From: Anaerococcus senegalensis JC48
Lineage (GTDB): Bacteria > Bacillota > Clostridia > Tissierellales > Peptoniphilaceae
DNA length: 64,000 nt
Assembly (NCBI RefSeq): GCF_000321005.1
Contig: NZ_HE578907.1
Span: 447,930 to 511,929 of the forward strand
Reading direction: 5' to 3'
The translations under genes and the position numbers were made by a program. Of this stretch, positions 1 through 64,000 are shown in pieces. The notes under the pieces were generated by a model. That model searched no databases. It was not told where the DNA came from and saw only the letters and a list, made by a program, of their open reading frames with translations. Each line of letters begins with the position of its first letter. Position 1 is the stretch's first letter.

Positions 1-27
1 AAACAGACTTTCCTAGCCTTTTTCAAA

Positions 28-948
28 TCACCTTGCCCAAGAAGGTATAATTTCTGAAAAATTATCATACATATTTAATATTTCTTCTATTTCAAAGTCA
101 CTTAAATATGATTTTTTATTATCTCTTATATCTACCAGAGATTCTAGTATAAAATATGCCTGGTAAAAACTCAACAGTCTATAAAATTTTCTGGAAATCA
201 CGTCATTTTGATGATAAGAATCAATAACTCCCTTTGAAAATTCTGGATGTTTAATAGCTATTTTATTAATGTTAACAAAATCACTAACACCATCTCCTAC
301 TTTAATTTCTTTTAATCCACGTATATCAATTTCGCCCTCGTTGAAAATTCTAATGTTTTTAAAGCTAATATTTTGATATAGTGAATTTGAAGTTGTATTT
401 TTGCAAATATATTTATTTGAAATTAAATAATCTACTAGTATATAATCATTATTCTGATTGACTTTATTCAATCCATGTCTATACAACAGAAAATTAACTT
501 TTGTATCTATAGACTTATACCAATCAACTTCATCTTTTTTATCTATTTTTTTTATATGAATATTTTTAAGTATTCTCCCAAATTTAGATCCTATAGCATA
601 CGCTCTTTCTTTGCTAACTTTGTCCAAATATTCACCTAGAGACATTTCATTTCTATATTCAAATATTTTATATGATTTATTTATATCTGGCATAATTCCA
701 ATTTCATATAAATCTAATGTATCAAGCAAATCTATACTTTTTAAATAATTATTAATGATTTCTTCTTTTTTTAAATTTTCATAGTCATTTATATTGTAAA
801 GGCCCAATACATATGATTTATTTACAATCTGAACTCGTAATTTATTTGAAGAAATTTCTTCTATTAAAGTAATTTTGTCGAATTTATCATTAAAAAATTT
901 ACTTCTTTTAATGATATCAAGAGGTTCATTATTCATATTTTTAACCAT
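28..948 (-). CDS. APH-like (aminoglycoside/choline kinase fold) protein, probably catalytically degenerate
   Basis: A 306-residue protein that reads like the aminoglycoside-phosphotransferase/choline-kinase fold: an N-lobe of about 100 residues, then a helix (about 115-131, AIGSKFGRILKNIH) typical of the APH C-lobe start. Where the family has the catalytic HGDxxxxN loop this protein has YQNISFKNI (about 191-199), and the later metal-binding Asp is not obvious, so activity is doubtful. The start codon overlaps the ptsI stop by one base (TAATG), so it is translationally coupled to ptsI. A second in-frame Met at residue 5 is a possible alternative start. Family assignment rests on fold-like patterns only; substrate and role are unknown. 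Confidence 0.55.
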   Translation of the reverse strand: MVKNMNNEPLDIIKRSKFFNDKFDKITLIEEISSNKLRVQIVNKSYVLGLYNINDYENLKKEEIINNYLKSIDLLDTLDLYEIGIMPDINKSYKIFEYRNEMSLGEYLDKVSKERAYAIGSKFGRILKNIHIKKIDKKDEVDWYKSIDTKVNFLLYRHGLNKVNQNNDYILVDYLISNKYICKNTTSNSLYQNISFKNIRIFNEGEIDIRGLKEIKVGDGVSDFVNINKIAIKHPEFSKGVIDSYHQNDVISRKFYRLLSFYQAYFILESLVDIRDNKKSYLSDFEIEEILNMYDNFSEIIPSWAR

Positions 949-2663
949 TAATTATGCTTTTCAACAGATTCCTTAACTTCTTCAACATCTTCTAAATCAA
1001 GAACTGTTAATGCAAATTTTTCTTCATTTTCAAAGTTAGAATTTCTTATTATATCTTTAACTTTAGGTAATTTTGAAGCTGATCCTGAGAATTCATCCAA
1101 TCCAAGCCCCAATAATAATTTTGTAGCTTTTGTATCAGACGCAAATTGTCCACACATTCCTGTCCATTTTCCAGCTTTGTGACTTTCATCAATAACGTGT
1201 TTAATTGACCTAATTACAGCTGGATTAAAGTTATCATAAATATCTGAAATATTTTCATTACCCCTATCACAAGCAAGAGTATATTGAGTTAAATCATTAG
1301 TTCCAATAGAGAAGAAATCAGAATATTTTATTAGTTTATCAGCCATTATTATAGATGCAGATGTTTCAACCATTATTCCAAGATCAATATCCTTATTATA
1401 AGCTATTCCTTCTTTATCAAGATCTTTTTTCAATTCTTCAAGGATTATTCTTGTTTGCTTTATTTCATCTGTAGAAATTACAAAAGGAAGCATTATTTTT
1501 AAATTACCATAAGCTGATGCTCTCAGTAAAGCTCTTAATTGATCTTTAAAAATATCTTGATGATCTAGGCAAAATCTTATAGCCCTATAGCCTAAAAATG
1601 GATTTTCTTCTTCAGCAAAATCATAATAGTCAAGGCCCTTATCTCCACCAATATCCAAAGTTCTAACTACTAAAGGCTTTTCTCCAAGCATTTGAGTAGC
1701 TTTTTTATAAACTTCAAATTGTTCTTCTTCTGTAGGGAAGTGATCATTTTCCATATATAAAAATTCAGTTCTAAATAGTCCAACTCCATCACAGCCATGT
1801 TCTATTGCAACTTCTAGGTCAGCAATATTTCCAATATTAGCAGAAACTTCACAAACTTTTCCATCTAATGTTTTTGCTTCAAGATTTTTAACTTTTTCTA
1901 GTCTTTGTCTTTCTTCATTTTCTTTTTCAATTTTCACTTGATATTCTTTAACTTCATCTTCTGAAGGATTTATTATTAGTACACCTTGGTTTCCATCTAT
2001 AATAGCTAATTCGTCTCCATTAATTTTTGTTGAAATATCTTGCATTCCAACTAAGGCCGGAATATCTAAATTTTGAGCAATTATAGATACGTGAGAGGTC
2101 TTTCCACCAAGATCTGTTGCAAAGGCTAAAACTTTTTCCTTATCCATATTTGATGTATCTGAAGGTGTTAATTCTTTAGAAATAACAATACATTCTTCAT
2201 CCAATTTTGATAAATCTTTTGGAACTATATTTTTAATCTTACATAAAACTTGAAATCCAATATCTTTATAATCATCAGCTCTTTCCTTTAAGTATTCGTC
2301 ATCAAGAGCTGACATAACCATAACCATTTGATCAACAGTTTCACTGGTAGCTAGTTCTGCATTTTTATTGTCATTTTGAATTTTTTCTTTAATTGTATCT
2401 GAGAAATATGGATCTTGTAAAAGTTCTTTATGAGCTCTAACTATATTTAAAACTTCTTCATTTTTTTCATTATTTTCTTTGTACTCTAAATCATTAAAGT
2501 AAGAATTAATAGCTTCATCTACTTTTTTTAAATGAAGATCCTTTTCATCATCTTGAATGCTTAATTTATCAATAACTAATTCTTCTTTATTAAATAAAAA
2601 AAGTTTACCTATAGCTACTCCATTAGAAGCTATAATACCTTTTAATTTATCTGACATTTTCAA
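948..2663 (-). CDS. ptsI: PTS enzyme I (phosphoenolpyruvate-protein phosphotransferase)
   Basis: Cytoplasmic enzyme I, which takes phosphate from PEP and passes it to HPr. At 571 residues it has the usual length. The N-terminal part carries the phosphohistidine signature GGKTSHVSIIAQ (about 186-197). The C-terminal PEP-binding barrel shows GVGLFRTEFLYM (about 290-301), the VRTLDIGGDK stretch and MCGQFASD near residue 500, matching the family's catalytic-Cys loop. It lies 53 bp downstream of ptsH on the same strand with a hairpin in the gap. Phosphate from this protein would also feed DhaM, encoded in this window. Confidence 0.97.
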   Translation of the reverse strand: MKMSDKLKGIIASNGVAIGKLFLFNKEELVIDKLSIQDDEKDLHLKKVDEAINSYFNDLEYKENNEKNEEVLNIVRAHKELLQDPYFSDTIKEKIQNDNKNAELATSETVDQMVMVMSALDDEYLKERADDYKDIGFQVLCKIKNIVPKDLSKLDEECIVISKELTPSDTSNMDKEKVLAFATDLGGKTSHVSIIAQNLDIPALVGMQDISTKINGDELAIIDGNQGVLIINPSEDEVKEYQVKIEKENEERQRLEKVKNLEAKTLDGKVCEVSANIGNIADLEVAIEHGCDGVGLFRTEFLYMENDHFPTEEEQFEVYKKATQMLGEKPLVVRTLDIGGDKGLDYYDFAEEENPFLGYRAIRFCLDHQDIFKDQLRALLRASAYGNLKIMLPFVISTDEIKQTRIILEELKKDLDKEGIAYNKDIDLGIMVETSASIIMADKLIKYSDFFSIGTNDLTQYTLACDRGNENISDIYDNFNPAVIRSIKHVIDESHKAGKWTGMCGQFASDTKATKLLLGLGLDEFSGSASKLPKVKDIIRNSNFENEEKFALTVLDLEDVEEVKESVEKHN

Positions 2664-2687
2664 ATTCCTTTCTAAATTATAAAAATA

Positions 2688-2711
2688 TAGGGGTACAAGA
2701 AGTACCCCTTA
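2688..2711 (-). promoter_or_regulatory. Hairpin between ptsH and ptsI
   Basis: AGGGGTAC and GTACCCCT form a perfect 8-bp stem with a 4-5 nt loop in the 53-bp gap. On the minus strand it is followed by an AT-rich, moderately T-rich stretch. It could act as a partial terminator or mRNA-stability element that keeps ptsH expression above ptsI; that role is inferred. Confidence 0.6.
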
Positions 2712-2716
2712 ATTAA

Positions 2717-2977
2717 TTATTCTGATAAGTTATCAATAAAATCAGCTAATTTATCTGCAAATGCTTCTTCGTCTTCTCCTTCAACAACAATACCAATTTC
2801 AGTACCTTTTGAAATTCCAAGACTCATTACATTAAATATGCTCTTAGCGTTAGCTTCTTTGCCATCTTTAACTAATTTTACATCACCAGGATAATTTTTA
2901 ACGAATTGAACTAATGATGCAGCTGGTCTTGCATGTAGACCTGTTTCGTTAGTAACAACAATTTTTCTTTCTGCCAT
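2717..2977 (-). CDS. ptsH: Phosphocarrier protein HPr
   Basis: An 86-residue HPr of normal length. The active-site motif TGLHARPAA places the phosphoryl-accepting His at residue 15-16. The regulatory-serine region AKSIFNVMSLG lies around residue 46, so HPr kinase control is expected, although that kinase is not in the window. It is preceded by a strong GGAGG-type ribosome binding site and is the first gene of a ptsH-ptsI(-APH-like) transcript. A LacI-family regulator resembling CcpA lies directly upstream on the same strand. Confidence 0.97.
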   Translation of the reverse strand: MAERKIVVTNETGLHARPAASLVQFVKNYPGDVKLVKDGKEANAKSIFNVMSLGISKGTEIGIVVEGEDEEAFADKLADFIDNLSE

Positions 2978-3033
2978 AATTGCCTCCTAAATTATTATAC
3001 TATTATTTTAACATTTAAATAAGTTACATTCAA

Positions 3034-4041
3034 CTAATGCTTTTTTGTACTATCTCTTTCTATTAACTGAGCATCTAGAATCCAATTGTTCTCGAGAATA
3101 TCCTCTTCTCCTCTAATTCTTTTGATTAATGCTCTAATTCCAATAGCTCCTATATCATAGTTAGGGATAGAAACTGTAGTTAGTTTTGGCCTATATACTC
3201 TTGATATTTCAAAATCACCAAATCCAACAACTGAATAATCATCTGGTATTTTTATACCATTATCTAAGCAATAAGATATAAATCCTACTGCAGTTTGATC
3301 ATTATAAAAGCTTATAGCACTTATATTTTCGCTTTTAGCTTGAGAAATAACTTCTTCTCCTATATTATACCCATCATCACTATTTTTTCCATCAGCTTCT
3401 ATAATAATAGATTTTAAATTATTTTCTTTTATAAATTTTTCATATCCATTAATTTTTGTATCTGTTAAATAGTTATGATTTTTTAATGTAACATAAGCTA
3501 TATTTTCATGCCCTTGTTCGTATAAATGTTTAATTAGCTCATATTGTTCTTTTTCATAATCTATTTTTACTGTATTAATTTTTTTGAAATCATGTAATTT
3601 GTCTAATAATAAAAATGGTATTTTATTATCTCTTAATTTTACTAATATTTCTGCAGATATGTCTTCACTTATAACTACAATTCCTTCAACTTGTTTTGTT
3701 GATAAAAATTCTATAGCATTTTCCAAAGCATTATCATCACCATAAGTACTTGAAAGAATAATATCATATTTATAGAGGTGTCCAATTTCTTCTACTCCCC
3801 TAATTAATTGTGCCATATATTCGATACCAATATCTTCAACTATAACACCAATTAGATTAGATTTTTTCATTACTAAACTTCTAGCAAGTTGATTTGGTTT
3901 AAAGTCAAGTTTATTGATAGCATCTAAAACTTTTTTTCTAGCCTCTGGGCTTACAGGTTTTGAATCATTCATTACTCTTGAAACTGTTGATATTGATACA
4001 CCTGCAAGTTTTGCAACATCTTTAATTGTTGGTTGTGCCAT
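3034..4041 (-). CDS. LacI-family transcriptional regulator, CcpA-like
   Basis: A 335-residue LacI/GalR repressor. The N-terminal helix-turn-helix (TIKDVAKLAGVSISTVSRVMN, residues about 5-25) and the hinge-helix region (PNQLARSLVMKKS) are intact. The rest is a periplasmic-binding-protein-like effector domain with the family ending VVGFGDFEISRVYRPKLTTV. Its position immediately upstream of ptsH and the CcpA-like RPKLTTVSIPNYDIG segment suggest catabolite control, but a sugar-specific repressor cannot be excluded. The start follows AAAGGAG and is the only one that preserves the HTH. Confidence 0.85.
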   Translation of the reverse strand: MAQPTIKDVAKLAGVSISTVSRVMNDSKPVSPEARKKVLDAINKLDFKPNQLARSLVMKKSNLIGVIVEDIGIEYMAQLIRGVEEIGHLYKYDIILSSTYGDDNALENAIEFLSTKQVEGIVVISEDISAEILVKLRDNKIPFLLLDKLHDFKKINTVKIDYEKEQYELIKHLYEQGHENIAYVTLKNHNYLTDTKINGYEKFIKENNLKSIIIEADGKNSDDGYNIGEEVISQAKSENISAISFYNDQTAVGFISYCLDNGIKIPDDYSVVGFGDFEISRVYRPKLTTVSIPNYDIGAIGIRALIKRIRGEEDILENNWILDAQLIERDSTKKH

Positions 4042-4069
4042 ATATGCTCCTTTCTATAAAACATAAATA

Positions 4070-4093
4070 AAGGCCATCATCATTGATGGCCTA
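4070..4093 (-). terminator. Terminator after the DUF948-like/YtxH-like pair
   Basis: AGGCCATC and GATGGCCT form an 8-bp GC-rich stem that overlaps the stop codon of the upstream minus-strand gene. It is followed on that strand by TTTATTTATG. The stop sits inside the stem, so the terminator is extremely close to the coding end. Confidence 0.75.
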
Positions 4094-4534
4094 TCTTCCT
4101 GATATTACACTCTTTACAATGTCAAAAACATCCATTATTAATGAAGCATAATCATTTATTGAAGCTATTCCTTCTCCAAATGTATCAGTTGTATCTACTA
4201 CACTTTCCCCAAAATAATTAACTGTGTCCTTTACATCAACAGTAATATCACTTACGTTAGAGATAGCTAGATTTGCATTTGATATAGCCATCTTTAAATT
4301 AGGATCAGAAACTAATTCGTTAACATTATCTACTAAAATATTAGCTTGATCAACAAGTGCTGGTAGTTTATTAATTACTCCATCCAAATTATCCTCATTT
4401 TTATCAACGATTTTTTGAATGGAATCTACTAATCCTGAAGCTTTTTTCAAGAATAAAGCTAAAAATATTATAGCGATGATGCCTACTAATAATAAGATAA
4501 TATCAGCTATTAATCTTAAATTTATTGTAACCAT
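4091..4534 (-). CDS. DUF948-like membrane-anchored protein
   Basis: A 147-residue protein with one N-terminal transmembrane segment (about residues 7-29, LIADIILLLVGIIAIIFLALFL). A long amphipathic helical region follows with repeated asparagine and valine/isoleucine spacing, as in the DUF948 family (general-stress/cell-envelope proteins often paired with YtxH). It begins 10 bp after the end of the YtxH-like gene, so the two form an operon. Function is unknown; the envelope location is inferred from the membrane anchor. Confidence 0.7.
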   Translation of the reverse strand: MVTINLRLIADIILLLVGIIAIIFLALFLKKASGLVDSIQKIVDKNEDNLDGVINKLPALVDQANILVDNVNELVSDPNLKMAISNANLAISNVSDITVDVKDTVNYFGESVVDTTDTFGEGIASINDYASLIMDVFDIVKSVISGR

Positions 4535-4544
4535 TATCTACTCC

Positions 4545-5120
4545 TTATTTATTTTTTCTATCTTCAGCTCTTTTAACTTCTCCAGCTTTCTTTTTAGTAT
4601 CCTTGGTTACATCTTTTACTTCTTCTTTGCCTTCTCTTACGTCCTTAGCTGCATCTTTTGCACCGTCTTTTGCAGCATCTTTAACATCTTTGGCATCTTC
4701 TTTTAATTTTTGCGCTTCATCTTTAACGTCTTTTGCGTTATCTTTTAAATTTCCTTTTGTTTTTTCAGCTGTATCTCTTACAACTTTTTTACCTTCTTCA
4801 AAACCTTCTTCAATTGGTTGTAATTCTGTATATGCTCTATCTTTAAAGTCTACATAAGAATCTTTAGCGTTTTCAATCAAATCATTAGTTGTATCTTTTA
4901 CTTGATTTACAGTGCTATCTACAGAATCTTTAATATCTTTTCTTAAATCTTTTCCTGATTTTGGAGCTAAAAATAAACCAGCAGCAACACCTGCTAATGC
5001 ACCAACCAAAGCTCCTTGAGCTCTCATTCTGCTATCATGATTTTTAACTTTCCAAATTTCATATTTAATTTCTCTTTGTTTTCTTTGTGCTTTACTTTCA
5101 ATATAATCAGCTATACTCAT
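4545..5120 (-). CDS. YtxH-domain protein with LEA-like repetitive tail
   Basis: A 191-residue protein. Residues about 33-60 hold the YtxH signature: a short hydrophobic glycine/alanine helix followed by LFLAPKSGKDLRKDIKD. The C-terminal half is a lysine/aspartate/alanine-rich, very hydrophilic repeat region (recurring KDAAKD- and KDVKDEA-like units), predicted helical or disordered and reminiscent of LEA-type stress proteins. It is co-transcribed with the DUF948-like gene. The pair suggests an envelope-associated stress role, which is inferred from family context only. Confidence 0.8.
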   Translation of the reverse strand: MSIADYIESKAQRKQREIKYEIWKVKNHDSRMRAQGALVGALAGVAAGLFLAPKSGKDLRKDIKDSVDSTVNQVKDTTNDLIENAKDSYVDFKDRAYTELQPIEEGFEEGKKVVRDTAEKTKGNLKDNAKDVKDEAQKLKEDAKDVKDAAKDGAKDAAKDVREGKEEVKDVTKDTKKKAGEVKRAEDRKNK

Positions 5121-5192
5121 TTCAACTCTCCTTAATTTTTATTTTATATAATTAATTTGTACCCATAATTCAAGTAAAATTAACATAGGTTT

Positions 5193-5358
5193 AAAAAATC
5201 CAAGGCGGTCCTTTTATTTAATACCTTCGCGTTTGTGAAGGTGGGTTTGCTGTTTAAAATTTCTGACTTCCACTCAAAGGAGGCTTGTCATCAAAGTCAA
5301 AACTCCGCAATCCCTTATAAATGTTGTAGGTTTAAATTTGGACCTTTCTCCTTGGAAT
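5193..5358 (-). ncRNA. ssrS: 6S RNA
   Basis: The minus strand gives an RNA of about 165 nt whose ends pair: CCAAGG...GGTCC at the 5' side (5355-5340) with GGACC...CCTTGG at the 3' side (5211-5200). The 3' half contains AGAAATTTTAAACAGC, AAACCCACCTTC and a small hairpin ACCTTC/GAAGGT, the arrangement seen in the 3' central-bubble arm of 6S RNAs. A promoter lies just upstream (TTGCAA at 5393-5388, 17-nt spacer, TATAAT at 5370-5365), and a T-run follows. 6S RNA binds housekeeping RNA polymerase. No coding frame fits the region. Confidence 0.75.
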
Positions 5359-5403
5359 ATATTCATTATATATCATGAAAAGCATAATTGCAAATTAGTT
5401 ATA

Positions 5404-6255
5404 CTATCTTAAAACACTTGAATTTAAATGCTTATAAAAATCAGGTTTGGATAATATCGTTATTTTCTTTTGATCTCTAAATCTTTTAAATTTTACTCTA
5501 TATGAATGTAATAAAAATCTATCCAGTTCATATTTTGATCCGTATAACTCATCGCCGATAATTGGATGATTTAAATTGGATAAACTTAATCTAATTTGAT
5601 GAGTTTTGCCAGTGTAAATTTTACAATACATTAAAGTTAAATTTCCATAATTTTTTAAATTTTTAAAGTAAGTCTTTATATAATCTCCTTCATTATCAAC
5701 TTTCATCTTTTTACTTACTTCATCATATTTAATAAATAGATTGTAGTAATTATTTATAATCAAGTTTCCTTCAACTATAGCCAGGTATTCTTTATCAAAT
5801 CCATTTTTTTCAATTAGTTTTTGATAATAAGCCTGAGCATAGGGATTTTTTGCCACCAACATAATTCCAGAAGTATTCATGTCAAGTCTATTTATTAGTC
5901 TTATCTGAGATTTTATATTATTTTCTTTAAAATAATAAGCTATATAATTTGAAAGGTTTTCTTGATTTTTAGAATTTACGGTTAGCTTATGTGGTTTTTC
6001 AACTGCTAAAATATCATCATCCTCATACAGAATTTTAATTTTTTTATTTACAGGTTCATAATTTAAATTTTCATTTTTTATTATGATTTTTATCACATCT
6101 TCTGGTTTTAAATTAATATTTTTTCTAATTTTTTTATCATTTAATAAAATAGAATCTTTAATAATTTTTCTATACGCTCTGTTTGAAATATTTTTATTTT
6201 TCATAAATTGATTTAATTTTATGTATTCATTAACTTTAAACTCTATATTTCTCAT
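5404..6255 (-). CDS. RluA-family 23S rRNA pseudouridine synthase
   Basis: A 283-residue protein with an N-terminal S4-like RNA-binding region (about 20-60, YRKIIKDSILLNDKKIRKN) and an RluA catalytic domain. The catalytic aspartate is in RLINRLDMNTSGIML (about 122-136; family pattern HRLDxxTSG), and the conserved GKTHQIRLSL and IIGDELYG motifs follow. The length fits RluD-type enzymes. It is monocistronic and divergent from NAD kinase, 60 bp away. The specific uridine target cannot be told from the sequence. Confidence 0.9.
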   Translation of the reverse strand: MRNIEFKVNEYIKLNQFMKNKNISNRAYRKIIKDSILLNDKKIRKNINLKPEDVIKIIIKNENLNYEPVNKKIKILYEDDDILAVEKPHKLTVNSKNQENLSNYIAYYFKENNIKSQIRLINRLDMNTSGIMLVAKNPYAQAYYQKLIEKNGFDKEYLAIVEGNLIINNYYNLFIKYDEVSKKMKVDNEGDYIKTYFKNLKNYGNLTLMYCKIYTGKTHQIRLSLSNLNHPIIGDELYGSKYELDRFLLHSYRVKFKRFRDQKKITILSKPDFYKHLNSSVLR

Positions 6256-6315
6256 TTTTACCTCGTAGCTTTTTTTATGTTATAATTAATTATATCTTAA
6301 GAAAGGTAAGTAACA

Positions 6316-7101
6316 ATGACTAAAATAATCAATATTTTTAAAAATAAATCTAGATATAGCAAAAATATATACAATAAAACCAAGTATATTTTAAATGATT
6401 ATGGGTACGAAGTTTCTGTTAATTTCAATCCAAAAGCTTGTTTAAACCTTGTAATTGGTGGAGATGGTACTTTTCTAAATGCTGTGAAAAACTCAAATTT
6501 TTCAACAATACCTTTTATAGGAATTAATACTGGTCATTTAGGATTTTATCAGGAAATTAATCCTGATAATATTGAAGATTTTGTTAAATGTTTTTCTGAG
6601 AAAAAATATTATATAGAAAATTTACCAATGCTCGAATCTAAAATTGGAAAAAATAAAATTAATGCTGTTAATGAAGTAGTAGTAAAAAGTAACAGAAATC
6701 AAATTGTAAGACTCAGACTTTTTATTGATGATAACTTTATAGAAAATTTTTCAGGTGATGGTCTAATAATTTCTACACCTCATGGATCAACTGCATATAA
6801 TTTATCTTCAAACGGCGCAATTTTACACCAATCTTTAGAGGGATTTCAACTTACTCCAATAGCACCAGTATTCTCTAGTCTAAACAGATCTTTAAAAGCT
6901 CCAATAATTCTACCTAAAAATGCTGAAATTGAAATAAACGTAAGCAAAAGAGATAATTATCACACTGTTTTTTTATTTGACGGAAAAGAATTCAAATCAA
7001 ACAATTTTAAAATAACTACAAAAATTTCAAATCATGAACTAAAAAAACTTATTTTAAATAAAAACCATTATTGGTCTAACATTAAAAATAAGTTGTTATA
7101 A
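6316..7101 (+). CDS. nadK: NAD kinase
   Basis: A 261-residue ATP-NAD kinase that makes NADP. The diagnostic GGDGTFLNAV (about 49-58) and NTGHLGFYQE (about 76-85) motifs are present, as are the ISTPHGSTAYNLSSNGAI substrate loop and a downstream PVFSSLNRSL. Length is typical for Firmicutes. The start follows AAGAAAGGTAAG. A strong stem-loop with a T-run at 7112-7160 separates it from the convergent PBP gene. Confidence 0.95.
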   Translation: MTKIINIFKNKSRYSKNIYNKTKYILNDYGYEVSVNFNPKACLNLVIGGDGTFLNAVKNSNFSTIPFIGINTGHLGFYQEINPDNIEDFVKCFSEKKYYIENLPMLESKIGKNKINAVNEVVVKSNRNQIVRLRLFIDDNFIENFSGDGLIISTPHGSTAYNLSSNGAILHQSLEGFQLTPIAPVFSSLNRSLKAPIILPKNAEIEINVSKRDNYHTVFLFDGKEFKSNNFKITTKISNHELKKLILNKNHYWSNIKNKLL

Positions 7102-7111
7102 TTTTAATATA

Positions 7112-7160
7112 AAAACGGCTAAATATGAAATATAATTTTTCAGATTTAAACCGTTTTTTT
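7112..7160. terminator. Bidirectional terminator between nadK and the PBP operon
   Basis: AAAACGG-TAAAT pairs with ATTTA-CCGTTTT around a loop of about 25 nt. It has a T-run on the plus side and an A-run before it that serves the minus strand. It lies exactly between two convergent genes. Confidence 0.75.
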
Positions 7161-7172
7161 AGTATTTTATTA

Positions 7173-8678
7173 TTAATAAATATTTACATTATTTATTATA
7201 TCATTAATCATTCTGCCGCCAATAGGAACTGCTACTTCTCCAGCTACTTCATCTGAATCTTCTACTACAATCGCAAAGGCCAGTTTTGGATCATATGCAG
7301 GTGCAAATCCTACAAACCAAACATCTATTCCACCACCTTTTTTATCAACAGTTCCAGATTTTCCAGCAATTTGAATTGATTGTAAATAAGCTGATTTTGC
7401 TGTACCATAATTAACCACATCAACCATATAATCTCTAATTGTATTAGCTATTTCTGTACTTGTTACATCTGATATAACTTCACTTTTGCTTTCTTTTATC
7501 ACTTTACCATCTTTATTCACAACATTTCTTACAAGTCTTGGTTGCATCATTTTTCCATCATTTGCTATAGTTGATGCAATCATTGCCATATGAAGAGGTG
7601 TAACTTTTGTTTTTCCATAACCAAATCCTGTCATTGCTGTATCAACTTCATTTAAATCATCAAAAGGAATTTTAGGATTAACTTTTTCCAAATCAAATTT
7701 GTAATTTTTATTAAACATATAGTCTTCAGTAACTTTTTTGAAATCTTTTTTACCAATTTCATCTATTTTAGATGCGAAATAAGTATTTAGTGAATTCATT
7801 AATGCTGATCTAAGATTTACTTGTCCATAAGAATAATCACCAAAATTTGTAATTTTATAATTTTGTATAGTTACACTACCAGTATCATTAAAGTTTGTAT
7901 CTATTCCACTTCTTAAAATTGTATCAGCACTTACAATTTTCATTGTTGACGCAGGTCTGTATATACCTTGGCTAGATCTATTTAATAATGGAGCATCAGT
8001 ATTTTGAATTAACATATCCCAATTTTCATCCAGTGTATTTGGATCAAATGAAGGTTTTGAAACCATAGCCAAAACTTCTCCATTTCGTGGATCCATGACT
8101 ACTATTGATCCAATATGATTTCCTAAACTGTTATAGGCAATTTCTTGTATTGTTTGATCTATTGTTAGATTTAAATTATTACCTTCCCCACTTTTTTCTA
8201 CCATATTTCTAATCTTTGAAGTTGGCTGGTCTGATATATTTAATAAGTCTTTATTATAAGTTTTTTCCAAACCACTTTTTCCATATTTTACAGAATTATA
8301 TCCTGTAAATGCAGAATTTATTTCTCCATTATTATATGCTCTAACATTATATCCATTTTCATCCTTTTCATTATAAACTAGAACATTTCCATTTCTATCA
8401 TAAATATTTCCTCTATTAATTTCATTTTCATCTACCCACAATCTTTTATTATGACTATCTTCTGATAATTTATCAGCTTTAAATAATTGAAAATATACCA
8501 AATAAAAAACTATAGACAAAAACAATACAATAAAAAATATCATAACATATATTAGTCTTTTATTCATTGTTGATTTTTCTAGGATATGTTTATTATCTTC
8601 GTCATCCAATCTATGTTTTTTTTCTATTTCTAGCATTTTTTGAATAAATGGTTTTTGTTTATCTTTTTTCTTTTTCAT
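7173..8678 (-). CDS. Class B penicillin-binding protein (transpeptidase)
   Basis: Peptidoglycan D,D-transpeptidase partner of the adjacent SEDS protein. A cytoplasmic tail of about 40 residues precedes one transmembrane helix (about 40-63), then a short dimerisation domain and the transpeptidase domain. The active-site motifs are STMK (about 244-247), SLN (about 296-298) and KSGT (about 440-443). No PASTA domain is present. Three in-frame ATGs lie within 12 bp; the third is chosen because GGTGATGAG precedes it, giving a 20-bp overlap with the FtsW/RodA gene. The family is certain; FtsI versus PbpA-type role is not. Confidence 0.93.
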   Translation of the reverse strand: MKKKKDKQKPFIQKMLEIEKKHRLDDEDNKHILEKSTMNKRLIYVMIFFIVLFLSIVFYLVYFQLFKADKLSEDSHNKRLWVDENEINRGNIYDRNGNVLVYNEKDENGYNVRAYNNGEINSAFTGYNSVKYGKSGLEKTYNKDLLNISDQPTSKIRNMVEKSGEGNNLNLTIDQTIQEIAYNSLGNHIGSIVVMDPRNGEVLAMVSKPSFDPNTLDENWDMLIQNTDAPLLNRSSQGIYRPASTMKIVSADTILRSGIDTNFNDTGSVTIQNYKITNFGDYSYGQVNLRSALMNSLNTYFASKIDEIGKKDFKKVTEDYMFNKNYKFDLEKVNPKIPFDDLNEVDTAMTGFGYGKTKVTPLHMAMIASTIANDGKMMQPRLVRNVVNKDGKVIKESKSEVISDVTSTEIANTIRDYMVDVVNYGTAKSAYLQSIQIAGKSGTVDKKGGGIDVWFVGFAPAYDPKLAFAIVVEDSDEVAGEVAVPIGGRMINDIINNVNIY

Positions 8679-9930
8679 TCTCATCACCATTTTCTATATT
8701 TTGACCGCAGTATTGAAGAATTGCTAGCAAAATAAATCCTGATACCATTGATGATCCACCAGCAGAAATAAAAGGCAAGGTTACCCCAGTTAAGGGTATT
8801 AATTTTAAAACTCCACCTAATATTATTAAAGTTTGAAGGGCAAATAAGACACCAATACAAAAAGCAAGTATAGAATAAAATTTATTTTCTTGTTGTAGAG
8901 ATATTTTTATAGCTCTATAAACTAAAATAAGAAATAATAATACTACTGCTATTCCCATAAAAATCCCATATTCTTCGCATATTGCAGGAAAAATAAAATC
9001 ACTTTCTGCTACAGGAATATAATCTGGCCTACCTAATCCTATTCCTGTTCCAAACAATCCACCACTTGCTAAAGCAAATAAAGATTGAGTTATTTGATAT
9101 CCCTTGTCATCTATAACAGACCAAGGATCTAGCCATGTTTCAACTCTAACTCTTATATGAGAAAATAAAAAGTAAGCCAAAACTGCACCAAACAGTACTA
9201 AAATCAAATTTATTAATATTAATCTTCTTTCTCTTTCATATACAAATTGTGTTAATATCATAGTTCCAAAAAATATTAAGGCTGTTCCTAATTCTTTTTG
9301 TATAAAAAACATCATTATAAAAATATAAATTCCTAGAGACAAATAATATTTCCCAAAAGCTTTTTTTCTAAATTTATTATAGTTAGAATAAAAACTTGCA
9401 ATAAAAAATATAAAAGGAACCTTAATAAATTCTGAAGGTTGAATACTTATTGGTCCAATAGTAATCCAATTTTTTGCACCTCCAGATGCAAAACCAAATA
9501 TAATTGTTGCAATAAAAAGAATTATTGAAACTACAAAATAAAAAACAAAATGTTCATCCCAATTTTTATTTTTAGGTAATATAAAATAAGTAATAAAAAA
9601 TATCAATACACCAATAAAATAAAATAACAATTGCTTTTTACCTAATGAGGGGTCTAATCTGTAAATCATAACAACACCAATAGAAAATAGCATATTAACT
9701 ATTAGCAATAAAATACTATCACTTCTTGTATATTTATTTGCCAAAACTGTAGATAAAATAGTTATGGTTAGTATTGCTACATATGCATAAAAATCACCAC
9801 TTTGTAATTTATCGGCATTGTATATCATCGATAAACTTAAAGATAAGAATTCAAAAACAAATAATAGAAAAAGAGCTGATGCCTTATATTTTTTTTGGTT
9901 AATTATATTCTTATTTTCTTTTTTAATCAT
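8659..9930 (-). CDS. SEDS-family glycosyltransferase (FtsW/RodA)
   Basis: Polytopic membrane protein of about 423 residues with about ten predicted transmembrane segments. It has conserved SEDS features: GFASGGAKNWI followed by QPSEFIKVP, the WLDPW segment, and the C-terminal PFISAGGSSMV motif. SEDS proteins polymerise lipid II and need a cognate class B PBP, encoded directly downstream. The third of three close ATGs is chosen because GGTGAT precedes it and gives an 8-bp overlap with the FHA gene. FtsW and RodA cannot be separated here; the FHA-SEDS-PBP order resembles actinobacterial fhaB-rodA-pbpA. Confidence 0.93.
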   Translation of the reverse strand: MIKKENKNIINQKKYKASALFLLFVFEFLSLSLSMIYNADKLQSGDFYAYVAILTITILSTVLANKYTRSDSILLLIVNMLFSIGVVMIYRLDPSLGKKQLLFYFIGVLIFFITYFILPKNKNWDEHFVFYFVVSIILFIATIIFGFASGGAKNWITIGPISIQPSEFIKVPFIFFIASFYSNYNKFRKKAFGKYYLSLGIYIFIMMFFIQKELGTALIFFGTMILTQFVYERERRLILINLILVLFGAVLAYFLFSHIRVRVETWLDPWSVIDDKGYQITQSLFALASGGLFGTGIGLGRPDYIPVAESDFIFPAICEEYGIFMGIAVVLLFLILVYRAIKISLQQENKFYSILAFCIGVLFALQTLIILGGVLKLIPLTGVTLPFISAGGSSMVSGFILLAILQYCGQNIENGDENEKEKR

Positions 9931-10426
9931 CTTCATCACCATTAATAAATAAAAATTTTAATTCTCCAAATTTAATTATATCTTTATTTTTCAATTCTAT
10001 AGCTTCGCTAATTCTTTCATCATTTAGATATGTTCCATTAGAAGAATTTAAATCTTCTAAAAAATATATTCCATTGTCTAAAATAATTCTTGCATGAAAA
10101 CTTGATAAAAATTTATCTTTTATACAAATTGAATTTCTCTCATCTCTTCCAACTGTATTATTTTCACCTATATAATAATATTCTTGAACTTTAAATTTAT
10201 GTTCTTGGTTTTGATTTATGAATTGTAAATATGTATCTGAAATTTGTTCTTTTTTTACTGCATATCTTACATCATAATAAATAATTCTTATAATTGAATA
10301 AATAAAGTACAATACTATAACAACAAAAACATATTTTAAAATTGTTGATAATAATTGATACAAAGTCATATTTCCAAAAACGTGAATCGAAAATACCTTA
10401 TCTATAAAGTTAAAAAATTGATCCAT
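9923..10426 (-). CDS. Membrane-anchored FHA-domain protein
   Basis: A 167-residue protein with one transmembrane helix (about 25-47) and a C-terminal cytoplasmic FHA domain (about 85-160). FHA phosphothreonine-binding features are intact: TVGRDERNS (GR at the first loop), LSSFHARI (SxxH) and LNSSNGTYLN (NG). It heads the FHA-SEDS-PBP operon. Phosphothreonine binding implies a Ser/Thr kinase elsewhere in the genome; none is in this window. Control of cell-wall synthesis is inferred from the operon. Confidence 0.9.
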   Translation of the reverse strand: MDQFFNFIDKVFSIHVFGNMTLYQLLSTILKYVFVVIVLYFIYSIIRIIYYDVRYAVKKEQISDTYLQFINQNQEHKFKVQEYYYIGENNTVGRDERNSICIKDKFLSSFHARIILDNGIYFLEDLNSSNGTYLNDERISEAIELKNKDIIKFGELKFLFINGDEDD

Positions 10427-10540
10427 ACGACCTCCTTACTTTTATTTATTATTTTATCAAAAATATATAATTCTTTAAATTAAACTTGTTAAATACAATT
10501 AATATAAATACTTGCTAGATTTAAATTTATACAAAATATT

Positions 10541-10579
10541 ATGCCTATGAACTTTAGCAAAATTTTATTCATAGGCATT
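10541..10579 (-). terminator. Terminator of the glycogen operon
   Basis: AATGCCTATGAA pairs with TTCATAGGCAT, an 11-bp stem with a loop of about 15 nt, 17 bp beyond the phosphoglucomutase stop codon. AT-rich sequence follows on the minus strand. Confidence 0.7.
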
Positions 10580-10595
10580 TATTAATAATCTAAAA

Positions 10596-12287
10596 TTAAT
10601 CAATTTGATCGATTATTTTATTTACTTCTTCTTTTAATTTAGATTTTTTTTCTTCTGATTTTTCCATACTATTATCAATAACATTCAGATATAATTTAAT
10701 TTTAGGTTCTGTACCAGATGGTCTTAATACAAACCATGAATCATCTTCTAGATAGTATTTTAATACATTTGATTTAGGAAGGTCAGTATCATCAAATTGA
10801 TAATCTACAATTTTTTCAACATTTAATCCAATAATTTTTTCTATAGGATTTTTTCTGATTGCTTCCATAATTCTTTTTATTTTCTTAGCTCCATCAAGTC
10901 CTTCCAATACTATTGATTGAACTTCATTAGAATAATATCCATACTCTTCATAAATATTTTCTAATACATCTAATAAGGATTTTCCTTGTTTTTTATAGTA
11001 AGCTGTCATTTCACTTATAAGCATAGCAGAATTTACTGCATCTTTGTCTCTAACAAAACTCTTATAATTGTAACCTATACTTTCTTCAAATCCAAAAATA
11101 AATTCACCCTTGCCTACTTGTTCAAATTTATTTGCAACTTCATATATATTTTTAAATCCTGTTAATACTTCATAAACATCTACTTCAAATCTTTTTGCGA
11201 TAGGTTTTACAAGATCTGTTGATACAATAGATTTAACTATAGCACCATCTTTAGGAAGTTCATTGTTTTCTTTTAAAGCTGTTAAAATATAATTTGTAAG
11301 TAATGAGCCAATTTGATTCCCAGTTAAAAATTTATATTTACCCTCTTTGTCTTTTACCTCTACAGCGCATCTATCAGAATCAGGATCAGTTGCTAATAAT
11401 AACTCTGCATCTTTTTCATATCCTAATTCTTCTGACAATTTAAATGCTTTTGGATCTTCAGGATTTGGATAACCTACTGTAGAAAAATCTGGATCTGGAT
11501 TTTCTTGTTGGTCTACAATATAAATATTCTTAAATCCTCTTTGATCAAGAATTCTTCTGACTAATTTGTTTCCACATCCATTTAATGGTGTATAAACTAT
11601 TTTCACATCTTTATCTATATTATCATTTATTGTACATTCTAAAACTTCTTTTACATAATCTTCTATTAAGGAATCATCAATCCAAGAAATTAATCCTTCA
11701 TCCATAGCTTTTTCAAAATCTAATCTTTTTATCTTTGAATAATCATCATAATCTTTCATATAATTTTGAATTTTAACAGCAGTATCTTCAAGAATTTGAC
11801 TTCCGTCAGATCCATATGCTTTATAGCCATTATATTCTCTTGGGTTATGGCTTGCTGTAATCATTACACCTGCTATAGATTTTAATTTTCTAATAGCATA
11901 AGAGCAAACTGGAGTAGGTTGAATTTCTTTAAAAATGTTTACTTTTATTCCATTTGCCGCAAAAACTTCAGCAGTTATTTTGGAAAATTCATCTGATTTA
12001 TGTCTAACATCATAACAAATAGTAATTCCTCTTTTTTTTGCATCTTCACCCATTTCATTAATTGTGTCTGCAAATCCTTGACTCGCTTTAGCAACTGTAT
12101 ATTGGTTCATTCTATTTGTACCAGCACCGATTTTTCCTCTTAAACCTGCTGTACCAAAAGCCAATTCTTGATAAAATCTATCTTCTATTTCATTTTCATC
12201 ATTTTCTATTTTTTTCAACTCATCTTTTGTTTCATCATCAAAGAAATCATTGTTTAACCAATTTTTATATATATTTTTATAATCCAT
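10596..12287 (-). CDS. pgcA: Alpha-phosphoglucomutase / phosphomannomutase
   Basis: A 563-residue phosphohexomutase interconverting glucose-1-P and glucose-6-P. Signature sites in order: GTAGLRGKIGAG (about 47-58), phosphoserine loop MITASHNPREYNGYK (about 142-156), metal loop ATDPDSDRCAV (about 298-308), sugar-binding GFEES, and the phosphate-binding RPSGTEPKIKLY near the C-terminus. It is the last gene of the glycogen operon and overlaps the pullulanase gene by 11 bp. It links glycogen glucose-1-P to glycolysis. The start follows AAAGGAG. Confidence 0.95.
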   Translation of the reverse strand: MDYKNIYKNWLNNDFFDDETKDELKKIENDENEIEDRFYQELAFGTAGLRGKIGAGTNRMNQYTVAKASQGFADTINEMGEDAKKRGITICYDVRHKSDEFSKITAEVFAANGIKVNIFKEIQPTPVCSYAIRKLKSIAGVMITASHNPREYNGYKAYGSDGSQILEDTAVKIQNYMKDYDDYSKIKRLDFEKAMDEGLISWIDDSLIEDYVKEVLECTINDNIDKDVKIVYTPLNGCGNKLVRRILDQRGFKNIYIVDQQENPDPDFSTVGYPNPEDPKAFKLSEELGYEKDAELLLATDPDSDRCAVEVKDKEGKYKFLTGNQIGSLLTNYILTALKENNELPKDGAIVKSIVSTDLVKPIAKRFEVDVYEVLTGFKNIYEVANKFEQVGKGEFIFGFEESIGYNYKSFVRDKDAVNSAMLISEMTAYYKKQGKSLLDVLENIYEEYGYYSNEVQSIVLEGLDGAKKIKRIMEAIRKNPIEKIIGLNVEKIVDYQFDDTDLPKSNVLKYYLEDDSWFVLRPSGTEPKIKLYLNVIDNSMEKSEEKKSKLKEEVNKIIDQID

Positions 12288-14163
12288 TTTTTTCTCCTTT
12301 TACATAAATATTTGCAGATAGTTTGCCAATTTTTTTCACATCAGATACACTTAATCTTTTATTTATAATACCCTTTTGATTAAAAATTTTAACAAGTGAT
12401 TTATCTAAACCAAAAATTCTATCTCTCATGTTTTGATTAATATCAACTTCTTTATCTAAGGCATTAATTATAAAATAATAAGTTTTATCAAAAAATTTAA
12501 TTTTGTAAGCAATTATGTGGTCATCTAAATCATCTATAAAAAAAAGGGAGTTTTTTATATCTGAAGACTTGGTCCATTTAAAAGCTCCAATTTTTTTTCT
12601 AATTTTTATAAGATCCTTAACAAAATCATACATTTCAATATTATTAATCTTATCTAACCAATTAATTCCATTGATATTTAAGTTTGAATTATATGAATTG
12701 CTATTATTATTTTTTGAATTATTAAATTCGTTTCCTTCATAAATAAATGGTTTACCAAATGATAAAAATAAAATAGAAAATCCTAATTTTGAAATACTGT
12801 TAATATCTGCTTCAATATTTAATGATACTTTTAATTTGTCATAAAAAATTAAATTATCATGACAATTTATATAATTAATTACTTCACTTGCATCATCTGC
12901 AAAGCCATTTCTTTTTTCATCATAATAAATGCTACCAGCTATCCCTGTTTCAATTTGATTTTTTAGAAAATAATTGCCTTGAATATATCCTTTAGAATAT
13001 CCATTATTATCACCTTTTATAGCATCTCTAAACTTATCATTAAAGACAGAAAATCCATTTGACCTTTGACTTCCTATTAAAATCTGTTTTTCTAAGGCAA
13101 GCGCAGATTCTCCTCCCATCCAAGGTTCACCATAAATGATTAGGTGTGGCTTAATTTTTTTTAATTCTTTTAATGCTATTTTTATAGTATCAATATCTAT
13201 AAGTGCCATCAAATCAAACCTAAATCCATCTATATCATATTCTTCAACCCAGAATTTGAGAGAATCTATTATTAATTTTCTAACAAATGCCTTTTCGCTT
13301 GCAAGCTCGTTTCCAACTCCTGATCCATTTGAAAAATATCCATCTTTATTTCTTCTATAATAATAACCAGGAGCTAAAATTTCAAGATTTGAATCAACCG
13401 TTTTAAAAGTATGATTAAAAACTACATCCATTATTATGTTTATATTGTTTTTGTGAATTGTTTGAACCATTTTTTTTAATTCATAAATTCTAGTTTTTGG
13501 GTTCTGAGGATTTATTGAATAGGAACCTTCTACATTAAAATATAATTCTGGATCATAGCCCCAGTTATAGTTATCATCATCAAAAAATTTTTCGTCTTCT
13601 TCAAAAGTAGTTATAAAATCAAAAATAGGCATTAACTGAATATGAGTAATTCCTAGGTCAACAATATTACTTAGACCAGTACTTATATTAGATAATTTTG
13701 TTCCAGTTTCAGCAAGACCTAAAAATTTTCCTCTATTTTTAACACCAGAATTTTTGTTTGATGTATAGTCTTTAACATTTAATTCATAAATAACAGCATC
13801 ATTTTCATTATTTATAACTAAATTTTTTCTATAATCATCTGGATTTGTGGTGTTAAAGTCTACAATTGCAGACATAAGACTATTTATCGAACTAGCTTTT
13901 GAATAAGGGTCAGTAACTTCGTACTTATCTTCAACCAAATAAGAATAAAAAAAACCATCTAAATCTCCACTTATTTTACAGTAAAATATTCCAAATTCTT
14001 TTTTTGACATGGAAAATTTATCTTTTCGAGTTTTTCTATAATCATTTGTTAATAATAAATCAATGTTTTCTCTATCGGGAGCAAAAACTCTAAATTCTGT
14101 ATAAGATTTTGTATATATAGCTCCCATTTTTATATCTTTTATATCTTTGTATTTGTATATCAT
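12277..14163 (-). CDS. pulA: Type I pullulanase (GH13 debranching enzyme)
   Basis: A 628-residue GH13 enzyme that hydrolyses alpha-1,6 branches. An N-terminal CBM48-like domain (about 10-95) precedes the catalytic barrel. YNWGYDPE (about 199-206) is the pullulanase signature. The catalytic residues are intact: DVVFNHT, the nucleophile in DGFRFDLMALID, the acid/base in YGEPWMGG and the transition-state Asp in NCHDN. There is no signal peptide, so it acts on intracellular glycogen. Its ATG overlaps the glgP-like stop (ATGA) and its end overlaps pgcA. A later Met (residue 13) is possible but has no better ribosome binding site. Confidence 0.92.
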   Translation of the reverse strand: MIYKYKDIKDIKMGAIYTKSYTEFRVFAPDRENIDLLLTNDYRKTRKDKFSMSKKEFGIFYCKISGDLDGFFYSYLVEDKYEVTDPYSKASSINSLMSAIVDFNTTNPDDYRKNLVINNENDAVIYELNVKDYTSNKNSGVKNRGKFLGLAETGTKLSNISTGLSNIVDLGITHIQLMPIFDFITTFEEDEKFFDDDNYNWGYDPELYFNVEGSYSINPQNPKTRIYELKKMVQTIHKNNINIIMDVVFNHTFKTVDSNLEILAPGYYYRRNKDGYFSNGSGVGNELASEKAFVRKLIIDSLKFWVEEYDIDGFRFDLMALIDIDTIKIALKELKKIKPHLIIYGEPWMGGESALALEKQILIGSQRSNGFSVFNDKFRDAIKGDNNGYSKGYIQGNYFLKNQIETGIAGSIYYDEKRNGFADDASEVINYINCHDNLIFYDKLKVSLNIEADINSISKLGFSILFLSFGKPFIYEGNEFNNSKNNNSNSYNSNLNINGINWLDKINNIEMYDFVKDLIKIRKKIGAFKWTKSSDIKNSLFFIDDLDDHIIAYKIKFFDKTYYFIINALDKEVDINQNMRDRIFGLDKSLVKIFNQKGIINKRLSVSDVKKIGKLSANIYVKGEKNGL

Positions 14164-16415
14164 ATTTCTTTTTTAAATTTTTCTAAATAATTACGAAATT
14201 TAAATTCTTTTGCCCATAAAATATTATCTATTTCATTATCAATCCATTTATTTTTATCTAAATAATCCCTACTTATAATTGATCTAATATTAAATAGTTC
14301 TTGATTGTCATTAAATACAAAAAATGAATCATTATAAGATAATATATAATCATAAATGTTTTTAAAATTATAAGGCAATGTATTGTAATCTTCGTTTATC
14401 AAGTTGTCAACTGTATGTCTTATTATATCATTTTTATAGTAGAATTCACGAGCATCGTATAAATTTTCATTTTGAACTTTAATAATTTCTTCATATTCTT
14501 TTCCAAACTTATAAATTTTATTTGGTGAATTTATATTATTTAAAACTCCTGCCTTGCTTGAAACAATATTTGAAAAATTAAAAATTGAATTAAGCATATC
14601 AAAACTTTGATTGTCATAGATAGGTAAAGTTAAATGACTATAAATATCACATGCCGGATAAATTTTCTTTAATTTTTCTACGTTCAAATCTTCAATAAAA
14701 ATGATTTTAATTTTTTCTTTAATCAACCTATCTTTATCTATCATATGCTTTAGTGCAAAGATAAATTTTATTATCTCTTTTGCCATATAATAGCTATCAC
14801 TCGCTTTTCCAGAAAATATATAGGTTGTAGGTGTAATGAAAATATTAGAATTTTCTTTGAGCATATAATATGTGCTAGCAATAGTTATTGCATTTAGCAA
14901 TTGACGCTTTGCCTCATGAAACATACTAAGTTGCATATCAAAAATTGAATAAGGATTTATAGAATTATTTCTATCTAAATTAAAATAATCAATAAATTTT
15001 ATTTTATTATTGTATTTCATTATATCAATATCATTATAAAATTCTAGATTTCCTTTTAAGTCTTTTAATTTTTCTAGGTTATTATTTTCTAAGATATCTA
15101 TATTATATTTTTTTAAAATTTCTTTAAGATTAATATTTCTAGACTGGCTATACATATATCTATCGATACCAAAATCAAGAGTAGAAAAGTCTTGTATAAA
15201 ATCTTTATCATTATCAACAATTATCTTAGACAAGTAAAAATACTCATCAACAAAATAATAATTTATTTTATTATATTTTATTTGATCATTTTCTATTATA
15301 TTTACATTTAAATTATTTTTAGCATATGAGTCTAATTTCAAAATTATATTATATAAAGAGATATCAACTAATTTAATCATTGACATATCATAGTATTCTT
15401 TCGAATCAGGAGTAACCAAAAAGGCAATATGATCAAAAACTTTCTTGCAAATTTCTACACATTTTTCTAAATCTAAATCATACCCAAAATGCAAACATCT
15501 TATAAATTCGATTATTGCCAAAGAAGGGTGGATATCACAAAGTATTATTTTTATTTTTTCGTAAATCTTTTCAATATTATCATTATTTTTAAAATATCTT
15601 CTAAAAATATCTTGAATTGTGGAAACACAATAGAAATATTCTTGTTTTAATCTAAATAATTTACCTTCATATGTCGAATTATCTAGATATAAGAATTGTG
15701 TTAGTGAATTATTATCTATATAATCTTCATAGTATTTTTTAAAATCTGAACTAATATTATTAGAGTAGTTAATCTTATTTATAGACTCAGCTTTCCATAA
15801 TCTTAAGGTATTAACAAAATCGTTCTCATTATTATATATTGGCATATCATATGCAACAGATTTCAATTTTTTATCTCCTATATTAATAAGATATGAAAAT
15901 GCCTTTTTGTGTTCCCATTTATTTCCTTTATAAAGCCATTCATTAGAATCTATAAGTTGAATTCCATTCATTATTTTTTGCTTCATACCTCCACTTTCAT
16001 ATCTTAAAGCATATGAAAGCGACTTTATTTTATTTTCACTCAGTTGTTTTGAAAGATACCAAGCACCAGTCCCAATTTCACTAATTCCAAGGCTCGCTTC
16101 TTTTTCATATTTTATTAAATCACTCATAGATATATTTAAAATAGATAAACATTCACGAACTTCGTCTTGATAATTTAATGAATCTATAGCATTTGATAAG
16201 AATTTTCCAGGATTATATTCAAAAGATAAAATGTATACTTCTTTACTTTTAAAGTTTTTCTTTGATTTTGACCAATTTTTACCAATATCTTGCATTAATG
16301 CTTTGACAAGTCCATCGTATATTTCACTAAGCCTTGCTTCTTTTATATCTTTAGCATAAAAAGAATACAAAAAATTTTGTATTCTTTTTAAAATAAAATT
16401 ATTCTCTTTTTTCAT
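14160..16415 (-). CDS. Glycogen phosphorylase homologue lacking the PLP-lysine motif (probable pseudoenzyme)
   Basis: A 751-residue protein collinear with GlgP but strongly diverged. Recognisable anchors include YILSFEYNPGKFLSNA (family YLSMEFLIGR), CDIHPSLAIIEFIRCL (family NDTHPALAIPELMR), FHEAKRQLLNAI (family HEYKRQLLN) and FIFSGKASDSYYMAKEIIK. The family's GNGGLGRLAACFLDS loop is replaced by ISEIGTGAWYLSKQL. After IYPACDIYSHLTL (about 585-597) the invariant EASGTGNMK, which holds the PLP lysine, is replaced by sequence with no Lys or glycine loop (about 598-612). The VLPEALEKW stretch is also lost. The frame is uninterrupted and tightly coupled in the operon, so it is maintained. A regulatory or glycogen-binding role is inferred. 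Confidence 0.8.
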   Translation of the reverse strand: MKKENNFILKRIQNFLYSFYAKDIKEARLSEIYDGLVKALMQDIGKNWSKSKKNFKSKEVYILSFEYNPGKFLSNAIDSLNYQDEVRECLSILNISMSDLIKYEKEASLGISEIGTGAWYLSKQLSENKIKSLSYALRYESGGMKQKIMNGIQLIDSNEWLYKGNKWEHKKAFSYLINIGDKKLKSVAYDMPIYNNENDFVNTLRLWKAESINKINYSNNISSDFKKYYEDYIDNNSLTQFLYLDNSTYEGKLFRLKQEYFYCVSTIQDIFRRYFKNNDNIEKIYEKIKIILCDIHPSLAIIEFIRCLHFGYDLDLEKCVEICKKVFDHIAFLVTPDSKEYYDMSMIKLVDISLYNIILKLDSYAKNNLNVNIIENDQIKYNKINYYFVDEYFYLSKIIVDNDKDFIQDFSTLDFGIDRYMYSQSRNINLKEILKKYNIDILENNNLEKLKDLKGNLEFYNDIDIMKYNNKIKFIDYFNLDRNNSINPYSIFDMQLSMFHEAKRQLLNAITIASTYYMLKENSNIFITPTTYIFSGKASDSYYMAKEIIKFIFALKHMIDKDRLIKEKIKIIFIEDLNVEKLKKIYPACDIYSHLTLPIYDNQSFDMLNSIFNFSNIVSSKAGVLNNINSPNKIYKFGKEYEEIIKVQNENLYDAREFYYKNDIIRHTVDNLINEDYNTLPYNFKNIYDYILSYNDSFFVFNDNQELFNIRSIISRDYLDKNKWIDNEIDNILWAKEFKFRNYLEKFKKEI

Positions 16416-16417
16416 TT

Positions 16418-17848
16418 CTAAGCCTTAATACTCTTGTACAAATCAATATATTTTTTTGAAGATTCTTCCCAATCATTCTTTTCATTCATTGCATTTTCTA
16501 TAAGTTTATTAAAAGCATTTTTATTATTTCTATATAAATCTATAGCATTTTTACTAGCAAAAAGTAATTCATGTGCATTAATATTTTCAAAAGAAAATCC
16601 TGTACCCTCGCCAGTGTATTTATTGTATGCTTTAACCGTATCTTTTAATCCACCAGCTTCTCTTACTATTGGTAAAGATCCATATCTCATTGCAATCAAT
16701 TGGCTTATACCACAAGGTTCAGAAATTGAAGGCATCATAAATAAATCACTTGCTGCATATAATTTATGGCTTTCTTTTCCATCATAATAAATTCTTGCAG
16801 CTACTTTTTCAGGATATTTCCACTCAAAATATTTAAACATTTCTTCATAAGTATAGTCGCCTGTTCCAAGAACTACCAATTGTATATCCTCTTGCAATAG
16901 TTCATCTAAAATATATCTTACAAGGTCAAAACCTTTCATTGACGTTAATCTTGAACAAATTGCAATCATAGGAACATCTGGGTTTACTGGCAAACCATAC
17001 TCTTTTTGTAAATTTATTTTATTTTCTATTTTCTTGTCAATAGATTTCAAATCATAATTTTTATAAATATTCTTATCAGTTTTTGGATTCCATAGATCGT
17101 AATCAATACCATTTACAATACCTGATAATTTATTTTGATATTCCCTTATAACTCCATCAAGACCTTCACCATAAAATGGATACTTAATTTCTTCAGAATA
17201 ATTTTCACTTACTGTATTAAAGGCAGTAGAATGAACAATTCCACCCTTCATAAAATTTATAGCATCGAAATATTTTAGATCATGCTCATTAAAATAATAT
17301 CCGTCAAGACCAGTAAGGGTTAAATATCCAGAATCAAATACTCCTTGATATTTTAGATTATGAATTGTAAACAAAGTTCTTATATCATCAAAAAACTTAT
17401 CCCCTTTTCTAAAATCATTTACATAAATATTTACAAGAGCAGTATGCCAATCATTAGCATGAATTATATCCGGCTTAAAGTCAATTTCTTTACCAAGTAA
17501 AGTGGAAGCTTTTGAGAAAAATATAAATCTTTCAGCATCATCGTCGTAACCATATGCATTTGGTCTATCAAAATATTCCAAATTATCTATAAAATAAAAT
17601 TCAACATTATCCCATTTTAAAGAATATATCCCAGCGTATTGATGTTTCCAATCGAGATCTACATAAAACTCTTTTATTTTTTTCATTTTATTTTTATAAA
17701 TATCATCAATACTTGAATACAAAGGCATTACAACTCTTATATCAATACCTTTTTTTACAAGTTCCTTTGGTAAAGAACCTGCTACATCTGCAAGTCCACC
17801 TGTTTTAATAAAAGGATCAGCCTCACTTGTTAAAAATAATACTTTCAT
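16418..17848 (-). CDS. glgA: Glycogen synthase (ADP-glucose, GT5)
   Basis: A 476-residue GT5 glycogen synthase that transfers glucose from ADP-glucose to the growing glucan. The nucleotide-sugar signature KTGGLADVAGSLPK starts at residue 15. ANDWHTALV (about 130) and the GT-B C-domain motif SISEPCGISQLIAMRYG (about 375-391) are present. Length is normal. It lies 9 bp after glgD and 2 bp before the glgP-like gene. Confidence 0.97.
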   Translation of the reverse strand: MKVLFLTSEADPFIKTGGLADVAGSLPKELVKKGIDIRVVMPLYSSIDDIYKNKMKKIKEFYVDLDWKHQYAGIYSLKWDNVEFYFIDNLEYFDRPNAYGYDDDAERFIFFSKASTLLGKEIDFKPDIIHANDWHTALVNIYVNDFRKGDKFFDDIRTLFTIHNLKYQGVFDSGYLTLTGLDGYYFNEHDLKYFDAINFMKGGIVHSTAFNTVSENYSEEIKYPFYGEGLDGVIREYQNKLSGIVNGIDYDLWNPKTDKNIYKNYDLKSIDKKIENKINLQKEYGLPVNPDVPMIAICSRLTSMKGFDLVRYILDELLQEDIQLVVLGTGDYTYEEMFKYFEWKYPEKVAARIYYDGKESHKLYAASDLFMMPSISEPCGISQLIAMRYGSLPIVREAGGLKDTVKAYNKYTGEGTGFSFENINAHELLFASKNAIDLYRNNKNAFNKLIENAMNEKNDWEESSKKYIDLYKSIKA

Positions 17849-17857
17849 ATTGCCCCC

Positions 17858-18973
17858 TTAGTTAATGTGTTCTCCCTTATCTGTTAAGTAAGGATGGGTT
17901 CTGTTTCCAAATAATTTAACATCTTCAAATACTTTTGTATCTTTATCAGTAATTACATGATTTAAAATTGCACCTTCACCAATTTCTGAATTTTGGAATA
18001 TAATTGAATTTTTAATAACTGCTCCTTTTTTTACAGTAACTCCTCTAAAAATAATTGAGTTTTCTATTTCACCTTCTATAATTGCTCCATTTGCAACTAA
18101 AGAATTTCTTACTTTTGAACCCCTTAAATATTCTGTAGATGGTTCATCCTTACTTTTCGTGTATACCATCCCTTGTTTATAAAATATTTCATCAAAATAA
18201 TTTCTATCTAACAAGTCAAGACTTGCTTCAAAATATGTCAAAGTATCCATAATTACTCTTAAACTTTCTTTTGATTTATATAAGCCTAAAGATTTCTTCT
18301 TAGGATATTTAAATAAGGCATCTAGAATATTTGTAGAATTATTTTTTTCGATAGAATATCTTAGAAGATCCATAAAAACATCTTTTTTAATTAATAGAGA
18401 TCCTGTAAATAAATTAATTTCTTCTTCAAGACCCAAATTTATACCAACACTTGAAGGATACCCATTTTCATTAGTGTTAATAATTCTTCTATTTAGATAG
18501 TAGCCATAATCATCTTTTTTAGTTTGGGTAAAAATTAAAGCGTCTAAATTTTCTTCTTCCATTTTTTCATAAGCATCTGTAATATTAACCTTAGAAATAT
18601 ACATTGGATTAGTTATATAAATATATTCACGTTTATTATCAATAAAATGTTTCATTGTGTTATAATAAGTTTCTATTTCATTAGCCAATCTAGATCTGTT
18701 GTATACTGGTGGATTTATCATCAAACCACCGCTTCTTCTATTTAATTCCCAATTTCTTCCATCACCTACATGATCAAGTGTTGACCTTAAAGGCTCACCA
18801 CCATATAAAATAACACTTGATATATTATGATTCGTTATATTTGATAAGGTGAAATCAATAATTCTATACCTACAACCAAAAGGAAGCATATAATCCGGTC
18901 TTATCTTACATAGGGTATCGTAGTTTTTTTCATCAAATTCTGAACTATAAATTAAAGCAAGTATATTTTGCAT
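17858..18973 (-). CDS. glgD: GlgD, glucose-1-phosphate adenylyltransferase regulatory subunit
   Basis: A 371-residue GlgC paralogue. It keeps the FGCRYRIIDFTLSNI region and the C-terminal left-handed beta-helix hexapeptides (about 290-350, e.g. IIEGEIENSIIFRGV). It lacks the GGxGxRL nucleotide-binding signature of catalytic GlgC: its N-terminus runs NILALIYSSEFDEKNY. This is normal for Firmicutes GlgD, which partners GlgC to raise its activity. It follows glgC with a 1-bp gap. Confidence 0.93.
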   Translation of the reverse strand: MQNILALIYSSEFDEKNYDTLCKIRPDYMLPFGCRYRIIDFTLSNITNHNISSVILYGGEPLRSTLDHVGDGRNWELNRRSGGLMINPPVYNRSRLANEIETYYNTMKHFIDNKREYIYITNPMYISKVNITDAYEKMEEENLDALIFTQTKKDDYGYYLNRRIINTNENGYPSSVGINLGLEEEINLFTGSLLIKKDVFMDLLRYSIEKNNSTNILDALFKYPKKKSLGLYKSKESLRVIMDTLTYFEASLDLLDRNYFDEIFYKQGMVYTKSKDEPSTEYLRGSKVRNSLVANGAIIEGEIENSIIFRGVTVKKGAVIKNSIIFQNSEIGEGAILNHVITDKDTKVFEDVKLFGNRTHPYLTDKGEHIN

Positions 18974-18974
18974 C

Positions 18975-20108
18975 TTATTCCTCCTCTATTCCATCTTTAC
19001 TAACAAGATAAACTGATGTAGAATTTTTATCTCCAATATTTTTTGTAATTTCCATATCTTCTGTAATAACAGAATTGTATACTCTCACACCTTTTTTTAT
19101 AGTTACTCCTGATAAAATAACACAATTATTTACGCATGCATCTTCTTCAATTTTTACGTTAGAAAATAAAACAGAATTATTAACTTCTCCATCAATAATG
19201 CATCCTTCATTTATCAATGCATCATTCAAAATACCCTTACTACCAATTCTATGAGGAGGTAAATTCAATGCAGTTGTATAAATTTTCCAAGAATCGTCTT
19301 GAATATTAAGAGGATTTTCTGGATCTATTAAATCAAGGTTAGCTTGCCAATATGATTTTACAGTTCCTACATCCTTCCAATATCCATCAAACTTATAAAC
19401 AAACAAATCTCTATCATTATTTAACAAATAAGGAATAATATCATGACCGAAATCATTTGTAGATTCAGAATTATTATGATCCTCAATCAGCGCTTGTCTT
19501 AACACTTTCCAATTAAAAATATAAATTCCCATTGATGCAAGATTTGATTTTGGATTCTTTGGTTTTTCTTCAAACTCAACAATCCTACCTTCATCATCTG
19601 TATTCATAATCCCAAATCTTGAAGCTTCATCCCAATCCACTTCCATAACAGCAATAGTTGCATCAGCACCTTTTTTTGTATGTTCCTCAAGTAGTTTAGT
19701 ATAATCCATTTTATAAATATGATCACCTGAAAGAATAAGAACGTATTCAGGATTGATACTGTCTAAATAATTAATATTTACAAAAATTGCTCCAGCAGTT
19801 CCTTCAAACCATCTTCCACCTTCTTCAGTATAATATGGTGTTAAAATTCTTAATCCACCAAAATTTCTATCATAATCCCAAGCTGCACCAATTCCTAAAT
19901 GTTTATTTAATAATTGAGGTTTATATTGAGTTAGAACTCCGATATCTCTAATTTCTGAATTTGTTGCATTTGATAAAGCGAAATCAATAATTTTATATTT
20001 ACCACCAAAAGGTACAACTGGTTTTGCCATTTCTTTTGTTAAGGCTTTTAATCTTGATCCTTGCCCACCTGCTAGAAGCATAGCAGCAATTTTATTATTA
20101 TTTCTCAT
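18975..20108 (-). CDS. glgC: Glucose-1-phosphate adenylyltransferase catalytic subunit
   Basis: A 377-residue ADP-glucose pyrophosphorylase, the committed step of glycogen synthesis. Motifs: [15 protein letters not shown] (about 11-25), [40 protein letters not shown] and [10 protein letters not shown], then beta-helix hexapeptides. It is the first gene of the operon, with a GGAGG-type site 8 nt before ATG. About 160 bp separates it from the divergent tmRNA gene. Confidence 0.97.
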
Positions 20109-20224
20109 AGAACCTCCAAATATTTCTAGATTAAATTAATCCAAATAACTTAATATAATAATACCCAAAACTAAGAAAAATAATTTTCACAATTTAATTT
20201 TCAATAAAAATATCATGCATAATT

Positions 20225-20252
20225 TTGAAATATATTTATAATTGAGTATAAT
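20225..20252 (+). promoter_or_regulatory. Promoter of ssrA
   Basis: TTGAAA at 20225-20230, a 16-bp spacer, and TATAAT at 20247-20252. The mature tmRNA 5' end begins 19 bp further on, leaving a short leader for RNase P processing. Confidence 0.7.
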
Positions 20253-20270
20253 AATAGCGTTAACTACTGC

Positions 20271-20628
20271 GGGGATGTTTTGGTTTCGACGTGCTTGTTA
20301 AGATTTAAGCTGCAAGTCGTTTATCAATTCGTAAAAATTGAAAATTAAATATAAAAGCAAACAATAATAGCGAAAGACAATTCGCATTAGCTGCCTAATT
20401 TAGGCAAGCAGCAAATAAAAATTAAGCCACAATAATTTTTATTTGTTTCATAATTTTATGTGGCAACTAATGTACAAAGCTTTGAGTATATTTAGTATTT
20501 ATGAAGCTAGTCTAGTAAGTTATTTGTAAGTAGATAAGTGCTAGATGAATTTAAAATACTTACTAAACTTGTAGATGCTTTTATTAAGACTCGTGCGGAT
20601 ACGGGTTCAAATCCCGTCATCTCCACCA
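20271..20628 (+). ncRNA. ssrA: Transfer-messenger RNA (tmRNA)
   Basis: A one-piece tmRNA of 358 nt for trans-translation. GGGGATG at the 5' end pairs with CATCTCC before the encoded ACCA at the 3' end, forming the alanine-type acceptor stem. GGTTCAAATCC forms the T-arm. The tag frame runs from 20357 to 20398 and encodes ANNNSERQFALAA then TAA, ending with the LAA degradation signal. The last 17 nt (20612-20628) belong to the 58-bp repeat that flanks the integrated element, so integration leaves the gene functional. Confidence 0.97.
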
Positions 20629-20669
20629 TACATATTATAAACCTTGATTTTTCAAGGTTTTATTTTTTT
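20612..20669 (+). repeat. attL: 58-bp direct repeat at the ssrA 3' end
   Basis: This 58-bp block is identical to 35160-35217. It covers the last 17 nt of tmRNA, a short spacer and the whole tmRNA terminator (AAACCTTGATTTTTCAAGGTTT plus seven T). The element's integrase is encoded at the far end. This is the classic arrangement for a tyrosine recombinase using ssrA as attB. Confidence 0.93.
20638..20669 (+). terminator. tmRNA terminator
   Basis: AAACCTTGA and TCAAGGTTT pair around TTTT, followed by a T-run. The copy at 35186-35217 is identical. Confidence 0.85.
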
Positions 20670-20671
20670 GA

Positions 20672-20696
20672 GGTACTAAAAAGGTACTAAAAATTT
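20672..20696 (+). repeat. Integrase arm-type site candidate, left end
   Basis: Two tandem GGTACTAAAAA units followed by TTT, 3 bp inside attL. The same 25 bases occur in the same orientation at 35040-35064 near attR. Short tandem sites at both ends of an element with an Arm-DNA-bind integrase are typical of arm-type binding sites. Confidence 0.6.
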
Positions 20697-20840
20697 TATC
20701 ATCTTTTTATCATCTCTTTTGATTGTTTCAACGTTTATATTTAGCCATTTAAAAAATCATTTTTTTATTTTTTTATTTTGTTAAATATTTTTTATTTTTT
20801 CTTATTAATTAAAGTCCTTTTCAATCTCCATTTTCCAATA

Positions 20841-20890
20841 AAAAAAGCACTCAATACAGTTTTTTTATTTCTGTATCAAGTGCCTTTTTT
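20841..20890. terminator. Hairpin terminator at the left end of the element
   Basis: GCACT..ATACAG pairs with CTGTAT..AGTGC around an A/T-rich loop, with T-runs on both sides, so it can act in both directions. Its loop region resembles hairpins at 35277-35324 and 35657-35708. The stretch from 20697 to 20994 otherwise shows no gene. Confidence 0.7.
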
Positions 20891-20994
20891 GGTGTTACCT
20901 TGTAACATCATTTCACTTTTTATTATTATATTTCATTTCTTGAAATTTTGTCAATTTTATATTTTTTATTTCCTAGAGTTTATATTTTTTATGT

Positions 20995-21000
20995 TATAAT
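20995..21000 (+). promoter_or_regulatory. Extended -10 promoter of the type I toxin
   Basis: TGTTATAAT (TATAAT with an upstream TG) lies 48 bp before the toxin start. A good -35 is not visible, consistent with an extended -10 promoter. This leaves a leader of about 40 nt. Confidence 0.5.
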
Positions 21001-21047
21001 ATTTTTGTTATCGTTCCTATACTGATATCAGTTAGGGGGTGATTCAT

Positions 21048-21152
21048 TTGAACAACTTTCTACATTCTCTCTTAGTGTCAATCATGGGTGCTATAATTTC
21101 TCACTATATCATCAAATGGTTAGATTGCCACTATAACAATAACGATAATTAG
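21048..21152 (+). CDS. Fst-family (par-type) type I toxin peptide
   Basis: A 34-residue hydrophobic peptide starting at TTG, 8 nt after AGGGGGTGA. The core LLVSIMGAIISHYIIKWLD is a single membrane-spanning helix followed by a polar tail CHYNNNDN, the layout of Fst/PepA1-type membrane toxins. It is followed by a 9-bp stem terminator at 21165-21194. A 14-bp repeat (ttgaacaactttct) at the toxin start recurs beyond the terminator, as in plasmid par loci. Expression is expected to be blocked by the convergent antisense RNA. Confidence 0.8.
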   Translation: MNNFLHSLLVSIMGAIISHYIIKWLDCHYNNNDN

Positions 21153-21164
21153 CCTAAACAAAAA

Positions 21165-21194
21165 AGACGGGAGTTCGTGTCTCTCGTCTTTTTG
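21165..21194. terminator. Shared terminator of toxin mRNA and antitoxin RNA
   Basis: AGACGGGAG and CTCTCGTCT form a 9-bp stem (one G-T pair) with a 7-nt loop. T's follow on the plus strand and an A-run precedes it, giving T's on the minus strand, so it can end both convergent transcripts. Confidence 0.8.
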
Positions 21195-21222
21195 CGTGTT
21201 CATTGAACAACTTTCTTTTCTC
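21165..21222 (-). ncRNA. Type I antitoxin RNA (RNA II-like)
   Basis: A minus-strand promoter is visible at 21229-21234 (TATAAT), with TTTGAT 18 bp upstream. Transcription from about 21222 would cross the second copy of the 14-bp direct repeat (21203-21216) and stop at the shared terminator, giving a convergent RNA of about 60 nt. Because the repeat is direct, the RNA is complementary to the toxin start region through the repeat, the par-locus mechanism. Existence of the transcript is inferred. Confidence 0.65.
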
Positions 21223-21235
21223 ATGTACATTATAT

Positions 21236-21571
21236 TATCTTTTACCTTTAAAATCAAATTTATTTATTTGATATTGTAAAAGCAAAAAACGACAATTTGT
21301 TATGCCGTCCTTTGGTTAAAAATAATTTATATATCTATATGACTATATTATACACATTAGATTTTTAGTTTCAACTATTATTTTTTGGAGTTTTTTCAAT
21401 TGTAGATTGATTGACTTTTTTTATACCTTAAATTCTTCATCATTTTAACTATATACATTTTAATTTCTCTAATAATAGAATTGTATTAGCATAAATATAA
21501 AATCGCTTATATCTCAAATAAAAGAGCCTTATTTTCATACTCATTTATTAATTTTAAAATTTGGAGATTAT
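21236..21571. other. Intergenic stretch without a recognised gene
   Basis: AT-rich sequence between the antitoxin promoter and the sigma-like gene. No credible frame with a ribosome binding site and no clear structured RNA is seen. It contains TTTGGAGATT at 21560-21569, a shorter form of the 14-mer repeated elsewhere in the element. Confidence 0.6.
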
Positions 21572-22360
21572 TTAAGGTTTATTTTTATATCCTGCCCTTA
21601 TTTCTTTTTTAAAATCTTTCATAAAGTTTTTCATACACTTTTTTTCTCTTTTTTCTCTTGCAAATAATGTCGCCCATATTTGAGGATCTTTATTATTTGC
21701 TTTTGTTGTTTTATCCAATGAGTAATTAGTAGCTTTTAGATAACTTATTTCATTTTCTTGATAATATTGCTCTTTATATTCTTTGAATTGTCTACAGCTC
21801 TTTATCTTTATTTTTATGTTTTGCAAATTACGTCCAATTTGAGTTTTTGATAAGCCTATTTTCTTTTCTATTTCTCTATATGATAAATCATAGATATAGG
21901 CTAGTTTTATAAGTTCTATTTCTTCATCATTGAGTAAAATTTTAATATTTGAAATTATATCTTTATTTTCACATTCTTTGAATACATCTGCTTTTTCATC
22001 TTCTAGTAAATCAAGTCTAGTTACTTTTTCATCTTCATCTTCCATTGACTTTAAAAATTCGTCAAGGCTTGTATCAGTATTATAATCAAGTCTATATCGT
22101 GTTATTGATTTTATATAAGAAATCGCATAGGTTGAAAATGAGTACCCTTTTTCTATATTAAAGTTTTCAACTGCTTTCAATAAGGCTATAAATCCCTCTT
22201 GTTCTAGTTCTTCTTTATCGTGTATTTCTGCTATATAATAAGGTCTTATGCCTATGTATATTAAATTATAATTTTTTAGAGCTATTCGGTTTCTTAATTC
22301 TATATCTTTTGTTTCCTGATACTCACTTAATAATTTTTCATTATCTCCATAAGTAGACAA
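21572..22360 (-). CDS. Sigma-70-like factor encoded by the element
   Basis: A 262-residue protein. Residues about 48-85 (ELEQEGFIALLKAVENF, YSFSTYAISYIK) match sigma-70 region 2. Residues about 148-190 (LNDEEIELIKLAY, LSYREIEKKIGLSKTQIGRNL) match the region 4 helix-turn-helix. No region 1.1 or 3 is evident. A lysine-rich tail of about 60 residues follows. Such factors drive element-specific transcription in mobile elements and phages. It is monocistronic near the left end, and its target promoters are unknown. Regulator versus true sigma factor is undecided. Confidence 0.75.
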   Translation of the reverse strand: MSTYGDNEKLLSEYQETKDIELRNRIALKNYNLIYIGIRPYYIAEIHDKEELEQEGFIALLKAVENFNIEKGYSFSTYAISYIKSITRYRLDYNTDTSLDEFLKSMEDEDEKVTRLDLLEDEKADVFKECENKDIISNIKILLNDEEIELIKLAYIYDLSYREIEKKIGLSKTQIGRNLQNIKIKIKSCRQFKEYKEQYYQENEISYLKATNYSLDKTTKANNKDPQIWATLFAREKREKKCMKNFMKDFKKEIRAGYKNKP

Positions 22361-22888
22361 TTTGCACCCCCTAACAATTGTATTTTTAGGTTATTATAGT
22401 TTTTAGTAAAAACGGGGGTATTTATTTATTGATTATACGTTCAAAGCTTTATTTTTACATATTTATCATTATTTTACCTATACAATTATATGTCTTGATT
22501 TTTAACTTGCCTTATATCGCATTTTATGAAGTCTATTTTTCTTGTGAATTAGATTGTTAATTTATTTTATTGATATTTCAATGTTTTTATTTTTGTATGT
22601 GATTATTGATGTGATCTTTAATATTTTTTATATGATTTTGGAGATTGTTTTACTATTTCTTTTATATTTTGGTTTTTGTTGATTTTAAGATTTTGAAATA
22701 TATAATATTAGTATTAAATTACGCTCCTTATTTATGCTTTTTATTTTTTAAAGTATAATATTTTATGAGAAACATTATTCCTCTTATTTTTATATTTTTA
22801 TGACTTCTAAATTTATATTTAGGAGTCTTTTTTTATGTAAAAAAATTAAGCATATTCCTATGCCTAATCTTTTTATCGCTATTTTATT
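22361..22888. other. Intergenic region with a possible plus-strand small RNA
   Basis: No protein gene is supported. The plus strand has a -10-like TATTATAGT followed by TTAGTAAAAACGGG (22403-22416), the same sequence that follows the promoter of the plus-strand operon at 24302. A second TATAAT lies near 22755. A hairpin with T-run (GACTTCTAAA/TTTAGGAGTC, about 22801-22835) would end such transcripts. A 14-mer TTTGGAGATTGTTT sits at 22637-22650. A minus-strand terminator lies at about 22848-22876. Confidence 0.45.
22848..22876 (-). terminator. Terminator after the small minus-strand operon
   Basis: ATTAGGCATA and TATGCTTAAT pair around GGAA, followed on the minus strand by TTTTTTT. It lies just beyond the stop of the gene at 22889. 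Confidence 0.7.
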
Positions 22889-23143
22889 TTATGATATACA
22901 CCCTTTATTTCTCCTATTATTTTTTTCATTTTGATAATCTTCTTTGGAGATTATAAGTGCTTTATCATTTTTTACTAATGCTATTATTTCACTATCTAAT
23001 TTATTTGTTTTTTTAAAAAATACTATATCACCTTTTAATATATTTTTAATATCTCTATCAGCTTTTATTAAGAAATCTATACCGTCAAATATATCAAGAA
23101 AGCTTATTTTATAAAAATCACTTTTCATTGTATTTATTTCCAT
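22889..23143 (-). CDS. Small protein resembling an S24/LexA-like beta domain
   Basis: An 84-residue protein. The segment FLIKADRDIKNILKGDIVFFKK..SEIIALVKNDKALI (about 24-67) resembles the GDIVLV...IVVALVDGE beta-strand pattern of S24/LexA-type domains. There is no HTH and no obvious Ser/Lys catalytic pair, so it would be a truncated or non-catalytic version. It is the last of three small genes on the minus strand, 6 bp from its neighbour. The similarity is weak and the function unknown. Confidence 0.45.
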   Translation of the reverse strand: MEINTMKSDFYKISFLDIFDGIDFLIKADRDIKNILKGDIVFFKKTNKLDSEIIALVKNDKALIISKEDYQNEKNNRRNKGCIS

Positions 23144-23149
23144 AGCCTC

Positions 23150-23470
23150 TCACCTTTCTTGTCCATACTCTATTACATCTTCATTTATTGCTTTTAATAA
23201 TTTTAAGGTATGACTACAAGCCTGACTATACATTATATCGGTTATTGATATATTATTATAAAATTGTATTTTTAGATAAACGCCTATTTTTGTTGTGCCT
23301 ATTTTCACCGTTGGAAATCCCTCACATAGAGTTATTTCATAGCCTTTTGATGTTTTTTCTCTTTTACTTCCATATAGCAATATATCTTTTCCTTGATTTC
23401 TTATTTCTTTTAAATAAATTTCTTTGAAGTCGTCTATTATTTTAAATATTTCTTTTTGATCAACGTACAT
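23150..23470 (-). CDS. Unknown protein, paralogue of its upstream neighbour
   Basis: A 106-residue protein not recognised from known families. It aligns along its whole length with the product at 23472-23804: shared features are a start with (I/F)F..ID..KEIY, then CEG.PT..IG...I.VYLKI......NISIT. Both are about 105-110 residues with no membrane segment. It is preceded by a TTGGAGAT ribosome binding site. Tandem duplication inside a mobile element suggests an interaction with a variable host or phage factor, which is speculation. Confidence 0.6.
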   Translation of the reverse strand: MYVDQKEIFKIIDDFKEIYLKEIRNQGKDILLYGSKREKTSKGYEITLCEGFPTVKIGTTKIGVYLKIQFYNNISITDIMYSQACSHTLKLLKAINEDVIEYGQER

Positions 23471-23471
23471 T

Positions 23472-23804
23472 TTAGATCTCCAATAGTTTTTCTTCTCTCA
23501 TATTCATTTCATTTTCCATTATCATTTTTCTTATTTCGCTATAATGGTCTTTTGCTTTTGTGATTAATAAGTTAGTTATGGAGATATTTCCAAATAATTC
23601 TATTTTTAAATATACTCTTATTGGGCTTACTCCTATTCTTATTGTTGGTGTACCCTCACACATTACGACTTCACGTTTATTTTCTGATTTTTCTAATCTA
23701 ATGCCTTTATTTAGTAGTTCAGCACCATAGTTTTCTATGCCATTTATGTATATTTCTTTTATTTGGTCTATTGTTTGAAATATTGTTTTTTCTGTAATTT
23801 CCAT
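23472..23804 (-). CDS. Unknown protein, tandem paralogue
   Basis: A 110-residue protein homologous to the product at 23150-23470 (shared CEG-PT-RIG and VYLKIE-FGNISIT blocks, about residues 48-77). It ends 1 bp before its paralogue, so the two are co-translated. Predicted alpha/beta, soluble and mildly acidic. No known family was recognised. The block CEG.PTI.IG..PI.VYLKI is the best query for a search. Confidence 0.6.
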   Translation of the reverse strand: MEITEKTIFQTIDQIKEIYINGIENYGAELLNKGIRLEKSENKREVVMCEGTPTIRIGVSPIRVYLKIELFGNISITNLLITKAKDHYSEIRKMIMENEMNMREEKLLEI

Positions 23805-23886
23805 TTTATACCTCTTATTTTATTTTGAATTTGGTTGGTTGGTTATTTGTTCGGGTATAAATTTTTATTTCTTTTGAAGAAATATT

Positions 23887-24078
23887 TTATATATTGTTTT
23901 TTTCAATATATTCTTTTACAGCTTTTCTTATTAGTTCGGTTTTTGTTATTTTTTCCAATTTAGCAATTTTTTTTATTTCTTTATCTAATTTTTCATCTAT
24001 TCTTATGCTATAGATATGTCTTTTCTTTTCGTTTGCTTTCATTGGTGGACGTCCTTTTTTTACTTTATCTAGTCCCAT
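23887..24078 (-). CDS. Ribbon-helix-helix (CopG-type) regulator
   Basis: A 63-residue protein with a basic N-terminus (KKGRPPMKANEKKRH) followed by a ribbon-helix-helix domain: beta strand HIYSIRIDE, then two helices ending TKTELIRKAVKEYIEKN. It lies between the minus-strand paralogue operon and the divergent plus-strand module, so it may control both. An inverted CATAC...GTATG pair sits in the intergenic region at about 24150-24169 and could be its operator. Confidence 0.8.
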   Translation of the reverse strand: MGLDKVKKGRPPMKANEKKRHIYSIRIDEKLDKEIKKIAKLEKITKTELIRKAVKEYIEKNNI

Positions 24079-24149
24079 TATTTTTTTCCTTTCGTGATTT
24101 ATTTTAACTTATATTTTTATTTTTTGCAATACATTTATTATATATTATC

Positions 24150-24169
24150 ATACATTTTTAAAAGTATGA
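24150..24169. promoter_or_regulatory. Possible RHH operator (inverted repeat)
   Basis: CATAC and GTATG half-sites are separated by ATTTTTAAAA in the divergent intergenic region between the RHH gene and the plus-strand module. Assignment to the RHH protein is inferred from position only. Confidence 0.35.
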
Positions 24170-24243
24170 AATTACATTGTCTTTACATTTTATGATATAC
24201 ATTAATTAAATCATTTTTTATTATAATTTTATCGCTTATAGTG

Positions 24244-24268
24244 TTATAATTATGTTAGTAAAAACGGG
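24244..24268 (+). promoter_or_regulatory. Promoter and leader of the plus-strand module
   Basis: TATAAT at 24245-24250 is followed by TTAGTAAAAACGGG (24255-24268). This 14-mer also follows a TATTAT box at 22403-22416. The shared -10 plus downstream element suggests two co-regulated promoters in the element. Confidence 0.45.
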
Positions 24269-24301
24269 TTATTTTATTATGAAAGGAGCATTAAAAACAT
24301 A

Positions 24302-24856
24302 ATGTTAGATAGTGTGAAAAAGTTAGAAAATGATTATGATAATTTTATTAGTAATCGTGATAAGCAAATTGGAGATATTGAAGATAAGATTGATGATAAT
24401 ACCATTGAAATTAATAAGCTTAAAAAAAGATTAAGTAATCCTGATGATATTGACAGTTATCTTGATATTAATAGGGAAATTGAGAAAAAGCAAAAAGAAA
24501 TTAATGATCTAAAAGTTTTAAAGTCTAACTTAAAAGCTAAAAAGTTTGATATTAAAGCTTATGAAAAAAGTGTTATTGATGAAACTACTTCTTATTTAAA
24601 AAACAAGGAAAAAGAAGTTTTGAATTTATGTAAAACTGTAGATAGTTTAAATTCTGATGTTTGGAGCGTAGTTAATAAGTCGACTGATCTTATTGGAGAT
24701 ATTTATAGAAATGAAACTAAAACTGATAAGGGTTACTGGACTGAAAGAAATATATCTAATGAGCTCGATGACCAAACAAGATTCTTTTTGAAAAATATTG
24801 TTGAAACTTCATATTATAGAAATCGTTACATGAAAGAAAAGGGAGAAGACAAATGA
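24302..24856 (+). CDS. Unknown coiled-coil protein
   Basis: A 184-residue protein with a long heptad-rich coiled coil from about residue 3 to 85 (e.g. IGDIEDKIDDNTIEINKLKK) and a second helical region to about 130. It has a short polar C-terminal domain and no membrane segment. A good AAAGGAG site sits before ATG, and its end overlaps the next gene by 4 bp (ATGA). It heads the plus-strand module of the element. A scaffold- or packaging-related role would fit a phage satellite but is unsupported by recognisable motifs. Confidence 0.6.
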   Translation: MLDSVKKLENDYDNFISNRDKQIGDIEDKIDDNTIEINKLKKRLSNPDDIDSYLDINREIEKKQKEINDLKVLKSNLKAKKFDIKAYEKSVIDETTSYLKNKEKEVLNLCKTVDSLNSDVWSVVNKSTDLIGDIYRNETKTDKGYWTERNISNELDDQTRFFLKNIVETSYYRNRYMKEKGEDK

Positions 24857-25182
24857 AAGAAAACAATGGTTCATTTAACTTGGTAAATGATTATGATAAT
24901 GATAGTGAATTATTAAAATCTATTAATGACAATTTAGAAACTATCGCATCAGTAGCAACAGGAAAATTAGAAGAGGATGAACTTAGAAAATTCGTTCATA
25001 AGTTAGATAACAACAATATTGAAGAAATGTCCCAAAGTAATTTAAATAAACTTTTTAAAAAAATTTCAGACGATATTGAGGAAAAAGATGAAGTAATTTA
25101 TCATAATAAAAGTAGGGACGATTATAACAAACTATATAATGATCCAGATGTTAGAGATTGGTTAAGAAAATATGAATTTTAA
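24853..25182 (+). CDS. Unknown acidic protein
   Basis: A 109-residue acidic protein, mostly helical, with the C-terminal motif LYNDPDVRDWLRKYEF. It overlaps the upstream coiled-coil gene by 4 bp and is therefore translationally coupled. No known family was recognised. Strict coupling suggests the two products act together. Confidence 0.6.
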   Translation: MKENNGSFNLVNDYDNDSELLKSINDNLETIASVATGKLEEDELRKFVHKLDNNNIEEMSQSNLNKLFKKISDDIEEKDEVIYHNKSRDDYNKLYNDPDVRDWLRKYEF

Positions 25183-25192
25183 TAAGTAATAC

Positions 25193-25618
25193 ATGCAAAA
25201 ATTTTATTCAAATTTAGTTAAGTATAAACTGAAAGGATATATCTATGCCCAAGGTTTTATTATGTGGGCTGATGAAAGAATTAATGAATTAATTAATAAT
25301 AAAACATTAGCTTTTGATAATGACAATTCACATAATGAGTTGATTGGAGATAATGACCCATCAAGTATTGGTGATGAAATAGATATGTTGAGGACTAACA
25401 TCAAAGAGAATGAAAGTATTATTGAAGAGATTGATTGTGCCTTTAATAACATAAGTGAAGCCTATAAAGATATAACATTAGTGATCTATGGAATGCCTTA
25501 TAAAAATAATAAGATACAAGCTTTAAAGGATAGATATCATTATAGCAAGGCTAATTTATATAACATAGCTAACGATACATTGAAACATCTTTCTTTGAGT
25601 TTGTTCGGTAATTATTAA
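25193..25618 (+). CDS. Probable phage-type transcription regulator (ArpU/RinA-like, sigma region 4-like HTH)
   Basis: A 141-residue protein. The N-terminus (KYKLKGYIYAQGFIMWADERINELI) and the C-terminal helix-turn-helix (about 105-135, ALKDRYHYSKANLYNIANDTLKHL) resemble late-gene activators of Firmicutes phages. It lies 10 bp after the previous gene and is the third gene of the plus-strand module. In phages such regulators switch on packaging genes; here nothing packaging-like follows except a GC-rich palindrome. The assignment is tentative. Confidence 0.5.
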   Translation: MQKFYSNLVKYKLKGYIYAQGFIMWADERINELINNKTLAFDNDNSHNELIGDNDPSSIGDEIDMLRTNIKENESIIEEIDCAFNNISEAYKDITLVIYGMPYKNNKIQALKDRYHYSKANLYNIANDTLKHLSLSLFGNY

Positions 25619-25704
25619 ATAAAAAAATAATTAATAAAAATTAATTTAAAACGAATAATTGTATAGAAATTTCATAAAAATATTTTTAAAAAAAATTTTT
25701 TTGA

Positions 25705-25756
25705 TGTTGAGGGGGAATACCCCCCCTCCCTCCAAGCTCGATCGGAGTTCCCCCAT
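25705..25756. repeat. GC-rich palindromic island
   Basis: In very AT-rich surroundings, GAGGGGGAA (25709-25717) and TTCCCCC (25748-25754) form an inverted repeat. It encloses a run of seven C, CTCCCTCC, and an inner CTCC..GGAG hairpin around AAGCTCGATC. It lies after the plus-strand module and before the P-loop gene. Possible roles are terminator, cos-like packaging site, or nick/origin site. Confidence 0.55.
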
Positions 25757-25812
25757 CACTGTACAAATATACACATGAAGTAATAAAGAAGTTTGTTAAT
25801 TAAAAAAACAAT

Positions 25813-26220
25813 ATGAAAAATTATGTAAAAAAAATCATTTTTGTATGTGGTTTTATCGGTTCTGGTAAAACTACTTACGCAAATAAACATTATAAAACTG
25901 TTACTGACCTTGATTTTATGCCTGAATTTTCTAAGAAAAAGGATCAAATAAATCTTACTTTGAAATTATTAAAATATAATGATAAAGTATGCCATATTAC
26001 TTGTTTTCCTACTGATGAGGAATTACAAGCTTTTAAAAATTATGATGTAGATTTTATATTGATTGATACATCATTAAAACAAGCTAAAACAAACATATTA
26101 ATTAGAAATAGAGATAGGGATATAGCGAACTTGAATAACGTACTATTAGCAAATCAAAAGTATAAATCAAAGTTTAAAGATTCTAATATCCCGTGGCGTA
26201 AAATAAGGGTGTTTAATTGA
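25813..26220 (+). CDS. P-loop kinase-like protein
   Basis: A 135-residue protein with a Walker A motif GFIGSGKTTYA (about 12-22) and a following strand ending in Asp (TDLDF). The later region FILIDTSLKQAKTNILIRNRDRD (about 73-95) is an arginine-rich lid-like segment. The size and layout match small nucleotide/polynucleotide kinase-like P-loop proteins found in phages. The substrate is unknown. A hairpin with T-run (AGGGTAC/GTACTCT, 26221-26246) follows immediately. Confidence 0.7.
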   Translation: MKNYVKKIIFVCGFIGSGKTTYANKHYKTVTDLDFMPEFSKKKDQINLTLKLLKYNDKVCHITCFPTDEELQAFKNYDVDFILIDTSLKQAKTNILIRNRDRDIANLNNVLLANQKYKSKFKDSNIPWRKIRVFN

Positions 26221-26246
26221 AAGGGTACAAGAGTACTCTTTTTTTT
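26221..26246 (+). terminator. Terminator after the P-loop gene
   Basis: AGGGTAC pairs with GTACTCT around AAGA, followed by a run of T's, directly at the stop codon. Confidence 0.75.
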
Positions 26247-26663
26247 ATTTGATGAATTATCACCTCTAATCTATAAAGGTTTTCATTATAGAGTTTTTTT
26301 CCTTTCCTTAAAATTTTTTGGTATGTTACAAGGCTCTATTTTGAGTTTTAAGCGATTTTAGTATTTAAGCCATATAAATATATTGGTTTATATTATAAAT
26401 CGTCTGTACGCTTAAATTATTAATTATTTTTAATACTTCCAAGCGATTGGAAATTAATTTTTAAGATATAGATTAAAATCTCCGATGTTTTATATCAGTC
26501 ATAAGATCTAATATATTTTTTGATCTCTAATAGAAAAATTAAATCAGTCAAAGCTGACACATTTATATTTTAGAAAATCTTAGTAAACCTTAGCATTTTT
26601 CAATTCAAAATTTGACTAATTCATGTATTTATAATTAATAAAATTATAGTATAATATTTTATA

Positions 26664-26722
26664 TGGAGGTACTTTCCACCTTCCACATTTGTGGGGGAGT
26701 GAGTTAGTACCTCTATTTTTTA
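26664..26722 (+). ncRNA. Small structured RNA, copy A (inside the element)
   Basis: A TATAAT at 26650-26655 is followed by a stem-loop of about 50 nt: outer stem GAGGTACT/AGTACCTC, inner stem closed by CCAC-ATTT-GTGG, then TATTTTTT. A second copy at 35449-35503 has the same two-stem shape with compensating base changes. No conserved reading frame is shared. The remaining sequence from 26247 to 26809 shows no gene. Confidence 0.6.
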
Positions 26723-26742
26723 TTTAAATATCTTCAAACAAA

Positions 26743-26767
26743 AAACACGCCTTTAATAGCGTGCTTT
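26743..26767 (-). terminator. Terminator after the RelB/YoeB operon
   Basis: AAGCACGC and GCGTGTTT pair on the minus strand, followed by TTTTTG. It lies about 45 bp past the toxin stop codon. Confidence 0.75.
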
Positions 26768-26809
26768 AAAAAAATAGTAAACATACATTTACTTTATACC
26801 AGTATTTTA

Positions 26810-27076
26810 TTAATTATAATGCCCTTTACATTGGAGAATTACAAGGCTATCACCGTCAATGAAATAAACCAACCTATGTTCTTTGTCTATTCTCCTACTC
26901 CATAAGCCTTTTAAATTTTCTTTTAAAGGCTCGGGTTTTCCTATCCCCTCAAATGGATTTCTTTTTGTATCTTTGATTAATTGATTAATTCTTTTAAAGT
27001 TCTTTTTATCTGCTTTTTGCCAATATAAATAATCGTTCCAAGCATCAAAATCCCATTTCAAACTATTAATTTTCAT
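26810..27076 (-). CDS. YoeB/Txe-family mRNA-interferase toxin
   Basis: An 88-residue RelE-superfamily toxin that cleaves mRNA on the ribosome. Diagnostic YoeB pattern: WNDYLYWQKADKKNFKRI, PFEGIGKPEPLK and SRRIDKEHRLVY; the C-terminal His-Tyr (GHYN) is present. The start at the ATG encoding MKINSLKWDF is chosen to match the family length. The frame is open for eight more codons upstream, inside the antitoxin gene. It overlaps the antitoxin end by 11 bp. Confidence 0.92.
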   Translation of the reverse strand: MKINSLKWDFDAWNDYLYWQKADKKNFKRINQLIKDTKRNPFEGIGKPEPLKENLKGLWSRRIDKEHRLVYFIDGDSLVILQCKGHYN

Positions 27077-27326
27077 CTTCAATAATCTCATTTTCAACAA
27101 GTTTCATATTACCTTTTTTGTACTCGTTGAATTTTTCTTCAAGGTATGCAATATTATTTTTATTATAAAATGGGTCTGCTGATACCTCAAACGGGATTTT
27201 ATATTCCCTACCTAATTTTTTTAAATAAATGTTTATAGCACTTGATAAAGAAATGCCTATATCATTACATACTATTTCAGCTTGTTTCTTTACTTCGTCA
27301 TCTACTCTTAAATTTATTTGTGCCAT
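27066..27326 (-). CDS. RelB/DinJ-family antitoxin
   Basis: An 86-residue antitoxin: an N-terminal ribbon-helix-helix DNA-binding domain (AQINLRVDDEVKKQAEIVC) with the DinJ pattern GISLSSAINIYLKKL and IPFEV, then an acidic toxin-binding tail. It is the first gene of the module and presumably autoregulates it with the toxin. YoeB toxins elsewhere often pair with Phd/YefM antitoxins, so this is the RelB/DinJ-paired arrangement. Confidence 0.92.
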   Translation of the reverse strand: MAQINLRVDDEVKKQAEIVCNDIGISLSSAINIYLKKLGREYKIPFEVSADPFYNKNNIAYLEEKFNEYKKGNMKLVENEIIEDEN

Positions 27327-28291
27327 ATTATCACCTCTTAATTGTATTATATCATTATTATATGATTTGTAAAGATATATTATATTATTATTATTTCTTT
27401 TAAAGTTAAAATAAAAATATGAGTTCGTCTTTAATTTAACATCTTAGAGTTTTATACTAACAATTTCTAACAATTTTATATAATCAAGTTATGCCAATTT
27501 CTAAAATCTTAAATCATTGACGAGCGTTTATATTTCAACGATATATCTGTTTTAATACCCCCTCAAAAATTGACTTTAATTGATATTTTAAAGTGTTTAA
27601 TTTTATACTAATAATCTACTAACATTTTATAGATATAAATTTAGGTTTTCTTAGTAGTATTTTTTTATATATATAAAATGTTTCCAACATTTTCCAACAA
27701 TATTTCAATCTATTGTCAACATAAGCTTTTAAATACTAGGATTTTCTAGGTTTTTACTCGGTATAAGTATATATGTTATTTTTTTATCAGCATAGGCTTT
27801 TACACTCACATTTTCCAACATTTTTGTAATAGTGTAGGTTTATGTAGGTTTTAATAACAAGTTTTAACAGGTTTTCTGTCCTATATTTTCCATTATTTTT
27901 TATGATGATATATTGAGATTTGTTCAGGTTTTTAAGGTTATGAAATGTTAGTAAAATGTTAGCATTTGTTAGCATAGCTTTTTATGTTATGTTTTGTTAG
28001 TACTTTGTTATTGTTTTATCAACATAAGCTTTTATAACAGGTTTTGTAAGGTTTTATATATAAATATTTTCCACCTTTATCAACCTTTTTTGTTTCAGGT
28101 TTTTTCAGGTTTAATCGGTATAAATATATTAGAGATTATAAGAAGTCATAATTTGAGTTTTAAGGCTTTCAAGATATTAAGTCATATATTTATATACCCA
28201 ACATAAAACAAATTGAATAGGCTTTATAATATGAATTATTTTGCCTATCTAAATACCTTTACTATCTCCAATCTGATATATACAATAAAAA
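27327..28291. repeat. 1-kb noncoding repeat-rich region (possible origin or regulatory region)
   Basis: No credible protein gene. A 16-bp unit TCAACATAAGCTTTTA occurs exactly at 27716-27731 and 28019-28034, and with 2-3 changes at 27787-27802 and 27969-27984, all in the same orientation. CGGTATAARTATAT occurs at 27759 and 28116. AGGTTTT and TTTTCCAACA words recur many times. Such iteron-like AT-rich regions are typical of origins or partition sites. Confidence 0.5.
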
Positions 28292-28293
28292 TA

Positions 28294-28315
28294 GACTAGC
28301 CAATAAAAGCTAGTC
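28294..28315 (-). terminator. Terminator of the central minus-strand operon
   Basis: GACTAGC and GCTAGTC form a perfect 7-bp stem with an 8-nt loop, followed on the minus strand by TATTTTTA. It lies 17 bp past the stop of the gene at 28332. Confidence 0.8.
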
Positions 28316-28331
28316 CATAAAAATATTATTC

Positions 28332-29036
28332 TTATTTCATCTTTGGAGATTGCAAACGACTTTTATATATCTTTATTAGTTCATCTTGTAATAAACTTTC
28401 AAAGTCGTCTTTATACTTATATACTTCATTACAAATTTTATCAGATATTTTTTCTTCTTCTTTTTCTCCCAATTCTGCATATTGCCCATACGTTGCCTTT
28501 TCATCTTTTATCAATAAGTCTATATACTCACTTGTAATCTTTTGCTTAATGATTATGTTTATAATCTCTTTTGCAGTTATGCCCGTTTCGTCTATATCTA
28601 ATAAATAGGGCAAGTATATAAAATCATTTTTGTAACCTTGTTTTATAAAACTGGTTTCAAGTTTTTCAATACGTTCTTTTGTTTCGTCTGATGATTTCAA
28701 AACATCTTGATATGCTTTTAGTGTTTTATTAAATGTGTTTGTGTCCTTTTCTTCTTTTTCATTGTAGCTTTTATTATAGGCTTTAAAATAAAAATTCATT
28801 TTTTCTTCATTGTTTAGTGTGTCATTTTCAATTAAAGAAAGTTCCTTTTGAATATCTATCACTTCAATAGCTCTTGATATACTCTCAACCTTTGATAAAA
28901 CGTCATTATATGCCCTTTCGTAACCGTGCCTATATCCTGCCATATAGTTAGCATTATAATCTTCTATCCCGTCAAGTTTTGATAATTCAAGTTGTTTGTT
29001 TTCTTGTTTTAAATATTTTTCTTTATCTGTATTCAT
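28332..29036 (-). CDS. Unknown soluble protein of the element
   Basis: A 234-residue, largely helical and acidic protein. Residues about 30-50 (NYMAGYRHGYERAYNDVLSKVESI) share a GY..(G/E)A(Y/F)(N/D)D(V/M) pattern with the 81-residue product at 29677, suggesting a common helical motif. No enzyme signature was seen. It is the last gene of the operon running from the Cro-like gene. Its leader contains the 14-mer TTTGGAGATTGTTT (29092-29105) that also occurs upstream of rep. Confidence 0.55.
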   Translation of the reverse strand: MNTDKEKYLKQENKQLELSKLDGIEDYNANYMAGYRHGYERAYNDVLSKVESISRAIEVIDIQKELSLIENDTLNNEEKMNFYFKAYNKSYNEKEEKDTNTFNKTLKAYQDVLKSSDETKERIEKLETSFIKQGYKNDFIYLPYLLDIDETGITAKEIINIIIKQKITSEYIDLLIKDEKATYGQYAELGEKEEEKISDKICNEVYKYKDDFESLLQDELIKIYKSRLQSPKMK

Positions 29037-29103
29037 TCTTTTTTTACTCCCAAGCTATAAAGCTTTTATTTAGATCATATTTATTTTCAACTTTGGAGAT
29101 TGT

Positions 29104-29664
29104 TTATAATTCTTCTAATACTCTTTTAGGTTTTTTCTCAAAATTTAGAAAGTCGCCTAAATTATTCACTCCGTTTTTTAAATCTGAAAATAAATAATTT
29201 GTATCTTGTAAAATAAAATAGATCACATTGACTATATAATCATAGCCAATATTATTTTTTGTTTTCTCGTCTTCTATCAGCCAATCAATGTTATATAAAA
29301 CAATTGAAAGCTTTTGAATTTGCTCTACACGTTCAATAATTGTGTTTAATGTTGTTAGTTCTACATCGTCATAAATTGACCCGTCTAGTTCATCAAATAT
29401 ATAGCCATACTTTATTAAATTTTCCCAATCTACAAGCTTATTTATTATCCTTTCACTCAATAACTCATGATTTTTAATAATCATATTGTGCAAAATCTCC
29501 AAGCTTTCGATTATAGTGTTTGTATAAGTAAAACAATCAAAGCCTAATGCTCTTTTAGTGAAATAATAGCCTTTGAGCATTAAATCAATATTTTGTAATT
29601 GTATAAAAGTTTTGTCTATAATTCTTTTTTCTTCATCAAGTTTTATAGTTTTTTCTTTCTCCAT
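29104..29664 (-). CDS. Unknown helical protein of the element
   Basis: A 186-residue mostly helical protein without membrane segments or recognised motifs. It follows the 81-residue gene by 12 bp and has a GGGGAG ribosome binding site. Base composition matches its neighbours. Confidence 0.5.
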   Translation of the reverse strand: MEKEKTIKLDEEKRIIDKTFIQLQNIDLMLKGYYFTKRALGFDCFTYTNTIIESLEILHNMIIKNHELLSERIINKLVDWENLIKYGYIFDELDGSIYDDVELTTLNTIIERVEQIQKLSIVLYNIDWLIEDEKTKNNIGYDYIVNVIYFILQDTNYLFSDLKNGVNNLGDFLNFEKKPKRVLEEL

Positions 29665-29676
29665 TATCTCCCCTAT

Positions 29677-29922
29677 TTAAGCTTTATTTTTCTTTGAATT
29701 TTTAAGGTTGTCCATCGCTAGCTCTATGCCACTTGTTGAAATATCCCTAACAGCTCTTAAATAATCGATAAACATATTGATATTTTTGTTTGGTTTATCG
29801 TCTTTATATTCTTTGTAATTTTGTCGTTTTAAATATTCCAATGATGAAAACATATCATCAAAAGCTTCATTGTAGCCATAAATAAAGGCTTGTTTTTCCC
29901 TTTCAGTCATTTTATTTTCCAT
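29677..29922 (-). CDS. Small unknown protein with GY-helix motif
   Basis: An 81-residue helical protein. The N-terminus REKQAFIYGYNEAFDDMFSSL resembles the motif in the 234-residue product two genes downstream. A TAGGAG site precedes ATG. Function unknown. Confidence 0.5.
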   Translation of the reverse strand: MENKMTEREKQAFIYGYNEAFDDMFSSLEYLKRQNYKEYKDDKPNKNINMFIDYLRAVRDISTSGIELAMDNLKNSKKNKA

Positions 29923-29982
29923 TATTTTTTTACGCTCCTAACTTATAATAATAATTTAATATCAAATCAATAACACGGGGTC

Positions 29983-30012
29983 GCTAGATGGACGAACCTA
30001 GTAAAATCAATA
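29983..30012 (-). pseudogene. Remnant of a BRO-N segment beyond the bro stop codon
   Basis: Thirty bases just past the stop of the BRO-N gene match 30267-30296 inside that gene with only four mismatches. On the minus strand they would encode IDFTRFVHLATP, against IDYTRFVRLATP in the gene, but in a different frame relative to the gene's end. This is a scar of a second copy or of recombination. Confidence 0.55.
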
Positions 30013-30013
30013 C

Positions 30014-30487
30014 TTATATACGTTCATAATCTCTTATCATTTTCTTAGCTATTTCAATAATCTTATCGGGGTCATCAATCATTTCTTTTGCCTTTTGGTC
30101 AGTTACATACCCCCCATATTTTCTAATTGACGGTAGCACTTCATGAGTAACCCAACGTTTAAATCTTTTTGCGTTTTCTTGGTTTGACCCAAATATCGCC
30201 TCATAAAGTCCACTTTCATTTATCAATAACATTCTTCTAATATTTTTATTAGGTTCAACTGGTGTAGCTAAACGGACGAACCTAGTATAATCAATATTTT
30301 GTGGGTCAATCTCCATATAGTTTTTCTTATTTAAAAGTTTTCTCATGTTGGCAGTTTCTTTATATCCCAAAACTTTTGAAACATCTTTACCAACGAACCA
30401 AGGTTCGCCATCTTTATCTGTCATAATCCTAACCGACTTAAATTCGTTATCTTTAAAAAAATCTTTTATAGTCAATTCATTTTTCAT
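30014..30487 (-). CDS. BRO-N domain protein (phage antirepressor-like, truncated)
   Basis: A 157-residue protein. The BRO N-terminal domain covers most of it: GEPWFVGKDVSKVLGYKETANM (about 27-48), LLINESGLYEAIFGS and RFKRWVTHEVLPSIRKYGGYV (about 114-134). Full-length antirepressors carry a further C-terminal KilA-C/ANT domain, which is missing. Such proteins counter CI-like repressors or bind DNA. A duplicated 30-bp fragment lies past its stop, hinting that recombination truncated it. Confidence 0.85.
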   Translation of the reverse strand: MKNELTIKDFFKDNEFKSVRIMTDKDGEPWFVGKDVSKVLGYKETANMRKLLNKKNYMEIDPQNIDYTRFVRLATPVEPNKNIRRMLLINESGLYEAIFGSNQENAKRFKRWVTHEVLPSIRKYGGYVTDQKAKEMIDDPDKIIEIAKKMIRDYERI

Positions 30488-30608
30488 TTTAACCTCATCA
30501 TATTTTGCTCTCTATTTTACGTTTTAAGGCTTTTTTATATGTTAGTTATATAAATATATGTCTATACCTATATTTTTAATTCTAGTCTTATTCTGTGAAT
30601 CATTTCGC

Positions 30609-30914
30609 CTATTGTATGCCCTCATTGATAGCTTGATTTTTATTTTCTACTTCTATTTTGTCAGTCGCGTTTTTTTGACTTCTTACCAAATCATAAATAA
30701 TAGTTTCTAAATCGTCTACCTCGTCTTTTATTCTATCAACGGTTATATTTACAATATAATCAAAGCCTTTCATTCTATCTTTATCTACAATTACTTGATC
30801 ACTCTCTTCAACCGTGCCTTTAAAATATAGCAAATCTTTCAAGGCTAATACGTCCATACCTAAAGTGTCTATATTGTTTCTTAAAGCGTTGTGATTATAT
30901 TTTGTTGTGTCCAT
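30609..30914 (-). CDS. Unknown protein in the replication operon
   Basis: A 101-residue soluble protein of unknown family, acidic and helical (e.g. RIKDEVDDLETIIYDLVRSQKN). It lies between the DnaC-like gene and the BRO-N gene, each about 120-130 bp away. It is preceded by a GGAG site in TTGGAGAT. Confidence 0.5.
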   Translation of the reverse strand: MDTTKYNHNALRNNIDTLGMDVLALKDLLYFKGTVEESDQVIVDKDRMKGFDYIVNITVDRIKDEVDDLETIIYDLVRSQKNATDKIEVENKNQAINEGIQ

Positions 30915-31047
30915 TTTCTTATATCTCCAATCTTATTTATTTTAATTTTTAATCTTTTAATTTTTCGTTGAATAAGTTATAATATACATGATTGTATATA
31001 TTACTTGTTTAATGTTTAGGCTTTACCGTTTTTGGTAAAGCCATTTT

Positions 31048-31764
31048 TTATAATTTTTTCCTAAAACTATCACCATTTAATTGGTAAAGGTTCATAGCTC
31101 CGTTCATTCTATCCAATATTTGTTGAGGAGTTTTATTCTCATTAGAGCCACCCCATCTTTTAATCAATTGTTTTGCATTGTAATTTGATGTTATAAAAAG
31201 CCTATTACCTCGATTCATAGTTTCATCAATAACCCTTTTAATTGCACCTACGCTCCATTTATTGTCTGTATCTCCTAGCTCGTCTATAAATACTAAATCA
31301 TGAGAGCCTATTTTTTTTATAATATCTTCGGGTCTTTCTGGAGATTTGGTATCAAAAGCTTTTGTTATCTCGTCAACCATTCCCATTTCACTTGAAAAAT
31401 ATAAGGTTTTATTATAATTTTTGACTATCTTTTTACAAGTTATCCCAATAAGAGTTGTTTTCCCTATTCCCGTTTCACCAATTAAGCCAATGCCCTTTCT
31501 AGTTCTTTTATAGTTTTTAACGTATTGTGATAAGTCTCTAATCATCTTGATGTTATCTTTATTTTCTATCAAGTCGGAAAACTCATATTTCTTAGCATTT
31601 TCTGGTAAAGATGAATAATCACCCTCACCCTTTTTCTTATAATAACTTTTAGATGTTTCATTGATTCGTTTTTGTAAATCTCTACATCTTTGTTTATATC
31701 GTTCTTCACCTAACTTTGAATATCCTTTCTCGTTTGTATTGTAATCTTCCATAGGTTTTTTCAT
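31048..31764 (-). CDS. DnaC/IstB-type helicase loader ATPase
   Basis: A 238-residue AAA+ ATPase. Walker A is GETGIGKTTLIG (about 97-108), Walker B is LVFIDELGD (about 152-160), and a sensor-1-like FITSNYNAKQL follows, as in DnaC/DnaI-type loaders of phages and plasmids. It would load the host replicative helicase at the element's origin. Its ATG directly follows the rep stop (TAAATG), so it is co-translated with rep. Confidence 0.88.
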   Translation of the reverse strand: MKKPMEDYNTNEKGYSKLGEERYKQRCRDLQKRINETSKSYYKKKGEGDYSSLPENAKKYEFSDLIENKDNIKMIRDLSQYVKNYKRTRKGIGLIGETGIGKTTLIGITCKKIVKNYNKTLYFSSEMGMVDEITKAFDTKSPERPEDIIKKIGSHDLVFIDELGDTDNKWSVGAIKRVIDETMNRGNRLFITSNYNAKQLIKRWGGSNENKTPQQILDRMNGAMNLYQLNGDSFRKKL

Positions 31765-32655
31765 TTACCAGCCTAATCCTTTCGTAAAATTATTTATATA
31801 TTCGTCTTGTTCTGATACCTTATCAGAATAATTGCCCTCTAATACTTTGATAAAATTAGTAGGTTTCACAAACCAATCAATCGTGATTCTAAAGTCATTT
31901 ACATAGCCTTTTAAAAAATTACTGTCTTTTATCTTATCAATAGCCTCTAGAACTTTCTCCAAGCCATGTTCATTTATCCTTGCCCTTAACATTTGATACC
32001 TTTGTGTATTGCTATTTAAAGCTTGAACTTTTGGTATATTCACATCAAGGTTATTCCATTTATCCAATATTTTTTCTAAAGATTCTTTACTTAATTTATT
32101 TGAATTATTATTTTTGATTTCTTCATCTTCATTTTCAGAATTATTTTTAAATTCGTGATTTTCATCTTTGACCTCGACATCACGACTATCCTTATCTGAA
32201 CTCTTCTTATCTAAACTAATCTTATCTAATCTTATCTTATCTGTGTTAACCAATGGTAAACCATCGGTTGCCACTTGGTTGCCATCTGGTTGCCAAATGG
32301 TTGCCATATTTTTTTCATTAATGTAATATCGCTTATTTCTAACGTTTATAAGAGATAATTCATCTTTATAAATAGTTTCATTGTATCTGTCCTTTCTTAA
32401 TTGGTTTGACTGTAAAAAATCTCTAACAACTAGTACGCCACTTTCAAAAACATAAATATATCCTAGTTTTTGTAGCTCGTATAAGTTTTCTTCATCGGCG
32501 TTTATTACATTCATATACATTCTGTAATTGTTGGAAAATCCGTCATCATCAACTAATAAGCCAATATGAAAATATAATAATTGAGACTTAATACTCATAG
32601 AAAAAAACTTGTCTGATTGTATTAATTCTTTTGAAAACATTCGTCTATTTGCCAC
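31765..32655 (-). CDS. Phage-type replication initiator (DnaD-like replisome organizer)
   Basis: A 296-residue protein starting at GTG (residues ANRRMFSKELIQSDKF), the standard beginning of phage replisome organizers, with AGGGGG 8 nt upstream. The frame stays open for 20 more codons upstream only because of the iterons. The N-terminal winged-helix region (about 1-110, LLYFHIGLLVDDDGF) is followed by a polar linker and a C-terminal DnaD-like helical domain (about 190-290). The linker is encoded by five 11-bp iteron units (32254-32308). It is paired with the DnaC-like loader directly downstream. Confidence 0.85.
   Translation of the reverse strand: MANRRMFSKELIQSDKFFSMSIKSQLLYFHIGLLVDDDGFSNNYRMYMNVINADEENLYELQKLGYIYVFESGVLVVRDFLQSNQLRKDRYNETIYKDELSLINVRNKRYYINEKNMATIWQPDGNQVATDGLPLVNTDKIRLDKISLDKKSSDKDSRDVEVKDENHEFKNNSENEDEEIKNNNSNKLSKESLEKILDKWNNLDVNIPKVQALNSNTQRYQMLRARINEHGLEKVLEAIDKIKDSNFLKGYVNDFRITIDWFVKPTNFIKVLEGNYSDKVSEQDEYINNFTKGLGW
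32254..32308. repeat. Iteron cluster inside the rep gene (5 x 11 bp)
   Basis: Five in-register 11-bp units related to TGGTTGCCATC lie within the rep linker coding region. They match the ten-unit array upstream of rep. An origin inside the initiator gene is known for several phages. Confidence 0.75.
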
Positions 32656-32672
32656 TTTTCCCCCTTTCTTTC

Positions 32673-32782
32673 TGGTCGCCACTTGGTTGTCATCTGGTCG
32701 CCACTTGGTTGTCATCTGGTCGCCACTTGGTTGTCATCTGGTTGCCACTTGGTTGCCATATGGTTGCCACTTGGTTGTCAAT
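32673..32782. repeat. Iteron array upstream of rep (10 x 11 bp)
   Basis: Ten contiguous 11-bp units: TGGTCGCCACT and TGGTTGTCATC alternate three times, followed by TGGTTGCC- and TGGTTGTC-type units. One unit per helical turn places all copies on the same face of DNA. The array ends 17 bp before the rep GTG, so it is both a probable origin and a site for rep autoregulation. Confidence 0.85.
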
Positions 32783-32826
32783 ATAACATTTGTTTAAATT
32801 CAAATATTTGGAGATTGTTTCAACTA

Positions 32827-33024
32827 TTAAAATTCTTTTTTTACTATCTCCAAATCATCAAGACTTAAATTATATCTTTTGATTAAATAGTCGGCAGGTA
32901 TTCTGCCATTAATTGTTAAATATCCGTCCTTTTGTAATTCGGCGTTTAATTCTCTCATACACTTATAGGCTTTTGATCTATTAACGTTTAATAGTTTCAT
33001 TACTTGTTTAAAGTCTAATAACAT
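32827..33024 (-). CDS. Excisionase-like small HTH protein
   Basis: A 65-residue protein with a winged-helix/HTH (LLDFKQVMKLLNVNRSKAYKCMRELN) and a C-terminal RIPADYLIKRYNL segment, as in small Xis-like proteins of Firmicutes mobile elements. It lies 3 bp after the Cro-like gene, where PICIs carry xis. Excisionase activity is inferred from position and fold; a plain regulator is the alternative. Confidence 0.65.
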   Translation of the reverse strand: MLLDFKQVMKLLNVNRSKAYKCMRELNAELQKDGYLTINGRIPADYLIKRYNLSLDDLEIVKKEF

Positions 33025-33027
33025 TTT

Positions 33028-33228
33028 TTAGTCCTCCATTTTTACAATATTTTCAACTTCAACTTCAAGTGCTTTAGCCAGTTTATTAATTATATTAGGT
33101 TTAGCATAACCACGTTGTAAAATCACCCCTAACCATTGACGGGATACTCCCATCAATTCGGCTAACGTTCCATTGTTCAAATTCTTTTCAGTCATACATA
33201 ATTTAATATAGGACTTGTTTAAATTCAT
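33028..33228 (-). CDS. Cro-like HTH regulator
   Basis: A 66-residue HTH_3 protein: helix-turn-helix at about 18-40 (GTLAELMGVSRQWLGVILQ). It is the first gene of the leftward replication operon and is divergent from the CI-like repressor. An AAGGGGG ribosome binding site precedes ATG. It likely acts as activator or Cro-type switch for the operon. Confidence 0.8.
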   Translation of the reverse strand: MNLNKSYIKLCMTEKNLNNGTLAELMGVSRQWLGVILQRGYAKPNIINKLAKALEVEVENIVKMED

Positions 33229-33277
33229 TCTTTACCCCCTTAATTATAAATTTTAGTATTCACTTCACTTTAATTTC

Positions 33278-33306
33278 ACTGTAATACTTTTTTTTTACTT
33301 TGTCAA
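33278..33306 (-). promoter_or_regulatory. Leftward promoter (cro-xis-rep operon) with AGTGAA repeats
   Basis: A perfect -35 TTGACA (33306-33301) on the minus strand, a 17-bp spacer, and TACAGT (33283-33278). Three AGTGAA words follow downstream (33280-33260), candidate operator half-sites for the CI/Cro pair. Confidence 0.6.
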
Positions 33307-33316
33307 GGCTTTTGTG

Positions 33317-33345
33317 TTGAAGTTAAAATTTTATTCTGTTATAAT
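33317..33345 (+). promoter_or_regulatory. Rightward promoter of the CI-like repressor and integrase
   Basis: TTGAAG at 33317-33322, a 17-bp spacer, and TATAAT at 33340-33345, 20 bp before the repressor ATG. It is back to back with the leftward promoter. Confidence 0.75.
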
Positions 33346-33364
33346 TTCAATAAGGAGAATAAAC

Positions 33365-33931
33365 ATGAATAATACAATCGGTGAAAATATAAAATCATTT
33401 AGAATTATGAGAGGACTGACACAAAAACAAGTAGCAGAAAATACCAATTTATCTATAACTTTTATATCTCAAATAGAAAACGGTATTTCAAATCCATCAA
33501 TTGAAAGTTTAGAAAAAATAGCTGATATTTTAAGAGTTTCTGTTGTAGACTTAAAATCTAAAAATGGTTTTACAAATTTTAGAAGCGAAAGGCTAAGGAT
33601 TGTAAAACTATTAACTGGTTTAACAAGAAGAAACAGAATAAAATGGGATATAAAGAAAGAAAAATTAATAAAATGTAAAACTGAAATTTTTGGTAACATT
33701 TATTACTTAACTTTTTCAGAAACTGAACATAAGAATTATAGCTATATTGATTTTATTTTAGAAAACAAAGAAAAAAATATGAAAATTAATTTTTTAGAAA
33801 ATTCTACAGATGAAGTCTATGAGGCTACAATTAGTTTAATATCAACTATAATGCACCCTTATGAATATAACACTGAAAAAGAACAAGCAAATCAGATTAT
33901 AAACGACCTTGAAAACTTACTAGACGAATAA
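33365..33931 (+). CDS. CI-like XRE-family repressor
   Basis: A 188-residue protein with an N-terminal XRE HTH (GENIKSFRIMRGLTQKQVAE, then LSITFISQIENGISNPSIESL) and a C-terminal domain of about 110 residues without the S24 peptidase motifs. A repressor lacking S24 would not be cleaved by RecA; derepression by another protein is the PICI (Stl) strategy. The start follows AAGGAG; an upstream in-frame ATG at 33314 falls inside the promoter. The stop is 2 bp before the integrase ATG. Confidence 0.85.
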   Translation: MNNTIGENIKSFRIMRGLTQKQVAENTNLSITFISQIENGISNPSIESLEKIADILRVSVVDLKSKNGFTNFRSERLRIVKLLTGLTRRNRIKWDIKKEKLIKCKTEIFGNIYYLTFSETEHKNYSYIDFILENKEKNMKINFLENSTDEVYEATISLISTIMHPYEYNTEKEQANQIINDLENLLDE

Positions 33932-33933
33932 CC

Positions 33934-35034
33934 ATGCCAGCATATAAAGACAAAGATAGTGGAAAATGGTTGTGTAAATTTTATTACCAAGACGGGAACG
34001 GAAATAAAAGACAAAAAAAGAAAATGGGTTTTGATACAAAAAAACAAGCTTTAGAATATGAAAGAGAATATCTTTTAAAACGTCAAGGTCAACCTACTAT
34101 GTTGTTATCTAGCTTTATAAATCTATATGAAACTGACCAATTTCCACAATTAAGACAAAACAGTATAAGAACTAAAGGTTCAAGATATAAAAAAATTATA
34201 GAGACTTTTCCCGATATGCCTTTGAATGAAATATCTCCAAGAGATATTAAAGCTTGGCAAAATAAACTTATTAGCCTTGACCACTCTAATGGATATATAA
34301 AAGCATTGCAAACAGAATTTTCAATACTTTTAAATCATGCAGTTAGATTTTACGGATTGCCTAAAAATCCCATACACATGGTGAAGCTTGCAAAAAATCC
34401 TAACTATATACCCCCTAAAATGCGATATTGGACGTTTGAAGAATTCAGACAAGTATATAATCAAATAGACAATATAAAATCAAAAACAGCTTTAAATTTG
34501 CTTTATTTTACGGGTATGAGAAAAGGCGAACTTGACGCCCTAACATGGGAAAAAATAGACTTTGAAAACAAAACTATATTGATTGATAGATCTCTTCAAA
34601 GATTAAAGGGTAAGGATGTAGTTACACAAACGAAAACTTATGAAAGTCGTAAAATAAGCCTACCTAATACGACGCTTGAAATTCTTGGAGATTATAAAAA
34701 TCATTGCTACAACATCAACAAAGAAGATAGAGTTTTCCAATGGGAAAAAAGATATGTTGAAAATGGTATAAAACAAGGTGTAGAAAAAGCCAATCAAGAA
34801 ATTAAAGAATATAATAAAAGTCATGAAGATAAAAAGCCATTGATCAAAAGAATACACGTTCACGGATTGAGACACTCTCACGCTAGTTATTTGATAAATC
34901 ACAATATCAATATTGTCTTAATCTCCAAAAGACTTGGACACAAAAACACATCAATCACCCTTGATACTTATAGCCACTTTTTCCCTATTGCTGAAAGTAA
35001 ATTAATTGATGTAATGAATAATGAAAAACTATAA
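33934..35034 (+). CDS. int: Tyrosine recombinase (site-specific integrase)
   Basis: A 366-residue phage/ICE-type integrase. The N-terminal arm-binding domain (KDKDSGKWLCKFYYQDGNG) is followed by the core-binding SAM-like domain (about 65-150). The catalytic domain has R in TGMRKGELDALTW, HGLRHSHAS (H-x-x-R), RLGHKNTSITLDTYSH (H and nucleophile Y), so all catalytic residues are intact. It is encoded 125 bp from attR. Integration into ssrA is inferred from the flanking repeat. Confidence 0.96.
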   Translation: MPAYKDKDSGKWLCKFYYQDGNGNKRQKKKMGFDTKKQALEYEREYLLKRQGQPTMLLSSFINLYETDQFPQLRQNSIRTKGSRYKKIIETFPDMPLNEISPRDIKAWQNKLISLDHSNGYIKALQTEFSILLNHAVRFYGLPKNPIHMVKLAKNPNYIPPKMRYWTFEEFRQVYNQIDNIKSKTALNLLYFTGMRKGELDALTWEKIDFENKTILIDRSLQRLKGKDVVTQTKTYESRKISLPNTTLEILGDYKNHCYNINKEDRVFQWEKRYVENGIKQGVEKANQEIKEYNKSHEDKKPLIKRIHVHGLRHSHASYLINHNINIVLISKRLGHKNTSITLDTYSHFFPIAESKLIDVMNNEKL

Positions 35035-35039
35035 AAAAA

Positions 35040-35064
35040 GGTACTAAAAAGGTACTAAAAATTT
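35040..35064 (+). repeat. Integrase arm-type site candidate, right end
   Basis: Two tandem GGTACTAAAAA units plus TTT, identical to and in the same orientation as 20672-20696. They start 5 bp after the integrase stop. Confidence 0.6.
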
Positions 35065-35159
35065 AAAAACTATATAAAAATAGTGGATTTTAAGGGAGAT
35101 TAAAAAATAAAGATGTTGAATTTTCAACGTTGTAAATTATAGTAAACCGTCTTTCTGTC

Positions 35160-35217
35160 TCCCGTCATCTCCACCATACATATTATAAACCTTGATTTTT
35201 CAAGGTTTTATTTTTTT
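35160..35217 (+). repeat. attR: second copy of the 58-bp direct repeat
   Basis: Identical over 58 bp to 20612-20669. It contains the last 17 nt of tmRNA and the tmRNA terminator, marking the right boundary of the element. Confidence 0.93.
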
Positions 35218-35276
35218 CTGATAACAAATTGATAATATAAATTTTAAAAGTTATTTCATAATATTATTTTTAATAT

Positions 35277-35324
35277 AAAAAAAGACACTCAAAATAGTTT
35301 TTTATTTCTATTCCAAGTGTCTTT
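35277..35324 (-). terminator. Hairpin terminator, related to 20841-20890
   Basis: GACACT..AATAG pairs with CTATT..AGTGTC around a T-rich loop, followed by a long T-run on the minus strand. Confidence 0.65.
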
Positions 35325-35448
35325 ATACGTTAAATTTTTTTATTTATTCCTTATAAAAATATAATTTTATAAAATTATATCGCTATTAATAATCTAAATG
35401 TATAGATTTGTTTAAATTTTATAAAATTGTAGTAATATATTGTTAAAT

Positions 35449-35503
35449 AGAGACTTTACTACCTTTCGCATTTGTGGAGGGACAGTAAGAGTCTCTATTT
35501 TTA
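35449..35503 (+). ncRNA. Small structured RNA, copy B (outside the element)
   Basis: Outer stem AGAGACT/AGTCTCT, inner 8-bp stem closing on ATTT (CCTTTCGC/GTGGAGGG), then TATTTTTA. The upstream AAAATTGTAGTAATAT box resembles the promoter region of copy A (26664-26722). Stem sequences differ from copy A in compensating ways. Confidence 0.6.
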
Positions 35504-35656
35504 TCATAATATTAAATAATAAATATTATAATTTTATCTAATTCAATGATTAGCAAATTGGTGTTACAAAATTTTTAGAATATATTTTTAATGATTCCAA
35601 TATATCAAACTTACTTATTTAAATATATATTTATAATTACTTTTAATTTTAAGATA

Positions 35657-35708
35657 TAAAAAAGATGATGTAAAATAGTTTTATCTATTTCTAACATCAT
35701 CTTTTTTT
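35657..35708 (-). terminator. Terminator of the pepD operon
   Basis: GATGATGT pairs with ACATCATC, with an inner AAATAG/CTATTT stem. A T-run follows on the minus strand, 18 bp past the pepD stop. Confidence 0.8.
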
Positions 35709-35725
35709 AAAGTATTTTTTATATC

Positions 35726-37126
35726 TTATTTAATTTCTTTTAATAATTCTTGTACATATTCATAAACTCTTTGTACTGATTCTATTTCTACTTTTTCATC
35801 TGGAGAATGAGCTCCTGTGATATTTGGACCTATTGAAATTATATCCATATTTGGATATTTTTCATATAATGCTCCACACTCTAATCCAGCATGAATAACA
35901 ATAGTTTCAAATTCCTTGCCTTCTAATTTTTTATAAATTTCTTGAGCAAGAGGTCTTAATTTTGAATCTTCTCTATATTCCCATCCTGGATAAATAGAAT
36001 CTATCTTATAGTTTATTCCTAGATTTTCAAGAATTGTTTTTATTTCTTTTGATAATTCATCTAACACATCATTATCTGAAGATCTTAATGAAATTTCACT
36101 TTTTACTGATCCATCTTCTTCTTTTACTAAAGCTAAGTTATCTGAAGATTCTACTGTAATTCCGTCTTTCATCATTGAATTTTTACCAGATGGAATTTCT
36201 ATTATCATTTTTATAATTTTTTCTGATAAATCTTTTGGATAGCTTTTTCCAGATGCTTCATTTATATCTATTTTTAATTCACCTTTCACATCTTCAAATT
36301 CTTCTATAGCTTTTTCTTTAGCACATTCTAATTCTTCTAGGTTTGATCCAAATATTTTTAAACTTGCTGATGATGGAATTATGTTATCAAGGCTTCCAGC
36401 GTTAAATTCTCCAATTGTAATTTCTGATTTAACATTTTCTAATATTTGAGCTAATACTTTAATTGAGTTTCCTCTATTATCATTGATATCCATTCCAGAG
36501 TGACCACCAAGTAGACCAGAAACTTTAATTTCAAAACCGTCTTTTTCTTCTTGATCCCCTATCTTTTCATCTACAAAAAAAGTAATTCCACCAGCAGATC
36601 CTACTGTTAATATTCCTTCTTCTTCAGAATCTAAATTTATTAAATATTCACCTTCTAAAACATCACTTGCTAAATTTAATGCTCCAGCCATTGAAGTTTC
36701 TTCTTCAGTTGTAACTAAGAGTTCTAATTGAGGTCCTACATAATTTTCATCTTCCAATAATGCAAGCCCCATAGCTACTGCTATTCCGTTGTCTGCTCCA
36801 AGTGTAGTATCTTTTGCAGTTAGATAATTACCATCTATTACAGGAATTATTGGATCTTTTAAAAAGTCATGATTTGAATCATCAGTTTTTGATGCTACAA
36901 TATCCATATGACCTTGAATTACAACTTTAGGTGCATCTTCATATCCTTTTGATGCATTTCTTTTTATAACTACATTTAGGCTTTCATCTTGATATGTTTC
37001 TAAGTTTAATTCCTTTCCAGTTTTTACTAAGAAATCAGAAACTTCTTTTTCATGAAAACTTGGTCTAGGAATTTCCATTAATTTTGAAAAGTAGTAAAAA
37101 ACTCTTTGTGGTTGTAAATTTTCCAT
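35726..37126 (-). CDS. pepD: Aminoacyl-histidine dipeptidase (PepD, M20 family)
   Basis: A 466-residue cytosolic Zn dipeptidase. Metal/catalytic motifs: VIQGHMDIVA (about 69-78), TTLGADNGIAVAMGLALL (about 105-122) and LLVTTEEETSMAGA (general base Glu). The inserted dimerisation domain (about 185-380) and the C-terminal HAGLECGALYEKYP match PepD rather than PepT. It directly follows pepT (1-bp overlap), so both complete breakdown of imported peptides. Confidence 0.93.
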   Translation of the reverse strand: MENLQPQRVFYYFSKLMEIPRPSFHEKEVSDFLVKTGKELNLETYQDESLNVVIKRNASKGYEDAPKVVIQGHMDIVASKTDDSNHDFLKDPIIPVIDGNYLTAKDTTLGADNGIAVAMGLALLEDENYVGPQLELLVTTEEETSMAGALNLASDVLEGEYLINLDSEEEGILTVGSAGGITFFVDEKIGDQEEKDGFEIKVSGLLGGHSGMDINDNRGNSIKVLAQILENVKSEITIGEFNAGSLDNIIPSSASLKIFGSNLEELECAKEKAIEEFEDVKGELKIDINEASGKSYPKDLSEKIIKMIIEIPSGKNSMMKDGITVESSDNLALVKEEDGSVKSEISLRSSDNDVLDELSKEIKTILENLGINYKIDSIYPGWEYREDSKLRPLAQEIYKKLEGKEFETIVIHAGLECGALYEKYPNMDIISIGPNITGAHSPDEKVEIESVQRVYEYVQELLKEIK

Positions 37127-38337
37127 TATTTCTCCTCCTTTGCATTCAATTGAACAATATTTTTCAAAACTTCGTATGATTTTTCCATAATATCAACAGA
37201 TAATAATTCGTATCTGCCATGGAAATTATATCCTCCTGTAAATAAATTAGGTGTAGGAAGACCTTTATAGGATAAACTAGCTCCGTCAGTTCCTCCTCTT
37301 ACAGGTTTTACTATTGGATCCATGTCTGCTTTTTTTATAGATTCTTTTGCAAGATCAACTATTTCTATGCAAGGTTCTACTTTTTCTTTCATATTATAGT
37401 ATGAATCTTCAATTTTTAAATCAATAATTTTTCCATACTTATCGTTTAGGAAATTAACTGTTTTTTCTAAATATTCTTTCTTATAATTGAATGATTCTTT
37501 ATAAAAATCTCTTATCAAATACACAATATCAACTTCAGCAGATGTACCATAAATTTCATCTAACATGAAAAATCCTTCATAACCTTCTGAATATTCTGGT
37601 CTTTGATTTACAGGTAGCATTGAGTTTAATTCTTGTCCAACTATAAGAGCATTTATCAAGACATTTTTTGCAGAACCTGGATGAACAGATTTTCCTTCAA
37701 TATGAATCTTAGCAGTTGCAGCGTTAAAGTTTTCATATTCTAATTCTGCAACAGGTCCACCATCTATTGTATAGGCAAAATCAGCGCCAAATTTTTCTAC
37801 ATCAAATAAGTCTGCTCCCCTACCAATTTCTTCATCAGGAGTAAATCCTATTTTTATATCACCAAAATTTAAATCTCTATTTTCTGTGAAAAATTTAGCT
37901 ATTTCCATAATTATAGCTATACCAGCTTTATCATCTGCTCCAAGCAAAGTTGTTCCATCTGTTGTAACTAATTTATGTCCTACTAATTCTTTTAAAAATG
38001 GATATTCTTCTTCGCTTAATTTATATTTTTCATTTAATACAATATCTCCACCTTTATATGAATCAATAATTTGTGGATTAACATTTTTTCCTGTAATCTC
38101 TAAAGCTGTATCCATATGAGAAATAAAACCAATTGTAGGAACATTTTTTACTGTTCCTTCTATTGATGCATAAACATATCCATTTTCATCCACATGAGCA
38201 TTTTCAATTCCTATTTCTTTTAAATCCTCAACAATAACTTTTGCAAGTTTCATTTGTCCTGGTGTTGATGGACATGATTCATTTTTATCATCACTTTGAG
38301 TATCATATTTGACATATTTTAAAAAATAATCTAACAT
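37126..38337 (-). CDS. pepT: Peptidase T (tripeptide aminopeptidase)
   Basis: A 403-residue M20B tripeptidase. Motifs: FISHMDTAL (about 72-80), GTTLLGADDKAGIAII, FTPDEEIGRGADLFD, and the substrate-binding PVRGGTDGASLSYKGLPTPNLF. Normal length. It begins 12 bp after the carrier gene and overlaps pepD by one base. Confidence 0.95.
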   Translation of the reverse strand: MLDYFLKYVKYDTQSDDKNESCPSTPGQMKLAKVIVEDLKEIGIENAHVDENGYVYASIEGTVKNVPTIGFISHMDTALEITGKNVNPQIIDSYKGGDIVLNEKYKLSEEEYPFLKELVGHKLVTTDGTTLLGADDKAGIAIIMEIAKFFTENRDLNFGDIKIGFTPDEEIGRGADLFDVEKFGADFAYTIDGGPVAELEYENFNAATAKIHIEGKSVHPGSAKNVLINALIVGQELNSMLPVNQRPEYSEGYEGFFMLDEIYGTSAEVDIVYLIRDFYKESFNYKKEYLEKTVNFLNDKYGKIIDLKIEDSYYNMKEKVEPCIEIVDLAKESIKKADMDPIVKPVRGGTDGASLSYKGLPTPNLFTGGYNFHGRYELLSVDIMEKSYEVLKNIVQLNAKEEK

Positions 38338-38349
38338 AAAGTCTCCATT

Positions 38350-39876
38350 CTAAAGTACAGTTTGTAATCCTAACATTACTATAGCTAAAATCAACAATAT
38401 TCCCATCAATGGCGCTATAAATTTAATCCATTTATTATATGAAACATCTACCATTTCTAGAGTTGCCAAAATCAATCCTGTTGGTGCAATTATTGCCATC
38501 CAACCTTGTCCAAAATTATAAGCTGAAACAACAACATCTCTTCCAAGAGAAACTGTATCTGCTAGCGGTGCAATAATTGGCATTGATAAAGTAGCAAGTC
38601 CTGATGATGAAGGTATAAAAATTCCCAAGAATGAGAATAGAATCATTTGAACAGATGAGAATAATACACCATTTATTCCGCTGATAATATTTGATGCACC
38701 ATAAAGCATTGTATCTGAAATCATTCCATCATCTAATATAATATTTATCCCTCTAGCAACACCTATAATCAATGCAACAGAAACTAGATCAGCAGCACCA
38801 TCTAAAAATGATCCTACAGCTTCTTGTTCTGGAAGTCCTGATAAAATTATTAGTAAAATTCCAACTACTAAAAATAAAGTAGACATCTCTTCGAACCACC
38901 ATTCAAGGTTCATAACTCCATAAATCATAATTGGAAATGCTAACATGAACACAATAAGCATTGCTATTCTTCTAAAATTAAATGGTTCTACGTTTTCAGG
39001 ATCATAATCTTTTAAATATTGATCTTTAATTCTAGGCATTTCTTCAGCTATAATTGAATTTGATGCATCTTTTTTCACCTTTTTTGAATATCTATATATA
39101 TACCAAAGTGAAATAGCTTGTGCTAAAACTAAACTTATAATTCTTATTCCCATTCCTTCTTTAAAAGAAATACCCGCAGCATTAGAAGCAACAACTACTG
39201 AAAAGGCATTAGTAGTTGAAAACATTGTCCCGATTGATGAACCCATATAAATTGCTGCAATTGTTACCATAGCATCAAAACCTGAAGCTAAGAAAATTGG
39301 CATTAATATGGGATAAAACGCTATTGTTTCCTCAGCCATACCAAAAGTTGTACCACCTAAGGCAACAATACTAGATAATATTGCAACCATCAAAAATTCT
39401 TTTCCCTTTGTTACCTTTGATAAAGCTGCAATTCCTGCATCAAATGTACCAGTTTTATTCAAAATACCAATACATCCGCCAAGAATCAAAACAAATACAA
39501 TAATACCTATAGAATCTGCTACACCATCAATTGGTGCTCTAGCAACTTTAAAAAATCCTTGTGGTTGTTGGTCAAGTTTATGATAAGTACCTGGTATTGC
39601 AACAGGTTTTTTAATATCCTCATTTACAAACTTTTTAAGAGGAACTGTTATCTTCAACTTATCCAATACATCTTGGGTTGCTGGTAGTTTTTCTTCTTCT
39701 CCATCAACCCCTGTTCTTAGGAATTCATTTTCTTCCTTATTATATTCTAACCTATCATAAGATCCAGCTGGAACTATAAAAGTTAAAATAGACGCCAAAA
39801 CTAATACAATAAATAACACTGTAAAAGCAGAAGGAAATTTAAATTCCTTTTTATTCCTTTTCTTTAATTCACTCAT
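38350..39876 (-). CDS. YfcC-family (DcuC/ArcD-like) carrier
   Basis: A membrane carrier of 508 residues with about 12 transmembrane segments, including the YfcC pattern VPAGSYDR (about 35) and FIPSSSGLATLSMPIIAPLAD near residue 430. The family is linked to anaerobic amino-acid or dicarboxylate exchange. Co-transcription with pepT and pepD suggests export or uptake of amino acids or small peptides. The start is the ATG after GGAGG (MSELKKRNKK), nine codons inside the longest frame. Confidence 0.85.
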   Translation of the reverse strand: MSELKKRNKKEFKFPSAFTVLFIVLVLASILTFIVPAGSYDRLEYNKEENEFLRTGVDGEEEKLPATQDVLDKLKITVPLKKFVNEDIKKPVAIPGTYHKLDQQPQGFFKVARAPIDGVADSIGIIVFVLILGGCIGILNKTGTFDAGIAALSKVTKGKEFLMVAILSSIVALGGTTFGMAEETIAFYPILMPIFLASGFDAMVTIAAIYMGSSIGTMFSTTNAFSVVVASNAAGISFKEGMGIRIISLVLAQAISLWYIYRYSKKVKKDASNSIIAEEMPRIKDQYLKDYDPENVEPFNFRRIAMLIVFMLAFPIMIYGVMNLEWWFEEMSTLFLVVGILLIILSGLPEQEAVGSFLDGAADLVSVALIIGVARGINIILDDGMISDTMLYGASNIISGINGVLFSSVQMILFSFLGIFIPSSSGLATLSMPIIAPLADTVSLGRDVVVSAYNFGQGWMAIIAPTGLILATLEMVDVSYNKWIKFIAPLMGILLILAIVMLGLQTVL

Positions 39877-40097
39877 ATCGATACCTCCAATCCAAGCATA
39901 CATTTCTTTCTTTAATTTGTCAATTATTTATTAAATTAAAGTATTTAAAATAAAAGATTGAGCTAAAATTGTTATCTAATGTTATTAATCAATAGTAATT
40001 GCTTTATTTTTTCTATTTTGCATATTTATATAATATATTTAGTTTTTATATTTTATAACTCTTTATTTTTTATGTTTATGAAAATATAAATAATAAA

Positions 40098-40125
40098 AAT
40101 ACCAAGATTAAGGATCTTGATATTA
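40098..40125 (-). terminator. Terminator after folC
   Basis: AATATCAAGAtccttaaTCTTGGTATT on the minus strand forms a stem of about 10 bp overlapping the folC end, followed by TTTATTATTTA. Confidence 0.6.
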
Positions 40126-41406
40126 TAATAATTCGTTTTTGTATTTAAATATTTGTCCAATTAAATATAAAGATCCACAAAACAAAACTAAATCATTATC
40201 TTTAGCCTTGGATTTTGCAAATTCAACAGCTTTAATATTATCATCAATTGCTGTAACTTTATTATCAAAATAATCTTCAACTATACTTTTTAATTCTTCT
40301 GACTTGAAAGCTCTAGGGTTATCTATACTAGTTACTAAAATTTCACTTGCAACGCTTGATAACTTTTCAATTATATATTTATAATCCTTATCTTTAAGAA
40401 CTGAAAATCCAACAATTAACCTATCGTATTCAAAGCACTTTAAAGATTCAATCATTGAATCTATAGATTCTTCATTATGGCATCCATCTACTAATACTCT
40501 AGGTTTTTTCAAAATCATCTGTAGTCTTCCTGGGTTTTCACTATTACAAATTCCTTCTTTAATAATATTTTCATTTAATTTAAAATCATTTTTGAAATAA
40601 TCTAATAAATTTATAGCATTACAAGCATTATAAATTTGAACTTTTCCAATTAAAGATGTTTTAATATTAGAATAATTTTTAAAATCAAATTGATTATAAG
40701 TACTATTTTGTGATTTAATGTTTACCTCATCAAATGAAAAATTATATATTGAAGCATTTTTAATTCTAGCTTCTTTTTTTATTATTTTATATACTGATTC
40801 TTTTTGAGGATAAATAAAAACCGGTACATTTTCTTTTATTATTCCTGCTTTGTTTTTAGCTATTTCTTCTATATTATTTCCTAATATATTAATGTGATCC
40901 ATTGAAATTGTTGTAATGAGTGTTGCTATTGGTTTTTTTACAATATTAGTAGAATCTAGTAAACCTCCTAATCCTGTTTCAATAACACATACATCAACAT
41001 TTTTATCATAAAAATATTTAAACATTATAGCTGTAATTACATCAAAATAAGTATTAATGAGATTAACTTCATCTAATTTTTTACATATAGGTTTAATTTG
41101 CTGGCTATAATAAATAAAGTCCTCATCGCTAATCGGCACTCCATTTATTTTTATTTCTTCATTTATTATTTCCATAAAAGGTGAAGTAAAAAGTCCACAT
41201 TTGGTAGTTTTTGATAAAGTATTTGCTATATAATTTGCTGTAGACCCTTTGCCGTTTGTTCCTGCTATATGTATCACTTTAATTTTATCTTGAGGATTCC
41301 CCAATTCATTTAAAAGTGCTTTTATGTTATTTAAATTTTTCTTTCTACCAGAAGAATTACCTCTGCTATATATCCAATCAACGTAATAATTTTTATTCTT
41401 TAACAT
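40123..41406 (-). CDS. folC: Folylpolyglutamate synthase / dihydrofolate synthase
   Basis: A 427-residue Mur-ligase-like enzyme adding glutamate to folates. P-loop VIHIAGTNGKGSTANYI (about 44-60), the TSPFMEIINEEIKING loop, CVIETGLGGLLDSTNI and SMDHINILGN are all present; the C-terminal domain holds RVLVDGCHNEESID. Normal length. Monocistronic, with AGAGGT before ATG. Confidence 0.95.
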   Translation of the reverse strand: MLKNKNYYVDWIYSRGNSSGRKKNLNNIKALLNELGNPQDKIKVIHIAGTNGKGSTANYIANTLSKTTKCGLFTSPFMEIINEEIKINGVPISDEDFIYYSQQIKPICKKLDEVNLINTYFDVITAIMFKYFYDKNVDVCVIETGLGGLLDSTNIVKKPIATLITTISMDHINILGNNIEEIAKNKAGIIKENVPVFIYPQKESVYKIIKKEARIKNASIYNFSFDEVNIKSQNSTYNQFDFKNYSNIKTSLIGKVQIYNACNAINLLDYFKNDFKLNENIIKEGICNSENPGRLQMILKKPRVLVDGCHNEESIDSMIESLKCFEYDRLIVGFSVLKDKDYKYIIEKLSSVASEILVTSIDNPRAFKSEELKSIVEDYFDNKVTAIDDNIKAVEFAKSKAKDNDLVLFCGSLYLIGQIFKYKNELL

Positions 41407-41493
41407 ATTACCTCTTTTCTAACAATTATATTATATAATATTGCAAAATAAAGTAAAATAATAAGAAAGAAGATTTTTTTAGAAAGGAATAAA

Positions 41494-42207
41494 ATGAAAA
41501 GAAATTATATATTAGACAACTACAGAGGAATCACTATAATATCAATGGTTTTATTTCATCTTTGTTATGATATAAACTTATATTATAAACTTGATTGGTA
41601 CAATAATTTTTATATTAATAAAATTTGGCAATTATCTATAGCTATATCATTTTTTATTATTTCAGGTATCTCTTCTAATTTTTTAAATTGGAAAAAAAAT
41701 TTAAAAAGAGGTGTTTTTATATCGATATTAGGTATTATCATAAGCCTTATTACCTATTTTTTTGTACCTGATCAATTGATAATCTTTGGAGTTTTAAATG
41801 GATTAGGCTTATCAATGATTTTAATCTCATTAATTCAAAGATTTATTAAGATTAATAATAAGTTACTAATCTTATTCATTATTTTATTTGTAATAACTTA
41901 CAATCTTCCAAATCAAAAAATATTAACAAAACCTATAAATCCTTTAATATATGAAAAAAATTTATTCGTATTAGGTCTACCATCAGCAAAATTTCATTCT
42001 ACAGATTATTTTCCTATAATACCATGGTTTTTTATTTATATCAGTGGTTTTATTATAGGAAAAATACTAATAAGAAATGATTTTTATAATTATTACGGGA
42101 AAAAGACATGGCTTACCATTATAGGACAAAATTCATTAAAAATTTATCTAAGTCATCAGATTATAATTTACTTTTTAGTATATTTTATTTTTAAATTTAT
42201 CTTATAG
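41494..42207 (+). CDS. Heparan-alpha-glucosaminide N-acetyltransferase-like (DUF1624) membrane protein
   Basis: A 237-residue polytopic membrane protein with about seven helices. The N-terminal YRGITIISMVLFHLCYDI carries the conserved RG...M..FH.(C/L).D pattern of the HGSNAT/DUF1624 family, and a later FPIIPWFFIYISGFIIGK matches too. The substrate in bacteria is unknown; an acyl-transfer role on envelope glycans is inferred. It ends at a shared terminator with the Fur-family gene. Confidence 0.8.
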   Translation: MKRNYILDNYRGITIISMVLFHLCYDINLYYKLDWYNNFYINKIWQLSIAISFFIISGISSNFLNWKKNLKRGVFISILGIIISLITYFFVPDQLIIFGVLNGLGLSMILISLIQRFIKINNKLLILFIILFVITYNLPNQKILTKPINPLIYEKNLFVLGLPSAKFHSTDYFPIIPWFFIYISGFIIGKILIRNDFYNYYGKKTWLTIIGQNSLKIYLSHQIIIYFLVYFIFKFIL

Positions 42208-42218
42208 TAATAAAATAA

Positions 42219-42254
42219 AAAGTGATAAAATAGAATAATCTATCTTATCACTTT
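42219..42254. terminator. Bidirectional terminator
   Basis: AAAGTGATAA and TTATCACTTT form a perfect stem between two convergent genes, with an inner GATAGA/TCTATC-like pairing. Confidence 0.8.
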
Positions 42255-42256
42255 TC

Positions 42257-42706
42257 TTATTCTTTACAATTAGGACAAATTCCTCTAATTGTAAGATCAA
42301 TATTATTAATTTTATAATTTTCTAATTCATCTAACTTTAGATTTTCAATATTAACATTTAAATCCAAAATATCTCCACATTTTTCACATATAAAATGTGC
42401 ATGATTTCTTTGATAAAAATCATATCTTTTTCTAGTTTGATTAAAATCTAATTCGCTAATAATATTATTTTTAACAAATAAATTTAAAGTATTATAAATT
42501 GTTGCTTGAGAAAGAACAGGATCTTTATATTTTAAATCTTTATAAATATCATCAGCTGTGGGATGATTTCTATTATTTACTAAATAATCCAAAATCATCA
42601 TTCTTTGATGACTAACCCTAATGCCATGTTTTTTTAAAATATGTTTTTCTACCTCATATTTTTTAGACTGGTCAACATTAACAAGAGAATCTATAATTTC
42701 TTTCAT
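42257..42706 (-). CDS. Fur-family metalloregulator (PerR/Fur-like)
   Basis: A 149-residue repressor. The winged-helix (about 35-95: RVSHQRMMILDYLVNNRNHPTADDIY, SQATIYNTLNLF) is followed by a dimerisation domain with metal ligands HAHFICEKCGDI and a C-terminal CPNC, the structural zinc site. An Asp follows the first Cys pair region (DILDLN), common to PerR and Fur. Which metal or peroxide signal it senses cannot be decided. Confidence 0.9.
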   Translation of the reverse strand: MKEIIDSLVNVDQSKKYEVEKHILKKHGIRVSHQRMMILDYLVNNRNHPTADDIYKDLKYKDPVLSQATIYNTLNLFVKNNIISELDFNQTRKRYDFYQRNHAHFICEKCGDILDLNVNIENLKLDELENYKINNIDLTIRGICPNCKE

Positions 42707-42782
42707 TTTATCTTCTTTCCAAAACTAGAATCTTTCAAATTTAATATACATTATTAGTTTCTATATGTCAATAAATATAATA

Positions 42783-42807
42783 AAAAAAAGGCTCCAAAGA
42801 GCCTTTC
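42783..42807 (-). terminator. Terminator after rplL
   Basis: AAAGGCTC and GAGCCTTT form an 8-bp stem with a short loop, followed on the minus strand by a T-run, 15 bp beyond the rplL stop. Confidence 0.85.
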
Positions 42808-42817
42808 TAAATAGAAA

Positions 42818-43198
42818 CTATGCTAATTCTATTTCAGCACCAGCTTCTTCTAATTTTGATTTTAATTCTTCAGCTTCGTCTTTAGCTACGCCTTCTTTGA
42901 TAGCTTTTGGAGCTCCGTCAACTAATGCTTTTGCATCTTTAAGTCCAAGACCTGTTACTTCTTTAACTACTTTGATTACGTTGATTTTTGAAGCACCTGC
43001 TGATTTTAATACAACATCAAATTCTGATTTTTCTGCTGCACCTGCATCAGCTGCTCCTGCTGCAGCTGCTGGAGCTGCTGCTACTGTAGCTTGAGCTGTT
43101 ACATCAAATTCTTCTTCTAATGCTTTAACTAATTCTGATAATTCTAATACTGTAAGTTCTTTAATTTCTTCTAATAAGTTTGTTACTTTTTCTGACAT
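42818..43198 (-). CDS. rplL: Ribosomal protein L7/L12
   Basis: A 126-residue stalk protein: N-terminal dimer domain (about 1-35), alanine-rich hinge (about 37-55), and a C-terminal factor-binding domain with [20 protein letters not shown]. Normal length. It follows rplJ by 34 bp under the same leader. Confidence 0.98.
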
Positions 43199-43232
43199 TT
43201 TAATCCTCCGATATTTTTAATTAAATTTTATA

Positions 43233-43781
43233 TTAAGCTGCTTCGTTTTCTTTTTTTTCTCTAACTGCATCAAGTGCATAAACAAGTTTTGCATTGATTT
43301 GTGATAAATCACCAGCAAGTTTTCTAATTGGTGCTTGCAATGTATTAACAAGCATAGAAGCAAGTTCTTGTTGTCCTGGTAATTTAGCAATTGCTAACAT
43401 TTCCTCTGGAGTTTGATAATTTCCATCAACTACACCAGATTTAATAATAAGCTTATCTTTGTTTTCATCATCTGCATCAATATATTTTCTAGCTACTTTT
43501 GGTCCATCAACCATTTCTTCGTTTGAAAAAATAAGCGCATTAGAACCTTTTAGCTCTTCAGTAAATTGATCAAATCCTAGTTGTTGGAATGCAAATCTCA
43601 TCATAGTATTTTTGTATACTTTATATTCTGTATTTGCATCTCTAAAATTGTTACGTAAATCAGTAATTTCTTTTACATCCATTTTATCAAATTCAACAAG
43701 AGTTACTGATTTTGCATTTTCAATTTTTTTAACTATTTCATTAACAATTACTTGTTTTTGTTGTATAGCTTTTTCAGACAT
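43233..43781 (-). CDS. rplJ: Ribosomal protein L10
   Basis: A 182-residue L10, which anchors L7/L12 to 23S rRNA. Features: VTLVEFDKMDVKEITDLRN, KNTMMRFAF, GSNALIF and the C-terminal helix that binds L7/L12 dimers. It has its own promoter and an L10 leader upstream, so L10-(L7/L12) autoregulation is expected. Confidence 0.98.
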   Translation of the reverse strand: MSEKAIQQKQVIVNEIVKKIENAKSVTLVEFDKMDVKEITDLRNNFRDANTEYKVYKNTMMRFAFQQLGFDQFTEELKGSNALIFSNEEMVDGPKVARKYIDADDENKDKLIIKSGVVDGNYQTPEEMLAIAKLPGQQELASMLVNTLQAPIRKLAGDLSQINAKLVYALDAVREKKENEAA

Positions 43782-43789
43782 ATTTCACC

Positions 43790-43938
43790 TCCTATGGCTT
43801 TGGGTAGGTATATAAAAATCCCCACAATAAGGCATAAAATTATGCCTACATCGGTGGGGATGTAGATTCTTATTCCCACCTATACGGAATAATTAAACTC
43901 TAAAGTCTCCGTAGTCTTTGGTAGCCTATTTATTTGAC
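43790..43938 (-). promoter_or_regulatory. Ribosomal protein L10 leader
   Basis: The 150-nt transcribed leader of rplJ shows long-range helices: ATCCCCACCGATGTAGGCATAA with TTATGCC...GTGGGGAT, and an upstream GGTAGCC-type kink-turn region (CTACCAAAGACTACGGAG) as in the L10 leader family. The complex of L10 with L7/L12 would bind here and repress translation. Confidence 0.8.
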
Positions 43939-43944
43939 TTTGAC

Positions 43945-43973
43945 AGTATATCACTTTAAATATCACTTGTCAA
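43945..43973 (-). promoter_or_regulatory. Promoter of rplJL
   Basis: TTGACA (43973-43968), 17-bp spacer, TATACT (43950-43945), about 7 bp before the leader start. It is a near-consensus sigma-A promoter. Confidence 0.85.
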
Positions 43974-43979
43974 ATTTTT

Positions 43980-44690
43980 TTATTTTTCAACTAAGTCCAT
44001 TGCTTTTGCTGGAGATAATTTAACTCCAGGTCCCATTGTTGATGCAATAGTAATTGATTTTAAATATTTTCCTTTAGCTGAAGCTGGTTTTGCCTTTACA
44101 ATAGCAGTAATTAAGGCACTTAAATTGTCTGATAATTTTTCTTTTCCAAATGAAACTTTGCCTGTTGGTACATGAACAAGGTTATTTTTGTCTGTTCTAT
44201 ATTCAACTTTACCTGCTTTAACTTCTTTAATTGCATTGGCAATATCATTTGTTACAGTACCAGATTTTGGGTTTGGCATTAATCCTTGAGGTCCTAAAAC
44301 TCTACCAAGTCTTCCTACTTGACCCATCATGTCAGGGCTTGTAACTATAACATCAAAGTCCAACCAATTTTCTTTTTGGATTTTATCTGTGTATTCTTCA
44401 CTACCTGCATAGTCTGCACCTGCATTTAAAGCTTCTTCAACTTTATCATCTTTTACAATTGCAAGTACTTTAACATCTCTACCAGTTCCGTGTGGAAGTA
44501 CAACTGTACCTCTTACTTGTTGGTCAGCATGTCTAGAATCTACACCTAATCTTACGTGTAATTCTACAGTTTCGTCAAAGTTTGCTTTTGCAGTTTTTTC
44601 AACTATATCTAATGCTTCTGATAATTCATATTCTTTTTGAATCTCAAAAGATTTTTTTGATTCTATATATTTTTTACCTTTTTTAGCCAT
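43980..44690 (-). CDS. rplA: Ribosomal protein L1
   Basis: A 236-residue L1. The signature ...[31 protein letters not shown] is complete (about 115-145). Normal length. It is downstream of rplK with a small hairpin element between them resembling an L1 target, consistent with L1 autoregulation. Confidence 0.98.
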
Positions 44691-44699
44691 GTTGCCTCC

Positions 44700-44726
44700 T
44701 TGTGGTATAACGAGTTTCCTCTTCCA
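44700..44726 (-). promoter_or_regulatory. Putative L1 operator before rplA
   Basis: The minus strand reads GTGG-AAGAG-GAAA-CTC-GTTATA-CCAC just before AAGGAGG. The outer GTGG/CCAC and inner GAG/CTC stems match the element before rplK, where the inner stem is GGG/CCC. Confidence 0.5.
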
Positions 44727-44727
44727 C

Positions 44728-45162
44728 TTATTCTTCTACAGTAATTCCCATGCTTCTGCATGTACCTTTTATCATGCTCATTGCAGCTTCTAGGCTTGCA
44801 GCATTTAAATCTTGCATTTTAGTTTCAGCTATTTCTTTAACTTGATCAAGTTTAATTGAACCTACTTTATTTTTGTTTGGTTCTCCACTTGCTTTGTCAA
44901 GTCCAATTGCTTTTTTAATTAATACTGGTGCTGGTGGTGTTTTTGTGATAAATTCAAATGATCTATCCTTATAAATTGTCATTTCAACCGGTATTATCAT
45001 TCCAGCTTGGTCAGCTGTTTTTGCATTAAATGCTTGCACGAATTCCATAATATTGATTCCGTGTGGTCCTAAAGCTGTACCTACTGGAGGTGCTGGTGTT
45101 GCTTTTCCTGCTGGTACTTGTAATTTAACTTTTGCTTGTACTTCTTTTTCTTTTGCTGGCAT
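44728..45162 (-). CDS. rplK: Ribosomal protein L11
   Basis: A 144-residue L11. Features: [29 protein letters not shown] (about 12-40), [13 protein letters not shown] and the C-terminal [12 protein letters not shown]. It lies between nusG and rplA in the standard order. Confidence 0.98.
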
Positions 45163-45175
45163 ATTAAATCCTCCT

Positions 45176-45206
45176 TTGTGGTTTTTGGCGGGTTACCCCT
45201 CCCACT
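45176..45206 (-). promoter_or_regulatory. Putative L1 operator before rplK
   Basis: The minus strand reads GTGG-GAGGGG-TAA-CCCG-CCAAAAA-CCAC immediately before AAAGGAGG. Shape and surrounding bases match the element before rplA with compensating changes, as expected for an L1 mRNA binding site mimicking 23S rRNA. The assignment is inferred. Confidence 0.5.
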
Positions 45207-45224
45207 TACTTTACGTAAGCCAGT

Positions 45225-45818
45225 TTAAATTGTTTCAATATCTTCAAAACCTAAATCTATAATTGTATCTCTTCCAAACATATCAATTAAAGCTTTAATT
45301 GTTTGTTTTTCTGGATCAATCTCTTTGATTTCTGCAAGTAAATCTTTAAATGGTCCTTGGATAATATTTACATTATCTCCAACATTTATATTAATATTTA
45401 ATACAGGCTTGTCTTCTTTTATTCCAAATTTTCTAACCTCTCTTTTTGTAAGTGGGACTGGTTTAGAATCTGGTCCTACAAAGCCTGTTACACCTTGTGT
45501 ATTTCTTATAATATACCAAGATCTATTTGTAATGTTCATTTTAATCATTACGTATCCAGGAAACAATTTTCTAGTTTTAAGTTTTTTTGATTCATTTTTT
45601 ACTTCAACATACTCTTCTTCTGGTACTGTTACATCGATGATATCAGGATTTTGTTCATTATCAATCATCATTTGGATCTTATCTTTGACCCTGTTCTCGT
45701 ATCCAGTATATGTGTGAACTACATACCATCTTGGTTGTTTTTCTGAATCTTTAGAATCAATTTCTTCTTTAGTATTGTTTAATTCATTTGAACTATTGTT
45801 ATTAGATAAATCTGTCAT
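45225..45818 (-). CDS. nusG: Transcription termination/antitermination factor NusG
   Basis: A 197-residue NusG with NGN domain (RWYVVHTYTGYENRVKDKI, about 31-49; PGYVMIKM) and C-terminal KOW domain (VGDNVNIIQGPFKDLLAEI). An acidic, Asn/Ser-rich N-terminal extension of about 28 residues precedes the NGN domain. It couples RNA polymerase to the ribosome. It lies 7 bp after secE. Confidence 0.97.
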   Translation of the reverse strand: MTDLSNNNSSNELNNTKEEIDSKDSEKQPRWYVVHTYTGYENRVKDKIQMMIDNEQNPDIIDVTVPEEEYVEVKNESKKLKTRKLFPGYVMIKMNITNRSWYIIRNTQGVTGFVGPDSKPVPLTKREVRKFGIKEDKPVLNININVGDNVNIIQGPFKDLLAEIKEIDPEKQTIKALIDMFGRDTIIDLGFEDIETI

Positions 45819-45825
45819 ATCTTAC

Positions 45826-46008
45826 CTACATCAAAAATCCAAGCATGTTTCCAAAGACTATGTCTAATAACCAAATGAGAAGTCCTGTAATCACACTGAC
45901 AATTATAACAAGTAATGAGTAGTTTAAAGTTTCATTTTTTGTTGGCCATGTGATTTTTTTGAATTCTCTTCTAATAGATTTAAAAAATCCTTCTTTTTTC
46001 TTAGCCAT
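45826..46008 (-). CDS. secE: Preprotein translocase subunit SecE
   Basis: A 60-residue single-span SecE: KSIRREFKKITWPTKNE amphipathic helix, then a transmembrane helix (about 30-52). It is placed between rpmG and nusG as usual. Confidence 0.96.
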   Translation of the reverse strand: MAKKKEGFFKSIRREFKKITWPTKNETLNYSLLVIIVSVITGLLIWLLDIVFGNMLGFLM

Positions 46009-46022
46009 TTAAAAACTCCTTA

Positions 46023-46172
46023 CTATTTTGTTTCTTTATGAACAGTGTGTTTTTTACAGAAAGGACAATACTTTTTAAGCTCAAGTCTTTCTTGAGTGTT
46101 CTTTTTGTTTTTTGTAGTATCGTAATTTCTATTTTTGCAAACTGTGCATTCTAGTTTTACTTTATCTGCCAT
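46023..46172 (-). CDS. rpmG: Ribosomal protein L33
   Basis: A 49-residue zinc-ribbon L33 with CTVC (about 8-11) and CPFC (about 36-39), so it is the zinc-binding paralogue. The start is the ATG after GGAGGTG; the frame extends upstream without a ribosome binding site. Confidence 0.96.
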
Positions 46173-46249
46173 TAAAACACCTCCTAATTTATATGGATAG
46201 TCCCATACAAAAATATATGTTACCATCTATTACTTATCATGTCAATATT

Positions 46250-46570
46250 TTATCGACTTTTTTCAATTAATTCGTATAGTTTTTTTCTTTTATTTATTAA
46301 AAAATTTCTTAAATCGTCTAAATCGTGATTTGAAAAGCAAAAATCACTATAATCAATAAGTATATCTTCTATATCCGCTAGTTCATAAATTCCTTCGTCA
46401 TACATTTTCCCTAAAAATTTATGATTTTTATCATAAAATATTTTAGGTGGATAACCATCAAGTTTTCTTGTATCCATGCTAATATATGAATTTTTCGAAT
46501 ATACTTTATTTCCTACTACAAGTACAGCTTCTTTTATATTTATTTCTCTACCTGTAAGATAATCTTTCAT
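46250..46570 (-). CDS. Unknown protein downstream of glmM
   Basis: A 106-residue protein of no recognised family. The N-terminus (MKDYLTGREINIKEAVLVVGNKVYS) and an acidic middle (GIYELADIEDILIDYSDF) suggest a small alpha/beta domain. Its start touches the glmM stop, so it is co-translated with glmM. Confidence 0.6.
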   Translation of the reverse strand: MKDYLTGREINIKEAVLVVGNKVYSKNSYISMDTRKLDGYPPKIFYDKNHKFLGKMYDEGIYELADIEDILIDYSDFCFSNHDLDDLRNFLINKRKKLYELIEKSR

Positions 46571-47910
46571 TATAGTCCACTTTTTTCTATAGCTTCTACT
46601 ATATTATCTACTTTTCCGTTTGCTATTTCTTTTGTTTCAGCTTCTGCCATAACACGTATTAATGGTTCTGTTCCGCTTTCTCTAACTAAAATTCTTCCAG
46701 AATCTTTTAAGTCTTGGCTTTCTTTTTCTATGATACTTTTTATAGACTCATCTGATAAAACTGCACTTTTATCTTTTACTCTTACATTTTTTAATACTTG
46801 TGGGTAAATTTTTAACTCTCTTTTTAATTCTGATAAGCTGGATTTATTGTCTATCATTGCTTCCATTAATCTTAAAGAAGTAAGAATTCCATCACCTGTA
46901 TTTGCATATTTTGAAAAAATAATGTGGCCTGATTGTTCTCCACCTAGTTCATAGCCGTGTTCATTCATTTCTAAATGAACGTATTTATCGCCTACTTTTG
47001 TTTTGCTATAATTAATTCCAATTTTATCTAGAGCTTTATATAAGCCAATATTTGACATAATTGTTGTTACAATTGTATTTGATTCTAAGCTAGCTTCTTC
47101 TTTCATATGTTTTCCACAAATGTAAAGAATTACATCTCCATCTACAATCTCCCCTTTTTCGTCAACTGCTATACATCTATCAGCGTCACCGTCATAGGCA
47201 AAACCACAATCTAGTTTGTTTTCTTTTACATATTTTTGTAAAACTTCAATGTGAGTTGACCCACAATCTACATTTATATTAAATCCATTTGGGTTGTTAT
47301 TAATTACAAATGTTTCGGCTCCTAAGGCATCGTATACACTTTTTACTATTGATGATGCAGCTCCATTTGCACAATCTAATCCCACTTTTTTGCCTTTAAA
47401 AGATTTTGATACAGTTTGTATTAAAAATGCAGTATATCTATTTCTTCCACCAACAAAATCATGAGTTCTTCCAATTTCATCTCCAACTTTTAAATCAATA
47501 TCTTTAATATCAGAATCAATGTATTCTTCCAATTTTTGCAAAAATTCATCATCCATTTTTTCTCCATCAGAATTGATTATTTTTATTCCATTATCATGAT
47601 ATGGATTATGACTAGCAGTTATCATAACACCACAATCAAAATCTTCACTTCTAACCACGTATGATACTGAAGGAGTTGTTGTTACGTGTAGTAAATATGC
47701 ATCAGATCCTGAAGAAGTAATACCTGCTGATAAAGCATCTTCAAACATGTATGATGATCTTCTTGTATCTTTTCCTATTACAATTTTTCCATTTCCATTT
47801 TTTTCTTTATTAAAATAATATCCTAAAAATCTTCCAATTTTAATCGCATGATATAGAGTAAGATCTTGGTTAGCTTCTCCTCTAAATCCATCTGTTCCAA
47901 AATATTTCAT
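46570..47910 (-). CDS. glmM: Phosphoglucosamine mutase
   Basis: A 446-residue mutase converting glucosamine-6-P to glucosamine-1-P for peptidoglycan. Motifs: FGTDGFRGEAN (N-terminus), MITASHNPYHDNGIKI with the phosphoserine (about 96-111), DGDADRCIAVD (about 239-249), GGEQSGHIIF and RESGTEPLIRVMAE. It starts with ATG at a good ribosome binding site. Confidence 0.97.
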   Translation of the reverse strand: MKYFGTDGFRGEANQDLTLYHAIKIGRFLGYYFNKEKNGNGKIVIGKDTRRSSYMFEDALSAGITSSGSDAYLLHVTTTPSVSYVVRSEDFDCGVMITASHNPYHDNGIKIINSDGEKMDDEFLQKLEEYIDSDIKDIDLKVGDEIGRTHDFVGGRNRYTAFLIQTVSKSFKGKKVGLDCANGAASSIVKSVYDALGAETFVINNNPNGFNINVDCGSTHIEVLQKYVKENKLDCGFAYDGDADRCIAVDEKGEIVDGDVILYICGKHMKEEASLESNTIVTTIMSNIGLYKALDKIGINYSKTKVGDKYVHLEMNEHGYELGGEQSGHIIFSKYANTGDGILTSLRLMEAMIDNKSSLSELKRELKIYPQVLKNVRVKDKSAVLSDESIKSIIEKESQDLKDSGRILVRESGTEPLIRVMAEAETKEIANGKVDNIVEAIEKSGL

Positions 47911-48031
47911 TCTAACCTCCTAGTTTACTAATATAATTATAGATTAGTAAGTTCATTGATTCAAGTAATTCTTTGTTTTAAATAACAAAATATATTTTTG
48001 CTTATTTTATCCATTATTATATAATTTAATT

Positions 48032-48733
48032 ATGGAAAAATTAGATTACATACCAAAAACCAACTTATACATGAAACATGTTGACAATTCTTATTCTTTT
48101 GGAATTGACTCTATATTACTTGCAAATTTTTCAAAAATGAAAAAAAATAAAACTTTAATTGATATAGGGGCAGGAAATGGAATTTTATCATTAGCTTGCC
48201 TTTCATATTATAATTTAAGTAGGGTTTATGGAATTGAAATTCAAAAAATAAAAGCAAAATTGTTTAATGAAAATTTAAAAATAAATTCTATCAAAAATAT
48301 AGAAATTATAAATAATGATTTAAACTTGACAGATTTTCCAAATAATTTTTGTGATTATGTTATTACAAATCCTCCATATTATAAAAAGGGAGCAAATATT
48401 AAAAATGAAAGGGAAGAATTTTTATTATCTAGACAAGAAATAAAAATGAATCTTTCAGATATTTTTAAATTCTCTAATAAGTGCCTTAAAGATAGAGGAA
48501 AATTATATATGATTCATAAACCCGAAAGACTTATTGATATTATAAAAGGAAGTGGAAATTTAAAATTAAAAAGATTAAAATTTGTTCAATCAAAAGCAGG
48601 AGAAAAACCTGTATTTATGCTAATGGAATTTGTAAAAAATGCTAATGATGGACTTAAGTTTGAAGATCCTTTGATCATCTATGATAATGATGGAAATTAT
48701 AGCAAGGAGGTTAGATTTATAAATGGATTATAG
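48032..48733 (+). CDS. tRNA1(Val) (adenine-37-N6)-methyltransferase (TrmN6/YfiC-like)
   Basis: A 233-residue class I SAM methyltransferase. SAM motif LIDIGAGNGILSLAC (about 43-57) and the N6-adenine catalytic motif NPPYYKKG (about 116-123) match the TrmN6 family. The N-terminal GIDSILLANF is also characteristic. It overlaps rsmI by 11 bp. Confidence 0.9.
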   Translation: MEKLDYIPKTNLYMKHVDNSYSFGIDSILLANFSKMKKNKTLIDIGAGNGILSLACLSYYNLSRVYGIEIQKIKAKLFNENLKINSIKNIEIINNDLNLTDFPNNFCDYVITNPPYYKKGANIKNEREEFLLSRQEIKMNLSDIFKFSNKCLKDRGKLYMIHKPERLIDIIKGSGNLKLKRLKFVQSKAGEKPVFMLMEFVKNANDGLKFEDPLIIYDNDGNYSKEVRFINGL

Positions 48734-49541
48734 TATTTATTTTGTACCAACTCCAATTGGTAATTTAGAAGATATGACAATTAGGGCTATAAATGTTTTA
48801 AAAAGTGTAGATATAATTGCTTGTGAGGATACTAGGGAAAGTAAAAAATTATTAAACTATTTTGACATAAATAAAAAATTAACCTCATATCACAAATTTA
48901 ATGAAAAACAAAAATCTCAAGAAATTATTAAAGCTACTCAAGAAGGTAGAACTTATGCAATTATAACAGACCAAGGAATGCCTGGAATTTCAGATCCGGG
49001 TCATATTCTAATTAAAGAGTGCATAAAAAACAATATTTCTTATACAATTCTACCAGGTCCCTCTTCAATTTTAACAGGACTTATAGCAAGTGGATTTGAT
49101 AATACTAGATTTTCTTTTTATGGATTTATTCCAAAAAAATCTTCTGATAAGAAAAAATTATACCAAGAATTAAAAAAGGAAGACAAAACTTCAATTCTTT
49201 TTGATACTCCTCATAATTTAGAAAATACTATTAATGACTTTAAAAAAGAATTTCCAGAAAGAAAAATTGCAATTACAAGAGAGTTGACCAAAAAATTTGA
49301 ACAATATCAAATTTTTGATATAAAAGATATTTGTGTAGATGAATTAACTTTAAAAGGTGAGTTCGTTCTAATTTTAGAAAAGAATATAAATAAAGATAAT
49401 TTAGATATTTCTTATTTTAAAGATGAAATTTTAAATATGAAAAAAGAGGGAAAATCTACCAAAGATATTGTAAAATCTTTGAAAAAATCCACCTCTTTTT
49501 CAAAAAACGATATTTATAACTATGTTATTTCTTTAGTTTAA
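48723..49541 (+). CDS. rsmI: 16S rRNA (cytidine-1402-2'-O)-methyltransferase
   Basis: A 272-residue RsmI of the tetrapyrrole-methylase fold. Motifs: FVPTPIGNLEDMTIRAINVL (about 6-25), DQGMPGISDPGHILI (about 79-93), and PGPSSILTGLIASG. It modifies the ribosomal decoding centre. Its 3' end overlaps dhaM (convergent) by 9 bp. Confidence 0.96.
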   Translation: MDYSIYFVPTPIGNLEDMTIRAINVLKSVDIIACEDTRESKKLLNYFDINKKLTSYHKFNEKQKSQEIIKATQEGRTYAIITDQGMPGISDPGHILIKECIKNNISYTILPGPSSILTGLIASGFDNTRFSFYGFIPKKSSDKKKLYQELKKEDKTSILFDTPHNLENTINDFKKEFPERKIAITRELTKKFEQYQIFDIKDICVDELTLKGEFVLILEKNINKDNLDISYFKDEILNMKKEGKSTKDIVKSLKKSTSFSKNDIYNYVISLV

Positions 49542-49931
49542 ATTATCTAATTTATTTACAGGATAATTTTCTAAATATTCTATTGCCTCTTCCAAAGTTT
49601 GTCCTGCAGAAGCACTTACTGCAACTTGAACACTTGTTTCAACAATAGGTGTTCCTGATAGATAAACTTTGGATTTTTTTTCTTCATCTAGCATATCAAT
49701 TGCCATTTGACAGTTTAACATTGATGAACCCAAATCAAAAAATATAACCAGACCATCATCTGTTGCATATTTATTGATTATCTCATTAATTTCTTCAAAA
49801 TTTGATCCTATATTTCCTTCATTATCTCCACCACTAACTTGAATATTTACATCAGGAGCCATTTGAATCAAAATTTCTCTAAGTCCTTCAGCAACTTTTT
49901 TACTATGACTTGCTAATAAAATATTAATCAT
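49533..49931 (-). CDS. dhaM: Dihydroxyacetone kinase phosphotransfer subunit DhaM (EIIA-Man-like)
   Basis: A 132-residue EIIA-type protein with the active-site His in LLASHSKKVAEGL (residue 9) and GLVIFFDLGSSMLN (about 60-73). It contains only the EIIA domain; HPr and EI come from elsewhere, encoded at the left of this window. It relays phosphate to DhaL-bound ADP. Overlaps dhaL by 8 bp. Confidence 0.94.
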   Translation of the reverse strand: MINILLASHSKKVAEGLREILIQMAPDVNIQVSGGDNEGNIGSNFEEINEIINKYATDDGLVIFFDLGSSMLNCQMAIDMLDEEKKSKVYLSGTPIVETSVQVAVSASAGQTLEEAIEYLENYPVNKLDNLN

Positions 49932-50523
49932 TTAATTCTCCTAAAGCACACTTAATACATAAATATGATGAACAAGCTCCTGGATCTATATGACCTATTG
50001 ATCTTTCTCCAAGATAAGCAGCTCTACCTTTTATAGCTTTAATATCTTTTGTTCTTTCCATATTTTCTTTTGCAATGTCAACTACTTCTGAAAAACTTTT
50101 ATTTTCTTTTAATGCATCTGCTACTGGAGAAAGTACATCAACCATAGTTTTATCACCAACTTTAGCTTTTCCTCTCATAATAACTCCATCTACTCCATTA
50201 GAAAATGCTTTTGTAAATATTTCTTTATCAATATCAGCACATCCATCAAGAGATTGAGCAAATTTCATAAAAAAAGTACCATATAGTGGTCCACTAGCTC
50301 CACCAACTGTTGAAATAAGAGTCATAGCAATTTTATTAAATAGTGATTTTAGGTCAGAAAATTCTTCATTCATAGCTTCTTTTACTTTTGAAAACCCTTT
50401 TTTCATATTATAACCATGATCAGCATCACCAATTTCCCTATCAAGATCTGTTAAATAAGCTTCATTCTCACTTATTAAATCAGCAATATTTACAATTTTT
50501 TCTTTTACTTTTTCTATATTCAT
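49924..50523 (-). CDS. dhaL: Dihydroxyacetone kinase ADP-binding subunit DhaL
   Basis: A 199-residue DhaL. Metal-ADP site DREIGDADHGYNMKKGF (about 24-40) and GGASGPLYGTFFMKF (about 75-89) are intact, as is GRAAYLGERSIGHIDPGA near the end. It follows dhaK by 1 bp. Confidence 0.96.
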   Translation of the reverse strand: MNIEKVKEKIVNIADLISENEAYLTDLDREIGDADHGYNMKKGFSKVKEAMNEEFSDLKSLFNKIAMTLISTVGGASGPLYGTFFMKFAQSLDGCADIDKEIFTKAFSNGVDGVIMRGKAKVGDKTMVDVLSPVADALKENKSFSEVVDIAKENMERTKDIKAIKGRAAYLGERSIGHIDPGACSSYLCIKCALGELND

Positions 50524-50524
50524 T

Positions 50525-51511
50525 TTATCCCCTCACTACATCAACTTTTTCTTCTAAATATTTTAAAATTTCATCATCAACTTTAAACAGGGTTAAAGAA
50601 AATCCAGCCATATCCATACTAGTCATATAATTACCTAAAAATGTTTTTTTGATATTAATATTTTTGTCACTTAAATAATCATTTACAAAATTATTAACTA
50701 TAAATAGTTCCATTTCAGTTGTTTGACCCATTCCGTTAACCATAAGAACAAAGTCACCATTTTTATCTTCATAATCATCTAAAATGTGATTTAAAAGTTC
50801 TTTAGAAATCTCATCAGCAGATTTTACTTTTTCTTGTTTAACGCCTGGCTCTCCATGGATACCAACACCAATTTCCATATCTTCTTCAGATAAATCAAAA
50901 CTTTCTTTTCCTGAAATTGGATTTATACAAGCCTTTGTTGCCATACCCATAGACTTTATATTTTTTACAATTTTTTCAGCCATAGCTTTTATTTCTTCTA
51001 GACTTTTTCCTTCTCTTGCCATGGCTCCTAAAACTTTGTGAACAAAAATAGTTCCAGCTATTCCTCTTCTTCCACTAGTATAAGTAGAATCTTCAACTGC
51101 TACATCATCATTTACAATGATATAATCTACATTTATACCATCCATTTCAGCCATATCTTTTGCCATTTCAAAATTCATAACATCACCGGTATAATTCTTA
51201 ATTACCATAAAAACACCTTGACCAGAATCAGCAAGTTTAATAGCTTCTAAAACTTGATCTGGAGTTGGTGAAGTAAAAATTTCTCCACAAATTGCACAAT
51301 CAAGCATTCCATCACCAACATATCCAGCATGAGCAGGTTCGTGTCCACTTCCACCTCCAGAAATTAATCCGACTTTTCCCTCAATAGGTAAATCTTTTCT
51401 ATAGATTATTTTTAATTCTTCGTTTAACTTTACCTTGTCTTGGTTTGCTTTATAAAGTCCATTTAACATCTCTTTAATTATCATATTTGGATCATTAATA
51501 ATTTTTTTCAT
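50525..51511 (-). CDS. dhaK: Dihydroxyacetone kinase substrate-binding subunit DhaK
   Basis: A 328-residue DhaK. SGGGSGHEPAHAGYVG (about 48-63) binds dihydroxyacetone phosphate sites, and the His in GIHGEPGV (about 215-222) forms the covalent hemiaminal. The start is MKKIINDPNMII after AAGGTATTT; the frame is open 11 codons further but those lack family similarity. It is the first gene of dhaKLM. Confidence 0.96.
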   Translation of the reverse strand: MKKIINDPNMIIKEMLNGLYKANQDKVKLNEELKIIYRKDLPIEGKVGLISGGGSGHEPAHAGYVGDGMLDCAICGEIFTSPTPDQVLEAIKLADSGQGVFMVIKNYTGDVMNFEMAKDMAEMDGINVDYIIVNDDVAVEDSTYTSGRRGIAGTIFVHKVLGAMAREGKSLEEIKAMAEKIVKNIKSMGMATKACINPISGKESFDLSEEDMEIGVGIHGEPGVKQEKVKSADEISKELLNHILDDYEDKNGDFVLMVNGMGQTTEMELFIVNNFVNDYLSDKNINIKKTFLGNYMTSMDMAGFSLTLFKVDDEILKYLEEKVDVVRG

Positions 51512-51864
51512 AAATACCTTCCCTTCTAAATAAAATATACCCAAATAGTTTTTTTTATTTATTACAGTAATAAAATTATCATTATTTAATTGTAAGCATG
51601 AATAAAAATTATCAAGATATATTTTTATAAATTTTTATTCACTTTATTTTAATAAATTAACTGAATTTTATCTATTATTACCTTGAATTTAAAATATTTT
51701 TACTGCCTGATACTAAAAATATTAACATTTACTTTTAAAATTATTTTTATAAGAAATGCAAATATAGATATCAAGGAAATGAAAAATCTTTGTTATTTTT
51801 TTATCTTAAAACCTTATAATCTCAAGGTTTTTTTATTATATTTAAAAAATAATTAAAAAATAGC
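51512..51864. other. Intergenic region with an orphan hairpin
   Basis: No gene is supported. A hairpin with a T-run (AAACCTTATAATCTCAAGGTTTTTTT region, about 51812-51837) points rightward although no rightward gene precedes it. A short untranslated RNA is possible. Confidence 0.4.
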
Positions 51865-51893
51865 TTGACAAAAACAATAAATGAATATATGAT
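51865..51893 (+). promoter_or_regulatory. Promoter of the flavodoxin gene
   Basis: TTGACA at 51865-51870, 17-bp spacer, TATGAT at 51888-51893. It lies 62 bp before the flavodoxin ATG and explains why the open frame extends upstream. Confidence 0.85.
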
Positions 51894-51954
51894 TAGCTTA
51901 GATGTTGATAGAGGTTATCAATATCAAAGAAATTTAAAGGAGAAAATTAATATT

Positions 51955-52389
51955 ATGAAAAAAATTGCTATTGTTTACTGGTCAGGTACTGGCAACACTG
52001 AAGCTATGGCCAATGAAATTGCAGGAGAATTAAAAAATAATGATATAGAAATTGATTTATTTGATCCTAATTCTTTTACAAAAGATTCTATAAATCTTTA
52101 TGATGGATTTGCTTTTGGTTGCCCAGCTATGGGTAGCGAAGAGTTGGAAGAAACAGAATTTGAACCTATGTTTGAAAGTATAGAAAATGATTTATCTGAC
52201 AAACCTGTTTTAATTTTTGGTTCTTATCAATGGGCAGATGGTGAATGGATGGAAATTTGGCAAGATAGGTGTAAAAATGATGGAATTAATCTTGTTCGTG
52301 ATGGATTAATGGCTTATGATACTCCTGATGATGAAGCATTAGAAGAATGTAGAAAGGCGGCATTAGATTTATCTAAAGCTGTAGGTTAG
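51955..52389 (+). CDS. Short-chain flavodoxin
   Basis: A 144-residue flavodoxin. FMN phosphate loop WSGTGNTEAMAN (about 8-19), the tryptophan-side loop GCPAMGSEELEET, and GSYQWADGEWMEIW are typical of short-chain flavodoxins of anaerobes. The start follows AAAGGAG. An acidic low-potential carrier. It precedes a DUF3793 gene by 4 bp, a frequent pairing. Confidence 0.94.
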   Translation: MKKIAIVYWSGTGNTEAMANEIAGELKNNDIEIDLFDPNSFTKDSINLYDGFAFGCPAMGSEELEETEFEPMFESIENDLSDKPVLIFGSYQWADGEWMEIWQDRCKNDGINLVRDGLMAYDTPDDEALEECRKAALDLSKAVG

Positions 52390-52393
52390 AAAA

Positions 52394-52939
52394 ATGAATG
52401 AAGAATTATTAATTGATTATGCATCACAAACTCTGGCTAATAAAAAACTTGCTAATTTATTTACATTTAAAAATACCGACAATATAGACATTGAAAAAAT
52501 GGTCTATGAGTGGAATGAAATACTTAATGAAAAAAATATGTACGTGGAAATACTTAAAAATAATCATTCATCCGCTCAAATTTATGCATACAGACCCCAC
52601 AAGCTAAAATACGTATTAAATGATAAAAAAACAAAATCTCTCCTTAGGTCTTTGGGCTACAACACTCAAGACCTAAACCAATGCATAAATCATTTGAAGT
52701 TTAGGTATAAAATAGAAAACTTTCCCCATGAAATTGGAATATTTTTAGGCTATCCTTATGAAGATGTAATGGGTTTTATTGAAAATAAGGGTGATAAATT
52801 TCTAATTAACGGATATTGGAAGGTTTACTATAATCAAGATGAAAAAATAAAAATTTTTAATAATTACAACAAAATAAAGAAATCTTATAAAATCCTTTTT
52901 AATCGATACAAAAATATAAGTAACTTATGTGTAAATTAA
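52394..52939 (+). CDS. DUF3793 family protein
   Basis: A 181-residue protein with the DUF3793 pattern: residues around 65 (IYAYRPHKL), SLLRSLGYNT, and FPHEIGIFLGYPYEDVMGFIENKG (about 111-134) followed by GYWKVYYN. The family is common in anaerobic Firmicutes next to flavodoxin or iron genes. Function is unknown. Confidence 0.88.
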   Translation: MNEELLIDYASQTLANKKLANLFTFKNTDNIDIEKMVYEWNEILNEKNMYVEILKNNHSSAQIYAYRPHKLKYVLNDKKTKSLLRSLGYNTQDLNQCINHLKFRYKIENFPHEIGIFLGYPYEDVMGFIENKGDKFLINGYWKVYYNQDEKIKIFNNYNKIKKSYKILFNRYKNISNLCVN

Positions 52940-52979
52940 TAATTCTTCTATAAAAAAATTATGTGTACTTGCAAAAAAA

Positions 52980-53012
52980 TAAAGGCTTGAGCCTAGCTCA
53001 AAGCCTTTATTT
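52980..53012. terminator. Bidirectional terminator
   Basis: AAAGGCTTgAG and CTcAAAGCCTTT pair around CCTAG with A/T runs on both sides. It overlaps the last codons of the HAD gene and serves both convergent genes. Confidence 0.8.
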
Positions 53013-53598
53013 TTAATAAATCGCTAATTTTATCAATTTTATAATCTGATAAGTTGCCTTCTCCTTTTTTAGCATAGCCATACTTTGCAAAAATGGATAT
53101 ATTATCGTTTAAATAGCCTGCCTCTATATCGGATTTTCTATCACCTATTATTATAAAATTGTCTATTTTATTTATTTTTATTATTTCTGATTTATCCTTA
53201 TAATCATAATCTTCGCCTATTAAATATTTACTAAAATATAAGTCTAGCTTATAAAATTTTCTTGCGGTATCAATATATTTTCTAGGACATGATGAAAGGA
53301 TTATTAATTCGTGTTTCTTTTTTAGGATATTTAATACTTTTTTTGTATCACGGTATAAAGAACCAAAATCTTTCATATTTTCTATCATAAATTTTCCTGT
53401 TGTTTCTATTAACTTTTCTTTATCATAAGAATCATCAAGAAAATCATCCCAAATTTTTCTTGGTGGATAGCCAAGATAAGATTTTGGATCAAGATTTGGC
53501 TTTTTTATTTTATATTCTTTTAGGGTTTGGTAAAATGCTTTTTCGTAAATTTTATCACTTTTATGGATAGTTCCATCAAAGTCAAAAATTATTTTCAT
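52993..53598 (-). CDS. HAD-superfamily hydrolase
   Basis: A 201-residue HAD phosphatase of the phosphoglycolate/beta-phosphoglucomutase type. Motif I is [12 protein letters not shown] (about 3-14), motif [11 protein letters not shown], and motif [14 protein letters not shown]. It follows ribH with a 4-bp overlap. It may dephosphorylate the riboflavin intermediate 5-amino-6-ribitylamino-uracil phosphate, which is a missing step in many pathways; that is inferred from context only. Confidence 0.85.
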
Positions 53599-54053
53599 AT
53601 AAGATCCATTAAATTTGCCATTTCAATTGCTGATATTGCAGCATCACTTCCCTTATTTCCTGCTTTTGTTCCTGCTCTTTGAACAGCTTGTTCTATTGTA
53701 TCTGTTGTAACAACTCCAAAAATAATTGGCTTTCCGCTTTCAAGTGATACATTTGCAATTCCTTTTGAAACTTCTGAGCAAACATAATCATAATGAGAAG
53801 TATCTCCTCTTATAACTGCTCCCAAACAAATTACAGCATCATAATCCTTACGTGCTAGTTTTTTGGCTGCAAGAGGAATTTCAAAAGCACCTGGAACTCT
53901 AACAAGTTCTATTTCTTCATCTTTTACATCATGTCTTTTTAGTGTATCAAGGCAACCTTCTACTAGCCTATCTGTTATAAAATGATTAAATCTTGCAACA
54001 ACAATTGCATATTTTTTTCCATTTGATACTAAATTTGCACTGTACTCTTTCAT
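53595..54053 (-). CDS. ribH: 6,7-dimethyl-8-ribityllumazine synthase
   Basis: A 152-residue lumazine synthase. [26 protein letters not shown] and [21 protein letters not shown] motifs are intact, including the catalytic His (about 89). It follows ribBA directly. Confidence 0.97.
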
Positions 54054-55268
54054 TTAAATCTCCTTAAATTCTCTTAAATCATGTCCCATTCTATCAGCTT
54101 TTGTTTTTAAATAAACCCTATCAATATGGTTTGAATGAATTTCTATTGGTACTCTTTTATTTACTTTTATATTGTATTTTTCAACTTGTTCGATTTTATC
54201 AGGATTATTTGTCAACAAATCAATTGATTTTACTCCTAATTCCTTTAACATAAGACAAGCAATTTTATAATTTCTCAAATCAGGTGCAAAACCAAGTTTT
54301 ATATTTGCATCTACAGTATCGTAGCCTTCTTCTTGAAGGTGATAGGCTTTTATTTTATTAAATAAACCAATTCCTCTTCCTTCTTGTCTAAGATAAAGGA
54401 TTATTCCTGATCCATTTTCATCAATCATCTCCATTGCCTTATGAAGTTGATTTCCACAATCACACCTATTTGATGAAAATACATCTCCAGTTAAGCATTC
54501 TGAATGAATTCTAGTTAGTATATTTTCACCATCAACCTTTCCTTTTATCAAGGCTAAATGCTCTTTGTTTTCAATTTTGTCATAAAAACTTATAGCTTTA
54601 AATTTTCCATGGTCTGTTGGAAGGTTAATTATATTTGTTTTTTCCAAAAAATCTTCTTCAGTTTTCGAAAAGTCTATCTTATTTTCTTTTATATATTTTT
54701 TAATTTCAGCAACACTGGTCATTTTCATACCAAGTTTTTTTGCAAGTTCAATTACTCCTTTACCTTTAAGCATGTGGCCATCATCAGCCATAATTTCACA
54801 GCATAGGCCTATTTCTTTTAAATTTGCGATTTTCATCAAATCTATCGTAGCTTCAGTGTGACCTTCTCTAACTAATACTCCCCCATCTTTTGCAATTAAT
54901 GGAAATACGTGACCTGGCCTTCTAAAATCACTAGGTTTTGTATTATCATTTGCAAGAGCTCTAACGGTTTTAGCTCTTTCAAATGCTGATATTCCGGTTT
55001 CTGTACTAACATGGTCAATTGAAACTGTAAAAGCTGTTTCGTGATTATCTGTATTATTTTTAACCATCATATCAAGGTCAAATTGTTTGGCAATATTTTT
55101 TCCTATTGGTGTACAGATTAAACCTCTAGCATATTTCGCCATAATATTTATCATCTCACCAGTTACATTTTCACCGGCACAAATCATATCGGCTTCATTT
55201 TCCCTATTTTCATCATCAGTTACTATAATTATCTCGTTATTTTGTAATGCTTTTATTATTTCTTCCAT
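54054..55268 (-). CDS. ribBA: Bifunctional 3,4-dihydroxy-2-butanone-4-P synthase / GTP cyclohydrolase II
   Basis: A 404-residue fusion. The RibB domain (about 1-200) has VTDDENRENEADMI and GHVFPLIAKDGGVLVREGHTEATID. The RibA domain (about 205-404) has HSECLTGDVFSSNRCDCGNQL (zinc cysteines) and RQEGRGIGL. It supplies both branches of riboflavin synthesis. Confidence 0.97.
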   Translation of the reverse strand: MEEIIKALQNNEIIIVTDDENRENEADMICAGENVTGEMINIMAKYARGLICTPIGKNIAKQFDLDMMVKNNTDNHETAFTVSIDHVSTETGISAFERAKTVRALANDNTKPSDFRRPGHVFPLIAKDGGVLVREGHTEATIDLMKIANLKEIGLCCEIMADDGHMLKGKGVIELAKKLGMKMTSVAEIKKYIKENKIDFSKTEEDFLEKTNIINLPTDHGKFKAISFYDKIENKEHLALIKGKVDGENILTRIHSECLTGDVFSSNRCDCGNQLHKAMEMIDENGSGIILYLRQEGRGIGLFNKIKAYHLQEEGYDTVDANIKLGFAPDLRNYKIACLMLKELGVKSIDLLTNNPDKIEQVEKYNIKVNKRVPIEIHSNHIDRVYLKTKADRMGHDLREFKEI

Positions 55269-55274
55269 AATTTT

Positions 55275-55898
55275 TTAAAAACCATTTTCTAACAAAAAGT
55301 TTTTATCCAACCTTTCTTCTTTTTTATAAGCCATAGATTTTTGTATAAACCTATTTATGATGTCCGTTTCAATATTTATTTCATCGCCTATTTTTTTGTA
55401 TTTAAAATTTGTTCTTTCTATTGTTTCAGGTATAAGCGCAACCTCAAAACTCGTATTATTATCATCAGAAACTGTAAGAGAAATTCCATCAAGAGCAACT
55501 GAGCCCTTCTTTACAATCAAAGAGCAAATTTCTGGACTTGCTGAAATTGTAAATATATTTTTTCTTATATTTTTAATCTTACCAACTCCATCAACATGAC
55601 CTTGAACTATATGGCCATCAAGCCTATCTGAAAGTCTTAAAGCTCTTTCTAGATTTACTTTTTTATTTAAGTATGAACTATCAAATTTAGTCATCTTCAA
55701 ACTTTCATTCATAAGATCCGCCTTGTAAGTTTTATCAGTAATTTCTGTTACTGTAAGACAAACTCCATCAGTCATAATTGAATCCCCAAGTTTTGTATCT
55801 TTTAATACAACACTCGCCTCAATTTCAATTTGTACATGATCATTTATCTTTTTAAAAGATAAAATCTTACCCATTTCTTCAGATATTCCAGTGAACAT
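55275..55898 (-). CDS. ribE: Riboflavin synthase alpha chain
   Basis: A 207-residue protein with two lumazine-binding repeats: MFTGISEEMGKI (start) and HIVQGHVDGVGKI (about 96-108). The second repeat begins there. The start chosen is MFTGI, the family's usual N-terminus; four extra residues are possible upstream. The gene overlaps ribD by 20 bp. Confidence 0.95.
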   Translation of the reverse strand: MFTGISEEMGKILSFKKINDHVQIEIEASVVLKDTKLGDSIMTDGVCLTVTEITDKTYKADLMNESLKMTKFDSSYLNKKVNLERALRLSDRLDGHIVQGHVDGVGKIKNIRKNIFTISASPEICSLIVKKGSVALDGISLTVSDDNNTSFEVALIPETIERTNFKYKKIGDEINIETDIINRFIQKSMAYKKEERLDKNFLLENGF

Positions 55899-56958
55899 TT
55901 TTAGCCTCAATCATAATATCATCATCAAATCTTTTTACATCTTCAATTTCAAACTTATATCCATCTTTAATTTTATCAACACCTCTTCCATAAAAAGGTG
56001 ATTTTGAATTAAAGCCACCAATTATTTTGGGTGAAATAAATTCATAAATTTTATCAACTATATCTTCTTCTAAAAAACCGTAATTTAGAATTGATCCACC
56101 TTCAATCAAAATTGATCCTATATTCATTTCGTATAATTTATTTACTAAATCTTCTAGGTCAACATGATTATTTTTCATCTTGCATTTAATTAAATTTAAA
56201 TCAGGATTGTCAGTGTCTTTACAAGTCGCTATATAAGTTTTTTTATCACTATTTAAATAAAAAATCTTGTAATCCTTATAATTTTTTTCTATTTCTAGAT
56301 TTGTATCAACAATAACTCTAACAGGATCAATTCCATTTTCTATCCTTGAATTTAAGGAAGGATTATCGTGAATCAAGGTGTTTTTTCCTACAATTATTGC
56401 ATCATAATCATTTCTTAGTCTATGGACATATTCTCTAGAAAATTCATTTGATATCCATTTTGAATCATTTGTATTTGAAGAAATTTTTCCATCCAAAGTT
56501 TGGGCATATTTTAATGCTATAAGAGGTCTATTATATTTTATGTTAAAGAAAAATTTTTCATTTAGTTTTTTACCTTCATCTTCAAGTAAACCAGTAACAA
56601 CTTCAATATTATTATCTCTTAACTCTTTAAGACCATCGACTTTTGGATTTGTATCAACATTTGAAATTATAACTTTTTTTATATTTCTTTTAATAATTTC
56701 CAAAGTGCAAGGACCTTGTTTGCCCCAATGAGAACAAGGCTCCAAATTTACATACAAAATCGCTCCATCACAATCACTTTTTAAATTATTAAAACAATCA
56801 ACTTCTGCATGAGTTTTTCCATATTCATGATGAAAACCCGTAGAAATAATCTCGTTATTTTTTACAAGTACTGCACCAACTAAAGGATTTGTTAAGGTTT
56901 TTCCTCTTGCTTTTTTAGCAAGTTCGAAACACTTTCTCATATAATATTTATCATTCAT
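55879..56958 (-). CDS. ribD: Bifunctional diaminohydroxyphosphoribosylaminopyrimidine deaminase / uracil reductase
   Basis: A 359-residue RibD. Deaminase domain (about 1-145): zinc motif THAEVDCFNN and PCSHWGKQGPC. Reductase domain (about 150-359): ALKYAQTLDGKIS and LIEGGSILNYGFLEEDIVDK. It is the first gene of ribD-E-BA-H, under the FMN riboswitch. Confidence 0.97.
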   Translation of the reverse strand: MNDKYYMRKCFELAKKARGKTLTNPLVGAVLVKNNEIISTGFHHEYGKTHAEVDCFNNLKSDCDGAILYVNLEPCSHWGKQGPCTLEIIKRNIKKVIISNVDTNPKVDGLKELRDNNIEVVTGLLEDEGKKLNEKFFFNIKYNRPLIALKYAQTLDGKISSNTNDSKWISNEFSREYVHRLRNDYDAIIVGKNTLIHDNPSLNSRIENGIDPVRVIVDTNLEIEKNYKDYKIFYLNSDKKTYIATCKDTDNPDLNLIKCKMKNNHVDLEDLVNKLYEMNIGSILIEGGSILNYGFLEEDIVDKIYEFISPKIIGGFNSKSPFYGRGVDKIKDGYKFEIEDVKRFDDDIMIEAKNVHWNI

Positions 56959-56986
56959 CTTGCCTCCTCCACAATTCTAGGCAAAA

Positions 56987-57013
56987 GAAAAAGTCCCCTT
57001 TCAGGGACTTAAA
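56987..57013 (-). terminator. Riboswitch expression-platform terminator
   Basis: AAGTCCCT and AGGGGACTT pair on the minus strand, followed by TTTTCTTTT, between the FMN aptamer and the ribD ribosome binding site. It is the likely FMN-dependent terminator. Confidence 0.8.
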
Positions 57014-57035
57014 TTATTCAAAAGAAAAATCAAAA

Positions 57036-57143
57036 TATCTTCTCTCATCCAGACTATACTGTCGGTATAGGAATTTCACCTATTCAGCAAAAAGCTCGCG
57101 GACTTTACCGCCGGTGGGGAATCACACCCCGCCCTGAAGAATT
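57036..57143 (-). promoter_or_regulatory. FMN riboswitch (RFN element)
   Basis: The minus strand carries the conserved blocks TTCAGGGCGGGGTG, ATTCCCCACCGGCGGTAAA, GTCCGCGAGC, GGTGAAATTCC, ACCGACAGTATAGTC and GGATGAGAGAAG in order. It controls the rib operon; the terminator downstream suggests transcriptional control. Confidence 0.96.
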
Positions 57144-57229
57144 GTGTTATTTTATTTACATTTTTATTATAATACAAATTTTATTTTTGTCAATCGTTTA
57201 CATGATTTTTTTTAAAAACTTTTAAGCCA

Positions 57230-57254
57230 ATAAAAAAAGACCCTATTGGGTCTT
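57230..57254 (-). terminator. Terminator after rpsU
   Basis: AAGACCC and GGGTCTT pair around a short loop, with a T-run on the minus strand, just past the rpsU stop. Confidence 0.8.
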
Positions 57255-57260
57255 AAATTA

Positions 57261-57440
57261 CTATTTTCTTCTTTTTTTTCTCTTTGCTGCCTCAGATTTC
57301 TTTTTTCTCTTAAGGCTTGGCTTTTCGTAGTGTTCTCTTTTTCTGTATTCTGTTAGAACACCGGATCTTGCGCATTGTCTTTTGAATCTTTTAATTGCAC
57401 TATCAATTGATTCGTTTTCTCCAACTCTGATCTCTGTCAT
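57261..57440 (-). CDS. rpsU: Ribosomal protein S21
   Basis: A 59-residue basic S21 ([21 protein letters not shown]..., then [14 protein letters not shown] and a lysine/arginine tail). The start is the ATG after GGGGGGAT; an in-frame extension of 18 codons overlaps the HIT gene and is not supported. Confidence 0.96.
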
Positions 57441-57478
57441 TTCTATCCCCCCTCTCGTATCACACATTAAGTTTGAAA

Positions 57479-57820
57479 TCAACCTGGTGGCCATTGTAAG
57501 GACCTTTGTGCTAAAACATGAAAATGCATGTGTTTAACAGTTTGTCCTCCATCTTCTCCTGTATTGTTGACTATTCTATAGCCATCTTCGGCTACATTTA
57601 GATTTTCAGTTATTTTTTTAATAACCATAAAGATATGAGAAACAATATCTTTATCTTCTTCATCTAACTTCGCCAAACTTTCTATGTGTTTTTTTGGTAT
57701 TACAAGAAAATGGATAGGTGCTTGTGGATCTAGATCATTAAATGCAATTACTTTTTCATCTTCATAGATTACATCTGATGGTATTTCTCCATCAGCGATC
57801 TTGCAAAATACACAGTCCAT
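57479..57820 (-). CDS. HIT-family (HinT-like) nucleotide hydrolase
   Basis: A 113-residue HIT protein: [19 protein letters not shown] (about 3-21) and the histidine triad HMHFHVL (about 98-104). It is of HinT length. It is just upstream of rpsU on the same strand, a common arrangement. Confidence 0.95.
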
Positions 57821-57885
57821 ACTTCACCCCCATTGATAAATATAATATCATATTTTAATAAAAAGGTAAAATTTTTTTATAATTT

Positions 57886-59250
57886 TTACAAACTTATTTG
57901 TTTTATCTTATCTTTTTTTATAACAATTATTATTAAAGCTAAAATAAATCCTATAATTACTGGCATCACCCAGCCGAACCCTAGATTAAATCCTGGTAAT
58001 ATTGACTTAGCAAAGTTCAAAATATTTTGAATATAAATGGTTTTTGTAATATTTGCTGGTAGTGCTTTCAAAAAGTCAAAAATAGCAAAAATTGATGTAA
58101 AAAATATTGTAAAATTAAAAATAATCTTATTTCTACCTATTAAAGGATATAATAATGATAAAAATATCAATACTATAGCAAGCGGATATAAATACATTAA
58201 TACTGGTATTGAAAGACTAATAATATTTTGTAAACCTAAATTTGCTATTAAAAATGAAATTGAGGTGAAAATAATAGCGTAAATTTTATATGATAATGAA
58301 TTTGGATACATTTGTATAAAAATTTCAGAACACGCTATAATTAGGCCAATTGCAGTTTTTAAGCAAGCTATTATTACAATTGCTGCAAGTAAAATTTTCC
58401 CAAAATTTCCTAAATAATAAAAAGAAATATTAGATAAAATAATTCCACCATTATTTCCTAATTTCATAATTTTTACTGATGAAGATGACATAAAAGCTAA
58501 TGATACATAAACAGTACTCATTGCAAATAGACAAATTATTCCACTTTTTAATGTTTCTTTTGCAATTTGATTTGAATCCTTTACTCCTAGTTTTCTAATA
58601 CTAGAAATAATAATTATTGCAAACGCAAGGCTTGCCAAGGCATCCATTGTATTATAGCCGTCAAGAATTCCAACAAATAATGGATTATTTTGATATTTTT
58701 GTCTAGGTTTAATTTGTCCTAGTGGTCCCATAGGTTTTACAATTGCAAGAATAACTAAAACTGAAAGCAAAATCAAAAAAGTTGGTGTCAAAATTTTTCC
58801 TATATTATCCATTACTTTTCCTGGTTTTAGAGCAAAAGCTAAAACTGTTATAAAAAATACTAAAGAAAAGATAAGCAAAAATAATTTAGTATTTTTTTCC
58901 GAAATATTTGGCGTGATTCCAACTTCGAAAGCAACAGTAGATGTTCTAGGAATTGCAAAGAATGGTCCTATTGTTAAATACAAAGCTGTAGTAAATATAT
59001 AAGCAAATTTATCACTAACTGTCTTTCCCATTTCAAATAAACTATCATTTTTTGATATTGCACTAGCTACAACTCCTAATAACGGAAGTCCTACTCCACT
59101 TATAATAAATCCTAAAACAACTTTGTATAAATTATATCCGGAATTTTGTCCAAGTTCTATTGGAAAAATTAAATTACCCGCTCCAAAATATAATCCGAAA
59201 AGAAGTGAACCTATAAGTAATGTTTGACTAAAATTTAGTTTCTTTTTCAT
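57886..59250 (-). CDS. brnQ: Branched-chain amino acid transporter (LIVCS family)
   Basis: A 454-residue polytopic carrier with about 12 transmembrane helices. The N-terminal LFGLYFGAGNLIFPIELGQNSG is diagnostic of BrnQ, and GPFFAIPRTSTVAFEVG and GYNTMDALASLAFA match too. It imports Leu/Ile/Val with sodium. Monocistronic; no T-box was seen upstream. Confidence 0.95.
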   Translation of the reverse strand: MKKKLNFSQTLLIGSLLFGLYFGAGNLIFPIELGQNSGYNLYKVVLGFIISGVGLPLLGVVASAISKNDSLFEMGKTVSDKFAYIFTTALYLTIGPFFAIPRTSTVAFEVGITPNISEKNTKLFLLIFSLVFFITVLAFALKPGKVMDNIGKILTPTFLILLSVLVILAIVKPMGPLGQIKPRQKYQNNPLFVGILDGYNTMDALASLAFAIIIISSIRKLGVKDSNQIAKETLKSGIICLFAMSTVYVSLAFMSSSSVKIMKLGNNGGIILSNISFYYLGNFGKILLAAIVIIACLKTAIGLIIACSEIFIQMYPNSLSYKIYAIIFTSISFLIANLGLQNIISLSIPVLMYLYPLAIVLIFLSLLYPLIGRNKIIFNFTIFFTSIFAIFDFLKALPANITKTIYIQNILNFAKSILPGFNLGFGWVMPVIIGFILALIIIVIKKDKIKQISL

Positions 59251-59387
59251 AATATTCCCCTATTTTTTTATTAATATTTATATAAAATTTCCTAAATTTA
59301 TACAAAATGTTTATATGAGAGATTATAACATAATATAAAAAATATTAAAATCAAATTTTTTAATAAATATAAAATTTTTATAATTAA

Positions 59388-59409
59388 AAATGCTGATAAA
59401 GATCAGCAT
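59388..59409 (-). terminator. Terminator after the ClC gene
   Basis: AATGCTGAT and ATCAGCATT pair perfectly around AAAG, 16 bp past the stop. The minus strand then reads TTTTTAATTAT. Confidence 0.8.
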
Positions 59410-59424
59410 TCAAAGAATTTAATA

Positions 59425-60696
59425 TTAAGATTTATTTTTAACTATAATTTCTAAAAGTGATTCATAGATTGGTTCATTATGAAAATTCTCAGCCACTAGA
59501 TATGAAATAAATGATACTATAACAATTGGCAAGAAAAAGTCTATTCTTCCACCAGTCATCTCTATAATTAAAAACATTCCTGTAAGCGGAGCGCGTACAA
59601 TAGATGAAAAATGTGCAGCCATAGCAAGCATTGAAAAAATAATTATTTCACTTTCCCCAACCAAATTCAAATCAAATAAAACAGATCCAAAAAAATTTCC
59701 TAACAAAGAACCCATAGCAAGTAGTGGGAAAAATATTCCTCCAGGAATACCAGAACAAAAAGCTATTAACAAAAGTAATAATTTCATGAAATAAAAATAA
59801 ATTATAACAGAAATACCAACATTTTCTCCTCCTGCAAGAGATATAAAATTTTCACCACTTCCCAAAAGTCTTTTATCAAAAAGTAAAAATAAGCTTGTAA
59901 TAAAAAAAGGTATAACAGATTTTATTGTTTGACTTACTGGTAATTTTTTATACATTTTTTTACCATACAATATTCCCTTATTGAATAATATAGATGAAAA
60001 ACCTACCAATATTCCTAAAAAAATTAAAAATATCCAAAATTTTAAAGATAAGTTTAAGGAATTTTTTACTATTATAACAGGATCATTTCCAATAACTAGA
60101 CTAGTTACAATACTTGATGAAATAATAGTACTGGTTATGTAAATAAAATTATACCTAGAAGTTTTTTTCATTAATTCCTCAAGCGCAAAAGCCATTGCTG
60201 AAATCGGTGCAGTAAAAGCACTTGTTATACCACAAGCAGAAGATGCAATAATCATAGTTTTAGTATCTTCTTGATCTAATTTAAATTTTTTTGCCAATAC
60301 TTCTCCTAGAGATCCACCAATTTGAACAGATGGGCCTTCTCTTCCTAAAGTTAAACCTGAGCCTATAGAAACAAGTCCTCCAATTATTTTATTTATCAAA
60401 CAAGAAAGAGCACTATAATCTAATTTATTATGTAATTTTCCAGCTATTTGAGGTATGCCGCTGCCTCCGATCATTGGCTCTTTATTAACAGAAATTGATA
60501 CAAAAAATCCAAGAAAAATAAAAATTAATACAAAAATTATAGAATTGATTATATTTTCTTGACCAAAAATTATAAGATTTCTTATCAAACTCATAATTTT
60601 TGGAATAATAAGCCTAAATAAACTAATAACCAATCCAGAACAAGCACCAATAATAATGGATATTAATAATAATTTATAAGATATTTTTTTTATCAT
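59425..60696 (-). CDS. ClC-family chloride channel/transporter
   Basis: A 423-residue ClC protein with about 12 membrane helices. The selectivity motifs GSGIPQI (about 79), GREGPSVQIG (about 118, with the gating Glu), GIPGGIFFPLLAMG and the C-terminal MTGG are all present. There is no CBS domain. The gating Glu suggests a H+/Cl- (or fluoride-insensitive) exchanger. Eleven bp after the C39-like gene. Confidence 0.93.
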   Translation of the reverse strand: MIKKISYKLLLISIIIGACSGLVISLFRLIIPKIMSLIRNLIIFGQENIINSIIFVLIFIFLGFFVSISVNKEPMIGGSGIPQIAGKLHNKLDYSALSCLINKIIGGLVSIGSGLTLGREGPSVQIGGSLGEVLAKKFKLDQEDTKTMIIASSACGITSAFTAPISAMAFALEELMKKTSRYNFIYITSTIISSSIVTSLVIGNDPVIIVKNSLNLSLKFWIFLIFLGILVGFSSILFNKGILYGKKMYKKLPVSQTIKSVIPFFITSLFLLFDKRLLGSGENFISLAGGENVGISVIIYFYFMKLLLLLIAFCSGIPGGIFFPLLAMGSLLGNFFGSVLFDLNLVGESEIIIFSMLAMAAHFSSIVRAPLTGMFLIIEMTGGRIDFFLPIVIVSFISYLVAENFHNEPIYESLLEIIVKNKS

Positions 60697-60706
60697 TTTA
60701 ACCCCT

Positions 60707-61513
60707 TTAATAAACTAACCAAATATTTACAATCTGATCCTTAATTCTCCCATAAGACCAAGTTTTTTCAGAATTTTTCATAGAATTAGGATCATTAATA
60801 ATAAATCTACCAAACTGATAAGAATCTATTACTAAAATATGACCAAACAAAGTAAAATTACCTTTTTTTACTGAAACTATTAAACTACCTGTATCCAAAG
60901 CATCTAAAATTGAACTTTTATTATTTTCTATGCTTTGAATATTATATCCATACCTTTTCGCTTCATCAGAAAAAAATTTCCACTCAATTCCACTTGAGCT
61001 CATATAAGATTGAGCATCATTAGCTATATCGATTGGACTTATATCTAAATTTGGATCTAATCTTTTTAATACCATTGTCATAGAGGTAGGTCCACAACCA
61101 GCAAATCCAATATTAGAATCACCTAGCATATTATAAGCCCACCTGTTATCCCATTGAAGAAAGTATGGAGTCTTTCTACCATAATCAACACTTACACCTG
61201 GATAATAATCAAAATTTACTTTATTATTTCTTAAATTGTAAATAAATTCGCTAGCATCTATATCATTTCCAACAAGATACTTGTCTTTATCTTCTAAATT
61301 TTCAAAATTTTCGTACATCCACATAGTTTTTTCATTGTCGTCTTTATGTTTTTCAACATTTCTATAAAGAATTTCCATATCATCTGTTTTTTCTTTAGTA
61401 AAAATATTATCAAAAAAATTCAAACCTCCACCTTCATTAGAAAAAGATTTAAATGAAAATAAGAGCATTACTACAAAAATTATAGAAAATATAATATTAA
61501 TTAACTTTTTCAT
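60707..61513 (-). CDS. C39-like cysteine peptidase, membrane-anchored
   Basis: A 268-residue protein with an N-terminal signal anchor (about 5-24) and an extracellular peptidase C39-like domain (about 115-265). Catalytic Cys in FAGCGPTSMTMVL (about 140-152), His in FGHILVIDSYQFG, and Asp in INDPNS are all in place. The first 90 extracellular residues are acidic. Likely acts outside the cell on peptides or cell-wall protein; the target is unknown. Confidence 0.88.
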   Translation of the reverse strand: MKKLINIIFSIIFVVMLLFSFKSFSNEGGGLNFFDNIFTKEKTDDMEILYRNVEKHKDDNEKTMWMYENFENLEDKDKYLVGNDIDASEFIYNLRNNKVNFDYYPGVSVDYGRKTPYFLQWDNRWAYNMLGDSNIGFAGCGPTSMTMVLKRLDPNLDISPIDIANDAQSYMSSSGIEWKFFSDEAKRYGYNIQSIENNKSSILDALDTGSLIVSVKKGNFTLFGHILVIDSYQFGRFIINDPNSMKNSEKTWSYGRIKDQIVNIWLVY

Positions 61514-61545
61514 ATAGTAATGATATCATAAAATAAGAAATAAAA

Positions 61546-61574
61546 AAAAGTCGTAAAAATTTACGACTTTTTTA
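61546..61574. terminator. Bidirectional terminator
   Basis: AAAAGTCGTAAA and TTTACGACTTTT pair with A/T runs on both sides. It lies between the betaine transporter operon and the C39-like gene. Confidence 0.85.
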
Positions 61575-62459
61575 ATAATCTTTTAAATCTTCAATTGAAT
61601 CAATTTCCATATATGATGGAACTACAAATCCAATTTTTGCATTTTTTAAGTTTGGACCTAAATCATCAACCATATCGCCATATTTATCCATATAATTTTT
61701 ATGAGTTAAAGGAAGCCAGGCTGACGCTGTTACATCTGCTGATCCATAAGCAATAGCTGCAAATAAAGGACCAACTTCTACTGCCATCATTCTAACTTCA
61801 AATCCATAATCTTCTAAGATAGCTTTTAAAACATATGCACTACAAAGTTCACTATCCCAAATAACATGAGCAAGGCTTATAACTTCACCATTGGATCTGT
61901 CAACTCCCTCATACATTTTTTTAACTTCATCTTGATGACTATCTACCCATTTTCTGGCTGCATCTTTTACATCCATTCCATCATTTAAATCTACTAATAC
62001 TTCTTGCATATCATCAACTGTCCAATTAAAATTATCAAGTAATTTATATGCATTAGGCTTATCTTCTTTTAGTCCCTTTCTTGCAAGAGTATGAATTTCT
62101 TCAGGTTTTCCAAATGAACCTTTTGGATCATCTAAAAATTTCAAATCATATTTTGCAAATTTCCAATGGGGTGTCCAACCTGTTACAACAATTGATGCTT
62201 TTTCTTTTATAGCATCTCCCAACATTTGAGTCATAACAGCAGAAGAGCCTGAAGTCAATTTTTGTTTTAATCCATAATCTTTCATAGCGTTATTTGCCGC
62301 ATCCATTGCTCCAGCTCCAGGTTCAATGCCAATAATATAATCATTTGGAGCATAATCAAAATCAACTTCTTCTTTCTCATTATCTTTTTGATTAGAACTG
62401 CATCCTACAAGTACAAAAGCAAGTATAGTTATTATAGAAAATAATTTTTTCTTAATCAC
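61572..62459 (-). CDS. Glycine betaine/proline ABC transporter substrate-binding lipoprotein
   Basis: A 295-residue OpuAC/ProX-type protein. Signal and lipobox ITILAFVLVGC with the lipidated Cys at about 20. The mature part shows IVVTGWTPHWKFAKYDLKFLDDPKGSFG with the Trp residues that form the betaine cage. The start codon is GTG after AGGTGAT. It is the last gene of a V-W-X operon. Confidence 0.92.
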   Translation of the reverse strand: MIKKKLFSIITILAFVLVGCSSNQKDNEKEEVDFDYAPNDYIIGIEPGAGAMDAANNAMKDYGLKQKLTSGSSAVMTQMLGDAIKEKASIVVTGWTPHWKFAKYDLKFLDDPKGSFGKPEEIHTLARKGLKEDKPNAYKLLDNFNWTVDDMQEVLVDLNDGMDVKDAARKWVDSHQDEVKKMYEGVDRSNGEVISLAHVIWDSELCSAYVLKAILEDYGFEVRMMAVEVGPLFAAIAYGSADVTASAWLPLTHKNYMDKYGDMVDDLGPNLKNAKIGFVVPSYMEIDSIEDLKDY

Positions 62460-62471
62460 TTTATCACCTAC

Positions 62472-63314
62472 TTATCTATTATTTTTTTTACTTAGAGCTT
62501 GAGTTAATCTATCAAGAATAACAGCTAAAATAACAATAGCAATTCCTGATGCAAATCCTACTCCTACATCATTTCTTGAAACTGAAGTATAAATTACATT
62601 TCCAAGTCCTGGTGCTCCTATCATTGATGCAACTACAACCATTGAAAGAGTAAGCATTAATGTTTGGTTAATTCCAGCCATTATTGATGGTTTTGCCATA
62701 GGAAGTTCAAGTTCAAATAATTTTTGTCTTGGAGTTGATCCGAATGAATCAGCTGCTTCAACTAAATCATTAGGAACTTCTTTTATTCCTAAATTTGTCA
62801 TCCTAACAGCCGGTGGCATGGCAAAAATAACTGAAGAAATTACTCCAGGCGCCATTCCTATTCCAAAAAATGAAACTGCTGGTATTAAATATACAAAAGC
62901 AGGCATTGTTTGCATAAAATCAAGTAATGGCATAATTACTTTTTCTACTCTTTTACTTTTAGAAGTCCAGATTCCAAGAGGAACTCCAATTATTATTGCT
63001 ATTAATGCTGATGTTACAACTATAGAAAGTGTAATAATCATATCATCCCAATAACCTAAATTCCATATTAGCAATAAGGAAAGAATTGAAAATATTGTTA
63101 TTCCTTTTATTTTTTTTGTTAAATAATAAGCCAAAAATGCAATAATAACAATAAAAAGTAATGGTGGAAAAATTGAAAATATTTTTATAAATAGTTCAAC
63201 AGTGAAATTTATAAAATCTCTTATTGGATTAAATATGAAACTTGCGTGAACTCTTAACCATTCTACTAAATTATCAATAAAATTAACTAAGGGTATAGTA
63301 GGTATATTATTCAT
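62472..63314 (-). CDS. Glycine betaine/proline ABC transporter permease
   Basis: A permease of 280 residues (OpuAB/ProW type) with about seven transmembrane helices and the EAA loop GIKEVPNDLVEAADSFGSTPRQKLFELELP (about 175-205). The start is the ATG after GAGGTGG; it overlaps the ATPase gene by 8 bp. It works with the ATPase and the lipoprotein for osmoprotectant uptake. Confidence 0.94.
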   Translation of the reverse strand: MNNIPTIPLVNFIDNLVEWLRVHASFIFNPIRDFINFTVELFIKIFSIFPPLLFIVIIAFLAYYLTKKIKGITIFSILSLLLIWNLGYWDDMIITLSIVVTSALIAIIIGVPLGIWTSKSKRVEKVIMPLLDFMQTMPAFVYLIPAVSFFGIGMAPGVISSVIFAMPPAVRMTNLGIKEVPNDLVEAADSFGSTPRQKLFELELPMAKPSIMAGINQTLMLTLSMVVVASMIGAPGLGNVIYTSVSRNDVGVGFASGIAIVILAVILDRLTQALSKKNNR

Positions 63315-64000
63315 CTTCCACCTCGTCTTTCGATAATGCTGCAAGAACTGTACCTTTTATTATAATTCCTTTAAATACATCTCCATCTACTACACAAATA
63401 GGAATTTTAGCATCTTGAATATCACTAACAATATCTTCTAATGGATAATCCATATTAATCTTTAGCATATCATTTCTCATTATTTCTTCAAGATTTTTTT
63501 GTCCTTTTGCATATGCATTTGAAGCATCTTCTGCAAGAACATATCCTAAAAGTTCTCTTTTATTATTTACAACGAAAATACTTGAATTTCCACTCCTTAG
63601 CATTTTTGATAAAGCAGCTTTTGGTCCGTGTCTATGAATATTAATAGTATCTGGTCTTATCATTACATTTTCTGCCGTTAATACTTTTGACCTATCAACA
63701 TCTTGAACAAACTCTCTAATAAATTCATTTTTAGGATGTGATAGAAGTCTTTCAGGAGTGTCTACTTGAAGAAGGGATCCATCTTTCATAACTGCAATTT
63801 TATCACCAATTTTTAAAGCCTCATTTAAATCGTGAGTGATAAATAATACAGTTTTTTTCATCTCACTTTGTAAATACACAAGTTCATCTTGCATTTCTTT
63901 TCTAATTAAAGGATCAAGTGCAGAAAAAGCTTCATCCATTATTAATATATCTGTATCAGTTGCAAGAGCACGAGCAAGGCCTACTCTTTGTTGCATACCA
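63307..64000 (-). CDS. Glycine betaine/proline ABC transporter ATP-binding protein (partial)
   Basis: The C-terminal 231 residues are in the window; the N-terminus including Walker A lies beyond it. Signature-loop remnant MQQRVGLARALA, Walker B ILIMDEAFSALDPLIRKEM, and the switch His in FITHDLNEALKIGDKI are visible. Two CBS domains follow (about residues 100-230 of this part), as in OpuAA, where they sense ionic strength. Confidence 0.93.
   Translation of the reverse strand, partial: GMQQRVGLARALATDTDILIMDEAFSALDPLIRKEMQDELVYLQSEMKKTVLFITHDLNEALKIGDKIAVMKDGSLLQVDTPERLLSHPKNEFIREFVQDVDRSKVLTAENVMIRPDTINIHRHGPKAALSKMLRSGNSSIFVVNNKRELLGYVLAEDASNAYAKGQKNLEEIMRNDMLKINMDYPLEDIVSDIQDAKIPICVVDGDVFKGIIIKGTVLAALSKDEVEDE

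Follow-up and report, generated by a model that had tools for sequence, protein, structure and literature searches.

A putative PICI-like phage satellite with a σ factor gene at the tmRNA locus of Anaerococcus, and its relatives in Clostridia

We describe a 14.6-kb element integrated at the 3′ end of the tmRNA gene of Anaerococcus senegalensis JC48, within a window (the whole stretch of DNA analysed) of 64,000 nucleotides in which all coordinates below are counted. Judged from its sequence, the element is rather probably a satellite that depends on a helper phage and behaves in the manner of Gram-positive PICIs. Phage satellites are best known from Proteobacteria and Gram-positive cocci. We tentatively suggest, giving the idea somewhat less than an even chance, that a family of 7–15-kb satellites, so far undescribed, is widespread in Clostridia. 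Its members would combine a switch of the PICI type with an exchangeable replication module and a σ factor of their own, which would run late expression specific to the satellite from a promoter motif reserved for it. Many of them, carrying a cassette for scaffold and major capsid protein without terminase or portal genes, would build their own shells on the portal and motor that the helper supplies; in Anaerococcus the cassette would have been given up in a return to complete piracy. If real, such a σ-bearing family, with capsid-bearing and capsid-free branches on one backbone, would make it possible to ask directly how satellites acquire and shed shell genes and how the timing of their late expression is set against that of the helper. 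The proposal is testable, since four elements occur in one genus, one of them sharing its genome with a prophage that could plausibly act as helper. No such σ-bearing clostridial family appeared in the titles and abstract starts among the matches listed in searches of the literature outside subscription papers (satellite literature on σ factors, Lachnospiraceae capsids and the Anaerococcus tmRNA).

Ends, switch and replication genes

The ends of the element are exact: perfect 58-bp repeats, recovered by repeat analysis, lie at 20612–20669 (attL, +) and 35160–35217 (attR, +), as the preliminary description had stated. The ssrA gene, recognised by both ARAGORN and Rfam (RF00023), occupies 20271–20628 (+), and since attL begins within it, its 3′ end is kept. 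A query made of the joined flanks aligned unbroken across the junction in six of nine related loci tested, as expected of an empty site, and stopped at the repeat end, or 2 bp before it, in the other three, one of which is the occupied site of another Anaerococcus genome, G020; the alignments thus either end or run on at attL. Together with the position of attL, the empty sites support ssrA as the integration target proposed earlier. An identical 26-mer at 20671–20696 (+) and 35039–35064 (+) is a candidate integrase arm repeat, and similar repeats of the TTTTAGTA type are present near both ends of several relatives.

Genes for a tyrosine integrase (33934–35034, +; PF00589, 3.5e-26) and a CI-like repressor (33314–33931, +; PF01381, 7e-16), in which Pfam found a CI-type HTH and neither a Peptidase_S24 match nor any peptidase domain, lie on one strand. 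Divergent from them are genes for a Cro-like HTH protein (33028–33228, −; a Pfam match below cut-off, with relatives among the mapped loci), a small HTH protein (32827–33024, −), a replication initiator, Rep (31765–32715, −; phrog_5708, 2e-44; no Pfam match, the DnaD-type call coming from PHROGs only), and a DnaC-type helicase loader (31048–31764, −; phrog_50, 1.6e-23). Repeats of 11 bp form an array across the rep start (32671–32780), a candidate origin, and a cluster inside rep (about 32252–32317). The integrase, repressor, divergent Cro-like gene, DnaD-type rep with iterons and loader of the preliminary description were thus all recovered, and the order, int-CI against divergent Cro-HTH-Rep-DnaC, is PICI-like. 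The Xis-like gene held up in part: the small HTH protein exists and has relatives in 22 of 24 mapped loci, but it matches a family of unknown function (phrog_989, 7.8e-19) and resembles HTH_17/AlpA only below the Pfam cut-off, so that it is a candidate excisionase whose role we infer. A protein search of the genome contigs with Rep returned 22 pattern stretches and no relative. Since DnaC of the element groups in a tree with a prophage DnaC and not with those of its sister elements, modules are mixed.

Other genes and comparison with known mobile elements

The end far from int carries a gene for a 262-aa σ70-family factor (21572–22360, −; PF04542, 2.4e-9; phrog_351, 1.2e-20; TIGR02937 above cut-off). 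The earlier gene inventory had overlooked it, along with an ArpU-like regulator (25193–25618, +; phrog_36, E 9e-5), a Bro-N antirepressor-like protein (30014–30487, −; PF02498, 4.9e-24; phrog_130, 2.3e-42) and a type II pair of YoeB-like toxin (26810–27100, −; PF06769, 1.5e-39) and RelB-like antitoxin (27066–27326, −; PF04221, 3.7e-11). The ArpU-like regulator matches, at 29%, a prophage gene of a further Anaerococcus genome, G030, that lies, by eye, upstream of the terminase genes of that prophage. A ribbon-helix-helix regulator (23887–24078, −; PF01402, 3.1e-8) has a 37% relative in the G020 element.

A 234-aa protein, p234 (28332–29036, −), with a conserved GYRxGY motif, is common to three ssrA elements, and searches found no viral relatives of it. 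Two adjoining genes encode paralogues of 106 aa (23150–23470, −) and 110 aa (23472–23804, −), the former 40% identical to its neighbour and with a relative in the G020 element; the latter, searched alone in 130 family genomes, had no match beyond the source genome. A 184-aa coiled-coil protein of unknown cargo type (24302–24856, +) had no relative outside the source genome among 130 genomes and none in phages. Other proteins are a small P-loop protein (25813–26220, +; AAA_33, 2.4e-4, below cut-off) and unknowns of 84 aa (22889–23143, −; no Pfam family, PHROG E 0.13 only), 109 aa (24853–25182, +; weak Pfam and PHROGs matches only), 186 aa (29104–29664, −; insignificant matches only), 81 aa (29677–29922, −) and 101 aa (30609–30914, −), the last two by Pfam and PHROGs scans. 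Solved-structure matches for the unknown proteins were coiled-coil, designed or otherwise unconvincing and were not used, and defence families gave only weak matches among the element's proteins, mainly to coiled coil. A 1-kb non-coding stretch holds three copies of a ~19-bp repeat (27705–28046), of which the G030 element has two similar copies.

Scans of the element's proteins with Pfam (22 of 22) and PHROGs (20 of 22, cro and int being left out) brought no family of terminases, portals, capsid proteins or relaxases to the fore. The earlier statement that recognisable virion and conjugation genes are absent is thereby borne out, aside from weak matches of the P-loop protein to a small-terminase PHROG (E 1.3e-5, residues 6–28) and a large-terminase one (E 0.009), of the coiled-coil protein to tail and virion PHROGs (E 0.01–0.6) and of the DnaC P-loop to VirB4/VirB11 models (E 0.002–0.003, far below cut-off). 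The terminase, portal, capsid and tail set of a temperate prophage was thus not found, nor was the capsid, scaffold and terminase equipment of a cfPICI, nor, among the PHROGs-scanned proteins, a credible TerS. Comparison of the element DNA with phages and plasmids gave no near-identity match.

It is very improbable that the element is an integrative mobilisable element that lacks its own relaxase and is borne by conjugation through an oriT taken over from an ICE. ICEs can carry small replicative elements along, and in an ICE-like region of the genome (C1:622-642 kb) genes resembling those for VirB4, VirD4 and a relaxase were identified by eye; however, Pfam found no relaxase in the element, the DNA that it shares with the ICE-like region comes to 37 bp of low complexity within rep and a few short stretches rich in A and T, and relatives of the element bear capsid and scaffold genes.

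The satellite reading agrees with the organisation of Gram-positive PICIs (SaPIs, EfCIV583) as given in PMC6092414: int and repressor genes co-transcribed, a divergent regulator with xis-like and replication genes opposite them, a specific att site served by the integrase and no full structural module, which Pfam and PHROGs likewise did not find here. To that extent the preliminary description of a PICI-like satellite stands. What departs from it is the DnaD-type Rep with DnaC, and iterons at the start of and inside rep, in place of the usual pri-rep module with its ori 3′ of rep; TerS was not found, and the element carries σ, Bro-N and ArpU-like genes. Among its kin by integrase, moreover, the nearest are clostridial elements and none of the known PICIs, and several of these clostridial elements have scaffold, major capsid protein and σ genes; the integrase family, the CI/Cro/HTH switch, the far-end σ gene and the gene order are those of clostridial int-CI/Cro-HTH-rep-sigma elements. 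Since PICIs are also defined by phage-dependent induction and specific packaging (PMC6092414), since pri-rep and TerS were not found and since the kin are clostridial, we say that the element likely works like a PICI and do not assign it to that group. By description only, it is also like Streptococcus satellite prophages, integrated phage-like elements without structural genes (PMC6813308), and like PICMI, a small satellite of reduced gene content without capsid remodelling genes, which unlike our element belongs to Vibrionaceae.

Sister elements, intergenic motif and resident prophage

The host belongs to the genus Anaerococcus, in keeping with the Peptoniphilaceae genome deduced previously. 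The suggested check of ssrA in related genomes revealed two sister elements, 9.3 and 8.1 kb long, in G020 and G030, whose integrases match that of the source element at 68% and 66% and whose Cro, HTH, Rep, DnaC, p234 and σ genes follow its order. A fourth Anaerococcus element (G009), sited elsewhere than ssrA, has CI, Cro, σ and a ~50-bp motif in common with it; the phrog_989 gene was not found there. Relatives of σ are present in all three other elements, the G020 copy having an in-frame stop, and capsid genes were found in none of the Anaerococcus elements.

Copies of the ~50-bp motif lie at 26327–26393, 28139–28205 and 30506–30569 (all −), the third some 19 bp ahead of the start codon of bro and the first two not directly before a gene. 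A degenerate pattern matched none of the fetched loci, and a profile built from the three source copies was used instead. When 339 loci (3.94 Mb, with some overlap) were scanned, every further match at E<0.05 fell in the G030, G009 and G020 elements, save for a single match in G089, at an integrase locus. Because the motif directly precedes a gene in only some places, its link to σ is a guess; we held back from calling it simply a late promoter, as the G009 copy lies beyond the σ gene and two source copies stand before no gene.

In a PICI-like cycle, CI would keep the early operon off until repression was relieved by a helper phage, or else by Bro-N. The integrase and the small HTH protein would then cut out a circle, Rep would bind the iterons and DnaC would load the host helicase to yield concatemers. 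The σ factor, perhaps with the ArpU-like regulator, would turn on a late gene set, possibly via the ~50-bp motif, and the helper would package the element DNA into its own capsids.

The search for helper prophages in the source genome, also proposed earlier, gave one candidate, a prophage of ~40.5 kb. DNA significantly matching this prophage covers the end of rep (231 bp, 76%), 57 bp of the two bro genes and stretches rich in A and T. No packaging-site-like DNA common to the two was seen, and another phage may be the helper. The Rep C-terminus matches that of the resident prophage at 60% over 109 residues, and this, together with the phage-type Rep, DnaC, Bro-N, ArpU-like and σ genes and the stop in a sister σ gene, would also fit a decayed prophage, a remnant stranded by loss of its structural genes. 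We consider such an origin improbable, since the att repeats are perfect, the core genes are open, two smaller sister elements of matching order sit at ssrA too, and the backbone differs from those of the prophages examined.

Clostridial relatives and the capsid cassette

The backbone was found across Clostridia, often with scaffold (DUF4355, at cut-off) and major capsid protein (phrog_422, 4e-59; solved phage capsid match, E 3e-10) genes. In 24 mapped loci, hand-picked for near integrase or capsid matches and not random, int and the major capsid gene occur together in 16, and all 12 non-Anaerococcus loci with σ also carry the capsid gene; over 93 integrase loci, many of them incomplete, it was seen in only 11. 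The σ gene is not universal, since four capsid-bearing elements (L100, L102, L103, L115) show none. Only capsid (and scaffold) genes were seen in the G059 and G058 loci, which end at contig ends or with the stretch taken, and L098, L099 and L101, of the same integrase family, have too little upstream sequence to judge capsid genes. A search with a first σ alignment found no viral relatives; one with a wider alignment found 51 viral loci, with matches mostly short and weak, and among phage records σ matched four, two of them unannotated faecal contigs.

In the capsid-bearing relatives, whose bounds were set by hand, no terminase or portal was recognised, whereas cfPICIs carry packaging genes too. 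The relatives may nevertheless be likened to cfPICIs, which are satellites that make their own capsids (PMC11389934). They also recall SaPIbov5, with Ccm, and PmCI172, satellites with a capsid-protein homologue (PMC6893505 and PMC6092414), but pair the capsid gene with a scaffold gene and often with σ. In such relatives, scaffold and major capsid protein encoded beside σ would probably build or re-size a shell.

The source element has no recognised scaffold or capsid gene beside σ. Conceivably its p234, 184-aa or paired 106/110-aa proteins replace the cassette and make it a capsid-remodelling satellite: the p234 gene lies between those for DnaC and σ, the position of the scaffold and capsid genes in relatives, and all three ssrA elements retain it. 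We regard this as unlikely, as family and structure matches lend it no support and the p234 gene was not found in the G009 element. In the integrase tree, the Anaerococcus trio groups at 100/100 and a capsid-bearing Neofamilia element joins it at 99/98, which needs one change of capsid state. The Anaerococcus elements are probably without capsid genes through loss, a reading that hangs on an unsure root, which a prophage lineage on a very long branch defines; the Anaerococcus elements would then be wholly reliant on the helper's shell. Because of their length, the G020 σ, which is in two open frames, and the split-frame σ and integrase of G108 do not figure in the trees.

Nine relatives are circular viral contigs of 7.7–10.6 kb, eight with an integrase match and six with σ; these circular forms belong to capsid-bearing relatives, not to the source element. 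One relative is a tandem dimer of an 8.5-kb unit. In five of the nine circular contigs 188–292 bp separate the 3′ ends of σ and int, the arrangement that an excised circle would have. Four of the nine end in repeats of exactly 77 bp, a length that looks like an assembler word, and the L083 repeat, which lies between int and σ, could be an att repeat.

Boundaries, gene content and classification of the element

The element occupies positions 20612-35217 and is bounded by perfect 58-bp repeats, the left copy of which begins inside the tmRNA gene (20271-20628). The two flanks were joined by script and the resulting sequence was aligned to nine related loci. In six of them the alignment was unbroken over the junction, as expected of an empty site, and in the other three it ended at the repeat end or 2 bp short of it, one of the three being the occupied site of Anaerococcus octavius (genome G020). 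The preliminary description, which had placed perfect 58-bp att repeats in ssrA of a probable Peptoniphilaceae genome, is thus borne out on both counts, the genus being Anaerococcus. Since the GC content of the element (26.2%) is close to that of the rest of the window (27.1%), composition was little informative. The flanking chromosome also carries a 6S RNA (5193-5361) and an FMN riboswitch (57033-57145).

Genes for an integrase and a CI-like repressor, in which a helix-turn-helix (HTH) was the sole domain found, are located on the plus strand at the right end. Divergent from them, a leftward series encodes a Cro-like protein, a small HTH protein (phrog_989), a DnaD-type Rep, a DnaC-type loader, a 101-aa protein and a Bro-N antirepressor, followed by three unknown proteins, among them one of 234 aa (28332..29036, minus strand), and, beyond this group, by a YoeB-RelB pair. 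Iterons of 11 bases span the start of rep, and a second set is located inside rep. A rightward group of four genes codes for a coiled-coil protein, a 109-aa protein, an ArpU-like protein (phrog_36) and a P-loop protein, and the last leftward group for a ribbon-helix-helix protein, two paralogues (106 and 110 aa), an 84-aa protein and a σ70-family factor. A non-coding stretch of 1 kb contains a repeat of ca. 19 bp in three copies (27705-28046), which could be an origin, a packaging site or a regulatory site; two similar copies are present in the related element of genome G030.

The analysis recovered the integrase, the CI-like and divergent Cro-like genes, the Rep with its iterons and the loader that had been recognized from sequence alone. 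The family scans also agreed with the reported lack of virion and conjugation genes: no family of terminase, portal, capsid, tail or relaxase proteins stood out in Pfam (22 of 22 proteins) or PHROGs (20 of 22), the exceptions being weak matches of P-loop stretches and a coiled coil. The earlier reading as a PICI-like phage satellite holds in part. Most likely the element is a satellite that depends on a helper. Because it differs from PICIs, as their organization and defining features are set out in PMC6092414, in the pri-rep feature, and because its induction and packaging are hypothetical, we file it as PICI-like in its presumed working rather than as a PICI.

The only Terminase_3 match in the genome lies inside a prophage (bounds ca. 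717.3-757.9 kb of contig C1, from an 18-bp repeat and gene content), and TerL_ATPase (PF03354) had no match in this genome. Pfam identified the prophage TerS, TerL and DUF4355 scaffold and, below cut-off, the capsid; portal, tape measure, tail, amidase-like and integrase genes were recognized by eye. This prophage is no more than a candidate helper. The C-terminal part of its Rep matches that of the element at 60% over 109 residues, and there is a distant match between Bro-N domains, while no packaging-site-like DNA common to the two was found. An ICE-like region of the same genome (C1:622001-642000) contains VirB4-, VirD4- and relaxase-like genes, judged by eye, as well as a DnaD-type protein whose likes, of ca. 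235-241 aa, are common in the family.

Related elements in Anaerococcus and a shared motif

Apart from the window's own, the closest integrases among the 130 family genomes were those of G020 (68%) and G030 (66%), both in ssrA. Exact repeats of 17 and 22 bp delimit elements of ca. 9.3 kb and 8.1 kb, respectively. Genes for the integrase, Cro, HTH, Rep, DnaC, the 234-aa protein and σ are common to all three elements in the same order. The G020 CI matches that of the window at 45% over 91 residues; the G030 repressor is a different HTH protein. The G020 element additionally contains the ribbon-helix-helix gene, one paralogue and an ArpU-like gene, with genes for a Panacea-type antitoxin and a 152-aa protein at the position of YoeB-RelB. 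Its σ gene (L077:15062-15826) may be decaying, since it carries an in-frame stop. In G030, three Rep matches of identical score (C1 192768, 255609 and 318450) are spaced by exactly 62,841 bp, which would reflect a prophage region that was either triplicated in tandem or misassembled.

A σ profile gave four strong matches (E 4e-72 or better) among the 31 genomes of the genus: the window, G020, G030 and G009. No remaining match was better than 7e-26, and many of these proteins are probably housekeeping factors, as they are of ca. 600 aa. The G009 element, with 22-bp repeats 7.5 kb apart, retains CI, Cro and σ, has a different integrase, and encodes a protein of 604 aa with a replicative look, as judged by eye; searches for HTH, capsid and scaffold in it found none.

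Three intergenic copies of a ca. 50-bp motif in the window were used to build a profile, which was run on 339 loci (3.94 Mb, some overlapping). All further matches at E<0.05 were in the G030, G009 and G020 elements, except for a weak one (E 0.025) at an integrase locus of G089 (L063:3866-3926); a smaller search revealed a second, weaker copy in G030 (E 0.008). The motif is located upstream of bro in the window, of the gene for the 234-aa protein in both G020 and G030 and of σ in G030, and on the far side of σ in G009; the two other window copies stand directly before no gene. Since elements with little in common besides CI, Cro and σ have retained it, the motif is plausibly a target of one of these three.

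Capsid-bearing relatives in Clostridia and their putative free forms

The interest lies in the family behind the element, in which a σ-bearing clostridial backbone is combined with a shell cassette of two genes in some members and lacks it in others. Integrase relatives searched with the element's genes comprised 93 loci, i.e., 80 kept of 161 from named genomes and 13 viral contigs, and 11 of them encode a capsid protein of ca. 280 aa. The copy from Peptoniphilus matches phrog_422, a major head protein, at 4e-59; the alignment of the protein matches a phage major capsid protein of solved structure (3e-10), and similarity to tailed-phage capsids is up to 47%. A DUF4355-type scaffold gene adjoins the capsid gene in nine of the 11 loci by tblastn and in all by profile. 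The other 82, many of them incomplete, have no capsid gene in the available sequence, and many probably represent elements of another type.

A capsid profile matched 17 of the 130 family genomes, nine strongly (E below 1e-100), and seven of these nine matches lie 4-6 kb from an integrase found in the family integrase search; the 31 genomes of the window's genus gave no match. We mapped 24 loci chosen for close integrase or capsid matches. Eighteen contain the capsid gene; an integrase shares the locus in 16 of these, and a scaffold is likewise present in 16. A σ gene is present in 12 of the 18, none was seen in four (L100, L102, L103 and L115), and two loci (in G059 and G058) are cut. Conversely, all 12 σ-bearing mapped loci outside Anaerococcus have the capsid gene. 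Among leftover frames of at least 150 aa in units of 7.6-9.9 kb with hand-set bounds, no terminase or portal was recognized, mostly by eye; the two frames that were family-searched proved to be a DnaD-type Rep and an AAA_25 ATPase. A second CI-HTH-integrase set directly adjoins the Peptoniphilus element (L127:12344-14346), perhaps as two elements in tandem.

A contig with exact terminal repeats usually derives from a circular path in the assembly. Such repeats, of 46-127 bp, were found in nine viral contigs with lengths of 7.7-10.6 kb, namely L090 and eight of the 72 capsid loci; one contig bears two handles (L083 and L205). In four contigs the repeat is exactly 77 bp, a length resembling an assembler word, and the L083 repeat may be an att repeat. 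Eight contigs have an integrase match and six a σ gene. In five, 188-292 bp within the contig separate the converging 3' ends of the two genes, an arrangement like that of an excised circle. An additional contig, 17.6 kb long, shows an exact 8,513-bp periodicity throughout the 4.9 kb available for comparison. All putative free forms found were those of relatives, none being seen for the window's own element. Two unannotated human faecal phage contigs of 8.7 and 5.4 kb (MT836790.1 and MT840008.1) with weak σ matches might be further satellites.

In PMC6893505, Ccm is described and EfCIV583 is noted to be without a recognizable capsid or scaffold gene. Satellite families, cfPICI among them, are listed in PMC11389934; PMC6813308 and PMC12324425 were further sources. 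Among the titles and abstract openings listed, none mentions a σ-bearing satellite.

Descent and insertion sites

The Anaerococcus trio forms one clade in a 25-row integrase tree (100/100). The capsid-bearing Neofamilia element joins it (99/98), and the next group to join includes another capsid-bearing element (100/99). The tree requires a single change in capsid state. If it is rooted at the integrase of the resident prophage, which has a very long branch, the change would be a loss in Anaerococcus, but the position of the root is unsure. An Anaerococcus clade was also obtained in the HTH tree (96/88) and, less firmly, in the σ tree (94/90). Modules move as well, as the window DnaC groups with that of a prophage (97/99).

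Insertion sites vary in the family and include tmRNA, repeats that overlap or adjoin the genes for tRNA-SeC, tRNA-Thr and tRNA-Leu and, by eye, the guaA end. A tRNA-SeC gene marks the end of the Neofamilia element (L097:11199-11293).
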